Of a stretch of 64,000 nt of DNA, positions 1 through 64,000 are shown piece after piece. A program made the translations under genes and the position numbers. Each line of letters begins with the position of its first letter. Position 1 is the stretch's first letter. The notes below the pieces were generated by a model. It did not search any database. It was not told the DNA's origin and saw only the letters and a list, made by a program, of their open reading frames with translations. Source of the stretch: Ditylenchus dipsaci. Taxonomy: Eukaryota > Nematoda > Chromadorea > Rhabditida > Anguinidae. The stretch is from the NCBI GenBank assembly GCA_004194705.1, contig SADC01000070.1:496001-560000 (forward strand), given 5' to 3'.

Positions 1-833
1 TGTCCCAGACCCAGAAAAATGTGCGCAAACTCTTTATTAGTCACAACTGGACTTGTCAAAGTTTACTGATTTTTTCCAATCAAATTTTTTACAACCCAAA
101 GAAGCGATTTTCATAATTCCAAAAGTGAATTTTTGAAATCCCGCCTAGGACTTGAAAACAAGCATAAGTTTTGTTTTTTGGAGGTAGTGTGCTAAAGATA
201 CTGTGTGATTTTAAGAAATTTCATATGAAAGAATAAAATTGATTTTTTCTTCCAAATCGACTTGTTAATTTGTACTTTTGTGAAAAAATTAAATGTTTTT
301 CGAAGATTTGTGAAAGCACATCTGAAAGCCAAAACGCAGAGCTACAAATCAAAAAAAAATCAGCTCATAAAGGCTGAAAAATAGGCGAGAACCAGACCAT
401 CAAAATTTACGTCGATTTGCATATCACATGGGCACATATGGTTTAAAAAATTAAAAAATTGCTCTGCCTCCCCCCACCTCCCTTCCAAATTTTTCCTCCT
501 AAATTTTATCTAAAACGTTTCAAAGCAGGAATAACGAGATTTAAATCCCACATGCAGTGTATAAATAAGAATGGCTCACCAGCTTGCCTTTCTCAATGAT
601 GTAGATCACACCTTCAAAGTCGACCACATCTCGCAAATCGTGAGTGGAACTGACTTTGGATACGGTTTGTTGATTTTTCTTAACACTTCGAGATTCTCGT
701 TCACTGAGATTTTCACTGGTATGATTAATTTGATCATGTGTCACAGAAGCACCATTTATATGAATCACGGTGAAATTCATCAACTTTATCTGAACTTTTT
801 AAGATAAAATGGGTATTTTAGAGCAGACGACAA
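1..833. other. AT-rich flank without a recognised gene
   Basis: No conserved domain was recognised. Both strands are open across about 541-807. The minus-strand reading, with segments such as DVVDFEGVIYIIEKG, looks more protein-like than the plus-strand one, but no splice partners or family match could be seen. It may be a lone exon or chance. The rest is AT-rich and featureless. Confidence 0.4.
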
Positions 834-1079
834 TTAAATTAAGGATGATGATTCTTTTTGCCGTTAGATTTCTCTTTTTGCCCGTAAATTTGAAAATTTT
901 GCGAAAATTCAAGTTTTATGGTCAGAAAGTTACTTGGATTGCTCAGAGTCCCACGCTAGAGTGGTCGAAAGCCACTGAAAGTGCTTTTTCGGGGTTTACT
1001 AAATGGGGTAGTGATCTTTTTACGAAAATGCGATTGCAGTCATCAGGATTGCCGGTTTTTATTTAGTTTACCCCCTCCC

Positions 1080-1940
1080 CCAAATGGTCAATGTTTTTAT
1101 CAAAACATCAAAAACTAAACTAGATATTAATATTAAGTCCGACTTACGTGTCAGGAGATCAATTTAAGACACAAAAAACAATATAGAACGGCCAAGACAC
1201 TCTTATCTTTACAAGGTGATGAGCTATGCCGAAAAAAGAAATGACTGGTAAGTCACATTATGTTTCAAATTTGATTACGATTTTGTAAAGAATATGTTTG
1301 CGCTTGATATTTATTTCTGGTTTCGTGGCTAATGTTACAATAAAAGTTGATTTTTGGTTTGAAAAAATCAGATTAGCACAAAATAAAAAATTGACCTTTT
1401 CAGGGAGCCCGAACTAAATAAGCACCGAATTGCCGTATCATGGCTAAATCACTCAGAATTCTACCCTGAACTATTTTCAACACCACCCCAAGAAGTTGTT
1501 CAGAGTAGTTAGATAATGGCTTGGAGTAGTTTAGGATGGTTAAGCCACGTTAACACGCAAAAGGCCGACTGTAACTTTCGGGTGTACAAGCCTAACTTTT
1601 CACGCTGAGCACTATGGCGCACAATATTTTCGTGAAAAGGTGTGAGTGGAAAGGGTAAAATAGCTCCTAAAAATAGATCACTTTCACCTACTCCTGACCA
1701 CCTGGAATTTATGCAAAAAATCGGTGGTACTCGCTTAAATTAAAGAAGCACTTAGATGTGTGATATACCAAAATGGAGGGCGTAATCAGGGTTATCTATT
1801 GCTCGCAAACTTGTATCTGAGTGATTTCAATCTACCAGAGCATTTTGGATTTTCTCATTACAAGTCAGTTTTCGAAAACCCTCTATTTTAATCATGAAAT
1901 GGTCCTAGACATGTCATAGTTGCGTTTAACTTCTAAATAC
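1080..1940. other. Non-coding interior of the 843-5347 element
   Basis: No long reading frame or family motif was seen. It includes plain AT-rich sequence and a pyrimidine/purine-mixed stretch at 1420-1560. The left end of the nested CAC-end element should lie near 1950 but its terminal bases are too diverged to fix. Confidence 0.4.
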
Positions 1941-2391
1941 GTGGTCAACACTTGTGGAGAAATTCAAGAGCTTCAAGATAGGCAAAAAGTCAGCACAAAA
2001 ATTACGCAAAAGTTTTTCAGAAATTGCAGAAGAAGAGTTAAGACCTTGGAGTTTATTTTATCTATCAGTCATAGTTTCAAAATTTTTGTTCCGCCTCTTC
2101 GCAAGCTTATTACTGAAATATTCAGCACACTCAGCGCTTGCGAACAAGCTATCACTTGCCTAAAAAGCCCAAAAAATCTCGAAATTAGAGGAGATTTTTG
2201 TCGAAATTATTATTCGGAAAAATGCCACTTGTTTGCTTCAAACAGTCTCTAGTTTCGAAAATTCTGACTTTTCTGGTAGCTGAATATACAGGCTACATTT
2301 TGGTATATAAAATGTACTGAAAATTCTGTAGTTTCGCACTTTTTTCTGTGGTGTAATTCACGAAAATTTGTCGTATTTTTAGGCTATCCAA

Positions 2392-3887
2392 ATGATCCAA
2401 ACAAGACGTGCTAATGTAGTACAGAAGGAGCCGGTAACAAAATCAGCGAAAACTGAGAGGAGTTTGAATTCAAGAATCGCTTCAATCGCAGCAAAGAGCG
2501 CAAGGAAAATTGGAAAAGAAGCTGTTGGTGCAAGAACAGGGAGGCAGGAAAAATTCGTCTTTGTAAGTTGACCTGTTGTCCAATTTCTTTTTTGTTTTGA
2601 GAACTTTTTCGTTTTAGCAAAGAAAGGGGATGGAAAATCCAGACAAAATGCGCAATTGGTATTGGCAATGTAGAGCGCGCAAATAGAGCAGACTCACTCC
2701 TTCTAGTGGCATTATATGATGGCGAAGATAGCTACTCAAATCTGTCAAGTCTCTCAGCGGTGTTTCAGCAGCTTGAGTTCAGTAGCATCAAAGTCGGGGT
2801 GGAGCAAAAGGAAGTAGAGTGGTGTGTTTCAACTTAGATTTGCTTTTTCCGTATTGTGCTTTTCAGGTTTTTGACTGGCGATCTATTTATGGAGACAGTC
2901 TGTGGTCATCTTGGTTCAACTGCAACTAATCCGTGTCTAATCTGTGTAGCCCAAAGAAACTTTTCAAAGAAAGCACTATTCACCCAACAAGGACTATTTT
3001 CTCGCTGGAACAAAGTTACTTAAGGTAAATATTAGATACAGCTTTTCGATCGATTTATGCTATTTTTTTCTAGGCATCAATTCTATACCCAGGATAAATC
3101 TGTGCTGATTAGAAAAGAGTTTACCAAGCTTCGAAGTGATTGCTATTCGGTGACAAGAAGGCAGCTTCTGAAAATTCAGCCTTGCAACTTCATTCCTCCT
3201 TCACTTCATCTCATCCAGGGATTGTGCCAGGATATTCTCAAAGCAATGGAGGAATCTGAGCCTATACTGGTTGAAAACTTCGAAGCTGTGTACAAAAGTT
3301 TGAAAGCAGACAAGAAAGCATGGCATCAGCACTTCACAGGTAGCAATTTTTCAATAGATCACTGGTTCCTACCGTCCAAACTCAAGGCAATCGTACTCGT
3401 AACCTTCTGACTGGTGATGGACCGCGAAGAATTTCTGATGTGATGTGTCAAAGCCCCTTGCGTATCGGCTTTCGCACTCTACTTTCGTTACTGGGAAAAA
3501 TGCAAACGCTAGCAAAGGGCTCCTATCTGAAAGATGAAGACATCAAAAGGTTCAAACAGTGGTCCAAAGAGTACTTCAAGACGATGAGGGTAAATCTGTT
3601 TCAGCTATTTAGATAAATTTTCTGATTAGAAGTCTTTAGGATATGTTTCCGCAAATGGCGATAACTCCCAAGTGTTACATACTCTGCTAGCATGTTAGCC
3701 AATTCATGGAAAAACATCGCTTTGGGGTCTCTTGTCCGAGCAATCAATAAAAGCTTTGCATTGTAAGGTAAATGGTGATGAAAGAAGACTTACCTGTTTG
3801 CGTGAAAGAGAGAAGACGCTAAAGAAAATATTAGAAGACTCCTATGTCAGAAACATTTTATTTGATGGAAATTCGTTTGACTTGTAA
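2392..3887 (+). pseudogene. Transposase-like gene of a nematode multicopy family, disrupted (RAG1/CMC-like layout)
   Basis: Likely exons are 2392-2562, 2618-2821, 2867-3024, 3074-3339, 3387-3589 and 3640-3887, with GT..AG borders. Visible blocks in order are: basic first exon MIQTRRANVVQKEP; LLLVALYDGEDSYSNL; WFLTGDLFMETV followed by NPCLICVAQ (a CxxC pair); FIPPSLHLIQGL; FTGNRTRNLLTGDG; and a tail with LLSEQSIKALH. The order acidic D block, GD, CxxC, LHL and SEQ resembles multicopy nematode and cnidarian proteins and, more remotely, the RAG1/Transib/CMC catalytic core; this relation is inference from memory. It is broken: exon 3 ends in an in-frame TAA (3021-3023), the frame shifts near 3684-3710, and the junction of exons 1 and 2 is out of phase. 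An Asp expected before LHL in such cores is Ser here. Confidence 0.6.
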
Positions 3888-4035
3888 TTGTTGATTTGTT
3901 GGTGTTATTGATAAAATTGCTTTCGTTGAATCGAACCCAGCAAAGAATCAGAAAACGTTTGAAAACACACGGAATTTTTTTTCAAATTTTTGGCGTTTTG
4001 TTTATTTTTAATTAAACTAAAGTACAGTTTTTGAG

Positions 4036-4824
4036 GGGTACAGCCTGATTGGTCGCTAAAAAACTGGCCGTTTACAGAACTGGCAGTTTACAGCATTAGT
4101 CGTCAGAAAATTGGTCGTTTACAAAACTGGCCGTTTACAGAATTGGTCGTTTACAGGATTGGAATTTCAAGAAGTAATCAATGATTGAACGAGTGACCTT
4201 AATATCATTGGCAACCAATGCCAGATCAGACATAGTTTAAGTCAAGAATAGAGCAAAGAGAAATTTGCAAACCCTGGATCAACAACAAGACAGAAAAACG
4301 GCCTCTTTTATTCCCCGTCGACAATAATAGCAATAACATAATTTTCAATACTCAAAGTTTCCTCATCGCCTGAACCATGCTATGAGCCCACTCCTCTCGC
4401 TAAAGCATTTCCTGCTCAACGTTGACCCATCGCTAAATTTGACGAAGAATAAGACGATCTTTGGCTGATTGTACTTCTAAATTGTGTGTGTTGGGGATCT
4501 AATGAGATGAGGTGGAAAGACGCTGAACAATGTGATGGCAGAGAGAGAATGACCGACAGAGACGAAACGGTGTTTGGCATGCTATTAACCACAACTAAGT
4601 GTTACCTTAACTTGTAACCCCAATTAAAGAAGTTGCGCTTTTGCAAACGACTAATTCTGTAAACGGCCAGTTTTGTGACGACCAATTCTGTAAACGACCA
4701 ATTCTGTAAAAGACCAATTCTGTAAACGACCAGTGTTGTGACGACCAATTCTGTAAACGACCAATTCAGTGAACGGCCAGTTTTGTAAACGGCCTGTTTT
4801 GTGGCGACCAGTCAGCCTGTACCC
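4036..4824. mobile_element. Merlin-like element with minisatellite ends, 8-bp TSD
   Basis: The ends are GGGTACAGCCTGATTGGTCGC-type inverted repeats that grade into tandem copies of about 16-24 bp built on GGTCGTTTACAGAACT (4040-4165) and its complement (4655-4815). The duplication TTTTTGAG lies at 4028-4035 and 4825-4832. Removing the element and one duplication copy restores the conserved X end CAGTTTTTGAGGGGCCGTG of the host element, which independently supports the boundaries. The interior (4165-4650) shows no gene. Confidence 0.8.
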
Positions 4825-4843
4825 TTTTTGAGGGGCCGTGGAC

Positions 4844-4994
4844 AACGAGAATTTCAAATGTTTGAATTCGCGCGGGACAGTTCTCTTTCGTCTTTCATTG
4901 TACTCTTTTGAGTCATTCGAAGCAAGTCAAAAGAGTACACTGCGAGACGAAAGAGAACTGTCCCGCGCGAATTCAAACATTTGAAATTCTCGTT
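4844..4994. repeat. Near-perfect foldback hairpin
   Basis: Arms of about 65 bp starting AACGAGAATTTCAAATG pair across a short loop near 4917. The inner part (GGGACAGTTCTCTTTCGTC) is shared with hairpins at 55.96-56.09 kb and 58.19-58.31 kb, so this is a repeat family. Confidence 0.7.
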
Positions 4995-5356
4995 ATGGGC
5001 GACGGCTATTCTTTAAGTTGGTTGAAAATAGTTCAGAATAGAATTCTGAGCGATTCAGCCTATCAGACGACAATTCTGATGCGTGCAATCGCATTTTAGT
5101 GAAAAGATCACAGCCCTTTTAGCAACCCCCCCCCCCCCAAAAAGCGTTTTCAATGGCTTTCGACCACTCTAGGGTAGTATTCTGAGCAATCCAAGTAATT
5201 TTCGGACCGTAAAATTTAAAAATAGTTTAAAGACAAAAAAATCTACGGGCGAAAACTAGTAATCTACTAACATTCAAAATCTATGAGCAAAAAGAAATAT
5301 TCTGCGGGCATAAACGAGTATTCTACGGGCAAAAAGAATTACCACCCTTAAATTAA

Positions 5357-6221
5357 ACGATAGAAAAGAATATAATTGTATTTAAAATTAACCAGGAAGT
5401 TCATTAAATAGACAGAAAGCCATAAAAATAAATGCCAAAACAGAAGTGTAAAATTACATTGATCATTCTGCAAGCATTTTGGAACAGGAAGAAAATTGAG
5501 AAAAGCAAAAAAATAACTAGTTACTCCATAAATGATCACAATATAAAATACATTTTATAGGGCCATATATTTTGAAGTGCGCCGGCTCTCTCCGGTCCTC
5601 TCTGAGGAAAAAGAGTTATGTGTAACTGATACCGACGCGGTGTGTTTGAAACCGGGGAGTCAATTGGAGTGTGTGATGAAACATGTAGAGCGTTTGCGTT
5701 TCAAAATGAGGGCCGAGAATCCAGCTCTCTGCGGATGTTATAGTCGAGATGGACTTGCAGCAAGGGGATGATTCCATGGTTTAGCTGAAGCAGGGAGTGT
5801 CAAATTTGAAAAAATCGCGAATATAGGAATTTTCTTTTCAAGACAAATATGAGAATATTTTCTGAGATTTCTTCATTTTGATTGATTGGATGCTTAACTG
5901 TATAACTGGATTTATGCTACATTTTCATCACTCAATTAGCCATGTTTAGACTTAAACGGAAGCTAAGAGTCAGCTCTACACGTTTATTCCAAAAAAAACG
6001 GAAATATGGAGCGATTCATGTAACTATTCAAGCTAAACTTAAATATCTAAATATTCCCAAAATGCACGTTTTAAAAGCCGTTTTCTGTAATTTTGGACCA
6101 CTTGATATGAACTTTTGGGCGCTAGCATAGAATACACGCCCCACACACGCACGGAATACACGCCCTCGGATCTCGAGATATTGCCAATTCAAAGTAACGA
6201 ACCGTGTCGAATATCCGAAAG
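5357..6221. other. Stretch with one unresolved open frame
   Basis: Plus-strand codons 5577-5771 are open and of mixed composition (including KPGSQLECVMKHVERL and NPALCGCYSRDG) and end in TGA. No family was recognised and no splice partners were found, so it is not called as a gene. The remaining sequence is AT-rich. Confidence 0.3.
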
Positions 6222-6267
6222 GGTACTTCTCCGGTTGCCCCTCCCTAAATTTTCGGGTGTGAAAATT

Positions 6268-6432
6268 TATCCTGACACCGGAGCGCATACGCAGACTGTA
6301 GAATCTACATGGCAGAAGTTCAAGCGCCGGCACAAGTGTGGATATGGTATTCACCGATCTGTCTTTTCGTGTGGCGTAGAAACTTCAAAGGAGAAGATAT
6401 TCTGTTTCATTTGTGGTCACAAATTGCTCTGA
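6268..6432 (+). pseudogene. Merlin/ISXO2-like (IS1595 type) transposase, C-terminal fragment
   Basis: The block PDTGAHTQTVESTWQKFKRR followed by GYGIHRS matches the end of the DDE/DDN domain of ISXO2-like transposases. That family has GAHTQ-x-IES-x-W-x-x-x-K, where the Glu of the IES motif is near the catalytic end. Only about 30 residues are clearly conserved (6268-6360); the frame then continues unlike the family to a TGA at 6432. The rest of the transposase is absent, so this is a deletion product and not functional. It supports assigning the GG-ended elements in this window to Merlin. Confidence 0.7.
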
Positions 6433-6522
6433 TTTATGAATGTGAAAAATAAGTTTTGTTGTGTTAATTTTACAAATAAAGTCATAGAAAAATTATTATG
6501 TGTAAAAAATATTAAAATAGGC

Positions 6523-6775
6523 TACCGTAATTCCTCTAATAAGCCGCCCCCCCCCCCTAAATTCAAAAAACGGGTTTCTGGCATTGTGTTTTTGACCTAT
6601 GTTTTGAAAACCACTGTTAGGCAAGTCACCATCTATTTTGTAGCTCATCTCACTGGCTACAAATTGAGGGGTAACTTGCCGAAGAGGAGTCTTCAAAAAA
6701 TGGGTCAAAAACACAATGCCAAGAACACGATTTTGAACCAGAGGGGGGGGGCGGCTTATTAGAGGAATTACGGTA
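6523..6775. mobile_element. TACCGTAA-ended MITE
   Basis: Terminal inverted repeats TACCGTAATTCCTCTAATAA and its complement flank about 250 bp, with a C-rich/G-rich block just inside. The terminal TA is probably the duplicated target, as in Tc1/mariner-type elements. It is nested in the Merlin relic at 6222-6834. Confidence 0.7.
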
Positions 6776-6866
6776 AATTGCTTTATATGGGCAAACCCGA
6801 AAATTTAGAGGGGGGGGGCCAACCGGAGAAGTACATCTGAAAGATGGTTATTTTCTTTCTTCTTTA

Positions 6867-7366
6867 TACCGTATTTCCTCTAATAGGCGCACCGGTGCGC
6901 TTACCGTATTTTTCCTAATTGCCGCACAGTCTCTAATTACCGCACACCCCTAACTTTGAGGACTTATATCTCGAAGCAGAGTAAATATTTCGCTAAGCTG
7001 TTTGATGCGTTCTCTTAACTCCCACGAGCTCTACCGATTGCACTTTTTAGATCTTGGTTGAGCACCCGAAAATCTCGAGATCGAATTCCAAATTTTCCGA
7101 TTTTTGGGGATTGAAAAATAAGCGCACATGTGCGGCAATTAGGAAAAATACGGTATTTTTCAATCTCCCGAAAATCGGAAAATTTGGAATTCGATCTTTT
7201 GGGTAAAAGTGAAAAATCTGAAAAATGAAATCGGTGGAGCTTGTGGGAGTTAAGAAAACGCAATAAAAAGCTTTGCAAAATGTTGACTCTGCACCGAGAT
7301 CCAGACCTTCAAAGTTGAGAGGATGCGCTTGTTAGAGCGGGTGCTCCTATTAGAGGAAATACGGTA
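6867..7366. mobile_element. Two nested TACCGTATTT MITEs
   Basis: The outer pair is TACCGTATTTCCTCTAATAG (6867) and its complement ending at 7366. An inner pair TACCGTATTTTTCCTAATTG (6902) ends at 7155. The interior carries a segment (GGGAGTTAAGAAAACGCAA near 7245) shared with the copy that starts at 18817, so these are members of one family. Confidence 0.7.
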
Positions 7367-7556
7367 CATCTTTTTATATTTATTGCAAGGACCCACACAT
7401 TTTATACCATTCTACGCAGAATTGAGCGGGCTTTCTTATGGCAATAAGTAAGGTTTATTTTAATTCGACGTGCACCGTCCACACAAGCCTTCGCCAGCAA
7501 CAGTTTATAGCCCGAACACACACTACAACAACAACATGACATACAATGAGATTCTA

Positions 7557-8130
7557 CTATAGATTCTTCCTTCTTCTTCTTCTTGTTGCTTCTGCGGAAC
7601 GCCCACCACCCGTCGTGCTGAGCCCAGAGGTCGGATGGTGTACTGCATGAGCTGCGGGGATCCAGTCACCGGAATTGAGGAGCGCTTCAGAACCACGAGC
7701 ATCCAGCTTGACTTCGGCATCCGGAACAGCCATCTTCTTCGGTCCAACTTCTCCGGGTCCAACATCGGTCTTCATGTCTTCCATGAGCTTCACTCTACCT
7801 CGGGTCATATCCCCAGGTCCCATCTCGGTCAGCACCATAACCACTTCGCCTTCGGTCATAACTCTCAATCGCCTGCGGGTATTACCGGGTCCCAAACCCT
7901 CTCACTCTATTTTGCCAACGGTAGGTTCCCCGATCAAAAGACTCAAAAAGCTTACTAACCTGTGCTTCGGTCCCTTCTCCCAGCACTTGACGACAATCGG
8001 CCTCGAGCATAATCAGAGCCTCCAGAGCGCCACCTCCACTGTCGATCAGTCGCTTAAGTTTCGAGTCCACCTTGAACACCAGGCCATTCGCTTCTGTTTC
8101 CAAAATCGCGCAGAGCATTACCTTTGCGAT
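7557..8130 (-). CDS. Unidentified two-exon reading frame
   Basis: Exon 7960-8130 follows an acceptor (AATCTAG) and encodes a run ending ALEALIMLEADCRQVLGEG before the donor GTTAGT. A second exon, 7557-7898, joins in phase if the acceptor GAGAG at 7899 is used and ends in a very basic tail (RRRRRK) before TAG. The first exon looks helical and acidic; the second is Gly/Pro/Met-rich. No family was recognised. The opposite strand is also open for 159 codons (7675-8154), so the coding strand is not certain. Upstream exons, if any, would lie beyond the mobile element that starts at 8274. Confidence 0.35.
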
Positions 8131-8273
8131 CTAGATTTCTTTTTTAGGTTCTAGAGAACGAAGCTAAAATGATTTTTTGCGTCAACGGGTCAAAATCCTT
8201 CGGTGCAAGACCAATCGTCTTTCAAAACGGGTCATTCTCACTCTATTTCTTTTTAAACGGTCTCATGCCAAAA

Positions 8274-9859
8274 CACAGCCCACTGAAATTCAAATCTTAG
8301 TGCAATTAAAATCAACAAAACGCCAAGATTTTCAAAATCGATTTTTGTGTGCACTCGACATCGAATTTTTTCAAGGTCAATATTTTCAACAAATACTAAC
8401 TTTTTTCAACAAAATGCTGATTTCGAACTTACAGTGTATGTGATAATTCACCATGTTTGCTCTAGAATACGTACCCCGACGCTAACTTTATTCAATTGAA
8501 GTCTTTTAACAACATTCCAAGGACACAACAAATAAAACTCTAGTAGAACTAGCTCGGTTTCTTCTGATCAAACAAAATATTCCTCAAATAAGATTCCTCG
8601 AAAATTTTCGTCAAAGTTTTTCTTCTTTCCCGCAAGCAATTTCTTCCAAAGCCTCAAGCATGAAATTGACCACGAAGACGACGAGCCAGCTGAAGGTCCT
8701 TGCACATGACGGTGACCCGCTTGGCATGGACGGAGCACAAATTGCTGTTTTCGAAGAAGCCTGTCAACTACATTTCCACGGCTTCTTGAAGAGCAACAAC
8801 AGCAAACGCCCTAAAAAAAGATAGGTTATAGGAGGACATGTACGATAATCGGAAAAGGAACGCACGATAGCGAAGAACTGTCTTGAACTTTTGCGCAATT
8901 TCACGGACAAGGCGCTGAAACGGAAGCTTACGGAGCAGCAAATCAGTCGACTACTGATAGCGGAGCATCTCACGAAGAGCAACAGTGCCAGGACAATAGC
9001 GACGCGCCTTCTTGATTCCACCATCAACTCCGGCACGAGCATGTCTTGACACCTACAGACTTTTTCGGAGCTTTTCCGGCCAGTCTTTTGCGCAGTTTGC
9101 TAAAGTAAAAAATAAGTGTGATCACTGAAGAGGTACCAAACGCAAACCTGTTACACCTGCTGAAACCTGCTCCTCATTGATTCTTGATTTCTGTCCTGCT
9201 CTCTGCTTCTTTGATAGCTTGGATTGCGAGTCCTCATCATACCTGAAAATTACACAAAATTTCAATCCGTCAAAAATCTAAAAAAGTCGTCGTTTTTAGG
9301 ACGTCTTATATACCAAAAGATAGCTCAGACGTTCGGCTACAAGAATAATCAGACCGATTTTTTTTAATTCAGAATTAAGAAAACTAGAGGCCGTTTAAAG
9401 CAAACAAGTGGCATTTTTCCGAATAAAAATAGGGTGTTTCGAGTTTTCTATCTAACTTTTGTATAAAACGCCAAAATTTGTATTTTTTGTATACTTCCTT
9501 GGTACCAAAATGTAGCAAATCTACTTCTTTATCGAGTCTCCGGTTTTGTTTTAGATCAACTTGACGAAAAAAGTTCCTATGATCTCGAATAAGTAGACTA
9601 GATAAAGAAAAAAATAATAATTTTTTCACGGAAATCAATTGTAATTCTCAAATTTTGATTGTTTCACGGGCAAGTGATGGCTTATTCGAAAGCCCTATAA
9701 GTTGGGAGTTTTTTAGAAACAAGCCCTGCATAGGCAGTAGATAAACATCTATATAAAAAGCAATACATGGAGGTACTTCAAAAGTGTCTAGTTTCAAAAA
9801 ATTTGAATTTCGCGCAATTTTTCGCTATTGCACTAAAATTCGAATTTCAGTGGGCTGTG
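8274..9859 (-). mobile_element. CAC-end element carrying a histone H3 copy
   Basis: The left end CACAGCCCACTGAAATTC is an X end (followed by CAAAACGCCAAG). The right end is the matching Y end (GAATTTCAGTGGGCTGTG, ending 9859). Flanks are AAAA on both sides (8270-8273 and 9860-9863), compatible with a 4-bp duplication but low in information. The Y arm (9290-9859) aligns with those at 2.0-2.3, 33.0-33.7 and 36.1-36.6 kb. The gene runs from Y to X on the minus strand. Confidence 0.7.
8654..9240 (-). pseudogene. Histone H3-like pseudogene captured in a transposon
   Basis: Likely exons are 9157-9240 (MMRTRNPSYQ, the element's own first exon), 8844-9099 and 8654-8810. The second starts QTAQKTG, which corresponds to H3 residues Q5 onward, and shifts frame twice. 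It then reads GGIKKARRYCPGTVALREM, a stop at the position of the Lys in RYQKST, then [17 protein letters not shown]. The third reads [10 protein letters not shown], a TAG at the Tyr of EAYL, then [18 protein letters not shown] and LARRLRG, ending near the usual H3 C terminus. The stops are one step from AAG and TAC. Two stops, frame shifts and a replaced N-tail rule out a working histone. Spliced structure argues against a simple retrocopy. Confidence 0.8.
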
Positions 9860-9863
9860 AAAA

Positions 9864-10296
9864 ACCCACCTCCATACAAATAATAATTTTTGCATATTGA
9901 CACGTTTTTCATGAAAAATTCGACAATTTACATTAAAGTCCTATTTTCCAAAACAACGTCCAAAACGGAGTTCTGTTTGTTTCCTAAGAATTGTTTCCTC
10001 TTTCGAATGAGACCTAAACTAAAAATTTCATAATATTGAGGTAACAAAAGTTGACGCTACTGTCATACAAAACCCCTTCCCCAAAGCTACTGTAATATTC
10101 AACCCAACCCACCTAAAAAAAGCTACTGTCATATAGCCCCCCCCCTCAAAATCGACTTTTTGGGAGTGTCTAAAAACGGTTTTTATACAATAATTTTGCC
10201 ATAAAAGGACCAAAAAAGCAATTTAAAGGGGATTATGGGCTGTATGGGGATGGGAAGGGAATAATACAGGGGCCACTTTTATTTGGCTCGGGCCGT
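9864..10296. other. Non-coding stretch with C-run foldback pieces
   Basis: AT-rich, with a run of C (10137-10145) followed by CTCAAAATCGACTTTTTGG, a motif also seen beside C-runs at 37.72 kb and 38.33 kb. No gene was seen. Confidence 0.4.
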
Positions 10297-10546
10297 GACT
10301 CTATATGCATTTCATGATCAAGTGTACTTTTCGAAATCATGTCTAAGGTAAGTGCTTGCGCGCATCTCTAACTCTCAAGCCCCTTGCGCCCCGAAGGGGG
10401 CTTGGGGCGTGGAGTTGAGATGCGCACACCCACATACCTTAGACACAAATCACTCAGAAGCGACTCTGGATGCACGAAAAAACATGCATACCAGAGTTAT
10501 TTATACGGTAGGCCTAGTATTCGAAACTATGTTCAACATCTTTGCT
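10297..10546 (+). repeat. Splice-donor hairpin repeat, copy 1
   Basis: The unit starts GACTCTATATGCATTT and has ATGTCTAAGGTAAGTG (10338-10353), a perfect 5' splice-site consensus. A long hairpin follows: GTCTAAGGTA pairs with TACCTTAGAC at 10434-10443, and GCGCATCTC with GAGATGCGC. A second hairpin (CTCTGGATGCA / TGCATACCAGAG) and a U-rich TTATTTATACGG box come next, and then GGTAGGCC. Five other copies lie in this window. Confidence 0.7.
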
Positions 10547-10920
10547 TTTTCACCGAAGAGCATTTCCCCTCGTTCTAGAAGGCCGGGCCAGAGACCCAGC
10601 ATCCAAAAATTTAGCCTAGCACTCGAAAAGCGCTAAGCTTAGGCGAAAACCCGCAGGATGCACCCCGCATATTACACAACCCGTATATTACAGTAGCGCC
10701 CAAAAAATGGTCCAAAATTACAGAAAATGACTTTTAAATTTTAATGATTTTATTTGAAAATGTTCGAATTTTGAAGTCTTTGAATTCTGAAGGTTTAGAT
10801 TCTGGGCTTCGAGCTCCGCGAAGAATTTTGTCAGAATTTTACATTTTTCACGTTCCAAAACCTGTTTTTTTGGACTAATTCGGACCAGGGTTTGCAAAAA
10901 AGGCCTGTTTTTGAGAATGC

Positions 10921-11410
10921 TAGTAGAAGGCGAATCGCCAACACTAGCATATTTAAAGTCTAGCTAAGCATATTGATTTTACTAGCATTTGTGAAGTCTA
11001 GTAAAAACAAAACGCCAAGCTAGCATTCACAAAAGTTCAATTTCGCGAGAAATGTTTACTAGCATTTGCAAAGTCTAGTTAAAACAAAATGCCACACTAG
11101 CATTTGCAAAAGTTTGTTTTTGTCGTCAATTTTCCACTAGCATTTCTAAAGTCTAGTTAGAGCAAAATGCCACACTAGCATTTGCAAAATTTTGATTTTG
11201 CGGGAGATCTCTACTAGCATTTGCAAAGTCTAGTTCGAAAAAAATGCCGCACTAGCATTTTTAAAAAGTTTATTTTTGCCGTCAATTTCTACTAGCATTT
11301 CTAAATTCTACCATAATGAAAATTTCGAGTAAGCATTTTTAAAACTCTGTTTTCGTGGGTTGAGTTGTACTAGCATTACCTAAACTCTACTAACATTAAA
11401 CTGTCGAACT
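10921..11410. repeat. Left subterminal tandem arm of the hAT element
   Basis: About six units of roughly 75 bp are built on ACTAGCATTTGCAAAGTCTA and AAAATGCCACACTAGCATT. The same units occur inverted at 13790-14190. Unit ends vary while the TAGCATT core is kept. Confidence 0.8.
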
Positions 11411-11749
11411 ACTAACCGATATATATGAGTTCTACTCAATAATTGTCCTTACATCCTGTCTGATCTATGATGATCATGATTCTATACCAAAATGCTCTCA
11501 AAAATTAAATTGTAGATTACAATGTCGAATATCAGATTACACAATGAATAAAACAAATGCACTTCATTGATTTTCCGTTTTTGCAGTCTTCATAATGACC
11601 AAACCTTCCTTACTGACAAAAACAATTTGGTTGATCACATCAATATTCTGTGTAAGGTAGCCCTGCTGTGGTATAGCTTTCTCCATAGTGGTCGATAAAG
11701 TCCAGTCAACTGACTGGTAATTATACATAACAATGGCAAAGAGAAGATA

Positions 11750-11920
11750 CAGTCAACCCTCGATTCAACGACTCCCCGATTTAACGACACTCCCGATTTA
11801 GCGACACCCGAAAATGAGCCCATTTTGTTGGCTTTGACTAAAATTTAGTCAAAGTAAATCCTTGATTTAACGACACCTTAAGTCGGTCCCCAGGGGTGTC
11901 GTTAAATCGAGGGTTGACTG
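11750..11920. mobile_element. Pogo/Tigger-like MITE, TA target
   Basis: Inverted ends CAGTCAACCCTCGATT and AATCGAGGGTTGACTG are flanked by TA on both sides. The interior repeats a CGATTTAACGACAC-type unit. It is nested in the 3' part of the hAT element. Confidence 0.8.
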
Positions 11921-11998
11921 TATATGAATTCATAACACTTTATTTAATTAACCATAAACAAAGGCCTGGATAACAACAAAACGAGCAAATTAGACCAA

Positions 11999-13641
11999 TC
12001 ATAGAGACTCAAAAAGGATTTCCTGGTTGCAGTAGACGATTATCTGGCAGTTCAGTAGCTTCTCATCTGTTTTTGTGCGCACGCCTTTGGTCATAAGTCC
12101 AGCTGATGAGAAGACGCGCTCCACGGGACTTCCGGTACAAGGAACAGCAAACATTGACATGCAATAGCAAATGACCACTTCATTCTCTTAAAAATTATTA
12201 CTGTGGTCTATGAATAAATTATCATGCGAAATAAAGAAAATCTACTTTGCTAGACAGTGCGGCTAAAATAGTGACTGAGTTCAATTCCTTATCAGCAGAG
12301 CGTGGAACAGTCTGTAATTGAGAAACCAACTTGAGGATCACGGCTTTGTTCGCAGAAGCTTCGATGGCCATAGGTGGATCAGTTAGCATCTCGCGGCGAG
12401 CAACGTTCAGAAAAGCAGTAAAAGATTGATCCTCATCTTCTTCTTCCATTTCAGTTTCTGCAGAGGCGTGTACAACTAATGCTGATGAAGTCCGTGTGGG
12501 AACCTGATATCAAATAATAATCGAACCAAAATATATTAACTGACAAAGTACCATTCGCGACAATTGGTCAACTGCTAATGCGTGCTCTATGAGATTCAAA
12601 GTAGCCATTGTGTTGATGTCCATCAATGTTGAAGACAGAAACAGTCCATCGAAACGCACAGAGTTTGCGTTGTACATGTATGCCGAGCACATAATTTTTG
12701 AGCATAAAGTCTGAAACATTGTTCACTGCATGCTGAGAATAAAAAGAAAAATGTTCAGGCTTACCATGATGGTCCACAAGATGCATGGTGACGCAGATAT
12801 AGCTTCGATTTGTCTGGTCTGACCAAACATCCACGGTTAGGCTTGGCTTGTAGGCTCTTTTGTCTTTGATCTACAAGTATTCAAATATATAACGGCTTTA
12901 AATAAATAAGACAAAGACTCTATAGACGTACCACTGCCAGTAAATATTTTTGCACTATTTGTGCCTGCATCTCCAGTTTTCGTTTGTTGGTGTGCAGTGA
13001 CTTAGGCATTCTCCAACTACACCCGAACGTCTGCAACCCTTTGACGAATTCTTGTACGAACGGATGGGACACCACATTAAGACTAAGAGTAGGAAGAGAG
13101 CATTCTGCCATATAGTGCATTCATGTAGCTTATTCCTCTGAATGATAGAGACGAATAATTAAGTGATAAATCAATAGAATTATGAGAAACGCACTCTTTC
13201 GGCAATTTAGCACCCTTCTTTGTTGAGTATGCAATTACCAGAGGCTTGTGGGTGGATTCAAGATGAGAAAGCATCGACGTAGTCTTCGCTAGCATTGTTA
13301 CCGCGCATGTAGGGCACTGCGCTTGCTCGATATCCACTTCGTACTCTTTGTCGTGCTTGTCCCGTTTCTTCATTGGTACCGAGATGATATTAAACCTGAA
13401 GAGCAAGAAAATGGTTCAGGAGAACACTCACATAAAAAGCTCACCATTTCCAAACCGGGTGAAAACATCTATGCTGAGATTGCACGTATTCGCCTTCAGT
13501 CTCCACTTGAGCCACCAGTTCATCATCGATTGGGAAAGCAGCGGGATCGAAAATGGGAACCACCTTTTTTCTCACAGCCTTCTTGATCACTTTGACTACG
13601 CTATTCATCTTGCCACAGCTGTTGGAGCGAAAAGAGAGCAT
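11999..13641 (-). CDS. hAT-family transposase, multi-exon, possibly degenerate
   Basis: It would catalyse cut-and-paste movement of the surrounding element. Recognised pieces in order are: a first exon (13445-13641); a BED-type zinc finger exon (13239-13395) with VWKWFNII at the junction, then CPTCAVTML and SHLESTH; an exon with MAECSLPTLSLNVVSHPF (about 12950-13120); an exon with PSLTVDVWSDQTNRSYICVT (about 12776-12870, the first catalytic Asp block); exons covering 12220-12760; and the hATC dimerisation exon (11999-12190) with VPCTGSPVERVFSSAGLMTK, ending at TGA. The first two exons join cleanly, but the join into the third is out of phase with the acceptors I can see, so either an indel or a missed exon exists. 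Function therefore remains open. Confidence 0.75.
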
Positions 13642-13789
13642 TGTAGAGAAAATCGAAATTTCTGAATATAGAAGAGGTTAGGAACTGTTAAAACTCTAAA
13701 CACTGATAATACAAAAAAGTGAAGATATTTCATTGCTAATAAAGACGTTTCTTTCAAAGCAGATCATATAAAATGCCACTAGAGATTGC

Positions 13790-14190
13790 CCGCAAAAACA
13801 AATTTTCAGAAATGCTAGCTTATCTTTTTCCTTATACTAGACTTCCGAAACGCTAGTAGAGATCTCCCGCAAAATCACACTTTTGCGAATGCTAGCTTGG
13901 CATTTCGATTTTACTAGACTTTAGAAATGCTAGGGGAAAATTGACGGCAAAAATAAAATTTTGTGAATGCTAGTGTGGCATTTTGCTCTAACTAGACTTT
14001 ACAAATGCTAGTAGAAATCGACGGCAAAAACAAACTTTTGTAAATGCTAGCTTGGCGTTTTGTTTTTATCAGACTTCCAAAATGCTAGTAGAAATCATTC
14101 GCAAAACTAGACTTTGTAAATGCTAGCGAGAACAGAACGCCAAACTAGAATAAATAAAGTTAGGGCAAAAACGGCTTACTAGCATTTTCA
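13790..14190. repeat. Right subterminal tandem arm of the hAT element
   Basis: Inverted copies of the left-arm units (AATGCTAGCTTGGCATTT and related), about five units, ending just inside the right terminus. Confidence 0.8.
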
Positions 14191-14230
14191 TTCGGACTTT
14201 TAGAAAAAAATTGCAAACCCTGATTCGGAC

Positions 14231-14460
14231 ACGCTGAAGATGGTTTGATAATAGTAAAATAAAGTTTTGTATGGTATTTTTTGAGTATTGGGAGACATTT
14301 GATTTCACGAAAACTTGATTGCACCAAATCTCAAAAATACCCGAGAAAACAACGTTTCACCATTATCAAACCATCTTCAGCATGTCCGAATTAGTCCAGA
14401 TAACAGGTTTTGGAACCCGAAAAAGTGAAAAAAAGTTTGCTCCAAGTGGACGACCACTTG
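14231..14460. repeat. Hairpin repeat family, interrupted by the hAT element
   Basis: CTGAAGATGGTTTGATAATA and its complement TATCAAACCATCTTCAG flank about 100 bp. Outer blocks read TTCCAAAACCTGTTTT and GGTCGTCCAC-type sequence. Related copies are at 20.22-20.70, 27.13-27.44 and 30.30-30.42 kb. Confidence 0.65.
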
Positions 14461-14760
14461 GTTTGGTTGGTCCAGACTGAAAAATTTGAATTCCCGCAAA
14501 ATTTTTCAAATTTGAAAAAATTTAAATTATTTGAAAAAAAGCTATTTGAAAAAACGATTTAAACTATTTGAAAAGTGTGCACCAAGTCATATGTGGGCCA
14601 TTCATGTGCGGACCACTTCGGTCTGGATGAGTTCCCTTAACCCCGTTAATGGATATCCACCTGACCAAAAGGTATCCATTTCGGGTTTTGGGTCTGGGCA
14701 GGTAAAATTGTGATTTTGGTATTATCAAACCTTATTCACGTCACTACTTTACATTTGATA

Positions 14761-15181
14761 GGGGGGGGCGGAACATCCTATACGCATCGCCTTAGGTCAC
14801 AGGTTCGACTACCGCTGGCTGTGAACCATATTTTTTTCTCCTTTTATTTACAAGTCTAGTGTCAAAATGATCATCACACTCTTGGCTATCCAATAAGACT
14901 ATCAGCACAGGCTTTTACACCTACCAGAGCTTGTAACCAGGCTAGAATAGGCCAAATTTCCGAAAATCGATGATTTTCGGGTTTTTCTATGACTGGTTTC
15001 ACTGAAAATTTCTGACTTTTTTTTACAAGTCACAAGTTTCATACACCAAAATGTAGCCAAGACTCTAGGCTTTCATTTGAGCTATCAAACAGAGAAAAAT
15101 TTAGTATAAAATTGGAGCTAGAACTCTAAAAACATCCACCTGTGTCCTTATAGGCGATGCGTATAGCAAGTTCCCCCCCCC
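14761..15181. mobile_element. Element with G/C-run ends and a tRNA-like box B
   Basis: Inverted ends consist of a G run plus GGAAC...TATACGCATCGCCT and the complement AGGCGATGCGTATA plus a C run. Inside the left end is GTCACAGGTTCGACTACCGC, a pol III box B-like sequence as in tRNA genes, with no complete cloverleaf. A related copy lies at 41.05-41.56 kb. This may be a tRNA-derived non-autonomous element. Confidence 0.55.
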
Positions 15182-15189
15182 TTTAATAG

Positions 15190-15725
15190 TCAATAGCCAG
15201 CAACTGCTCTCTCGACGATGATGGTTGACTTAGCTTCCCTCTCTGACATCTATGACTTGAGTCCTCTTCTGGCTGGCACGGCACCACGCTCGCAGTCAAA
15301 CTGCGGAACGGATGCTGTAACCATAGGAAGTCGCCTGATCCATTGTATCAATCGAATAATTGACCGAACACATTAGGCAGTGGTTGGATCGCCGAACGCG
15401 AAAACTGGGCATTAACTGACATCCGCAAGACAAGCTCTGAGAAGGAGATGGACTCTGGTCCTAAGAAGAAGCTCTAAGAATTTTTTTTAAAGATCTCATT
15501 GTAATTTGACCCAAGAAACGTCTGGTTGGTCTCCGTCCTTGATCTGAATGGCCTGATGCCATAATCGAATGCTTCTTTGCATTTGTAATTTTCACTTGGG
15601 GAAGCCTTTAGGTCACAACCTCGACCTTACTCCCAAATTCCATAACTACTTGTGTACAACTTTATTAACAAGTTACGAAACAATTTGATGGAGAATAAAC
15701 CATATTTTGCTGATTCTCAAATTCT
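15190..15725. other. Non-coding region downstream of the acetyltransferase gene
   Basis: No repeat partner or reading frame was recognised. It is more even in composition than its surroundings. The 3' end of the neighbouring minus-strand gene falls here; an AATAAA-like signal in that direction was not clearly identified. Confidence 0.4.
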
Positions 15726-18091
<2,366 letters not shown>

Positions 18092-18294
18092 TTTATTGAG
18101 TTATAGACTTATATAATGCCCATGAATCAAAGATTTCTACTTCCCTCCGTAATAAAATAAGGCAACTTTGATCGTAATAAAAAGAATACCTGTTCTCTTG
18201 ATTTTTTACAGCAAATGTCTGTTTTTATTCCACTTCTCCTTCGCCTGATTTTTATAAATTCAAGCTAAGACCTCTGGTAATGTCCAATGTTTAC

Positions 18295-18457
18295 CAGTGA
18301 TGGGTCCGCCCCGCCCGGGGCGCCCCGAATGCGCTCCGCACCGCCCCGCCCCAGTGTGTGGAGCGGGGCTGGGGTGGTGGCCTGGTTAGCCTCGGGGAGT
18401 GGGGCAGTGCCGGGGCGCCAATAAAAATAGTCCGGGGCATCACTATTACCATCACTG
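18295..18457. mobile_element. GC-rich hAT-type MITE
   Basis: Ends CAGTGATGG and CCATCACTG are flanked by ATGTTTAC (18287-18294) and ATGTTTGC (18458-18465), an 8-bp duplication with one mismatch. The 163-bp interior is extremely GC-rich (CCGCCCCGCCC, GGGGCGG), in strong contrast to the AT-rich surroundings. Confidence 0.75.
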
Positions 18458-19133
18458 ATGTTTGCGTGAAAAAACTATGGTAAAACTCCGTGACCCTTTC
18501 GGGAATCTTTAAGGTTTGCATAGTCGGACCGAATCTTTTACCATTAAAAATTTAATATCAAAGCTTTATTTACCTGAATATCATCTGAAGCTGTTTTCAA
18601 AAATGATGTTCGATCTCTTTTTACAGGCTTCATAATAAGAAAATCTGAAAAGATTAATTATTTAATTAATATGCACTGTCGACTCCCGACGCATCGTGAA
18701 ACAGAGATAACACTACGTTCACGCTAACACTACGTCCGCACCGCATCTGCATGCGGGTGCAGAATCCTGTTTACAATGAAACTTCAAAGTGTCAAAAAAT
18801 TCTTTAAACGTACATATACCGTATTTCCTCTAATAGAAGCCCGGGGCTTCTATTTTTGGATCCCCGAAAATCGATAAATTTTGAGGTCGATTTAAGAATT
18901 TTGGTTGCTAAACCACATATTAAAATGTGGAATCGGTAGAGCTCCTGGGAGTTAAGAAAACGCAAAAAGAAGCTTTGCAAAATATTGACTCTGTACTGAA
19001 ATACGGGCGACGGCGAATTCATCCTCAACCAATTCATCCTCTAGCGAATTCATCCTCCGGTGAATTCATCCTCGGTGAATTCATCCTCCTTTTTGTCTTG
19101 ACAGGAAATATAGTTGTTATAATTTTTAAACTT

Positions 19134-19986
19134 ACACGGGAAAGGCACGACCTGGGTGTGGCCTATTAAAAAACGTTATATACCAAAATGTAGCCCTAAT
19201 TGAGCTAGTTAAGGAACCGTTCGCAGAATCTGCTATGGATCAATCTACGCTGAGAAATAATCTTTTTAAAATTACAAAAAAATTGTGTTGACATATAAGT
19301 CAAGAACAACCCTTTTCAAACATGTGAGTTGGTGGCCGAGTGGATGAGTGTGCGGCGCCGAACCTATTTCTTTTTTTTCGGGAAAGGTTCGACTCCAGTC
19401 GCGTGCACGTCTTTTTTTATTTTCGGTTTTTTTAAAGCTTCACTTTCCTACACAAAATGACACGGGGAGAACAATAAAAATATTTTTAACGTCGTCGGAT
19501 TTGTAATACACATTGTGAACGGTATATATTTCATTTACGAACAACGAACAATTAATGACAATGATTATACCGTATATATATAATATATATAATATACCGT
19601 TCACAATGTGTATTACAAATCCGACGACGTTAAAAATATTTTTATTGTTCTCCCCGTGTCATTTTGTGTAGGAAAGTGAAGCTTTAAAAAAACCGAAAAT
19701 AAAAAAAGACGTGCACGCGACTGGAGTCGAACCTTTCCCGAAAAAAAAGAAATAGGTTCGGCGCCGCACCACTCATCCACTCGGCCACCAACTCACATGT
19801 TTGAAAAGGGTTGTTCTTGACTTATATGTCAACACAATTTTTTGTAATTTTAAAAAGATTATTTCTCAGCGTAGATTGATCCATAGCAGATTCTGCGAAC
19901 GGTTCCTTAACTAGCTCAATTAGGGCTACATTTTCGTATATAACGTTTTTTAATAGGCCACACCCGGGTCGTGCCTTTCCCGTGTT
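19134..19986. repeat. Long palindrome with tRNA-like sequence in both arms
   Basis: Arms of about 390 bp, starting ACACGGGAAAGGCACGACC, are nearly identical and inverted around an AT-rich centre near 19565. Each arm has GGTGGCCGAGTGGATGAG (box A of Ser/Leu-type tRNA) and AAAGGTTCGACTCCAGT (box B), separated by an insert with a T run. The ends of the tRNA-like piece do not form a proper acceptor stem, so a functional tRNA is unlikely. Confidence 0.7.
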
Positions 19987-20460
19987 AGGTGAAAGGGTTT
20001 TGTTCACCCCAAATGGTCCCAAACCATCCGAAGCCACCCCAAACCACTCAAACCACCTTAAACACCCGAATGGTCTCAAACCATCCAAAACCAACTCAAA
20101 CCTCTTAAAACAACCTCAAACCAGCTAAAAGTGAATTTAACGCCATAAAATGGCTCTGAATCACACAAGTGCGGCCTTGATCACTAAAAACCCAATTTTA
20201 GCATACCAAAAATTTTATGCTGAAGATTGTTTGATAATACTAAATAATACAAACCACTCAATTTACGAACATTTACCAAGCCGAACCAAGTGGTCGTCAC
20301 TTGGATGAATTTTTTTACGTTTTCGCGTCCCGAAACATTTTTTTTTCACTAGCAACCTCTACATCACCCTGAGAATCCATGCACCAAACCAAGTGGTCGA
20401 CCACTTGGATCAAAAAATTTTTACGTTTTCGGGTTCCAAATTAATTTTTTTGCGCTAATT

Positions 20461-20770
20461 CGAGCATGCTGAAGATGGTTTGACAGTGGTAAAATTACAT
20501 TTTATGAATAAATTTTTGAGTTATTGGTAATTCTTGATTTATCAAAATCAATCGTTAGCGATAAATCGAAAATTTCTTGATAAAACGTGATTTTACCACT
20601 GTCAAACCATCTTCAGCATGCTCGAATTAGTGCAGAATTTTTTTTGGAACTCTAAAAAGTAAAAAAAAATTTGATCCAAGTGGTCGACCACCTGGTTTAC
20701 GACCACTTGGTATAAATTGGGGAGGGGTTGCTGTCACCGAGGTTACTAGTTCGAGTCCCACTAAGTGTAA
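20461..20770. repeat. Hairpin repeat plus tRNA-like box B
   Basis: CGAGCATGCTGAAGATGGTT pairs with its complement at 20605-20624. Further on, GAGGTTACTAGTTCGAGTCC (20731-20757 region) is a box B-like sequence. Both belong to families seen elsewhere in the window. Confidence 0.55.
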
Positions 20771-21159
20771 ACTTTTTCTGCTTCCATTTTTAGGCTATCC
20801 AGTGGACACCCACCTGACTAGGAGTTATATACCCAGGAATTTTGGTTAGGGTGGTCAATTCTTGGGCCCTTGTTTAGTCCCGACATCAATAAGGGTGCTC
20901 TCTGAGGGTGCCCCACAAAATGAGGGTGCTCTCTTAATATATAAAAATCAAGTCTTTAAACATATTCTGCCCAGGACAAAAAGGAGGATGAATTCACCGA
21001 GGATGAATTCGTTAGAGGATGAATTCACCGGAGGATGAATTCACCGAGGATGAATTGGTTGAGGATGAATTCACCTAGAGCCCTGAAATACAGACCCTCA
21101 AAGTTGAGAGGGGCTTATATTAGGAAGGGGGCTTATATTAGAGGAAATACGGTACACCT

Positions 21160-22140
21160 GTTTTATATTGTCCGCCGCCATTCAAAATTTTTCGCCCAAT
21201 CATTGAACTTTTGTACGGATTTTTTAGTTTGGTTACTTACAAAAGGACGATCGGAGTTCTTGTCAATAATTGTTTTAACCCACTTTTTGACAACGTATCC
21301 AGCTGATTTTTTTCAGGATAAGTTCCTCTCGGCTATTTCTATTGATCCTGTAAAAAATCAGCTCGATACATTGTCAAAAAGTGGGTTAAAACAATTATTG
21401 ACGAAAACTCCGACTGTTGAATAATCCACTGTTGAATTATCCGGTTTTTGAATAATCCGACTGTGGGAAATTACTCTGTTGAATTATCCGCTTTTTGAAT
21501 TTTCCGTCTGTTGAATAAACCCGCTTTTTTTTTTGATCAACAGTACTTCTCGGAATCATGTCTAAGGTAAGTGAGTGCGCGCAAAAAAATATTTTTGGCT
21601 AAATTGAACCTAGGGTGCATTTTTAATTAAGAGTCTTGCTCGGGATTGACTCTGGATGCATGAAAAATTAACGCATACCAGAGTTTCTTTATGCGGTAGG
21701 CCCCAGTTAACAAAATCACAAAACTATGTTCAAACTCCATATTTGGGGTATCCAGGTACCTTTTTAGGTTGTATTACCTTAGGGGACCAAGGCAAAAAGT
21801 CGAAATATTGTTCCGACCCGGGATTTTACTTGGTCCCGGATTCCCGTCCCGTAGTAAATTTTTTGGTCATCCCATCCCGGTATCTCGTCCCGGAATTTTT
21901 TCCACAATTTTTGTCCTATCCCGTTTCGGAATACAGTCGACTCTCGATAAACCGCCACCCCAAAAGTTCGTTCCCGCCTTGGGTCCGACACTTTTTTTAC
22001 CTCGATTTTTGAAATATTTTGCCGAACCTGATTCGTCAGTCTAATCCGAAAAATCGTACAGATTCTGATTTTACCGGTCGGTTTTCGGAATGGTAACACT
22101 TTTGCCGAAGAGACCCGCGCCTCTCGATAAACCGCCACCC
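21160..22140. other. Mixed repeat debris, no gene
   Basis: Contains a short inverted pair around AAACCCACTTTTTGACAA-type sequence (21275-21300 and 21375-21400), a degenerate splice-donor hairpin repeat (listed separately) and a pogo-like end (CAGTCGACTCTCGATAAACC at 21934) whose partner is not seen. An array of CCCGTCCCG-like pieces lies at 21815-21910. Confidence 0.45.
21545..21740 (+). repeat. Splice-donor hairpin repeat, copy 2 (first hairpin lost)
   Basis: ATGTCTAAGGTAAGTGAGTG (21557 region) is kept, but the 3' arm of the first hairpin is replaced by unrelated A-rich sequence. The second hairpin (CTCTGGATGCA...TGCATACCAGAG-like) and GGTAGGCCCCAG follow. Confidence 0.6.
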
Positions 22141-22144
22141 TATT

Positions 22145-22690
22145 TTCAGAAACTCTGGTGAGAAGATTGCAGACGTCATGTCGAGGATGTCCAACATTGG
22201 TGGATGCGCGCATTGCTTGGCTGAGTCTTTCTTTTCTATCCTTTAGTGTCTATTTTCAGCATCTTCTATTTTTGCTTTTAGGTTTGCTAGCCAGGTAAAT
22301 TTTGATTTTTTTTTTACAATTTACGTTTGACGAGTTCGTCAGTGCATGTACCCTAAAGTCTATTTTTTTTGTCTCTGTGTCAACTATGGAGTTTGTCGGA
22401 ATGTACATGGTGTCGCTCACTATGCGCCTACGTGCTCCATACCCGTGACAGTATGGATAGGCCTTGATAACGTAACTGTTGGAGCACGTTAATTTCAAGA
22501 GGCTGTCTAGCGAGAATTGTCTATTCTGATATGAACTTTACTTATTTTCAGGTCTTCTCGTGAATTTGCAAGTGGTTAGGGCTCAACAAAAGCCAAAGCA
22601 ATGCGCGCATTCACCAATGTTGGACATCCTCGACATGACGCCTGCAATCTTCTCACCAGAGTTTGTGACATCCACCTGAAAAAAGAAAAT
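22145..22690. repeat. Inverted duplication of an exon-like segment
   Basis: The segment AACTCTGGTGAGAAGATTGC...ATTGGTG..TGCGCGCATTGCT is present at about 22151-22220 and inverted at 22585-22660. Each copy follows a TTTTCAG-like acceptor. The minus copy reads VDVTNSGEKIAGVMSRMSNI then a CAHC pair and a stop. Between them a minus-strand frame (22256-22498) is open. No family was recognised. Confidence 0.45.
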
Positions 22691-22797
22691 AAGTAGGCAT
22701 AAGTGTGAATATGAGATGTTTATAACCATTACTAGCCTGAAAGAACCAAAAAATCCGGTCAAGGACCCTTGGATCGGTGGACGTAAGTACCAACAAT

Positions 22798-22990
22798 ATT
22801 TGCGGCAGAATAAAATTTGTGACAAAAAAGTGATAATTTGACGCATAAAAATGAAAATTTGCGGCAGAAAGAAGTATATTTGCGGCAGAAGCAAGTTCGC
22901 GGCAAAAAAGTTTATATTTGCGGCAAAAGCAGATTTGTGGCGAAAAAAGTATATTTGTGGCACGAAAGTGTATACTTGTGGATTAATCTT
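22798..22990 (+). repeat. Degenerate minisatellite
   Basis: About eight units of 15-25 bp are based on TATTTGCGGCAGAAAA. By analogy with the other minisatellite-ended elements this may be one arm of an element whose other arm is missing. Confidence 0.6.
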
Positions 22991-23004
22991 TTTGTGAAAA
23001 TTCG

Positions 23005-23145
23005 ATTGGGCGGATCAGAATTCCAGTCCGACGGGCTTAATCGCTCAGAAATCCAGGTTTTTGATGGTTTCGAAAGGTTCAGGGTGAAATTCTAAGCGAT
23101 TGAGCCATCAGACTGGAATTCTGATCCGCCCAATCGAACTTTCGC
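23005..23145. repeat. Foldback hairpin
   Basis: GGGCGGATCAGAATTCCAGT at the left pairs with ACTGGAATTCTGATCCGCCC at the right around a 45-bp loop. A neighbouring block at 23160-23250 belongs to the family also at 919-1000, 5133-5215, 24.0 and 26.0 kb. Confidence 0.65.
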
Positions 23146-23252
23146 AAAAAGTTCACTCCCCCCAGATCGACCCTAAAAACCTTTTTTAAGGGGCTTCTGG
23201 CCATTCCGGGGTGGTATTCTGACCGATCCAAGTCATTTTCAGACTAAGAATT

Positions 23253-23400
23253 TGGACCCTGCATTTTGATTAAGAGTCTTGCTCGGAATTATGTCTAAGG
23301 TAAGTGAGTGAGCGCATCTCTAACCAACCGAGCCCCCTGCGCCCCCTTCGAGGGCTTGGTAGCTTGGGGTTGAGATGCGCACACCCACACAAAATGTTAA
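23253..23400 (+). repeat. Splice-donor hairpin repeat, copy 3 (5' half)
   Basis: GAGTCTTGCTCGGAATTATG then TCTAAGGTAAGTGAGTG and the first hairpin with arms CATCTCTAACCAACC and GGGTTGAGATGCGC. The sequence after CACCCACA diverges, so the 3' arm base and the second hairpin are missing. Confidence 0.6.
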
Positions 23401-25345
23401 ATTTAACAAACATTTTTGGAGTAAAAAACTGTCCCCCGCCAATTCGAATTTCCGAAATGACGCTGCGTTCAAAAACCACGGTCTTTTAAAGGGCCATCGC
23501 CCTTGATGACAATGTCAATTTCGAGTTTTCGAATTCGCGGGGGACAGCCGAAAATGAGGAAAATATGTTTGCGAATTATTTATTTATTTGTGTCTAAAAT
23601 TTAAATTTCATGTGTAGATGAGGCGAACAAACAGTCAAACATCGAAAAAGTTTAAAAAAAATCAACAGGGGGACCAAGGCAAAATTTGACTCTGTATCCG
23701 GTCATTGTATCGGTTTGTATCCGGTCATAATGTGTATCCGGTCGTAGGTACACCGGAATTTTTAAGCAACGTTGAGCTCGACTATTGGATGGTCCTAAAT
23801 TTTGAACAAATTTAAATCGCAAACAAAAAATAATTCGAAATATATTTCGCAATAAAAGAGCTGTCCCCTGCGAATTCAAAAACTCGAAATAGCCATTGTC
23901 ATCAACGGCGATGGTCCTTTAATAAACCTTTAATAAACCCAATCCTCTGATACACCCACTCCCAAGAGGTCAAATTTTGGATTCCCCGCAGTAAATTTTG
24001 CTTCAGAAAATATGTTCAACTGGTTGAAATCACACCCCAGAGTGGTCAGAAGCCCCTGAAAGTTGGTTTTTTGGGGGTTTACTGAAAGGGGGTTGGTTAA
24101 TTTTTTTTGCGGAAAAGATCATCTTAATCTCATCTTAATCGATATGATCACATTAAATCAACAGGGCAAACCAAGTCGAATTATGGAGAAAATCAACACG
24201 GGGGACCAAATCCAAATTCGCTTAGGATCCTACATCAGAGCCGTGAATAGTAGAATAGTGGACTCCTGTTTCTATACAGTCGAACCTCGATGAGAGGCCT
24301 AGTTTAACTGTACAGTCAACTGTACAGCCACAGTTGATGGTCATGTGATATAAGCAATATGCTAACATATGCTCAAAAAATATGCAAATGCTCGAGCATA
24401 TGCTCGAAATCATTTTCACAACCCTAAAAATAACAGAACAGAACTTTCGAAAACTGCGGCTAATAAGTGAAGAATTTAGAATAATTGAAATACCGACAAA
24501 ATGACAAGGATTTTGCATTCCTGCAAGGCGCGCTAATTTGAAATAAGGTTTATTTTGAAAACGATTACAGCCAGAGATGAGCATTTTTCTTTTTTGTAAA
24601 TTGAAAAGGCAAAAAATTTGCCTTAAAAGGCAATTTTTTGTCCTTTCAGCAAATTGCCCAAAAAGGATCCCCCCATTCAAATCCCCCATTTTGAATTGAC
24701 AATTTCCCGATTTTTAGGGGTTGAAAAATAAAAGACCATGGTCTTTTATTAAAAAAAATACGGTAATCCTGCATTTTTATACAGCTTTTTTTGACGGATT
24801 TGTGTTCAGAATGGTCGATTTGATATAAAAAGCTGCTCTTCAAATTCAAAGACATAGTCGAATTTCAGATTAAAAAAAATCGAAAATTTTAATGTGAATT
24901 TTTTTGTCTTGGGTGAATTTCAGATCACAGTGGGTTCTCACTAGGGTTATGAAAATGCTCGAGCAGATTGATTTGGAGCACATGCTTGAGCATTTGCCTT
25001 TTTTCGAACATATTCGAGCATATGCTCGACATATTTTAATCGTTAACTGTGGCCGTACAGTTAGGTCTTGTCGGAATGCAGTAGTACTACTGAAGTCGCT
25101 TATTAGAGTACAAAAAGTTACATGAAAGAAATAATACTAAGAAAAAATGAGACGTCCCACACACGCGGCACAGGTAAAAGCCCAACTCGCACAAGGACTA
25201 ATTCACTGAACCCAACTAGCGCAAGATCTGACTCGCATAAAGCTCAACCTGTACATAAAGACCCTTCGTCTAAGTATTGTTTTTTTCTCAGCTTATGTTA
25301 TGACAGGCTTTTTTTATTATTATTTCAATTTAAAGGGGGGGGGGT
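23401..25345. other. Repeat debris without a recognised gene
   Basis: Contains pieces of the TGTCCCCCGCCAATTCGAA family flanking ATCGCCC boxes (23430-23540 and 23860-23920), a TATCCGGTCAT short tandem repeat (23690-23745), a probable pogo-like end at 24277, and inverted segments around ATGCTCGAGCA (24370-24415 and 24950-25030). No coding signal was recognised. Confidence 0.4.
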
Positions 25346-25692
25346 AAAAGCCATTTAGGTTTGAAAAAGTGGCTTCCGTGGCGCAGTGGGAAAGTGCTCG
25401 CGTTTTTGGCCAAAAATGGTTTTTTATGGTGTTGCAGGTTCAAACCCACGTAGTGGGACACTATTTTTTTTGGCTTTTTGGGCCAGTTTAGAGGTAATTT
25501 GGGTCGCTGATCCCGATTCTGGCGTCAAAAAGTCTAATTACCTTTAAACTGCCCAAAAAGCCAAAAAAAAATAGTGTGTCCCTACGTGGGTTTGAACCTG
25601 CAACACTGAAAAAACACCATTTTGGGCCAAAAAACACGAGCACTTACGCACTGCGCCATGGAAGCCACTTTTTCAAACCTAAATGGCTTTTA
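25346..25692. repeat. Palindrome with tRNA-like sequence in both arms
   Basis: Arms of about 150 bp start AAAAGCCATTTAGGTTTG. Each includes TGGCGCAGTGGGAAAGTG (box A) and GCAGGTTCAAACCCACG (box B) as in a tRNA gene with a long insert. As in the 19 kb palindrome the acceptor stem is not convincing. Confidence 0.7.
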
Positions 25693-25869
25693 GTTTGCAA
25701 ATGAGTGTGTAAATTAAAGTTACAAAAACGTCACTTCCAAATTAATACCGAATAGTTCTGGGATAGTTCTATTGAGGATTTCATCGAATTGGACATGGTT
25801 CAACGTTTTTTATATTTTAGACCTAACTTTATACCAACTTTTCATCTGTATGATAGCTCAAATAACCTC

Positions 25870-26220
25870 GAATAAACCTTGCAAACCTTTTTTGCAGCTG
25901 ATTTACGCCTTTTTGCAGCTGATTTACGTCTTTTTGCAACTATTTACGTTTTCTGCAGCTGATTTATTTTTCTGTCCAAGACCAACCAAATTTTGCCGTA
26001 TTTTGCAAGAATTCAAAATTTTCAGTCAGGAAATAACTTGGATTGGTCAGAACCCCACCCGGAATGGCCAGAAGCCCCTGAAAGTTCCTGACTAAAAAAT
26101 TTGAATTCTTGCAAAATATGGCAAAATTTGGTTGGTCTTGGACAGAAAAATAAATCAGCTGCAGAAAAACGTAAATCAGCTGCAAAAAGACGTGAATCAG
26201 CTGCATAAAAAGGTTTGCTC
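25870..26220. repeat. Foldback element with GCAGCTGATTTACG minisatellite arms
   Basis: The left arm has tandem TTTTTGCAGCTGATTTACG units and a GTCCAAGACCAACCAAATTT block; the right arm is the inverted counterpart. The central part contains the dispersed block also found at 919-1000. No clear target-site duplication was found. Confidence 0.6.
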
Positions 26221-26629
26221 CTTTCAAGGACCGTGAAACTTGATAAGCACAGCAATTTCGAAATTTTGAATTCGCGCGGGACCACCTTAATTTTGTCAAT
26301 AATCCAATGTGGGGAATGCAGTTAATTTTTTTTGTGTTGCTGTAGTTAATGGCTGCAATCTTGTTCGTGCACAATTGCCAAAAATGACTCGCAGATCTTT
26401 GAATGCTCTCTCGCTCGGCGTGTTGGATCCACTGTTTCAAAACACAGAACAGAATTTTGAAAACAGACACAGAATTTGTTACATCACAGAAAGAGAACAG
26501 AAAACAGAATTTTTCCAAAACAAAAACATAACAGAATTCGCCGCTATTCCATTGTACGACCACCCCCCAAAGCTATTCCAGTGTTTTTTAGCTGCTTTAC
26601 CATGCTTTTCAACTCGGCCATGGCAAAAA

Positions 26630-26890
26630 TAGACTCTATATGCATTTTATGATCAAGTGTACTTCTCGGAATCATGTCTAAGGTAAGTGCGTGCGCGCAT
26701 CTCTAACTCTCAAGCCCCACGCGCCACCTTCGGAGGCGCAGGGGGCTTAGGGGCTTGGAGTTGAGATGCGCACACCACATACCTTAGACACAAATCACTC
26801 GAAAGTGACTCTGGATGCATGAAAAAACATGCATACCAGAGTTATTTATGCGGTAGGCCCCAGTATTCAAAACTTTGTTCAACATCTTTA
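26630..26890 (+). repeat. Splice-donor hairpin repeat, copy 4 (complete)
   Basis: The full unit is GACTCTATATGCATTTTATG, ATGTCTAAGGTAAGTGCG, the long hairpin with apical GCGCC.../GGCGC pairing, TACCTTAGAC, the second hairpin, TTATTTATGCGG, GGTAGGCCCCAG and CAACATCTTTAA. The apical part differs from copy 1 but remains self-complementary. Confidence 0.7.
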
Positions 26891-27129
26891 ATTTTCCGGC
26901 CGAAACGGGTGTCCCCCTCTTCGGCCCGGACACGGACAAAATCTTCTCGCGCCAAAATCTTCTCGGGGACAAAATCTTCTCGGCCGAAATCTTCTCGGCC
27001 GAAATCCTCTCGGACAAAATCCTCTCGGCCAAAATCTTCTCAGGACAAAATCCACCACCCAAAATTCACCTCCCAAAACCTCAGAAATTTGAATTTTCAG
27101 TCTGAACAAACAAACCAAGTGGTCGTCCA

Positions 27130-27440
27130 CCTGGAGCAATTTTTTTTACTTTTTTGGGTTCCAAAACCTGTTTTCTGGATTGATTCTGGCATGCTGAAGG
27201 TGTTTTGATAGAGGTAAAATTCCGTTTTCTGAAGTAATTTTTGAGTTTTGGTAAAATCAATTATTTCCAAATACTCAAAAAATACCCGAGAAAACCTCAT
27301 TTTACTATTATCAAACCATCGTCAGCATGCCCGAGTTATTCCAGAAAACATGTTTTGGAACCCAAAAACGTAAAAAAGTTCGATCCAAATGGACGACCAC
27401 TTGGTTTAGTTGATACATGGATTACCCAGTAAACCTGAGA
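27130..27440. repeat. Hairpin repeat family copy
   Basis: Same family as 14231-14460: GGCATGCTGAAGGTGTTTTG at the left, TATCAAACCATCGTCAGCAT at the right, with TTCCAAAACCTGTTTTCTGG outside. Confidence 0.6.
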
Positions 27441-27892
27441 TTGTATCATAGAAAAAATTAAAATGATTCGACCTACAGGAACCCCAGTTCTCGAGTAGTT
27501 TCGTATCCCTTAGGGTATCCAGGTGTATGGAGATGGTAGTACTAAGATAGTGTCACTAAGGTGTTAGTACCAAGAGAGTGACGAGGTATCGGTACTCAGG
27601 TGGAATTTAAATGCACGCAAAAAAATTTCAAAATTTGAATTCAGCGAATTCAGTTCAAGTCCACCTTTTTGTCAAGTACCGTGCTATAGGCCAGCAAGGA
27701 GTACCATTATATTAGGACTCCACCACAATACTCACCACAATACTCTCAAATATTAGCAATTCAAATTCTTGCGAAAATTTTTCATTGAATTGCTAGCTTA
27801 CTAAAATGCCTAGCCATGAAAACTAGTCGGAATTTATATAAATTACGTAAACTGAACAAAGTGAATATTTATTGAACACCACAAAAACAAAA
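27441..27892. other. Non-coding 3' part of the MULE element
   Basis: No gene was seen. Short GTACTAAGATAGTG-type direct repeats occur at 27537-27600, and the sequence becomes AT-rich towards the end of the transposase gene. Confidence 0.4.
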
Positions 27893-30800
27893 CTATTGAT
27901 CCATGACAAAGTTATGAGCTAATCCCCGTAGATATTCGATTAAATTTTTTTCCAAACAATTGCACCAGAGCGAGAATTCTTTTGTCCGCTTCCAAGTAGA
28001 CTTTCCTTTTTTCGGAGCTGGCTGACCCATAATGCACTGTTCAAAGGAGTGATCACTGAGCTTTTGATCTTTTTTCATCTCGCCCAAGAAATGACCATGG
28101 TCGGATGATCAATGCCCAAAATAGTATGCAATCGACGATGAGCTGCTTCAGCGAAGTTGTTGGTTCTGTCTTGACCGGCGAGAGTTCTGTTATAGCACGA
28201 CCAAAGATGTACCGGAAATGGAGGCGGACGCATAAGTGTGCCTATAAGCATAAGCTCACACGTTAATATTGCAAAAAGAATGAGTGATAGACTTACCAAC
28301 ATAGTAGGACGAAAACCACATGATCACGGGCTCTAGACTTGGTTCTTCACGCAACAGATAGCTTTTAAGTTCTCGAAAGCACTCATAGATATTGATAAGA
28401 GGAACAAATGCGAGCGACATCAGCATTCTTGAAGTGAGTGCAAAATCAGTCGTCGGATCCCTGTACTTTTGCATCAATCCAGCGTTACCGAATTGCTTCT
28501 TGAAGTTTTTCAAGAGGTGGAAAGAGCAGCCAGCAATTTTGGAGTCTTCAGAGTTTGGAGCATCTAAACTGTTTACTGAGAAGTGAGAAGTTAACGAGTG
28601 GAATGTGTACCTGGATAAGCGTCTCTAAGGGCTCTAATTGCAGACTGTTCAAAGTCCACGTTGATCGAAGTTGGATTGAACCCTGGCATCAAAGCTTTAA
28701 CCATGCCAAATAACTTTTCGTAAGTAGCATTGTTCTTGTTTTCGATAAGAGCATAGAGTATTGGAAACACATACTTGCCACCTGCTGGATTGACGGCATT
28801 CTTCTCAGCCAAAATAGCATATACCTGTAAAAATTATTTCAAAGAGATAGAAGAACGAAAATCTTAGGAAGGTTCACTTGATTGAAAGGTGCTGGAGTAA
28901 TACTGAAGGTACCGTCAAGAAAAACGTTCGTAACTTGGTTACACCAGATTACTTTCACGGCCGAAAATTATCACCCTGCAAGCAGTAAGACACATTAACA
29001 AGAGACATCAAAATCCAAGTAAACAAGTTACCTGTCTGAGTCAACCATATGCTCACCTGAATCTGCCAAGAGGAACAACTCACGCTGACCGTCACCGTGA
29101 TACTTAAATTCTTCTGGAATGTGAACATCTTCGACAAGATTTGCTTGAAGTATTGGCAGCTGTTCTTTGACTCTTTCTCTCCGGATCTGTTTTCTTGCTG
29201 CGCTCTTGCTTAGATTTGCTGCCAACATCACTGAAGCACTCTGGAGCTCCTGTGTAAATATCTGAATCGGCATCTAAAGATAATTAGCTGAGTCGACTTC
29301 AAAGATTCACTTGGAGAAATAAAACAAACGTCTTGCGTGTCCTTGGCCCTTCTTTTCATATTTGACTTGATTTGCGCCACGGCCACTGCTGCTGGATTGA
29401 CTTCATGATTGTGTCCCGTAGGTTCCTTTAGATGACCCAATAGCTGAATAAACCGATTTGCGCCGACAAATGTATGAAGACGTGCTTTGCAACCACCATC
29501 CTTCATCTTGTTCTAGTCACAAATACAATACTGAACAGCGCCGTCTGGTTTGCTTAGGCAGTGCTAAGTAAAGAGAAACCCTTTGTGCTCAGCTTTGTCA
29601 TTCCTTTCTGTGATTTGACAAATGTGACCGGATTCTTTTTTGAAAATTCAGAAATCAAACTAATAGGAAACGTACAAAAAACAAAACTACCTGTAAAAGA
29701 AACACTGTGTATGTCACTGGCCTGATGAAATCGAAATGACCACTAACTTCATATTCTTCTTGCAACACATCTTCTTCGGAACTGCTATAGCCGCCCACGC
29801 CAGTGTTTTCATAACTAACACTGACGCCTAACACTAACCTAACGTTAGGCTAACGCTTAACCTTACACTAACACTAACATGTTAGTGTTAGTGTAAGGTT
29901 AGTTTAAAATGGCGGGTTAGTGTTAGTGTTAGGTTAGTTTCAAGTGTTAGTGTTAGGTCAGTGTTAGCCTAACACTAACATAGTTAGTCTCAAAACTAAC
30001 TGTTAGTTTAAAATCAAACTGTTAGTTTAATTCTAGTATTGATTGTGACATACTGCTTTACTAACATAAGGTTTCAGTTTATGGTTAGCTACTGTTTATC
30101 CACTGTTTCTTAAAAATGATTCGTATTTTGATTTAAGTTATAAAAATTGCCAGCTATGTTGTATTTTGACTTCTTACTGGTATTTTCTTGTTTGCTTGCA
30201 GAAATGTCTATCGAAGTGAGTCAGCTGTCTGTTCAAGAAACCCAAGAAGGCCTCAAAAAAGCGATTGCGAAAATCATATGGATAACTGATTTTGGTAAAA
30301 TCAATTATTAGCTAAAACTCGAAAAATACCCGAGAAAATGTTATTTTGCTACTGTCAAACCATCATCAGCATACCCGAATTAGTCCAGAAAATAGGTTTT
30401 GTAACCCGAACAACGTGAAAAATTTTTTTTGTTGTGCGCAATGTGAAGTGATCGCTTGACCAAAGTGCTGGTCATAGACGATTTTGAATTGGGAGCCTTC
30501 TGGAAAATAATTACGTTATTTTGATAGCTAAAATTAGTCAAAATCGTGACACAAAATACATAGGCACAATTTGAAATTGGCACAAACAGAAGAGGCACAA
30601 ATTGAAAAGGGCACAAACTGCAGGGGCACAAACCAAAAAGGCACAATTTGATTCGACACAATCTAAAATGGCATATCTCTCTCCTTCCCGAAAATTTGTG
30701 AGTGAGACTGAAAAAAGTCTTTGGATACACTGAAAGTGAGAGTGAGAGTCAAAAAAAACTCATTGGGTACACTGAAAGTCAGAGTGAGAGTGCAAGTGAG

Positions 30801-31063
30801 AGTGAAAGTAAGACTGAAAGGCAATTTTTCCTGTTGGGTACACACTGAGAGTGAGAGTGAAAGTGCGAGGCAGACTGAGAGTGAGAGTGAAAGGAAAATC
30901 CGCTCATTGGAAACAGGGCTTTAGTGTTAGTGTAGAGTTAGTTTAAAGTGTTAGTGTTAGAGTTAGGTTAGTGTTAGCCTAACACTAACATAGTTAGTGT
31001 TGGTTATGAAACACTGCCCACGCCTGCCAAAGTTCTTCGCATATCTTCTTCAGCTTCTATCAT
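27893..31063 (-). pseudogene. MULE-type transposase gene, first exon split by an insertion
   Basis: The first exon starts at 31063 (MIEAEEDMRRTLAG) and continues at 29800-29691 (YSSSEEDVLQEEYEV) once the 29801-31016 element and one copy of its target duplication are removed, keeping the frame. A FLYWCH-like zinc-finger region follows (about 29330-29640, with GGCKARLHTF and HNHEV) but has two in-frame TAG codons. Then come FLDGTFSITPAPFNQV and VYAILAEKNAVNP (MULE DDE start, 28600-28960), GFNPTSINVDFEQSAIRAL, GCSFHLLKNFKKQFG (28310-28575), AGQDRTNNFAEAAHRRLH (28075-28245) and a basic tail ending TAG at 27893. The domain order is that of MULE transposases. The split first exon and two stops make it inactive. 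Confidence 0.8.
29801..31016. mobile_element. hAT-like non-autonomous element inside the MULE gene
   Basis: Ends CAGTGTTTTCATAACTAACA and, reverse complemented, CAGTGTTTCATAACCAACAC. CCCACGC is duplicated on both sides (29794-29800 and 31017-31023). Arms consist of TAACACTAAC arrays. The interior has GAGTGAGAGTGAAAG short tandem repeats (30640-30900) and a piece of the hairpin repeat family (30300-30420). Confidence 0.7.
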
Positions 31064-31349
31064 TTTACTTCTGAAATAAGATAGTATATGCGCATGTGAA
31101 CAGTAAAACTAATACACTTAAAGAGAAAAACCTCTCTTTATTCAACAAAAAACCAAATGGATTAGCCACACCATAAGGAGAGACTATGATATCTTTAAAT
31201 TATGAATTCCTTTATCAATAAAATTTTTTACTGCAAGAGGATTGTGCCTGAGAAGGTTTTGGCCGAGAGGATTTTGGTCCGAGAGGATTATGGCCGAGAA
31301 GATTTTGTCCCGAGAAGATTTCGGTCCGAGAAGATTTTGTCACGTACCG

Positions 31350-31740
31350 CTTCGGGCCTGTGGCTACGAGCCACAGGCTCAGCCATCCAAAAATAAAACG
31401 ACAACCCTCGGGATCCACTCGGCTGACCGGCCTGATTCTGTTGTCAAAGAATACTGTTTTCTGTTCTGTTTCCGTGATCAAATAGTCAAGCAGTTTATGT
31501 TAATATTTAATTGATTGCTACATACAGCAGAAAGATTTTTACTCTGCTCTCTTAAACGCTTCAATCAACAGATACTCCCACTGACCGACCTCCCACAATC
31601 ACACAGTTGATACCTCGCCTACCACATACACTCTTTATTGAAACAAAAGCAGACAAAGCAATGACAACTTTACGCACTCTTCTCGAACAACAAGTTGCAA
31701 TAAACGATAAGTTGCGAATTCAACAGGCCCAGTTCAGTCC
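31350..31740. other. Non-coding stretch
   Basis: Contains a fragment (TGTTTTCTGTTCTGTTTCCG at 31459-31480) inverted relative to 26.45-26.53 kb, which flanks the other side of the MULE element, and a short frame from 31660 that is probably 3' non-coding sequence of the adjacent hAT fragment. Confidence 0.35.
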
Positions 31741-31751
31741 GATTTTTTCAA

Positions 31752-31850
31752 TTTCGTGTCGCCAAGCCGGCCAATGAGAAAACGCGTTCGATTGGTGCGC
31801 TCGTCGCAGGGACAGACAAAACCTCCAAGGCGAGTGTAGCGATTGATTAG
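31752..31850 (-). pseudogene. hAT transposase C-terminal fragment
   Basis: The frame reads LALEVLSVPATSAPIERVFS then LAGLATRN and a stop. This is the hATC dimerisation motif (PAT-S-x-P-x-ERVFS-x-AG). No upstream transposase exons were found next to it, so it is an isolated relic, different in sequence from the other three hAT copies in the window. Confidence 0.75.
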
Positions 31851-31859
31851 TATTCCTTG

Positions 31860-32172
31860 AAGCAAAAACAGTATCATTTAATAATTTTGCACTGCCAAAT
31901 CAAAGCTTACAGCATCTAGCAAGGCAGATCGATACTTGAGAACGACAGGAGTACACTTTATGGGGTTGTCCAAAAGTGGTTTTTTTAAGGGAAAGTATTT
32001 CATAAGCCCTGAGAACGATAGAAACGGCAAAAAAGAGTGTGGGAAGGCCATTTTTCGAAAAAAAAAATTTTTTCGAACCACAGGGGGGTATCATGGTTTT
32101 TTAGTCAAAATTTCAAAAATTTAAATTGGCGCCTTTTGAATTTAAAAGGGAATAAAGGCTGTATAGGGTAGG
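31860..32172. other. Non-coding stretch
   Basis: AT-rich with A and T runs (TTTTTTCGAAAAAAAAAA around 32050). No gene was recognised. Confidence 0.35.
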
Positions 32173-33291
32173 CACGGCCCTCAAAAACTGCATTCTAGTG
32201 CATTTAAAAATAAACAAAACGCCAAGATTTTTGAAAGTCTTTTTCAAAATTTATTGGTTTCTTTCTTTTTTTGCTTTTGCCGTGTAATTTTTTTTAGCAA
32301 AATATGAATTTTTCGAAACATAATTACACCATTTCAACCTTCTATGACACATAGCACACCATACACGAAGATGGTAAAGCGTCAAATTTCGCTATAAAAT
32401 AACTAAAGTGCAAAAAATATCAAAAAAGCGAGACTTCAAAACAAAAGCAAAAATTATCACCAATTCAAGCCAATAACAAATTCACATCAAAACATTTTAC
32501 TTCACATCATACACCGATTCCACAAATTATAGTTTTTCGTGTGAGCCTGCAGACCCACACAATTGGGAAATTGTGTAACGTACAGCGCTGGCACCACATA
32601 ATTAAAACAATCAGAAGACTTTATTCTCAAATCGTTAATACGAATCTAAAACTCAAATAGACCAAAGTTTTCTTTATTATAGATCTCTGCAACAAAACAA
32701 TGACAACAACCCATAGGCACATAATTAGAACTTGATGTCATCCAAATGGCGGGCTCCATCTTTGTCAATAATGATCACGCTGCAGTTATTCTGGCTGACC
32801 ATAGGGCGCTTCTTAATTTCCATTAAGTACTTGTTCAAAGCATTTAGTCCTTCGGACATATCTAGGACAGTGCAAATGTGAAAACAGTCTACAAAATTGT
32901 AAAATTACCATTTTTGTACAAGCTGTCCAAGATCACATAGCGGTAACTCACGGCCCTCAAAAACTGCATTCTAGTGCATTAGCGAAATTTGGCGCCAAAT
33001 CAAAATTTTGAAAAACCGCTGTTTTTTAGTTTATTTTATCCAGCACTTCTGGTTTTACTTTTTTCGCTGTACCTCATGTAAGTTTATTGTCAAAAAACTC
33101 ACCACATTCAGCGCTTTCGAACAAGCCATCACTTGCCCATAAAACATGCAAAATTTCGAAGCTATAATTGATTTCTGTGAAAATTTCAAAGAAATTTTTT
33201 TCATCTAGTTGACTCGATTGAGATTCTAGCACTATTTTATGTCGAGTTTTCCTGAAACGCAACTGGAGGCTCGATAGAGGAGTAAATTTGC

Positions 33292-33544
33292 GGAACTGCT
33301 TCACAATATGGTACCCCAATTTGCCTTGGTCCCCCCTGTTGTTTTTTGTTGAAAACTACCTTGGTCCCCCCTGTTGTTTTGAAGGTGATCATGGTCAAGG
33401 TGATCATGTTAACCGTAATCACCATGATCACCATAATCACAGTATCAATATAACTATAATGGACAGGGGAGACCAAGGTATTTTTCGAGAAAAAACAACA
33501 GGGGGACCAAGGCAATTTGGGGTACCATATTGTGAAGCAGCACC
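33292..33544. mobile_element. Merlin-like foldback element with 8-bp TSD and an empty-site copy
   Basis: Ends GGAACTGCTTCACAATATGG and GGTGCTGCTTCACAATATGG (reverse complement of the right side) are flanked by AAATTTGC at 33284-33291 and 33545-33552. The homologous Y arm of the outer element, near 36260, has the uninterrupted site with a single copy. TGCCTTGGTCCCCC blocks are shared with repeats at 21.78, 23.66 and 55.79 kb. Confidence 0.85.
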
Positions 33545-33829
33545 AAATTTGCTGCATTTTGGTACCAAAGACGTATACAAAAAATGCAAATTTTAGGTGT
33601 TTTATGCAAAAGTTAAATGGAAAACGCGAAACCCCTATTTTTACTCGGAAAAATGCCAGTTGTTTCACTCTTTTGGTCTGAGATTTCTGAAAAATGGCCT
33701 TTAAGGATTTTTTATAGTTTGTCGTGGGACTTTTTTTGTTGCGCTATCTTTTAATGCATGAAGCGCTAGAAAAAATGCGAATTTTTGAGTTTTTTATGCG
33801 AGACAAAGATTTATGTTTCAGGTCTAGCA

Positions 33830-34145
33830 ATGGTCAATACCCGAAAAATGCAAAAAGATGCTGAAGAGCAGCCGATATTCGGGAAATTTCAAGCTCTGGC
33901 ATGCAAGCGATGGTCTAAAAAGTCAAACATGAAGCAAATTGAAGTACAGAAGAGAAAAGCAGCAAGTGCAAAAGCAAGAGAAGTGTGGGAACTTCGTCAT
34001 CGTAAGCTGTTTCATATGGCTGTACCTGATATTTTGAAAGAGCTTTCGTTTTAGTGAAGCAAGCTGATAAGCAACAGCTGGAGGCTAAATTAAGAGAAGA
34101 ACTTTCAGCCAAGAGGCGGAATGCAGTCGCAGTAAGATGGAACAG
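33830..34145 (+). CDS. Element-specific first and second exons of the inner copy
   Basis: After an acceptor (TTATGTTTCAG) the first exon 33830-34001 (172 nt, phase 1) starts MVNTRKMQKDAEEQPIFG and is Lys/Ala/Arg-rich. Exon 34055-34145 joins in frame (LKQADKQQLEAKLREELSAK) and looks like a charged coiled coil. Using donor 34146 the frame continues into the RNA polymerase-like exon at 34264. No known function; possibly a nuclear, basic leader supplied by the element. Confidence 0.5.
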
Positions 34146-34263
34146 GTTAAGATCCAGAAAAGAAGAAAGCAGCCGATATTCGGGTAGTCTCATTTACTGA
34201 TCAATTAAGGCTGATTTTATTTCTACCGAAGAGAAGGAACAGCAGTTTACCCTCTCAGTTTAG

Positions 34264-34432
34264 ATGCATCGAAGAAGACCGTGACTGGCTCAGCATTTAC
34301 CACGAAATGCCCTACTTCAATCCTACGAATGCTAGTCCTTGGCTGCTGAGACTTGAGTTGGATCGCAAGCGAATGACGGACAAGAAGTTGAGCATGCAAT
34401 CACTCGACAAGGGATCAACAGGCAAGAAGTAG
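34264..34432 (+). pseudogene. RNA polymerase II largest-subunit exon fragment
   Basis: Reads [15 protein letters not shown] then [20 protein letters not shown], matching the RPB1 segment that follows the trigger-loop half (YYEMPD...ISPWLLRIELDRK-x-MTD-x-KL). Only about 45 residues are present, ending in TAG. It joins in phase to the element's own exons, so the captured piece may have been spliced into a chimeric transcript. It cannot act as a polymerase. Confidence 0.8.
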
Positions 34433-34524
34433 GCGCTTGGTCAATTAACTAAAGTCGGAACCGACTGCTTAGATCTGGTGGGTATTTTTGCAAGTGTAGT
34501 GTAGTAGCTTAATCTCTTTCTCAG

Positions 34525-34710
34525 GTTAACGATCTGTTCGACCGCTTGCTGGATGAATCCGCCCACCTGGTCAAGTATGGCGAGACTCGTACGCTTTCTT
34601 CTCGCGAAATCCAGACCTCCGTTCATCTCGTCATGCCTGGAGAGCTGGCCAAGCACGCTATCCTGGATGGAACCAAAACTATGTCCAAGTATAGTGATTC
34701 GTTAACTTGA
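34525..34710 (+). pseudogene. Histone H2B C-terminal half, captured
   Basis: After acceptor TTTCTCAG the frame reads VNDLFDRLLDESAHLVKYGE, SSREIQTSVHLVMPGELAK and HAILDGTKTMSKYSD to TGA. This is the H2B alpha-2, alpha-3 and alpha-C region (FVND-x-F-x-RI ... [21 protein letters not shown]). The N-terminal half is absent. The sequence is diverged but keeps the frame, suggesting capture as genomic exon sequence. The splice connection to the RPB1 piece upstream is not resolved. Confidence 0.85.
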
Positions 34711-35800
34711 GCCGGAAATTGCTGACCAGCCATCGTCTCCTATTAAAAATCGTCCGTTACCGTCTTATGTTGTTCCCACATTTGTTTTTTTTCTGACATA
34801 AAAATCTCTGCTTGAACTTTCTTTTTCGAATAGAGCGGTGTTGATATAGGGTGTGTGATGAATTGGCTTAAAAAATTTGGTCTATTTGAGTTTTAGATTC
34901 GTATTAACGATTTGAGAATAAAGTCTTCTGATTGTTTTAATTATGTGGTGCCAGCGCTGTACGTTAAACAATTTCCCAATTGTGTGGGTCTGCAGGCTCA
35001 CACGAAAAACTATAATTTGTGGAATCGGTGTATGATGCTGAAGTAAAATGTTTTGATGTGAATTTGTTATTGGCTTGAATTGGTGATAAATTTTTGCTTT
35101 TGTTTTGAAGTCTCGCTTTTTTGATATTTTTTGCACTTTAGTTATTTTATAGCGAAATTTGACGCTTTACCATCTTCGTGTATGGTGTGCTATGTGTCAT
35201 AGAAGGTTGAAATGGTGTAATTATGTTTCGAAAAATTCATATTTTGCTAAAAAAAATTACACGGCAAAAGCAAAAAAAAGAAAGAAACCAATAAATTTTG
35301 AAAAAGACTTTCAAAAATCTTGGCGTTTTGTTTATTTTTAAATGCACTAGAATGCAGTTTTTGAGGGGCCGTGAACTACCAGCCATACCCGAGAAGAGAT
35401 AATTCTAAGACAGGTATGCATACAAAACAAAATCATGTAACAATTTACCTGGTCTGGAATTCCATTGCCTGAGTAGCCAATTGAACTGAGGACTGCTTCG
35501 TTCTTCAACTTATCGCATGCACCAAATAGCAAAGACCAAGAGGGAGGCATTTCAGCAGACTGCAGACTGAGTGCATACCTGAAAGACGAACAGGTTAAAT
35601 AGTGCACTGGTAGAGTGGAGACACTGGAAGCAGTTGAGGCGCTTTCTATCACACAAAAATCTGATCTGTTTGAGTCTTTCATTTCAGGTACTCGAGAGTA
35701 TTGTCGCAATTGCACTTGCACCGTCACACGTTCTTCGTATGGGCTGTTAATTTCCTAAACGCAAACATTGGAAAATACAACCACTGAGAAATTTACTTAC

Positions 35801-35972
35801 ATAGACGAGTTTTTCCTGCCTTCTTTGCACTCGCGATGGCATTTTCTTTGGCGCTCATCCTGGCACTTCTTGCTTCCATCAGAGCCTTTATTGCTTCAGA
35901 AGTCCTTAGAATGCTAGCTTGCTTTGTTTCCGGCTCTTTCTGCACTGCAGTAGCGTGTCTTGTTCGGAGCAT
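35801..35972 (-). CDS. Element-specific first exon of the outer copy
   Basis: After acceptor GCATTTTCAG and nine bases, the exon starts MLRTRHATAVQKEPETKQ and is Ala/Lys/Arg-rich to the donor GTAAGT; 172 nt, the same length and phase as the inner copy's first exon. It resembles the 171-nt exon at 2392 (MIQTRRANVVQKEPVTKS). The join to the next plausible exon (35754 downwards) is out of phase, so this copy is probably decayed. Confidence 0.5.
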
Positions 35973-36608
35973 TAGGCTTGCCTGAAAATGCAAAAAAATA
36001 TACTGTAATAAACGACAGACAAAAAGTGCAAAACCACAGAGTTTTTCACACGATCTTTATAGCAAAATGTAGCCTGTGTATTCAGGCACCAGAAAGGTCA
36101 GAACGATTTTCGTAAAATCAGAATTTGTAAAACTAGAGATCGTTTGAAGCAAACAACTGGCATTTTCACGAGTAAAAATAGGGGTTTTCGCGTTTTCCAT
36201 TTAACTTTTGCATAAAACACCTAAAATTTGCATTTTTTGTATACGTCTTTGGTACCAAAATGCAGCAAATTTACTCCTCTATCGAGCCTCCAGTTGCGTT
36301 TCAGGAAAACTCGACATAAAATAGTGCTAGAATCTCAATTGAGTCAACTAGATGAAAAAATTTCTTTGAAATTTTCACAGAAATCAATTATAGCTTCGAA
36401 ATTTTGCATGTTTTATAGGCAAGTGATGGCTTGTTCGAAAGCGCTGAATGTGGTGAGTTTTTTGACAATAAACTTACATGAGGTACAGCGAAAAAAGTAA
36501 AATCAGAAGTGCTGGATAAAATAAACTAAAAAACAGCGGTTTTTCAAAATTTTTGATTTTGCGCCAAATTTCGCTAATGCACTAGAATGCAGTTTTTGAG
36601 GGGCCGTG

Positions 36609-37135
36609 TCACACTGCAATAATATTTTCGAATTGTTTTTTGTTTGCACGTAAATTTTTCAAAATATAGAACTGTTTACTAGTCGAGCCCAACGTTGCTC
36701 GACCTTGCTAGATCGGACGACTTATCCTACTTTCACTCACCATAACTACTGATGCAAATATGTGCTAAAAATTCACTCATAAATGGAATTCAAATTTTCA
36801 ATGCACACAAAAAAATTAATTCAAAAACATTATGGACAAAATTAGGGTGGTCCCGCGCGAATTCGAATTCCGCGAATTACTGTGCTTATCAAGTTTCATG
36901 GTCCTTCAAAAATTGTGCTTCAATAAAAATCAGTCAATGCCTAAGAATACCGGCGCTAGAAAATTGTAGTAAGCACACCGGTTTCTGAAATTTTTTTCAG
37001 TAAACTTTAAACCTTGTGCAAAGAAGACTAGAAATCATAGCTTTTATCGCAGTATCCCTTTCAAACCTGTAGCAAAATAATCTTATCAACAACTAGCTAT
37101 AAGGACATAGGGTTAAGCAAACACTTCGTGTTTAA
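36609..37135. repeat. Dispersed repeat around a GTTGGGCTCGAC-type palindrome
   Basis: GTCGAGCCCAACGTTGCTCG (36692) and AGGGTGGTCCCGCGCGAATT (36843) recur with the same spacing and flanks near 57.3-57.5 and 62.64-62.82 kb, and partly at 23.75, 26.27 and 53.92 kb. The family ends near CATGGTCCTT. No coding content was seen. Confidence 0.6.
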
Positions 37136-37139
37136 AGTA

Positions 37140-37545
37140 GTGCTAGCGGCTTCTTCGAAGCCTGGAATTTCAATAGGTAACTGACCAGGAGGTGCCCACC
37201 CCGGTCTTGGGGTTTGAGTGCGTGAAATCGTGATTTTGGTCTTGTCAAACTCGATTTGATACACGATTTTGCATATGATACGGTGGTTTGTTTTTAAATT
37301 TGACCAAAACTTTTTTTCAGGTGAAATAGGTGGATATCCACCTGACCAGGAGGAACACACCCCGGTTTTGGGTTTGGGTGGGTTAAATCGTAATTTTGGT
37401 CCTGTCAAACAGGATTCACCACACGATTTTGCATGTGATAGCATGGTTTGTTTTTCAATCAACAAAAAAATTATTTTTCAGGCCATCCAGCTGGTCAGGT
37501 GGACATCCACCTGGTCAGGTGGTACCCACCCGGGTTTGAACTCAA
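37140..37545 (+). repeat. Tandem units of about 145 bp, intron-like
   Basis: Two to three units, each with CACCTGACCAGGAGG, a GGTTTTGGGTTTGGGTG block, TCGTGATTTTGGTC and a TTTTTTTCAGG tract. Related units occur at 14.63-14.76, 20.81-20.88 and, inverted, 58.74-59.25 kb. Confidence 0.6.
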
Positions 37546-37699
37546 GCCCGGTGGGGGCTATCGAAGATAGCTTGCAATAAAATTGGCAAAAAAACCACGG
37601 CTTCATATATCAAAAACCGAAAGAAAGTTTTTAAAACAAGTTGTCAGAATTCGAGGTCAAAAAAGGCCGATTTTCGGCCTGAGTACCACGTTTGTCTCC

Positions 37700-38375
37700 A
37701 CTGAAAACTTTTGACCCTACTTGGATATACCCCCCCCCCAAATCAACTTTTTTTAAAAGTGTTTCCAAACACCTTATATCGACCTAAAATAACCTCAGAA
37801 GTACAAAAAAGACATTATTTTTAAGTTCTGGTCAATAAAAAATCTAGTTTTGGACACTTTTAAATTTTGACTTTTTACCTGTTTTATCATGTTTTGGTCA
37901 CTGGAGCCGGGCAAAAATAGTCTCTAAATGCATTTTTGTTCAAGAGTCTTGCTCGGAATTGTGTCTAAGGTAAGTGAGTGCGCGCATCTCTAACCAACCA
38001 AGCCCCCTGCGCCCCTGAAGGGGGCGCAGGGGCTTGGTTGCTTGGGGTTGAGATGCGCACACCCACATACCTTAGTCGCAAATCACTCGAAAGTGACTCT
38101 GGATGCATGAAAATGTATGCATACCAGAGTTTATTTATGCGGTAGGCCCCAGTTGGTCCATTTCCACCCAAATACAGACCTAAATCCCTTTAAAAATGGT
38201 CAAAATGGGTGATTTTGGGTGGTCCCAAAACTCAGTTTTTTATTGACCAGAACTCAAAAATAATGCCTTTTTTGAACTTCTGAGGCCATTTCAGGTCGAT
38301 ATAGGCTGTTTGGAAACACTTTGGAAAAAGTTGATTTGGGGGGGGAGGTAGTATATCCAAGTAGCGCCAAACTTT
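37700..38375. repeat. Long palindrome enclosing a splice-donor hairpin repeat
   Basis: Outer arms (CTACTTGGATATAC... then CAGAAGTACAAAAAAGACAT-like sequence and the inverted partner at 38200-38370) surround the hairpin repeat at 37915-38153. C-run and G-run blocks lie just inside the ends. Confidence 0.65.
37915..38153 (+). repeat. Splice-donor hairpin repeat, copy 5 (complete)
   Basis: GTGTCTAAGGTAAGTGAGTG (37959 region), first hairpin with apical CCAAGCCCCCTGCGCCCC / GGGGGCGCAGGGGCTTGG, TACCTTAG, second hairpin and GGTAGGCCCCAG. The apical stem is longer than in copy 6. Confidence 0.7.
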
Positions 38376-38706
38376 TTTTGCACAATTTTTTTAAATTTCA
38401 ACATCTTTTACCGAAATGACCGCTATATAATGTAGATTTAACCTTTACAATTAAAATTTTTCACATTCCACAAAAAATTTCGACTTCCTAAATTGAGAAA
38501 GTCGAAAAAGTTGGCCAATACCCAAATCAATTTTCCAAAATTTTTTTAAAAGACCCGGAATTTTTTTTAGCATTTTTTCCATGATCTGCACGATATTCTG
38601 AGAGTCCGATGTGCAAAAATCGAAAAATGCGACCGTGCCAAAAGCCTCCTGGAATTCGGTTTACCAACCAACCAGCTAGATGCTTAGTTTTTTCTTATGT
38701 AGTTGG
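38376..38706. other. Non-coding stretch
   Basis: AT-rich; no repeat partner or frame was recognised. Confidence 0.4.
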
Positions 38707-38714
38707 AATATGAC

Positions 38715-39194
38715 CAGTGTTTTCAAAAGTCAAGGTCAAGTTCAAGGTCAAGGTCAAGGTAAAACTTGACTTTAAAACTTCAAGGTCGTTTTTCTGGATT
38801 TTTAGTGAGGAAAATGGGTCTGAATTTTTTTTCCTATCCCCTAAAGTCAAGATTTTGCGCTGAACAAAACGTACTTTTCAGAATAACGATATAATTTTTG
38901 CACGATGAGATATAGCCTAAAGTCAAGGTAAAATCACCTTGATTTTACCTTGACCTTGACTTTCGCTAAAATCAAGGTGATTTTACCTTGACTTTAGGCT
39001 ATATCTCATCGTGCAAAAATTATATCGTTATTCTGAAAAGTACGTTTTGTTCAGCGCAAAATCTTTGACTTTAGGGGATAGGAAAAAAAATTCAGACCCA
39101 TTTTCCTCACTAAAAATCGAGAAAAACGACCTTGAAGTTTTAAAGTCAAGTTTAACCTTGACCTTGACCTTGACCTTGACTTTTGAAAACACTG
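38715..39194. mobile_element. hAT-type foldback element, 8-bp TSD
   Basis: An almost perfect 480-bp inverted repeat. Ends CAGTGTTTTCAAAAGTCAAG are flanked by AATATGAC at 38707-38714 and 39195-39202. Near the ends GGTCAA units are tandemly repeated. It lies about 115 bp downstream of the membrane-protein gene. Confidence 0.85.
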
Positions 39195-39308
39195 AATATG
39201 ACACAGACACAGAAATGCAAGGTAAATGCCATAATGCACTGTTTATTATATACTTCGCGAATAACAATCTACAGCGTGGGACTCCACAACTACTAAGCAA
39301 TTTTCACT

Positions 39309-40217
39309 TCAATTTTTTTCAGCGCTTTTGAGGAACTTAAGAATCTCTTTTTCATCTTTCGCGGCGTCCAACACACTTTTGTATTTTTCTTCCGGCTTAA
39401 CTCTGTCCTTTAGCAAAATGTTAGAGCTGTCCCTGAGCCACTAAAAATAAAATCATACCAATACATCTTAAAGCAACAAATGTATTTTTAAACAATAATT
39501 ACCTTTACATAGATAGTAGAATAAATGACCGAAAAATTGATGAAGTCGACAGCGCCTTGAAAGCGCTTCCAATACCATCCAATCCAGCCGAAAACAAATG
39601 TTGTTCGATCCTACAAAAGATTGTTTGTTTCTCAAAGAAATTTTTAAAAAATACAAAATTATACGAAAATAAGTCCATCTAAATCGCAACGGATCTCATA
39701 GCATCTGTTTTCCAGCGCTTTTCTTGTATATCCATTGATCAAGATAGAAGTGCCGGCAACCAATGGTGAGATGGCCAAGCCTGCTAGCAAAAATCTTCCC
39801 TGCAAATCAATATTTAAGCTAACAAAAAGGACACCAACCATCAACTAAATAACCTGGATTTTCCTACATCTAGTACGAATCACTTTGTAAGAATTGTTGG
39901 TCATCGTTTCAGGCTTCAACTGCTTCATGAGATAGTATCTATACGCGGGATGAACCATCATACCACCTGAATAATAAATAGCATTTGTATCCAAAAAAGA
40001 AGCAAAATTTATGAAACACACCAACAACAGAAGAAATTTGCATGATCCTATAAAGTTGAAAATAATTGTATCCACTGAATCAAAAAACACACTTAAATGC
40101 GCTCCAAATACCATATTCCAAATAGGGATTTGGTATTGTAGCAAGGGATAGCTTTAAGTCCTGCCTGGTTTCCGGCTTAAAGCTGATTTGAGAGAAGTTC
40201 GTGAACCTGAAAAGCAT
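39309..40217 (-). CDS. Small membrane protein of unknown function, possibly mitochondrial
   Basis: Six exons (40093-40217, 40022-40047, 39854-39966, 39665-39799, 39503-39610, 39309-39440) join in frame to 212 codons plus stop. The ATG chosen is in frame just before FRFTNFSQISFKPETRQD. The N terminus is basic/hydroxylated and could be a mitochondrial presequence (inference). One clear hydrophobic segment, FLLAGLAISPLVAGTSILI, lies near residue 95-115, and an aromatic one (FVFGWIGWYW, FSVIYSTIYV) near 140-165. The C-terminal tail is charged (KSVLDAAKDEKEILKFLKSA). I do not recognise the family. Consistent exon phases across six short exons make it a real gene. Confidence 0.7.
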
Positions 40218-42258
40218 AAATTAATAAATGAAAACTAAAAGGATGATTTTAAAATCATCCTTTCACAAATTTCACCCTTTCTGGCAATATTCATCACACA
40301 CTTTTTATAAACTTCATATAAACACATGTATAAATTTTTATTTTATTTTTTCCTAATATGACCAAACGCAAAAACGTTTTTTCAAGAGCCGTGCCGGCAC
40401 AAAAGAGGGTTGCATTATAGGAGCCTCGCGCGCAGAGTGCTCGGATGGAAGAGATAACCTCATATTCATGTTTCTCGACCCCGATTTCATGAGAAAGCCG
40501 CGTGTTTTTTTGATTCTGAGAAAAAAAATCGTACCACAGGGGGGGGGGGAATATTCAGGAATATTTTTTAGTGAACTAATAATGAAATGACCAAAAAAAC
40601 ATAGCCGGAATCGGGAATCCAACACACTAGCAATTTAGACCGGTTGACGCGCCTTACCACTGCTATAACAAGTACCGTATTTTATCTAATAATTACCCCG
40701 GAGTAATTATTTTTCAACCGCCTAAAAATCGGAAAAAAATTATTTTGATTTTGAAATTTTCGGGTGCTTAACCAAAATCTAAAAAGTGGAATCAACTAAT
40801 ATCGTGGTGATTAAAAACGCACAAAACAGATTTGCAAAATAATTTTTTGAGCTGAGATACAGGGTGCCTATGGGGGTAATTAATAGAAAGGGGTTATTAT
40901 TAGAGAGGGGGTAATAAATAGAGAAAATACGGTAACTTATATGTCTTCACCTATTTCAATATAATTAACTTCTTTTGAAAAACAACAACAAATAAAAAAG
41001 GGTCCCGCGCGCATTCAAACGCGTGAAATTCTCGCTGTCGGCAACGGCTATGGTTTTTTAAAAAGGGGAACCTTATATACGCATCGCCCTAGGTCACAGG
41101 TTCGAATACCACTAGGTGCACACCCTTTTTACATCTCTTTTATGTATAGGTTTGGTGTCAAAATGATCTTCACACTCTTGGATATCCAATAAATTTATCA
41201 GCGCAGGCTTTCACACCTACTGGAACTTATATACAGGCTTGAATAGGCTAATTTTCCGAAAATTTATTGATGGGTTTCAAGTGTTTTTCGTTGACTGATT
41301 TAACTTATATTTTCTGACTTTTTTATACAAGTCACACGTTTCATGCACTAAAATGTAGCCGACATTCTGGGCTTTCATTTGAGCCATCATATAGAGAAAA
41401 AGGTAATATAAAGTTAGAGGTAGAGTTTGAATAAACTTCCACGATGTCCCGTTCGATGCCATCCTCAATAGGACTACCACAGAACTATTCGGTAACATTC
41501 TGGAACTGACGTTTTTTCGCAATTTTGATTTACATATTCATTTGCAACCTCACACTCAAAATTTAACTCTGCTTCCTGTTGTCATTTTCAGCATATGGTT
41601 GTAAATGATCATGTGAATTAAAATTGCAAAAAAAGTCAGTCGATTTTGGATTTTTACGCGAAAATTTTGAGATTGACCTCAAATTTTACCGATATTCGGA
41701 GGGTTTAAAAATAACTAGACATGCCCTCCTATTAGAGGAAATACGGCAAGTGAGTCCGCGCCTCTCTAGCTTCAAATTTTGACTTTAAAACCATGATAAC
41801 CCCTATGGTTCCAAATATGTTTTTTCTCAGAATCACAAAAACACTCGGCTTTTTCATGAAATCGAGATCAAGAAACACGAATATGATGTTATCTCCTTCA
41901 TCCGAGCTCTTTACGTAAAGGGATACTTTACTCAAGCCCAAAAAAGTGAACATTCAAGGTTTATTAACTAGTTTAAAACGTCTAACAAAATTTCTGAATT
42001 CTGTGATTTCACAATTTGAAAAAGCTGACAAAAATTTACCACTCACTAAGCCCAATGATTCCCATGATGACGTGCTTATTCTATAATCCCAACAATCATC
42101 CATCGAAAGTATTAGAATGCAACAGTGACCAAAGTAACAGTGACCAGTAACAGCGACCAAACAGAAATAAAAGGCTACAAAAGCAAGTATTGAAACAACT
42201 TTTATTCCAATTACAACAACCGTAACGACAGATAATAATAACGGCAATTTTCTTAACA
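40218..42258. repeat. Repeat cluster between the membrane-protein and BMS1 genes
   Basis: Holds an inverted pair around CTGAGAAAAAAAATCG...TCTCGACCCCGATTTCATGA (40400-40560) and its partner (41800-41925); a TACCGTATTT MITE (40673-40934); a minus-strand tRNA-like piece (40615-40668, GGATTCCCGATTCC box B); and a copy of the tRNA-like element family (41054-41560). No gene was recognised. Confidence 0.55.
40673..40934. mobile_element. TACCGTATTT MITE
   Basis: TACCGTATTTTATCTAATAA and the complement ending AATACGGTA. The interior has the GAAATTTTCGGGTGCTTAACC-type segment of this family. Confidence 0.7.
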
Positions 42259-42259
42259 C

Positions 42260-45200
42260 TTAGGCTCCTATATCGTCCATTGCATTCTTCAGGCGATGAG
42301 CTTCGCGCTTCGACAAATTTCGACAAATAGATTTCTGAGTAGCCTTCCTCTTCTTGTTGCGACGCTCGTCGATGTCTGCCTTTTCCTAAAGAAAAATGGT
42401 TACGAGTTGACTGCTGATGTTATTATTTTGAATGAAAATAATAAATACCTTCGCATGCCTCTCCTGTTTCAATTTCTGCACTTGAGCTAACTGGGCTTGC
42501 CTGTCCTCTTTCACTGTCTTCAGCACCTTCATTAATTCATGTCGGCGGCTTTCTTCCGGTTCCAATATGATAGCAGTGCGTCTTCTTACAATTTCAGGCT
42601 TCTCCTTATTTTCTTTGGCGATCCTGTCATTCATTTCGCCAAGAGCGCATTTCGGCTTCAACCTATAAGGGAGTATTTGCTGCAACTTCTTCGGAATGAC
42701 CATTTCATGTGGAACGAACAGCTGCTCATTTTCCTTGGATTCCTGAATTTACAAGACTATTTATAAGTTTAGAAAAAGAAGTGAATCGAAATCAAATGAG
42801 AAATTGTTAGCAAACTCTTACCTTTTGCATATGTCGATGATAACCAGAGTCCCATTTTGGAACAGGTTTCAGGTTCAGCTCGCTCCTTAGCCTTCCAACC
42901 TTAAACACAAAAGTCAAATTTAGAGTATTTACTCTGATAGTAGCCCAGGAGATACTAATTTTCAACCACCCTCTTCAGGGGCTAGTATTAGAAGAGTGGC
43001 TACAATTAGAGGGTGGCAAAGTCGGCCTAAATAAGCCGACTTTCAAAGGGGTGCTATTTTTTAACCTCCCTCCATGGTGTCTACTATTCGTGTAAATACG
43101 GTATTCAAGAAATCATAACTAACCGTTTTCATTCCTAACCATTTTTCTTCTTCTGGCAGCAACTTGTCCGTCATTGAGATGTAGAACTTAGGAACGGAAA
43201 CGGATGCCCAAGAACGCAAAAAGATGATATCTAAAAGCTTGAGTCCTAACTAAAAAATTAGTTTTAATGAGAGTAAAACCGACCGTTCAAGCGAATTTTA
43301 TCCTCAAACGAAGCTCGAAACGCACCTTCCGGCTCTCTCAAAGCTTTTTTGACAATTCCACGAATTCCTGATACTGTCCGGATAGCTGCACCATGAAACC
43401 TGGCGACTTCCAATGAAGAGTTAAACATTCCCTAAATTAAAATTTGTATGCGCTGCAAACCGTCAATTCTTTCAATGTACTTTGATAAAGGCAGTGTTTT
43501 TAAATACTTGAGTAGGCTGACCAATCAACTTTAACTTCTTGACTATTTGGAAAGACTTGTCCATTCCCAACACTACGCCACTGGCCGCAATTCGAAAAGA
43601 CTTCTGTAATATAAAAGATTACATGAAGGCACTGAGACCACTGAAAAATAACATACTGACTCTTCATCGACAGACTGTATTCCCAAGAAACCTGTATTCT
43701 GTGCTACTAATGGAGCCCAAAAAGTCCCATGCGTAAAGGAATCCTAGAATGAAAATTAGTAGGGACGGCAACACCGAATTGAAAGCAATCCAATATGCTA
43801 CCTTCATGGTGTACTTCAGAAAACGCTGTCGATGATTATGATCCTAAAATTTGGTTAATTTGAAAAGTGCCAAAATGTCAAATTTCGTATACCTGCACGG
43901 AGTAGATTATCATTGTCTGGAAACGACGCCATCCACACGAAATGATAAGGGGATCCCGAGACTTAAGCAATCGATTATACCATCTATGCTTCTTAACCCT
44001 GACCTGTGTTGACATTAACAGTGATACAAAATAAGGCTTAATACGTAACAACGACTCACCTGAATAAAGCCTACATTCTGCTCACCGGGTAGCAGTCCTC
44101 CCACCACATAAGGATATCTTGGATTGAAATTTTCCACGAAAGCAGACGGAACATCTGTCACTTCCATACGAACGTAGAGACCTGCAATTCCAATCATGGA
44201 AATGGAGATTATAAAAAATAAGAAACAAAATGCACACCAGAACGGAAGCCTTCCAATTCATGGCGCATGGATTCATCCAGGTCATCAAAAATAGACTTGT
44301 TCAACTAAATCAGAATAAAATAGTCACTAAAACTAAACCCTGACAGCCAACCTTTGATTGTTTATCCAGTTCTTCTTTGAGTTCATTGTATGGAGCATTA
44401 GTTTCATCAAATTCTGCGTCAAATTTAGTTCTCAGCCTCTCACTCATTTCTTTCTTGCCCTTGCGCCCTTTCTCAGATTTTTCTTTCGACTTTCCTTGTC
44501 CTTCTAAAAGTTTATTTTTGTAATTTAGTTACAAAAAAACAAACACACCTTCCTCTTCTTTCTGGTCATCAGTCTCTTCACCACTTTCGTCTTCGTCCTG
44601 CTCCCCGTCCGAATCGTCATTATAGCGCTTTAGGTTACTTTCATCGCCGCTATCGAACTCATCTTGACTGGAATTATCTTCTTTTCCATCGCCAGAATCA
44701 ACTGAACTATCAGCTTGAAAAAGTCAGCAAATATAAAAGGCATACCTTCCACTGCATCATCACCTTCATCTTCAGGCTCCCAATCACCGGTTACAAAACA
44801 GTCTCGAATAGAGTCACGAAGCTAAAAAATTAAGCAAGCGAATTTTTAACGGAAAAATATAAGAAATACTAACTTCAGTAGCCTTCCAGTCTACTCCACA
44901 AAAGGCAATTGTTTCATATTTGGATGAAGTGCATGGCTGATTGTATAAAAATCCGTCTTCCTGAAAATAGATATTGTCTGAACGATCCTACAAAAACGAA
45001 TAAAAAAAAGTGACTAACCTTGTCTTTTATATGCCAGCTGTTCTTCTCAGAGTCGAAGTGTTTGCTAATGCGAAACAGGCCACCACCAAATGAATCATCA
45101 TGGTCTTCGGACTTCACGTTATCCTCATCGACATCTACAAGAAAACCATTAATTGGATAATTCCGAAAAAGAAATTGTTTAACCTTCATTGTTGGGTTCG

Positions 45201-47084
45201 TATACGAGTTTGTACCAGTTGATCCTAGTTTTCTTAGATGTGTCAAACTGATTTAGCGCTTTCTTTGACAGACCAAACCATGCATCCTCCTCTAATTCTG
45301 GCTTTTTATCATTATCATCATCAATTTCTTCCTCATCACTTGATTCGCTTTCAGTTTTGGTTGAATCAGCATCATCATCTTCGGACTCATAGTTGTCATC
45401 AATGGGATCTTCATAGTTGTCAATTGCTGCGGAACCGCTGAGCAAAGTCATTTTTGAGCGATCGATCTTTGAATCTAATGTTTCTTGTACTTTCTCTAAT
45501 GCTTCGCAAATGTCATCTCTTTTAGTCTAAATTGAGATGTATGAAATACAGATGCCGATGGTTTTATCGACTCCTCACCCCCACATTGTTTTTGCTGAAG
45601 GCTTGAGTACCACCAGTCTCAATATAGACAGCGTCCTTGTCATAGACCACTCCTCCCAAACCAGAAAACGGTGCATAGATGACCTGCTCTTTCTCGTTGA
45701 GTGTTCGCTTTGTCTTCTGATTTATTGGTAGTGGGCATGGGTCGGGCAGAATGCTGACCTCTTTCAAACGCAGATCACCAACGCCGGGAATGTGAATAGC
45801 TGAGTGGTTTTTAAGATTTGTGCCACGAACCCAACCATAGAAAGAGACATTGCGCTTGGCTTCCGGATCACGCCTTATGATCTGAAATGATATGAACTTT
45901 GAGGTTTGTCAGCATGAAATTAAGAAAACTTAGCTCACCTCAGGATCTGTTAGGTCTTCGAATCGATCACACAAGACATATGGATGGGAGTTTCTCCAAA
46001 GGATTGGACGCTTTTTCATCACCGAAATAAATCGAGCTAGGTTTTGCACTTCATGCCTCAAATAGTGCTCGTTAACCATCCCGGATAAGTAGAATAGTTT
46101 GGCTCCCTGAACAGAAGAGAGGGAGTTTTTTAGGGAAAAACACGTTGGTGCAAAAAATTACTTGATAAACTTCGGTCCAAAAGCGGTGTTTTAACGTCTT
46201 CTTTGTAGATTTTAGCTTGGAGTTTCTCGGAATCAGATCCATGTGAGTAAGAACGCCCATCACCTTCGGCATGCCGTGAACCTATAAATTTACCCTAGCA
46301 ACAAATAAATATTATCTGATGTTCTACTGACCTGACAAATGTTAATAAACTCAAAAGTCTCCATTTCAAACCCGAAGGACGCATCAATCAGGAGAAGAAT
46401 CTATGAATAAAAATCCAAAAATTTGTAAAAAGCGACATTAGCTTACCAAATCAGCCACTTTAGCAGCATCGATCATTGCATTGATATCATTTGGGACTTC
46501 TATGAAGGTGACTCTTCTGCGCTTGCCAGTCACAATGGTTATTGGACCTGAAAATTCAGTAAAAAATGATAATCGAAATAGAATAGTACCTTTAATGTCT
46601 GTCATTCCTTGGCGAATGTAGTGCTTAACCAGACACCTGAGTAGCGTACTTTTGCCGACCTGAAACGCCAACTTCGATACATTTTTCGTACACTGGAAAA
46701 AGAAACCTTTGACGGGCCAACAATAGCAACCAAAATCGGAGGAGGTTCTAGCGGTTCTCGGTCCACAATCGGAATATGTTTCTTTTTTCGCTCAAGTCTG
46801 CTGCTCTGAAAAATCAATTTCGCTACTATTACTATTCTCATTTCAACAAAACACACCTCCGAATCATCTTTTGCGCCTTGACAGCTGACTTGAAGGTAAA
46901 TCCCTTAGCATTTTTTCCGCCACTTCTGCCAGCGACATCTCCTTTCTTTTTTGCTTTTGCAACTTTTCCACCCTTCTTGTGCACTAAATTATAAGATATT
47001 GAGAAGAACTAGAAGGGGAAACGCACCTCTATGTAATTTGTTTTGCTTTTTAGCATCATCATTTCCACCATTTGGAAGAGCCAT
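42260..47084 (-). CDS. BMS1: BMS1, GTPase of 40S ribosome biogenesis
   Basis: BMS1 is a nucleolar GTPase of the small-subunit processome that works with RCL1 in 18S rRNA maturation (family knowledge). The start at 47084 gives [16 protein letters not shown], then a basic region, then [17 protein letters not shown] and the P loop, split by an intron, [14 protein letters not shown]. Next come [20 protein letters not shown] (switch region), [27 protein letters not shown] (NKxD-like position), [18 protein letters not shown] and [17 protein letters not shown] long acidic linker follows, then the C-terminal domain: [67 protein letters not shown] and [17 protein letters not shown], ending TAA. Some 25 short exons, all hallmarks present, apparently functional. 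Confidence 0.95.
42930..43104. mobile_element. TACCGTA-family MITE relic in a BMS1 intron
   Basis: The intron between the exons ending near 42905 and 43125 carries AATTTTCAACCACCCTC...TAGTATTAGAAGAG and ends GTGTAAATACGGTA. The left terminus is degraded. Confidence 0.5.
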
Positions 47085-47409
47085 TAAAGAATAGGGCAGA
47101 ACTCTTAAAATGTTCATTATTAGCCGTCATGATTCCATAATTACTTTGACAATAAACAAACAGCACGGTTCAAATAATTGCACATTTAAAATATTCAATT
47201 CAAGATAAAAGAAATTTATCACATTCAGCGGTCTTTTTGGGATTACCTCAAATGCGTAGATGCAATTTATTAGAATTGTAACTGTTCGAAGACTTGTATA
47301 AAATTATATATATTACATAAGGTTGAGTATCAGCCAATATTATCAGGACTGCAAAAACCGTCGAAATTAGGCAGAAAGTTACTCAACCAATAGGGGTTGA
47401 TTTGTTATG
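47085..47409. other. BMS1 upstream region
   Basis: 325 bp of AT-rich sequence between the BMS1 start codon and the next mobile element; must hold the BMS1 promoter. No motif was recognised. Confidence 0.4.
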
Positions 47410-48206
47410 TATGAAACGGTTATGCGTAATCTGTGCGCCAGTAAAGTGTGCGCCAGTAATGTGTGCGCCAGTAAAGTGTGCGCCAGTAATGTGTGCGCCA
47501 GTAATCTGTGCGCCGGTAATGTGTGCGCCAGAATGTGTATGATAACGATAGCTACCTAAGATGGTATCCTGAATACGTGTAAATACGTTCCTAACAGGTA
47601 TGCACATCCAGTTAGATGTTTATCGATAATACCTTGGGGAAAATACCTTGGCGTTATGTATATATCTTCTCAACACATATAAGCACAACCCCAGGTGGTC
47701 TATGTCCAATAGTGTTAATCTATATTCAATAGCTAAGATCGACTTTGAATGACCCGAAACCCTTTTTTAATGGCCCGATCTAAAGGCTTGGTCCAGATCC
47801 ACCCTAAATGCTTTTAATCAACTTTCAGTGGTCTTCGTGTTATTGTGTTGGGCAAGGGGTTGATCGCTTTGTGCCCAAGACCAGCACACTCCCGTTGCAA
47901 GGGATAAGCGAACATGTGTGGTTATGTTGGATTTTGAATGTGGATAGCTGTTTAGGGAAGGTGCCCAGCTGGTTTTCCTAGCTACCCTGAGACTTCTTAG
48001 TTCTCTAAAAACTATTTGAGCCAAGAAAAAAGGTTTGCCACCACCGGGATTCGAACCTGTAACATTAAAAAAAATGGAGAATCACTTTACCAGAGGATCA
48101 ATTTAAGGGTGAAACAGAAACCAGTTATTCGAATGATCGAATCGTATCAGGATACCATTCTGGGTAGGCATCATTATCATACCTATTCTGGCGCACACAT
48201 TACCGG

Positions 48207-51200
48207 CAGGGGTGGACACGGCCGGCCCGGCCCGGGCTTGGCCCGGCCCGGCCCGGCCCGCCGGGCTTCGGCCGGCCGGGCCGTATCTGCTGCGGGCCGG
48301 GCCGGGTCGGGCCGAAAAACCTCCGGGCCGGGCCCGGCCCTGAAGCCCGGTTTAATTTCGTATTGAATTTCCGGCCAAAACCACCCAACTAGAGATTCAT
48401 TATAGGATTGCCGAAATTACTGATTTTCGAAATCCCGAGATTGTTACCGGCGTTTTTTTGGTATCTTTTCTAATGAAAAGCGCTTAAAAAGCGTACTTTC
48501 TACAAAAATCGAGAAAAATACCGGTATTTTTGCGGTATTAATCTTTTTTCGGCAGCTCTACTTCATCATTAAATTCACTCTGCTTCAGCTCTAAAAAATA
48601 CTATCTCACTAACAAGTTTCTCAATGGAAGGCGAAGAAGAGACCGGCTCGCAAGCGAAGAAGGCGCGCCTTGACACGGAGTGCATGCTCAGTGGTAGATT
48701 ATATTGGAATATTTTATCTGTATCACTGCAGTCTACATAGAGTATCTTTCAGATTTTTCCTCGAAGACCGCAGGTGAACTCAAGAAAGGTGAAGTGGAAG
48801 TCTTACATGCCGGAAAGCAGAAGAGGATCTTCCTAAAGAGCAGAGACAACGATGATATCTTCCAGTGTGTTCACTTCGACTTCAAAGGAGAGGAGGGGAA
48901 TTCCAAGTCTACAAGGTTTCTCTGGTGTTCTACTTGCAAGAAGTTCATGCTGAAGGAGGGAGGTCAAATATCGTAAGCCAATGTTTTCTTAGTTATGAAA
49001 GTTGGTTTTGTTATTGCTTTTAATGTTCTAGTCGTCATCGTTCTACCCATTTGAAGCCCGAGAAGCCAGCCAAGGCACAGGGGACCATTGAATCATTTCT
49101 GGAGAGGACCAATCCTACAGGCGGTGAAGTCGAGAAGATGAAGCAAGCGACAGCCAACCTCTGTCTTCTCCATTCGTTGCCATTCAATATTGTCGAGAAG
49201 CCAGGTTTCAAGGAGCTCATTGGTGTGGCAATATCAATTGGGTATGTTGACTATATTTTTATTGGAAAGTGTAGTTTGAAAATTTCTTCTTTCAGAGCTA
49301 AGAGAGGCAGCAAAGTCGACGTCGATTCTCTGCTCGTCGGACGAAAGGCAGTATCAAGAGAAGTCACCTCCCAATCTACGTCTTTGGTCAATGATCTATC
49401 GCCGAAGATTGTGGACATTCTCGAGAAACAAGGTGGAACGTTCGGACTCGACTACGGGAAGCGCCTGAAGGACTACCTCGGTGTCACCATTCACTTTTTC
49501 GATGTTCGCTGGTGGGAATTTTTCATTCACTTATTGTATTCATCGGTATATTTTCTATTTTTTCAGGAAACTTCAATCTATCTGCGTGGGAATGTATCGC
49601 TGCGGCAGGGAGGAAAAGAACTACAAGCAAGTCTGGGATCACTTGATCGACGCTGTACGTCCATTCCGCATCACCGAAGACCTCCTATCACGCTTGTTCA
49701 GCATCTCGGACGAAGGAGCCAACATCACCAAAGCTTTGCGATTCTACAACGGCAAGAGTAAGCCAGCATCCTTTTTACTTTTCGGCACTTTTTTATACCA
49801 AATGCTTTCCAGATGTCAATTGCTTCTGCCATCTGCTCAATGTCATCTCGAAGCGAATCTTTACGCCCTACAAACAACATCACGCTATCTTGCTGGAAGA
49901 GGATCTATCGGAAGATGATCGAGTGGTACTTGCAAAAGCGAAGCAGCTGATTGACTGCTGTAAGACCATAGTCTCGTCTTTGAGGTAAAGTAATTTACAA
50001 ATAATTAATCAAATGTATAGATAATGCTTATTATTCAGGAACACCGCCGTTGAGGACCAGTTGCCCAGCCATTTTGAGAGAGATGTCGAGACCAGGTGGC
50101 TCAGCAAATACCCTCTCCTGCGTTCTGTGAAGAAGGCGCTCGACAATTTGATCCAGCTCAGGCAAGAAGAGCAGTTCTCCCGCTTTTTCTCCGATGATGT
50201 TCACGACGCTATTAATGTCCTCAATTCCTCTCGGCGACAATTGGACGACTGTCTTCGGGTTCTACAGATGTTCGATGAGCCTATGACTTTCTTCCAGGTA
50301 GGTTAATGGTTAAACTTTTTAGCATATATCTATACGTATTATCTCAGACTACTTCGATGCCTACCCTTCACGCTGTCTGGCCGTACTTCAACAAGCTGCG
50401 TCAAGAGTTCAGCGGATTAGCTACATCTCCTTCTTCCAATTACTTTCTCAAGTCACTCTCAAAGTCTGCAGTGGCGTGTTTCCAGCGGAAATCTACGGCA
50501 ATCACCGTCACCCATCGAATCGCTACTTTTCTTCATCCAGGCAAACGCAATTTCTCGGGTCTCAACTTGGAAGAGCAGGAGAAGAATAAGGTATGATACC
50601 ATAAAATTTTGACTTCTAATATAAATTTATCTATTTGCAGGTGCTTCAAAATCTTCGCGACATTATGGATGATGTTCAAGACCCACCTTCGAACGCGACA
50701 AGCTCTAGCATTTATAATCCAACCTCATCTATTGATGCGCTGTTTTTGCAAGAAGAGGAGGAGACTACGCCCGAGGATGAGGTCGACCGTTACATGATGA
50801 AGAAGTTCTCCAGCATTCCCAAGGATCTCGGCGAGTTCTGGAGATGCAACACTGAAGAGTTTCCCCGTTTGGCAAAAGTGGCGCGAAGAATCCTCTCCAT
50901 ACCTGCTTCTTCGGCCGAAAATGAAAGGTGGTTCAGCAAGTTGCGTCAACTGGTGGTGGAGTCTCGCGAGAAATTGTCGGCAGCGTCCATTTCCTCCATA
51001 TGTATTGGCCGATCATTGTTAAAAAATAAGATTACATTTGATTGATTTGATTTGTTTGATTTTGGGATATCAATAAAGACTCTTTGTTTTTTCTCAAGAA
51101 ATGTCGATAATTTTTTGACTATATTTGAAGTAGGGCTTCCGGGCCCGGCCCGGCCCGGGCCGGGCCAGGCCGGGCTGAAGACTGAAAAGAAGCGGGCCGG

Positions 51201-51266
51201 GCCGGCCGAACTATCACGGCCCTGGGCCGGGCCGGGCCGCCAAAATTCGGCCCGTGTCCATGCCTG
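48207..51266 (+). mobile_element. Complete hAT element with GC-rich ends, 8-bp TSD
   Basis: Ends CAGGGGTGGACACGGCC and, reverse complemented, CAGGCATGGACACGGGCC are flanked by ATTACCGG at 48199-48206 and 51267-51274. Subterminal 120-150 bp are arrays of GGCCCGGCCCGG on both sides. Everything needed for an autonomous copy seems present: both ends, duplication and an open spliced transposase. Confidence 0.92.
48624..51045 (+). CDS. hAT-family transposase, apparently intact
   Basis: Nine exons (48624-48693, 48753-48972, 49032-49241, 49296-49511, 49567-49757, 49813-49984, 50039-50297, 50348-50590, 50641-51045) total 1986 nt, one frame of 661 codons plus TGA, every border GT..AG. It opens MEGEEETGSQAKKARLD (basic, nuclear-type), followed by a BED-like finger (LWCSTCKKFM then RHRSTH). 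Further landmarks are LPFNIVEKPGFKELIG, LSISDEGANITKAL-type text (FSISDEGANITKALRF), FCHLLNVISKRI, VETRWLSKYPLLRSV and the hATC domain LSIPASSAENERWFSKLRQL near the C terminus. DDE residues fit SDEGANI and the ENERWFS end. No stop or frame shift was found, so this copy may be active or very young. Confidence 0.92.
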
Positions 51267-51390
51267 ATTACCGGCGCACAGATTACGGCGCACAGATTAC
51301 TGGCGCACACTTTACTGGCGCACAGATTACTGGCGCACACATTACCGGCGCACAGATTACGGCGCACAGATTACGCATAACCTATGAAAC

Positions 51391-51514
51391 TTAGGTCCTT
51401 ATGATCGTCCTCGGAAGGACCATTTAAGGATCATTGCCAAAAATAAGAATTTTATTCTTTTGACGATTTTTTAAATTAAACCAAGATTCTTGGTTCAAGA
51501 GTATCTTCGAGATC
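51391..51514. other. Short non-coding spacer
   Basis: Between two mobile elements; nothing recognised. Confidence 0.4.
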
Positions 51515-51522
51515 CTCCTGAC

Positions 51523-51908
51523 TAGAGCTGTGCATCGGGATTTCGGGATTTTACTTTCTAACACATTTTTTGACCCACTTTTTAATGGAAATTCATAGCT
51601 GAAAATTTCAGACGCTATATGCTACTTTTTATTCCTCTATCCATTGCTTCTTGTATTTTGTATGAAAATTTTTGACCTGCAACCTTGAATCCCGAAATTG
51701 AGCATTTCGGGATCCCGATTTGTCGATTTCGGGATTCAGGGTTGCAGATCGAAAATTTTCTAATAAAATACAAAAAACCATGAGAACCAATGGATGGGGA
51801 ATAAAAAGTAGCATATAGCGTCTAAAATTTCCAGCTATGAATTTTGGTCAAAAAAGGGGTCAAAAACGCATTCGAAGTTAAATCCCGAAATCCCGATGCA
51901 CAGCTCTA
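51523..51908. mobile_element. hAT-type foldback MITE, 8-bp TSD
   Basis: Ends TAGAGCTGTGCATCGGGATT (both sides) are flanked by CTCCTGAC at 51515-51522 and 51909-51916. Arms of about 170 bp are nearly complementary. TAGAG-type ends with an 8-bp duplication fit hAT. Confidence 0.85.
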
Positions 51909-51916
51909 CTCCTGAC

Positions 51917-52290
51917 TCTATTCGGGATTGATAGCGGACGAAAATAGGTAACACTCGGACAAATTAAAAATATTTTTGAAAATTTCAACAAGAAACATTT
52001 ATTTTGGCAATACGATAAATTTAGCGGAATTCCAAAAGTAGGTTTCACGAAAAGACTCCAGTCTAGCAGAAAGTTAATCGAATACATTTTTATTGAATTT
52101 ACGTAAACTATCTAGAGTACTAATGAGTGACCAGGAATATAGTGACAATGAAGTAAATTTTTTCTTGAGTACTAAGCATAGTTGCAGAAAAATTCGAAAC
52201 ACCAAAAGTCATACAAAAATTTTGTATGAGTTAATTTAGATTTTGTATCTCTTTTTGAAAAACGATGTTGTCGGTGAAGGTCATGTGCAC
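51917..52290. other. Non-coding stretch
   Basis: AT-rich; no gene or repeat partner was recognised. Confidence 0.4.
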
Positions 52291-52570
52291 ACCGATCCAC
52301 TGGGCCGCCGAAGAAATTTTTTGCCAAAGTCCCGTCCCGGTGATCCCGAACTTTCAGAGTAAAAGTCCCGGTCCCGAAAATCGAAAAAATTTCGGGACTT
52401 TTTTATTCATTTCATTGTCAAGAAATTTACACATTTTAGCTTTTTCGCCAATTTATCATTATTCTTCTTATCAATCTTTCGCTTTCGTGCAGTTTTTTCT
52501 CTTGTCTTTCGTCTTTCTTCGTCTCTAGTCTTTCAAAAAGAGTAGGTTCAATTAACTCAACTTTTTTAAA

Positions 52571-52771
52571 GAAAAACGAAGGTTTATTTCCTGTGCTAGC
52601 GAAAATAGCTCGTCACTACTTATCAGCACCAGCTACAAGCGTACCAAGTGAACAGCTATTCTCGGTGGCGCGGGATGTATACGACTAGAGGCGTTCAAAT
52701 CTTTCTCCAGAGTATGCGAAACAATTATTTTTTTGAACAAGAATCTACGCGTCGTTAATTTCAACTACTAG
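52571..52771 (+). pseudogene. hAT transposase C-terminal fragment with a stop
   Basis: Reads [56 protein letters not shown] and then a stop. This is the classic hATC block ([28 protein letters not shown]). The stop falls exactly on the usual Glu (GAG to TAG). Upstream exons are missing. Confidence 0.85.
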
Positions 52772-52789
52772 CTCTTTTGTGATGTAATA

Positions 52790-53448
52790 CAGTCAAACCT
52801 CGATTTAGTGGCACCCCAAAAGTTCGTTCCCGCCTAGGGTCCGACACTTTTTTCAACCCAATTTTCAAAATATTTTATCGATTCTGTTATGACAGTCTGG
52901 TCGCAAATATGGGGTATAGACGTTTGGCTACAAATGTAACATTTTTGGCGTTCTGCCCTATGTTCTGTTTTAGCCACTTAGGCCTACTTAGGCTTAGGCC
53001 TTAGGCTTAGGCTTAGGGACCAAAAAATGTCTTACGAACTACAAAATGGCTGAAAAAATAAGCTTAAGTGGCTTAAACAGAACATAGGGCAGAACGCCAA
53101 AAATGTTACATTTATAGCCAAACGTCTACTCACCGCAAATATCGTGAGGAGTCCGATTTTGCCGATCATTTTTTGAAAAGTAAATGAATTTTGGGTTAAA
53201 AAAGTGAAACCTCGATATAGTGGCACCTGTTTTTCAAAAAAAGGTGCCACTATATCGAGGTTTCACTTTTTTAACCCAAAATTCGTTTACTTTTCAAAAA
53301 ACGATCAGCAAAATCGGACTCCTCACGATATTTGCGACCAGACTGTCATAACAGAATCGATAAAATATTTTGAAAATTGGGTTAAAAAAAGTGTCGGACC
53401 CTAGGCGGGAACGAACTTTTGGGGTGCCACTAAATCGAGGTTTGACTG
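52790..53448. mobile_element. Pogo/Tigger-like foldback, TA target
   Basis: CAGTCAAACCTCGATTTAGT and its complement, flanked by TA. Long arms (about 130 bp, GGTGCCAC and GGTCCGACAC blocks) enclose a further inverted pair ending TATAGACGTTTGGCTAC / GTAGCCAAACGTCTA-like (52917-53130), itself probably an inserted element, and a short hairpin at 53212-53265. Confidence 0.75.
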
Positions 53449-53485
53449 TATTGTGAAATGAAGTTTTTTTGAAACACTGCTTTTA

Positions 53486-53671
53486 CAGTCAACTCTCGAT
53501 AATTGTCACCCCTTGGGACCGGCCGTGAGAAGACGGATAATCAAGAGTGACGGATTAGCGAGTGACGGATTAGCCTAATTTATTTAAGGCAAAACCAAAC
53601 AAAGTGTCACGAAGGTGACGGATTATCGAGAGTGACGGATTAGCGAGTAACGGATTATCGAGAGTTGACTG
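53486..53671. mobile_element. Pogo/Tigger-like MITE, TA target
   Basis: CAGTCAACTCTCGATAATTG and CGAGAGTTGACTG, flanked by TA; interior repeats GTGACGGATTA units. Confidence 0.8.
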
Positions 53672-54271
53672 TATTAGAAGTCCCGAACGAAACTTTTTCT
53701 GGTCCCGGCAAAATTTTTGAAAAGTCCCGGTCTCGAAATTTTTTCTTAAAAGTCCCGTCCCGGTAGTCCCGAAATTTTTATATTTCCATCACTACTAAGA
53801 AGTGATTTAATTAAACCATTGCAAAAAGCTCGAATTATCTCACTTTTTCGGGCTTATCTTTTTTAAAGGACCATGAAACTTGATAAGCACAGCAATTCGC
53901 GGAATTCAAATCCGTGCGGAACCACCCTAATTTTGTCCATATTGTTTTTAAATTAATTTTTTTGTACAGTCGGACCTCGCTATAGTGCGACCCCACTATA
54001 GTGCGACTTCCACTATAGTGCGAGTTCAGGACCAGTTTGGTTGGTTTTGCCCCAAATAAGGCTGACTAGACCTCCAATATAGTGCGACCCCACTATAGTG
54101 CGACTTCCACTATAGTGCGAACCTGACGCGGTCCCGACAAATAAAACGACCCTCGATATAGTGCGATTCATAAAAATTTATGTTAAAAATCACAGGATTT
54201 TGAATTCCCGCCGAAAAATCAATTATTGGTACAGTCGCAAACAACTACTAAGATACTCATTCTTCTTTTAG

Positions 54272-54770
54272 GGCTAGGGAAGATTGCCAAAAACGAAAAT
54301 TGCCAAACGTATGTTTTGCCAAAACGAAGATTGCCAAAACGAAAATTGCCAAAACGAAGATTGCCAAAACGAAAATTGCCAAAACGAAAATTGCCAAAAC
54401 GAAAATTGCCAAAAACGAAAATTGCCAAAAACGAAAATTGCCAAAACGAAAATTGCCAAAACGAAAATTGCCAAAACGACATTTGTCTTGACTCTGAGGT
54501 GTCACTATATTGTAGGAGTCACTATATCTAGGTTTGACTTAAGTCATTTTAGACGAATAGATAAATGAAGGGTACGTTATGTGGAACTGAGTGGTATATG
54601 TTCGTATTCACTAAGCTTTCATTTGTCATGGCAATTTTCGTTTTTGGCAATCTTCGTTTTGGCAATTTTCGTTTTGGCAATCGTCGTTTTGGCAATTTTC
54701 GTTTTGGCAATCATCGTTTTGGCAATTTTCGTTTTTGGCAATTTTCGTTTTTGGCAATCTTCCCCTAGCC
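54272..54770. mobile_element. Merlin-like element made of AACGAAAATTGCCAA minisatellite, 8-bp TSD
   Basis: Ends GGCTAGGGAAGATTGCC and GGCTAGGGGAAGATTGCC (reverse complement of the right side) are flanked by TCTTTTAG at 54264-54271 and 54771-54778. The arms are arrays of a 13-15 bp unit AAAACGAAAATTGCC (54288-54478) and its inverse (54631-54760). All long reading frames here are repeats of the unit, not genes. Confidence 0.85.
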
Positions 54771-54969
54771 TCTTTTAGTCTCTGACGTGTAACGCCATCG
54801 TAATTTTCATTATTTTAGTTATTTTGCAATGAGCACTCCTAACAAAAGTCGCGCTTCTTCACAGTCCTTTGATTGTTTATTGTTCATTTTGTTAATTTGT
54901 TCTTGTTATGGTTGTTTTACGAATGAAACTTTGATTTAATGCAGCGTTTTGAATGATAAGCTCGATATA

Positions 54970-55147
54970 CAGTGGGATCTCCCATTAAAATACCCCCCAA
55001 TTAACATAAATCTCTCATTAACATAACGCTAGTGTCGGTCCCTTTCAATTGATCTTCTATATAATTTACCCTCCCATTAACATAAACTTCCCATTAACAT
55101 GATGGTTTTGCCGTCCCTTGGCGTTATGTTGATGGGAGATTTGACTG
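54970..55147. mobile_element. Pogo/Tigger-like MITE, TA target
   Basis: CAGTGGGATCTCCCATTAAA and ATGGGAGATTTGACTG, flanked by TA; CCCATTAACATAA units inside. Confidence 0.7.
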
Positions 55148-55286
55148 TAGTGCGAACATTGTTTTCAAATGGTTTGGAGACCCTCGATATAGTGCGACTC
55201 CCACTATAGTGCGAGTTTGGGCTGACCCCAAGGGTCGCACTATAGCGAGGTTCGACTGTATGTATTGAAAATTCGAATTCCATTTA

Positions 55287-55446
55287 CAGTCGACTTTCGA
55301 TTTAACATACGGTCGGTTTAACATTCAGCTGGGCTGGTCCTTTCAATAATAAACTCCGTCAAATTACCCCCGATTCAACATACACCCTAGATTTCACATA
55401 CGGCTGGGTCGGTCCCCAGGGTGTATGTTAAATCGAGAATCGACTG
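55287..55446. mobile_element. Pogo/Tigger-like MITE, TA target
   Basis: CAGTCGACTTTCGATTTAAC and AAATCGAGAATCGACTG, flanked by TA; ACATACGGTCGG-type units inside. Confidence 0.8.
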
Positions 55447-55726
55447 TAAGAGTAAATTTTTAACACTAACTCATGTAAGCAGTGTTTTCAAAAATGAGAG
55501 TGAGAATGACAGAATGAGAGTGAGAATGAGAATTTCGCAGAATGAGAGTGAGACTCATTCTCATTATCATTCTGTGATCTCATTCTCATTTTGAAAATTT
55601 TCTCATGAGCTACGCCCGTTGGGCGCTACGTTGCACTGTGATAGTTTTTTACATGAAAAATATTTTTTAAAGGGCCATTGTCGTCTCCGACAACGGTTGT
55701 CCCGCACCAATAAAAAAACAGGATCA

Positions 55727-55892
55727 AGTGTAGTATACACCCTTCACTCAAGTGTAGTATACACCCTTCAGTCAAATTAGCTTGGGGGACCAAGGCATAA
55801 TTTTAAAATTATTTTATTTTAAAAAAAGTTGCCTTGGTCCCCCAAGCTAATTTGACTGAAGGGTGTATACTACACTTGAGTGAAGGGTGTAT
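55727..55892. repeat. Foldback hairpin with GGGGGACCAAGGC blocks
   Basis: AGTGTAGTATACACCCTTCA and TTAGCTTGGGGGACCAAGGC pair with their inverse copies on the right. Core block shared with 21.78, 23.66 and 33.3-33.5 kb. Confidence 0.65.
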
Positions 55893-55914
55893 AGTAAAAC
55901 TTAGCCAAAAAACA

Positions 55915-56115
55915 TTCTTGAAGGACCATAATTTTCGCGCGCAGTGACATGTGCAAAATTTGAATTGGCGGGGGACACTTCTCTTTTGTCTCGCACTGTA
56001 CTCTTTGGAGTTATTTCAAAATACTCGAAAGAGTTCAGGGAGAGACGAGAGAGAAGTGTCCCCCGCCAATTCAAATTTTGCACATGTTGCTGTGCGCAAA
56101 AACCATGGTCCTTTA
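55915..56115. repeat. Foldback hairpin inside an AAGGACCAT-ended repeat
   Basis: AAAATTTGAATTGGCGGGGG...TCTTTTGTCTCGCACTGTAC pairs with its inverse at 56030-56090. The outer flanks AAGGACCATAATTTTCGCG and AACCATGGTCCTTTAA form the element ends. Same family as 4844-4994 and 58.18-58.35 kb. Confidence 0.65.
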
Positions 56116-56169
56116 ATCATCGAACTTCTGCACGGAATGGGTTCATTTTTACCACATTCATTTTTACCA

Positions 56170-56700
56170 TGGTAGAGAATATCATTGAAGAAAATACGAT
56201 CACAGAGAATAACATCGAAGAGACAACCATCGAAGACAATGCTATCGCAGAGAATACCATCAAAGAGGCAACCATGTAAGAGAATACTACCGAAAAGAAT
56301 ACCATCGCAGAGAATGCAATCGCAGAGAATGCAATCGAAAAGAATAACATCGAAAAATACCATCGAAGAGACAACCATCGAAGAGAATGCAATCGAAAAG
56401 AATAACACTGAAAAGAATACCATCGAAGAGAATGCCATCGAAGAGAATGCCATCGAAGAGAATGCCATCGAAGAGACAACCATCGAAGAGACAACCATTG
56501 AAGATAATACCATCAAAGAGGCAACCATGGAAGAAAATACCACCGAAGAGAATACCATCGAAAAGAAATCCATCGAAGAGACAACCATCGAAAAGAATAA
56601 CATCGCAGAGAATACCATCGAAGAGACAACCATTGAAAATAATGCAATCAAAGAGAAAATTATCGAGGAGACAACCATCGAAGAGAAACATCTAGATGGA
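56170..56700. repeat. Minisatellite of ATCGAAGAGAATACC-type 15-mers
   Basis: About 35 units of 15 bp (ATCGAAGAGAATGCC, ATCGAAGAGACAACC and variants). Because the unit is a multiple of three, several frames on both strands are open for over 100 codons; these are repeat artefacts. It abuts the left end of the 56.69-57.94 kb element. Confidence 0.85.
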
Positions 56701-57940
56701 CGCCATACGACTTGATACAAATTATGACTTGATACATCAACTTGATACACTGACGACTTGATACATCTTCCGAAAAGTAGCTCGAAAATTTCCTAAGTAT
56801 ACCGTTATTATCATGTTTTTCAAAACATGTGCCGTGGCAAAAAGAGACTCTACATGCATTTTATGATCAAGAGTCTTGCTCGGAATCATGTCTAAGGTAA
56901 GTGAGTGCGCGCATCTCTAGCTCTCAAGCCCCTTCGGGCGCAGGGGCTTGGAGTTGAGATGCGCACACCCACATACCTTAGACACAAATCACTCGAAAGT
57001 GACTCTGGAATCCAGAGTCTGGATGCATGAAAAAGCATGCAGACCAGAAGTTATTTATGCGGTAGGCCCCACTATTCAAAACTATATTCAACATCTTGCT
57101 TTTTACTCAAAAGTGATCCTTTTTTCTGTTATTTTCCCACCCTAATACAGCCTTGAATCCCTTTAGAAGACCATGGTTTTTGAACGCAGCCACATTTCCA
57201 AAATTTGAATTGGCGGGGACACTTTTTATCATCGAGACCGATTAAATTTGAATTTCAATTATTTTTTATTTGCATTTTAAATTTAAATTTCATGTCTAAG
57301 TCCAGTTCGAATTTATATCTCGTATAAGTTGTTATGGTGCAGTGAAAGTAGCCTGAGTCGTCCGATCTGGAAGTGTCAAGCAACGTTGGGCTCGACAAGT
57401 GAATGCTTCTATATTTTGATAAAATTTTAAATGCAAACAAAAAATAATTTGAAAAATAATTGTTGAATATTTTCAGAGTAAAAAAGTGTTCCCCGCCAAT
57501 TCGAAATTTGGAGATGCCGCTGCGTTCAAAAACCATGTTCCATGTTTTAAAGGGCATGATCGTGCCTGACGGGGAGAAAAGGCGCGAACCAGCAGTTCTT
57601 TTATTTCTCGATAAATTTTTACATTCATTATCGTCTAGATTTTTTAAGTTTTCTGTCTAGTTTTTAAAAGCAGTGTAAGGTCATCTATATCAGATTTGAC
57701 GCAGAACGAGTGAAAAATGGGACGATTCAAAAAATTCGCAAAAAACTGCTGGTTCACGCCTCAACGCACGGGCATGCCCCTTTAAAATGGTCAAAAAGGT
57801 ACTTTTGGATGTCTCTAAAACTTAATTTTCAAGCTACTTTTTGGAAGATGTATCTAGTTGATGTATCAAGTCGACAGTGTATCAAGTTGATGTATCAAGT
57901 CATAATTTGTATCAAGTTGATGTAATACCCATCTGGATGT
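56690..57940. mobile_element. Element with ACTTGATACATCA repeat ends
   Basis: The left arm (56703-56775) repeats GACTTGATACATCAACTTGA; the right arm (57845-57937) is its inverse, and both extend to CATC-AGATGG outside. The interior carries a splice-donor hairpin repeat and two repeat-family fragments (57160-57550). No target duplication was fixed. Confidence 0.6.
56845..57105 (+). repeat. Splice-donor hairpin repeat, copy 6 (complete, short apical stem)
   Basis: GACTCTACATGCATTTTATG, ATGTCTAAGGTAAGTGAGTG, first hairpin with a shortened but paired tip (AAGCCCCTTCGGGCGCAGGGGCTT region), TACCTTAGAC, an extra CTCTGGAATCCAGAG insert before the second hairpin, TTATTTATGCGG, GGTAGGCCCCAC. Confidence 0.7.
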
Positions 57941-58179
57941 CTAAAATCAAAAAATATCAGACACAATCATTAGAATCCACTAAGAGAGACGAACACTTAC
58001 CGCACAATTTTCTTTTGAAGGACCATGGTTTTCGCGCGCGCGGGGTATAAATTTCAGGGTACATCCCAAAAAACACGTAAAAGGCTATAACGACAAAAAA
58101 CTCTTTTGAATTTCTTGGCGTTTTGTTTATTTTAAAGTAATTATGAATTTGAATTTTGGGGGCTGTGCGCGCAGTGGCA
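57941..58179. other. Non-coding stretch with an X-like element end
   Basis: TTGGCGTTTTGTTTATTTTA followed by GGGGGCTGTG (58124-58166) resembles the X end of the CAC-end family; no Y partner was found. No gene. Confidence 0.4.
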
Positions 58180-58345
58180 TGACAAAAATTTGAATTGGCG
58201 GGGAGACTTCTCTTTCGTCTAATGCTGTACTCTTTGGAGTTATTTCAAACTACTCCAAAGAGTTCAGGGAGAGACGAAAGAGAAGTGTCCGCCGCCAATT
58301 CAAATTTTGCACATGTCGGTATGAGCATAAAAACCATGGTACTTT
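58180..58345. repeat. Foldback hairpin
   Basis: ATTTGAATTGGCGGGGAGAC and CTCTTTCGTCTAATGCTGTAC pair with inverse copies at 58262-58310; member of the 4.84 and 55.9 kb hairpin family. Confidence 0.65.
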
Positions 58346-59540
58346 GAAGCACTTGTAATCGAGAAAAAGTTATTGCTTTAGAGTCTACACAAATTTAAAC
58401 GCTTCAGAATGAATTTAATTCAAATTCAAATTTTTGGCGTTGTGCTATTTGTTACATTCCCTCTTTATGTGTAGGATTCTCATTCTCACTCTTATGTCAT
58501 TGTGACTCTCATTGTCAATCTCGTTCTCATTTTCCTAACTGTTCAACTAACTGTATGCGAACAAATCGATTGTTTTGAAGAAACGAAGTAGTATCTTGTT
58601 AACAATCAATAAAATCTGAGTCTGTGTTTGTTATTTTGAGATTAATTGACTCTAGCCACTAAACTCTAAGCATTTTGAACCACCCTAAACAACCTTTGCT
58701 ACCTGAACATCCCAAACTATCCTAGAATTCCTCGACCTACCGAGACCCAAAACTGAGAGTGGGTACTTCTGCTCGAGGTGGATATCCACCTGGATGATCT
58801 AAAAAAACTTTTCGTTAAAATCGACAAACAAACCATTTTCCTAACCTAAAATCCTGTAAGAAATGAGGTTTGTCAGAACTAAAATTGCGATTTTACTCAC
58901 CCAAACGCCCGAGACATCCACATGGATGGCAAACAAGCCATTTGTTCCGATGTAAATTTATGAAAAAAATTGAGCTTTACAGGACGGAATTTGCGGTATG
59001 ACCTACCTTAACCCAAAGACCCGGGTAGCTACCAGCTTTATCCACCTGGATACCCTGGGAAATAACATTCAGTGAAATCAAAAAGGTTACGCTGCCATTC
59101 GTACAATCGCGTTGGTGATTGTGTTCGTGAGACTGAAATCGTGGTCTCACTCACCTCAACAGAAAAATCTGGAATGACTACAACCTGGTCATTTGGATAC
59201 CCACTTGGCCACTACCTAAGTGTTACTACCTAGCATCTTGCACCTGGCAACGGATACCTAGTCCCTTTTTCGGCACTAATAACCTTGTCCTATCTAAATA
59301 CTCTTTGGTATGTACCCACATCCTTTGAAAACTATTTTAGAAAAAATTGTTGAAACCACCGGGATTTGAACATGTAACCAAAAGTATAGGATTTTTAAAT
59401 TGAGGCCAAACGCGTCGAAACACAAGAGAGTCTTAAATTTTATCCCTACATCAAGTCTTTCTTTTCTGTCCAACCTAACATTTAACTAACTTAGACTCTG
59501 CCTTATCTAGAAAAAGACAATAAATAACAATATGCTTTAT
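58346..59540. repeat. Inverted copies of the 145-bp intron-like units plus spacer
   Basis: 58740-59250 holds three degenerate inverted units with ATATCCACCTGGATGATC and CATCCACATGGATGGC blocks, related to 37.14-37.55 kb. A tRNA-like box B on the minus strand (GGTTACATGTTCAAATCCCG) lies at 59358-59379. 58346-58740 shows nothing beyond short TCTCATTCTCA repeats. Confidence 0.5.
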
Positions 59541-60230
59541 GGGATGCCCACAATGCATCCGTATCCGTGTCCGCGTCCGTAATACGGACCGTGTTCTCGC
59601 CCACAATAGACCGTGTCCGTGTCCGTAAACCGCGCCGTGAAACGGAACGGATTGCCACCCACAATGGGCCGTATCACGGTCCGTGAACACGGACCGTGAT
59701 ACGGTCCGTCAATATTTTTGGGCCGATTTTTTAGTTAGCAGATAAATTTATTTTTTTGCATGTCGTTTTCAGTTTAATCGAACGCCCAAATTTATGAGCA
59801 GCATTTCTGTAAAAAAACACCGGAAAAAGAATCGTGAAAACACAGAATGCAGAGTCGATAATTTTTCAACACGGACCGTGTTTTTCGTACGGTCCGTGAT
59901 TTTTGGGCAGGAGTAGCTCAGATGGCACAAGCCAAATTTGCGTTTTCTTAACTTCTAAGAGCGTTTTAAGCCTTTCAAACAATAAAAAAACATGTTTTAA
60001 ACGAGTGCTCTTACATTTTCGGCCAACAAAAATTTTCACCGCAAATGGATTTTTCGTTTTAGGACACAGGAAAATAGTATTGGAGGAGCTGGATACCTTA
60101 TTTTATTTATATAACAGTGTTCTTCTTCGTTTTGGTCACTATAGCTGGGTTTGCTTCATGCAGTAGTCCCCAATTAGCAAAACTATCTACAAATTCTTCC
60201 TGACTATAGTCACTAGGTACCTTTCTAGGG

Positions 60231-60669
60231 GGTAGGGTCACATTTCATTTCGCGAAATTTCATATCCTGAGATTTCATTTCGCAACGTTTTATTCATTTT
60301 CTCTGATTTTTTGCAGACTTTTTTTAAAAAAGTTTTTATTATCTGATAGCTAAAATTTCAGGCCACAAAATGGTATATTTTAGGCTGGGGTTGAAAAAAT
60401 TTCGGCCTATGGGATGGCTTTTTGTTTAAAACCATCTATTTTTGGAAAAATGCCACCGGCCAACCAAGCATTTCACCAAAAAGCTAGCCTTTAGGCCAAC
60501 ATATTTTCAAACCCCAGCGCGGAAAACACCATTTTGTAGCCTGAAATCCTAGCTATCAGATAGTAAAAACTTTTTTCAAAAGCCTGAAAAAAATCAGAGA
60601 AAATATTCGAAACATTGCGAAATGAAATCTCAGGATATGAAATGTCGCGATATGAAATGTGACCCTACC
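60231..60669. mobile_element. Merlin-like foldback, 8-bp TSD
   Basis: Ends GGTAGGGTCACATTTCAT are flanked by TTCTAGGG at 60223-60230 and 60670-60677. The arms, about 200 bp, are close to complementary. Confidence 0.85.
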
Positions 60670-60677
60670 TTCTAGGG

Positions 60678-61191
60678 TGGTTTACCTTGGTAACCTAAGG
60701 CAAAAAGTCGATTTTAGGTCAACATTTTTTGGTCAAAAATAATCGAGCACCCCCTAAATCATTTTTTCTATCATGTTTCTCGGCTTAAAACGGTCTCAAA
60801 ACTTGATGAGACGCGATTTTGGGTTATGCAATCTGAGCTACTCGGGCCAATGCCGCATCCGCCCAATTGTCGTGTTCGGCAAACGCCAGCCTAGTGCTGT
60901 TCCAGCGTGCATCTCCACTCATCTTTATCAAAATTTTCAAACCCGCAGTGACTTGATCAGTACTTTATTTTGCAACCCTGAATCTTAGCTAAATGATTTT
61001 TCAAAAATTAAAAAAAATAATAGCCATTACCGAGTGAGGGGGCAAAAAAAAACGCACCCTAAATGTTTTGATGTTCTTGCTACCGAGACGGACACTGGGC
61101 ACCGGGTTTTAGGCTTACCCCTACCGTACTTCTTCATTAGGTTCAGAGCCAATAGTCCCTAAGGCATCTCGCATTTTATGCCACGGACCAA
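60678..61191. other. Interior of the 59.5-62.0 kb element, unresolved frame
   Basis: A plus-strand frame (60773-60988) is open with LCNLSYSGQCRIRPIVVFG-like text but no family or splice context was recognised. Otherwise non-coding. Confidence 0.3.
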
Positions 61192-61199
61192 TTGAACTT

Positions 61200-61613
61200 G
61201 GTACTTATTGGGTTGGGGTCACACCTCATATTTTTTTACAAAACAGCGACACATACTAATTTTATTCAATAGTTCCTCAATTCTATCAATCAATATCACT
61301 TTTCGCGCACATAATATTCAGATACTTGCTTCCAAATATGATAGAACACATCAGCACCGTCAAATAATTTTCGCCATAGGAATTCTTCAATGTAACTGAT
61401 TAAGTGGGAGCGGGCTGTACCATATTCTTTCTTATTTTTTTGTTGAACGATCTTAGGTTGAACGATCGAAACTCCTCCATTTTAATTCTAAATATCAAGA
61501 AAAAATAGAGAAAACAGTTTACACGAAAATAATAAGGCCGTAAAAAGAAAAGAGACGTTAAAAAATTGATCATACACCAAAAATATGAGGTGTGACCCCA
61601 ACCAATAAGTACC
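61200..61613. mobile_element. Merlin-like element, 8-bp TSD
   Basis: Ends GGTACTTATTGGGTTGGGGT and GGTACTTATTGGTTGGGGTC (reverse complement) are flanked by TTGAACTT at 61192-61199 and 61614-61621. TCACACCTCATATTT continues both ends. Interior non-coding. Confidence 0.85.
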
Positions 61614-62260
61614 TTGAACTTTTTCATTTGCTACCACTCAGTAGGGCTATAATTTAAAAGCACTATGTCAGGAGAGACATTTTACGTAGAAAAAACCAAA
61701 TTGAGAACGAAAAAATAAAAAGAAACCAAAATGAGCTTACAGAGCCCTTCATTGGAGAGATCTGGGCTAGGGATTTCCGACGAAAAATATTACGTTTTTT
61801 GTTGGTTTACGGCATAACAATGTATTCTATAATATTACAAATCTCGATTTTAGGAAAAAACAGGTCAAAAATTAACTATCCGTGTTGTGGTCCGTAAAAC
61901 GGGCCGCAACACGGACCGTTTTACGGACGCGGATACGGCCCATTGTGTGGAAATACACGGACCGTTTTACGGCTCGCGTTTACGGACACGGACGCGGATA
62001 CGGATCCATTGTGTACAGCCCATTCGTTTTTTTTCCGCTACTGTAGTTTCACAATGAGAAAGAGAGTCATAATGACATGAGAGTGAGAATGAGAATTTTT
62101 TCAAAATGAGAATGAGATTACAGAATGATAATGAGAATGATTCTCACTCTCATTATCATTTTGAGACACTTCTCATTTTCACTCTCATTATCATTCTGAT
62201 AATTCTCATTATTATTGTAAACCTGTTCTCATTCTCATTTTTGAAAACACTGGATGTAAG

Positions 62261-62890
62261 TAGTCATGGTGCAGTGAAAATATTGGGTTGGTCCATTAGT
62301 TCGCGGTCGGTTATACACAACTCACAAGGTTTCTGCATGGTTTTATAAGTTTTTACTAATACATGTCATTAAAAATTAACAGATGGATTTCGAAATCAAA
62401 ATTTCATTTGTAAAATTAGGACCAAACTTTTTGATGGGTTTCCAAATTGCAATCTTGTGTTTTGAATACAAAACCCATCAAAAAATTTTTTCTGATTTTA
62501 CAAATTAAATTTTGATTCCGAAACCCATCTGTCAATTTTTAATGACATTTATTATTAAAAACTTATGAAACCGATGCAGAAACCTTGCGAAATGTGTATA
62601 ACCAACCGCGAACTCATGGACCAACCCAATAGGATAAGTTGTCCGATCTGGCAATGTCGAGCAACGTTGGGCTCGACTAGTGAACGGTTCTATATTTTGA
62701 AAAAATTTTACATGCAAACAAAAAGCAATTCAAAACATTATTGTCAAAATTAGGGTGGTCCCGCGCGAATTCATAATTTCCAAATTTCTGTGCGTATCAA
62801 GTTGCATGGTCCTTTATTCAACCATTGATTTGTTTAAGATTGATGTGGAAAGCGCCGCTTCTCCAGGAAATAGTATTGTGGAGTGAATAG
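62261..62890. repeat. Inverted repeat and dispersed repeat upstream of the bHLH gene
   Basis: 62285-62640 is a foldback (TGGGTTGGTCCATTAGTTCG / CGCGAACTCATGGACCAACCCA-like, arms about 140 bp). 62640-62815 is a copy of the GTTGGGCTCGAC family ending CATGGTCCTTT. From 62816 the sequence is single copy and may hold the 5' exon of the next gene. Confidence 0.6.
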
Positions 62891-63316
62891 TGACTCCAAA
62901 CGCCAGGCTCGTGCTCAGCACAATGCTTTAGAGCGCCGGCGGAGGGACAACATCAAAGATATGTTAGTAATTTGTTTTTAATTCAACTTTTGCTGAAAAC
63001 AAGAATCGGTTTTCAGGTATACTTCTCTGAAAGATGAGATTCCTAATTTCAGCAACGATCGGGTATGCCAACTTTTTTGCAAATATTATCCCCTTCAAAT
63101 TGAATTATGAAAAATTTAAAGGCTTCTCGAGCCCAAATACTCAAAAAAACCATCGATCAAATTCAAGAGAGCAATGCTGAGGTGGAGGAACTCAATAAAG
63201 AGCTGAAACAAATTGAAGAGACTAACCGGAAAATGAGGGAGAAACTGCAGCAAAAGAAGGCTATGAAGGAAAGGGATATGGATGGCAATACTGCTTCATT
63301 TAGTGGCGGTCAATGA
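62891..63316 (+). CDS. Max-like bHLH-leucine-zipper factor (5' end unresolved)
   Basis: Max proteins bind E-boxes (CACGTG) as homodimers or with Myc/Mad-type partners in the nucleus (family knowledge). Exons 62891-62962, 63017-63062 and 63122-63316 join in frame. The basic region and helix 1 read RAQHNALERRRRDNIKDMYT (H, E and R of the H-x-x-x-E-R-x-R-R E-box contact set present). The loop is SLKDEIPNFSNDR and helix 2 starts ASRAQILKKTIDQI, with the intron at the Max position before ASRAQIL. A coiled-coil zipper follows (EELNKELKQIEETNRKMREK), then a short tail to TGA. The initiating ATG is not certain; upstream sequence KIDVESAASP (from 62842) resembles a Max N terminus but is in another frame. 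Confidence 0.88.
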
Positions 63317-64000
63317 TGAAAAATGTATTCTAATGTCAGTATACAATGTGTTTTTTAAATTTTTAATGGAAATCTGTAAATAATTTCTCCAACATATTAA
63401 GATTGCCAAAATAAATGCCGTAAAAGCGGGGCTTCCAGCAGTGTTGTCAAAATAAAAACGAGAACATGATGGAAATCAAAGTTTTCAGGGAGAAAATGAG
63501 AAATTTTCATTAAGAAAAGGCGGGATGGCGGGGTATTCGCTATTAGCACCGAAAATTCTCATTTTCACTTTCTCATACTAAATAAAAATGAGAATTTCTC
63601 ATCTTCATTCATCTTGAGAAAAGGAAAATAAGAATTCTCATTTTTCACTGAAAATTCTTATTTTTATCGCTTACTTATATCGATTACTTATCTTACTTAT
63701 TTAGAAAAGTACTCAGGCTGCCCTCATACTCTCGCGGGACACGGTACACGGGACAAGTGCCCCTAAAGCCACGGGAATCCTGCCGACAAATTTAAGAGTT
63801 AATCGACCCTACTCTACACGATAGAATTACAGTCAACTCTCGCTATAACGGCACCCCAGTATAACGGCACTTCCACTATAACGGCACTTTGAAGACGATT
63901 TTGTTGGCCAGCAAAGAAATAAGGCAATCCTCACTTCCACTATAACGGCACTTCCACTACAACGGCACCTTGAGGACGATTTGTACAATGAAATTTACTC
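63317..64000. repeat. 3' flank with two element ends running off the window
   Basis: AATAAA-type signal at 63410 (AAAATAAATG) may end the bHLH transcript. CAGTGTTGTCAAAATAAAAA at 63439 resembles the CAGTGTTTTCA hAT-like ends and is followed by GAGAATTTCTCAT repeats. CAGTCAACTCTCGCTATAAC at 63830 (TA before) starts a pogo-like element with CACTATAACGGCAC units that continues past 64000. Confidence 0.55.

Follow-up and report, generated by a model that had tools for sequence, protein, structure and literature searches.

Non-autonomous Chapaev transposons of Ditylenchus dipsaci carry host gene pieces behind transposase-derived first exons

The cargo-bearing elements found in a window of 64,000 nucleotides from Ditylenchus dipsaci, and at further places in the genome, are non-autonomous DNA transposons of the Chapaev (CMC) superfamily. 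Very probably, they are Pack-type elements in which host exon-intron pieces replaced the rest of the transposase gene. An initial annotation of the window had proposed that host exons replace the transposase gene but leave the element's 5' exon in place, and this is borne out for most of the gene, with the arms and the 5' exon or exons kept. It had also listed four elements with common ends and arms. Three of these have CACRGCCC termini (8274/9859, 32173/36608 and 32949/35373). The fourth has no terminal repeat at 1950, where it was thought to begin, and aligns with the Y arm only from about 2050, and is therefore truncated. The features in the window are:

2050..4840, plus strand: element 1, a decayed, truncated Chapaev element; Y-arm alignment from about 2050, Y terminus absent
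2392..2562, plus strand: element 1 first exon, 171 nt, MIQTRR...; 93% to the first exon of transposase element L003
2601..3884, plus strand: remnants of a DUF1280 (Chapaev) transposase gene; PF06918, 1e-7 on hand-joined frames
4036..4824, no strand: unrelated nested repeat of 789 bp in the element 1 X arm, with inverted ends and target duplication TTTTTGAG
4833-4840: element 1 X terminus, GGGCCGTG
8274..9859, minus strand: element 2, H3-carrying, both ends complete; target duplication AAAA
8654..9099, minus strand: captured 3' part of histone H3 from residue Q5, with intron and acceptor; PDB H3, 7e-30 on joined pieces
9157..9240, minus strand: element 2 shortened first exon, MMRTRNPSYQ...; 82% over 77 nt to the first exon of L086
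32173..36608, minus strand: outer element, about 2.0 kb when the nested inner one is not counted; X arm 32173-32671, Y arm 35973-36608
32728..32948, minus strand: captured proteasome beta-2 last exon, including the stop
32949..35373, plus strand: inner element, nested within the outer element; target duplication AACT
33830..34001, plus strand: inner first exon, 172 nt, MVNTRKMQKDAEE...; 85% to exon 1 of transposase locus L071
34055..34145, plus strand: inner second exon, transposase-derived; 75% to exon 2 of L070
34246..34399, plus strand: captured RPB1 exon (from 34264) with host intron acceptor; 92% over 154 nt to C118:122400-123300
34525..34707, plus strand: captured H2B last exon with acceptor, then stop; PDB H2B, 4.5e-36
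34871..35373, plus strand: inner element X arm
35378..35764, minus strand: captured first part of proteasome beta-2 (yeast beta-4), with introns; PDB proteasome beta type-4, 1.8e-8
35801..35972, minus strand: outer first exon, 172 nt, MLRTRHATAVQ...; 86% to the first exon of transposase element L002

Chapaev elements generate 4-bp target-site duplications, and their terminal repeats start with CAC, with a fuller start in described members. The ends of the present family, CACGGCCC or CACAGCCC, both start with CAC, the comparison covering these three letters. The 4-bp duplication is perfect in 17 of 19 copies with complete ends; one further copy matches at three of four bases and one has none, and the outer element of the window, with flanks GGTAGG and TCACAC and no target duplication, is among these two. 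The family's own termini also enclose a 3,228-bp transposase-bearing copy (L086, C836:48975-52202, target duplication ACAG), in which positions 1672-2028 match PF06918 (DUF1280) in Pfam at 5.6e-22. The motifs GDKGG, GDLKF...CPIC and SEQSIEALH were spotted by eye in the transposase, and PF06918 has 96 matches in the genome. DUF1280 proteins are described as putative Chapaev transposases in the available text of PMC3985635. In element 1, PF06918 matches at C70:498640-498777 and the remnants are 92% identical to C1256:1224603-1226002; the transposase gene reported there earlier survives only as short frames broken by stops. Three other memberships were ruled out. Pack-MULEs have a Mutator transposase and 9-11-bp target duplications, as opposed to the 4-bp duplication and DUF1280 transposase found here. 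CACTA elements, including Pack-CACTA, have CACTA ends and 3-bp duplications, as opposed to CACRGCCC ends and 4 bp. Helitrons have neither terminal inverted repeats nor target duplications, both of which are present.

In the nested pair, the two X arms (32173-32671 and 34871-35373) are inverted copies with 98.8% identity, and parts of the Y arms (32949-33291 and 36265-36608) are 98.0% identical. At the genome scale, which here means the part of the assembly that was read, the X arm of the inner element matched at 40 of 40 scored places, with 422 first-look candidates. Across cargo classes, the X arms of the 40 best matches have a similarity of at least 95%. The differing cargo listed in the initial annotation holds for H3, RPB1, H2B and proteasome beta. 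In the outer element, the PDB match to the proteasome subunit starts at the FRYALS... exon, and the RPB1 piece in the inner element matches Pfam at 5e-13. Compared with the 2268-bp copies, the inner element lacks a stretch between the RPB1 and H2B pieces and has an insertion on the Y side. An early idea that the 2268-bp copies might have a different cargo was dropped, as they and the inner element are both of the RPB1/H2B class. The H3 piece in element 2 matches Pfam at 5e-11 with frame pieces joined by hand; its frame is shifted and net five bases shorter than an open H3 copy. The end of the element 2 first exon was placed by reading, at the donor CAG|GTGTAA.

Judged by sequence, the cargo represents H3, H2B, RPB1, proteasome beta-2, PBDC1, prohibitin-2, ANP32, an MSP-domain protein and perhaps eIF3K. 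The pieces keep introns and acceptors and are bounded on one side by a Y arm with its transposase first exon, on the other by an X arm. Since upstream donors and downstream host acceptors are both retained, the elements may be regarded as natural exon traps. The identity of eIF3K is tentative and made by reading, because PDB gave no match and the Pfam match (E=0.21) was below the cut-off. For the cargo "U1" (C98, C116 and C465) no gene identity was found. A census of 33 paired termini, which covered one terminal-repeat sequence, identified a host piece in 21 pairs (C206 tentatively named), so the possibility that the arms are mostly empty does not apply. Five pairs were assigned to the prohibitin class on common non-coding sequence only, three contained transposase sequence, three had cargo matching no named gene, and one was left unsampled. 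The H3 cargo matched at 40 of 40 scored places (108 first-look candidates), as did the H2B cargo (112 candidates), 38 of these places also having the RPB1 piece. Most of these matches were read without flanks, and their element context is thus extrapolated from copies read with flanks.

The search for donor genes was partly successful. An RPB1-like gene outside the elements (C118:122400-123300) is 92% identical to the captured piece, and a PBDC1 gene, 86-90% identical, has further exons that the elements do not carry and shows no CACRGCCC-type end within the 1.2 kb read. Parent-like genes were located for these two only, and not for H3, H2B, proteasome, prohibitin, ANP32 or MSP; for H3, the open copy gave 40 scored matches as positions, and no parent appeared among the four whose sequences were then read.

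That the pieces could instead be older segmental duplications carried along with surrounding DNA, the terminal repeats being coincidental, is practically out of the question. Three pairs of flanks are indeed identical in sequence (C1346/C7, two places in C1348 and two in C1282), as this explanation predicts, but they are the only pairs from one locus in a set of 60 flanks, each 800 bp long, taken from 80 scored arm matches, and one further pair merely has a 73% repeat in common. The 17 of 19 perfect duplications and the cargo ending inside the element ends argue against it as well. Because the pieces end within duplication-flanked elements and so few flanks pair up, we interpret them as transposition copies, and for the elements examined segmental duplication is refuted.

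All nine named cargo pieces lie in the sense orientation. A Pfam scan of 26 cargo stretches, with one rule for both strands and frames of at least 51 aa, gave no match below E=0.04 in 43 antisense frames (of 80), while 33 sense frames (of 60; the leader and a number of alternative frames were excluded) matched histone, RPB1, MSP and PBDC1; this control is coarse, since Pfam is blind to the proteasome and prohibitin pieces. The sense bias, together with the excess of cargo-bearing over transposase-bearing pairs in the census and the presumed germline expression of the named genes, would fit a scenario in which captured germline genes shield an element from small-RNA silencing, so that cargo copies outcompete empty ones. 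We consider this quite unlikely, as the bias may also come from highly expressed, open donor genes or the loss of harmful antisense captures, and the census concerns a single terminal-repeat sequence.

The first exons at 2392, 33830 and 35972 are 171, 172 and 172 nt long and come after AG, as first described. They do not represent one shared exon, however. The leaders are several transposase first exons at the same place, falling into at least three unalignable groups. Those of the outer element and element 1 are related (the outer leader is 71% identical to L003), whereas this pair, the inner leader and the element 2 leader have different best transposase partners. By eye, the same cargo was also seen behind different leaders, namely ANP32 in L106 versus L091 and the proteasome piece in C1250, C53 and C1001, and a PBDC1 element retains a piece of a proteasome-type element. 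These observations suggest that cargo has been replaced or recombined serially between elements. A single ancient capture in transposase deletion derivatives, reshuffled later solely by recombination between elements, would also place one cargo behind several leaders and would explain the similarity of X arms across cargo classes. It is nevertheless highly improbable, as a cargo drawn from eight or more different host genes calls for several captures and the two parent-like genes are on different contigs.

The initial annotation also suggested that captured exons may be expressed as fusions with a basic leader. This is structurally possible in some copies and precluded by stops or shifts in others. 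In the inner element, the donor CAG|GTTAAG at 34146 joins the leader exons to RPB1 in phase, as had been claimed, while the alternative donor at 34184 is out of phase. In the outer element, joining the leader to the next acceptor gives a stop at the first joined codon. In the copy in C1207 (L087, target duplication AGTG), a join at the GT at position 582 leaves the leader-H3 frame open for 189 residues to the first stop, beyond the end of H3. Leader-cargo fusion proteins are thus possible, from sequence, in two copies. These in-phase joins, the open leader frame without indels in 24 of 45 copies examined and the sense orientation of all nine named pieces would be expected if leader and captured exons formed basic-leader histone or polymerase proteins kept by selection, useful to the host or the transposon. 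The dN/dS values between cargo and parent, 0.38 over 45 codons of RPB1 and, in a pair of PBDC1 exons, 0.06 and 0.54, point the same way, although constraint on the parent alone could produce such low values. Yet the donor that keeps L087 in phase is a poor one (CCG|GTCCTA), all four of its siblings that were read carry a stop or frameshift, nine of ten H3 copies in the first set have stops or length changes, and one PBDC1 exon is interrupted by a stop in its element copy. Between cargo classes, three leader comparisons gave dN/dS of 0.85-0.90 and another four gave 0.59, 0.60, 1.04 and 2.44, with no clear signal of constraint. Domesticated fusion genes therefore seem very unlikely, and the protein cargo mostly decays.

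The Pack-type reading builds on what is observed: terminal repeats, 4-bp duplications, a transposase element with the same ends, transposase-derived first exons and dispersed host pieces. From these we infer a template switch, mobilisation in trans and multiplication. During repair or replication of an element, synthesis would switch onto a host gene and copy an exon-intron stretch into a gap in the element, in sense in every nameable case. The new element would then be mobilised in trans by a Chapaev transposase and multiply, with its cargo later replaced or recombined. A bolder and rather unlikely extension is that, in this nematode lineage, Chapaev elements form a standing exon-shuffling system. 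Several transposase lineages with a fixed 5' cassette (promoter, first exon and donor) would take in sense exons from essential genes active in the germline. They would spread since the small-RNA machinery takes their transcripts for host germline mRNAs, owing to the captured self sequence or to the way it is spliced. Occasionally, an intact chimeric gene might result, and the open leader-H3 frame of C1207 would be a case.

In plants, Pack-MULEs and gene-carrying CACTA elements hold many intron-containing gene fragments, with chimeric transcripts possible; they belong to other superfamilies with other target duplication lengths. The kind closest to the elements in D. dipsaci is that of Pack-TIR/Pack-MULE elements. 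Gene-carrying TIR elements in animals are already in print (PMC8277862, PMC2572040), a correction to the initial annotation, which named no animal case of this family. According to the available text of Tan et al. 2021 (PMC8277862), a survey of 100 animal genomes yielded 370 Pack-TIRs, roughly two for every 10,000 TIR elements; 323 of the 370 belong to hAT or TcMariner, and four cases are multicopy. In that survey, capture in animals is rare and mostly single-copy; 481 of 1337 rice Pack-MULEs are quoted there as multicopy. Alike are the non-TE sequence between TIR ends (here 21 of 33 pairs), a parent elsewhere (here RPB1-like and PBDC1 only) and the multiplication of some copies. Unlike them, the D. 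dipsaci elements are Chapaev, draw on eight or more host genes within a single genome and retain a transposase 5' exon; their H3 cargo matches at 40 of 40 scored places, and so does their H2B cargo. Chapaev, CMC and nematode have no mention in the main text of that survey as available, and relative to it there is a strong case that three things are new, namely the superfamily, how many genes were captured and in how many copies. Turmoil-1 of C. elegans (Sela et al. 2008, PMC2572040) is likewise a nematode DNA transposon with captured coding pieces, from rsp-2 and cpg-3. According to the available text, it differs in being a Harbinger element (usually 3-bp duplications), with the pieces within the inverted repeats and one complete copy plus eight fragments, and no transposase leader exon ahead of the pieces is described. 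The Chapaev elements in the available text of PMC3985635 share the DUF1280 transposase, and host gene cargo is unmentioned there.

The family would represent unusually productive natural exon shuffling in an animal, with some cargo at tens of places and with parent-like genes, varied leaders, copies both old and young, and frames both broken and open side by side in one genome. It makes testable, in an animal, how captures begin, whether sense orientation and retained splice sites are selected, whether captured essential-gene exons trigger or evade silencing of the parent, and at what rate chimeric genes survive. The unrelated 789-bp repeat nested in element 1 is flanked by the duplication TTTTTGAG at 4028-4035 and 4825-4832, and it has many matches in the genome (to query part 2087-2875).

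On sequence grounds, the elements of the window and their relatives are Chapaev elements. The exact terminal-repeat pattern occurs 199 times in the 227-Mb genome searched (1,359 contigs), against no occurrence of the reversed control. Among 19 elements with both termini and both flanks, which include L086 and L087/L107 and exclude segments with one recognised end, 17 are bordered by a perfect 4-bp target duplication; the other two are an element on C160, matching at three of four bases, and the outer element of the window, which has none. One terminal-repeat pair, C836:48975-52202, spans 3,228 bp with ACAG flanks and contains a frame that matches PF06918/DUF1280 (5.6e-22); PMC3985635 regards DUF1280 proteins as putative transposases of Chapaev elements. 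The genome holds 96 PF06918 matches. One transposase frame is 97% identical to a Ditylenchus dipsaci entry in UniRef, with 39% of the query covered, which makes this stem nematode or a close relative the probable source of the genome.

The initial annotation described four elements with common ends. This holds for three of them, in which CACRGCCC termini pair (8274/9859, 32949/35373 and 32173/36608 in G000:C70:496001-560000), but not for element 1.

2050-4840, element 1: Y terminus missing, Y-arm alignment from about 2050, X terminus at 4833-4840
8274-9859, element 2: H3 cargo, AAAA flank on both sides
32173-36608, outer element: proteasome beta-2 cargo, unequal flanks GGTAGG/TCACAC
32949-35373, inner element: inside the outer element, RPB1 and H2B cargo, AACT flank on both sides

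Because of these termini and flanks, two of the four are complete transposition units, one has both ends without a duplication, and element 1, for which a terminal repeat was sought near 1950 and none was present, is a relic. Between the X terminus of element 1 and the remainder of that arm lies an unrelated 789-bp repeat (4036-4824), which consists of inverted, tandem-like units with an 8-bp duplication and has many matching places in the genome. A further Chapaev-like X terminus, absent from the earlier list, lies at 58093-58167 (GGGCTGTG); it shares 79% identity with the element 2 X arm, and no partner end was found for it. Directly past the X termini of element 1 and of this 58.1-kb remnant is a palindromic repeat (4844-5000 and 58183-58326, 76% alike), which suggests a common target or nested repeats. 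Another repeat, at 55300-55448 and 11860-11922, also occurs inside elements with prohibitin-class cargo.

By nucleotide alignment, the leader, the exon just inside the Y arm, is the first exon of a transposase gene. The outer leader is 86% identical to the transposase-related locus L002, the inner leader 85% to L071 and its second exon 75% to L070, the leader of element 1 93% to L003, and that of element 2 82% to L086 over 77 nt; the first exons of L002 and L086 run on into DUF1280 transposase exons. These five alignment scores were each several-fold above all 50 shuffles, and 8 of the 30 remaining comparisons exceeded the best shuffle, six of them by few points. The clear secondary matches, of the outer leader with L003 (71% over 183) and of the element 1 leader with L002 (82% over 50), show that these two leaders are related, with the inner leader and that of element 2 forming two further groups. 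A single shared first exon, as first proposed, thus gives way to at least three groups with different best transposase partners, all of which keep the common position and the x-x-T-R start.

The captured pieces (cargo) match the following genes, several of the queries being frame pieces joined by hand; all four host genes named by the initial annotation were recovered.

Histone H3, 7e-30
Histone H2B, 4.5e-36
RPB1, 5.1e-13
Proteasome beta-2 (yeast beta-4), 1.8e-8
PBDC1, 1.3e-8
Prohibitin-2, 5.5e-6
ANP32, 3.7e-22
MSP domain, 1.3e-8
eIF3K, tentative: Pfam E=0.21, no match in a second search

All nine named pieces, the tentative eIF3K included, are read in sense with the leader, for which the chance is about 1 in 256 (8/8) or 512 (9/9) if captures are independent and unbiased. 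When both strands were scanned with Pfam under one rule, the 33 sense frames yielded histone (two frames), RPB1, MSP and PBDC1, and the 43 antisense frames gave no match below E=0.04. Introns and acceptors are retained, for example in the RPB1 and H3 pieces, and therefore DNA rather than cDNA was captured. The H2B, H3 and proteasome pieces terminate at the stop of the host reading frame and are therefore 3' gene parts; the RPB1 piece is internal to its gene. The sense bias and the retained donor-acceptor order are new clues. They fit a transcript filter, in which spliceable, host-like transcripts are tolerated, or else a selective loss of antisense cargo from essential genes, since such cargo might silence the parents.

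Parent-like genes were located outside the elements for RPB1 and PBDC1. Over 154 nt, upstream intron end included, the RPB1 piece shares 92% identity with C118:122400-123300; it gave no DNA alignment with the other of the two RPB1-like genes in the genome (C1247:217900-218800). The PBDC1 cargo is 86-90% identical to three exons of C353:37150-38350, a gene whose three matching stretches span PF04669 positions 1-124 and which extends further upstream than the cargo, where it has a possible start codon; CACRGCCC and its complement are absent from this 1.2-kb region. Visual inspection of a second PBDC1 candidate, C580:117450-118250, suggests another element-like copy with transposase-like leader exons.

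Elements with host exons have been copied by transposition. A census based on a single terminal-repeat sequence (element 2 has a different one) took 100 of the 199 pattern positions and gave 33 opposite-terminus pairs shorter than 6 kb, counting the nested outer pair; 17 of the 33 were read over a 700-900-bp middle stretch only. Among the positions listed, 21 of the 33 pairs hold a host piece, 20 by sequence (one of these, on C206, resting on the tentative eIF3K) and one, on C353, by coordinates. Five share only prohibitin-class non-coding sequence, three carry cargo U1, to which no gene is assigned, and three, with 32 of the 33 sampled, contain transposase sequence (one long, two shortened). 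The U1 cargo (L092, L093, L098) is a coding-like, serine-rich stretch, 99.7% alike among its three elements. All 40 scored places match for H3 (108 first-look candidates) and for H2B (112), the latter with the RPB1 piece in 38; PBDC1 has 48 matches, at least eight coinciding with Y- or X-arm places; few of the H3, H2B and PBDC1 places were read with flanks. For PF04990, 47 of 63 matches end at profile position 69, roughly where the RPB1 piece of the element stops. When 800-bp flanks were compared for 60 of the 80 scored loci, 30 at Y arms and 30 at X arms, three same-locus pairs emerged, so that inflation of the counts by duplicated contigs is slight; another pair shares a 73% repeat.

Capture may have occurred by template switching in gap repair or at stalled replication, as proposed for Pack-TIRs (PMC8277862), after which DUF1280 transposases would mobilise the elements in trans. 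Gene-carrying Pack-TIRs are already known in animals: PMC8277862 counts 370 across 100 genomes, most of them hAT or TcMariner elements, with four multicopy cases and a frog example amplified into three chromosomes, and Turmoil-1 of C. elegans is a nematode precedent from a different superfamily (PMC2572040). Compared with these published cases, the present elements differ in superfamily, in the retained 5' exon, and in the numbers of captured genes and copies. Parts are also shared between classes. A PBDC1 element, 81% identical to the proteasome class in its Y part and 95% in its X part, retains a 53-bp proteasome-class-like stretch ahead of the PBDC1 junction. As judged by eye, ANP32 cargo is preceded by either of two leaders and proteasome cargo by any of several, and the X arms of the best 40 matches, which include several cargo classes, are 95-100% alike.

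We conclude from the sequences that the cargo probably represents passengers with an exon-trap structure, not conserved genes. The structure would allow leader-cargo fusion in places: in the inner copy, the leader exons can join RPB1 in phase through the donor CAG|GTTAAG, as had been proposed, and in L087, a complete element on C1207 with an AGTG duplication, leader and H3 form a single open frame with a poor donor. Four siblings of L087 were read and are all broken, and in one set of ten H3 copies all except L085, the same place as L087, have stops or length changes. Of 45 copies, 24 have a leader frame that is open and free of indels, seven have one that is open but contains an indel, and 14 have one interrupted by a stop. 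Over 56-57 codons, leader dN/dS came to 0.85-0.90 when the outer class was compared with the PBDC1 class and to 0.60 for a pair of inner-type copies; three further comparisons, each with few substitutions, gave 0.59, 1.04 and 2.44. The cargo-to-parent values are 0.38 for RPB1 and 0.06 and 0.54 for two PBDC1 exons, which parental constraint can explain; in its element copy, one of the two PBDC1 exons is interrupted by a stop. The outer leader has a stop directly past its first possible junction.
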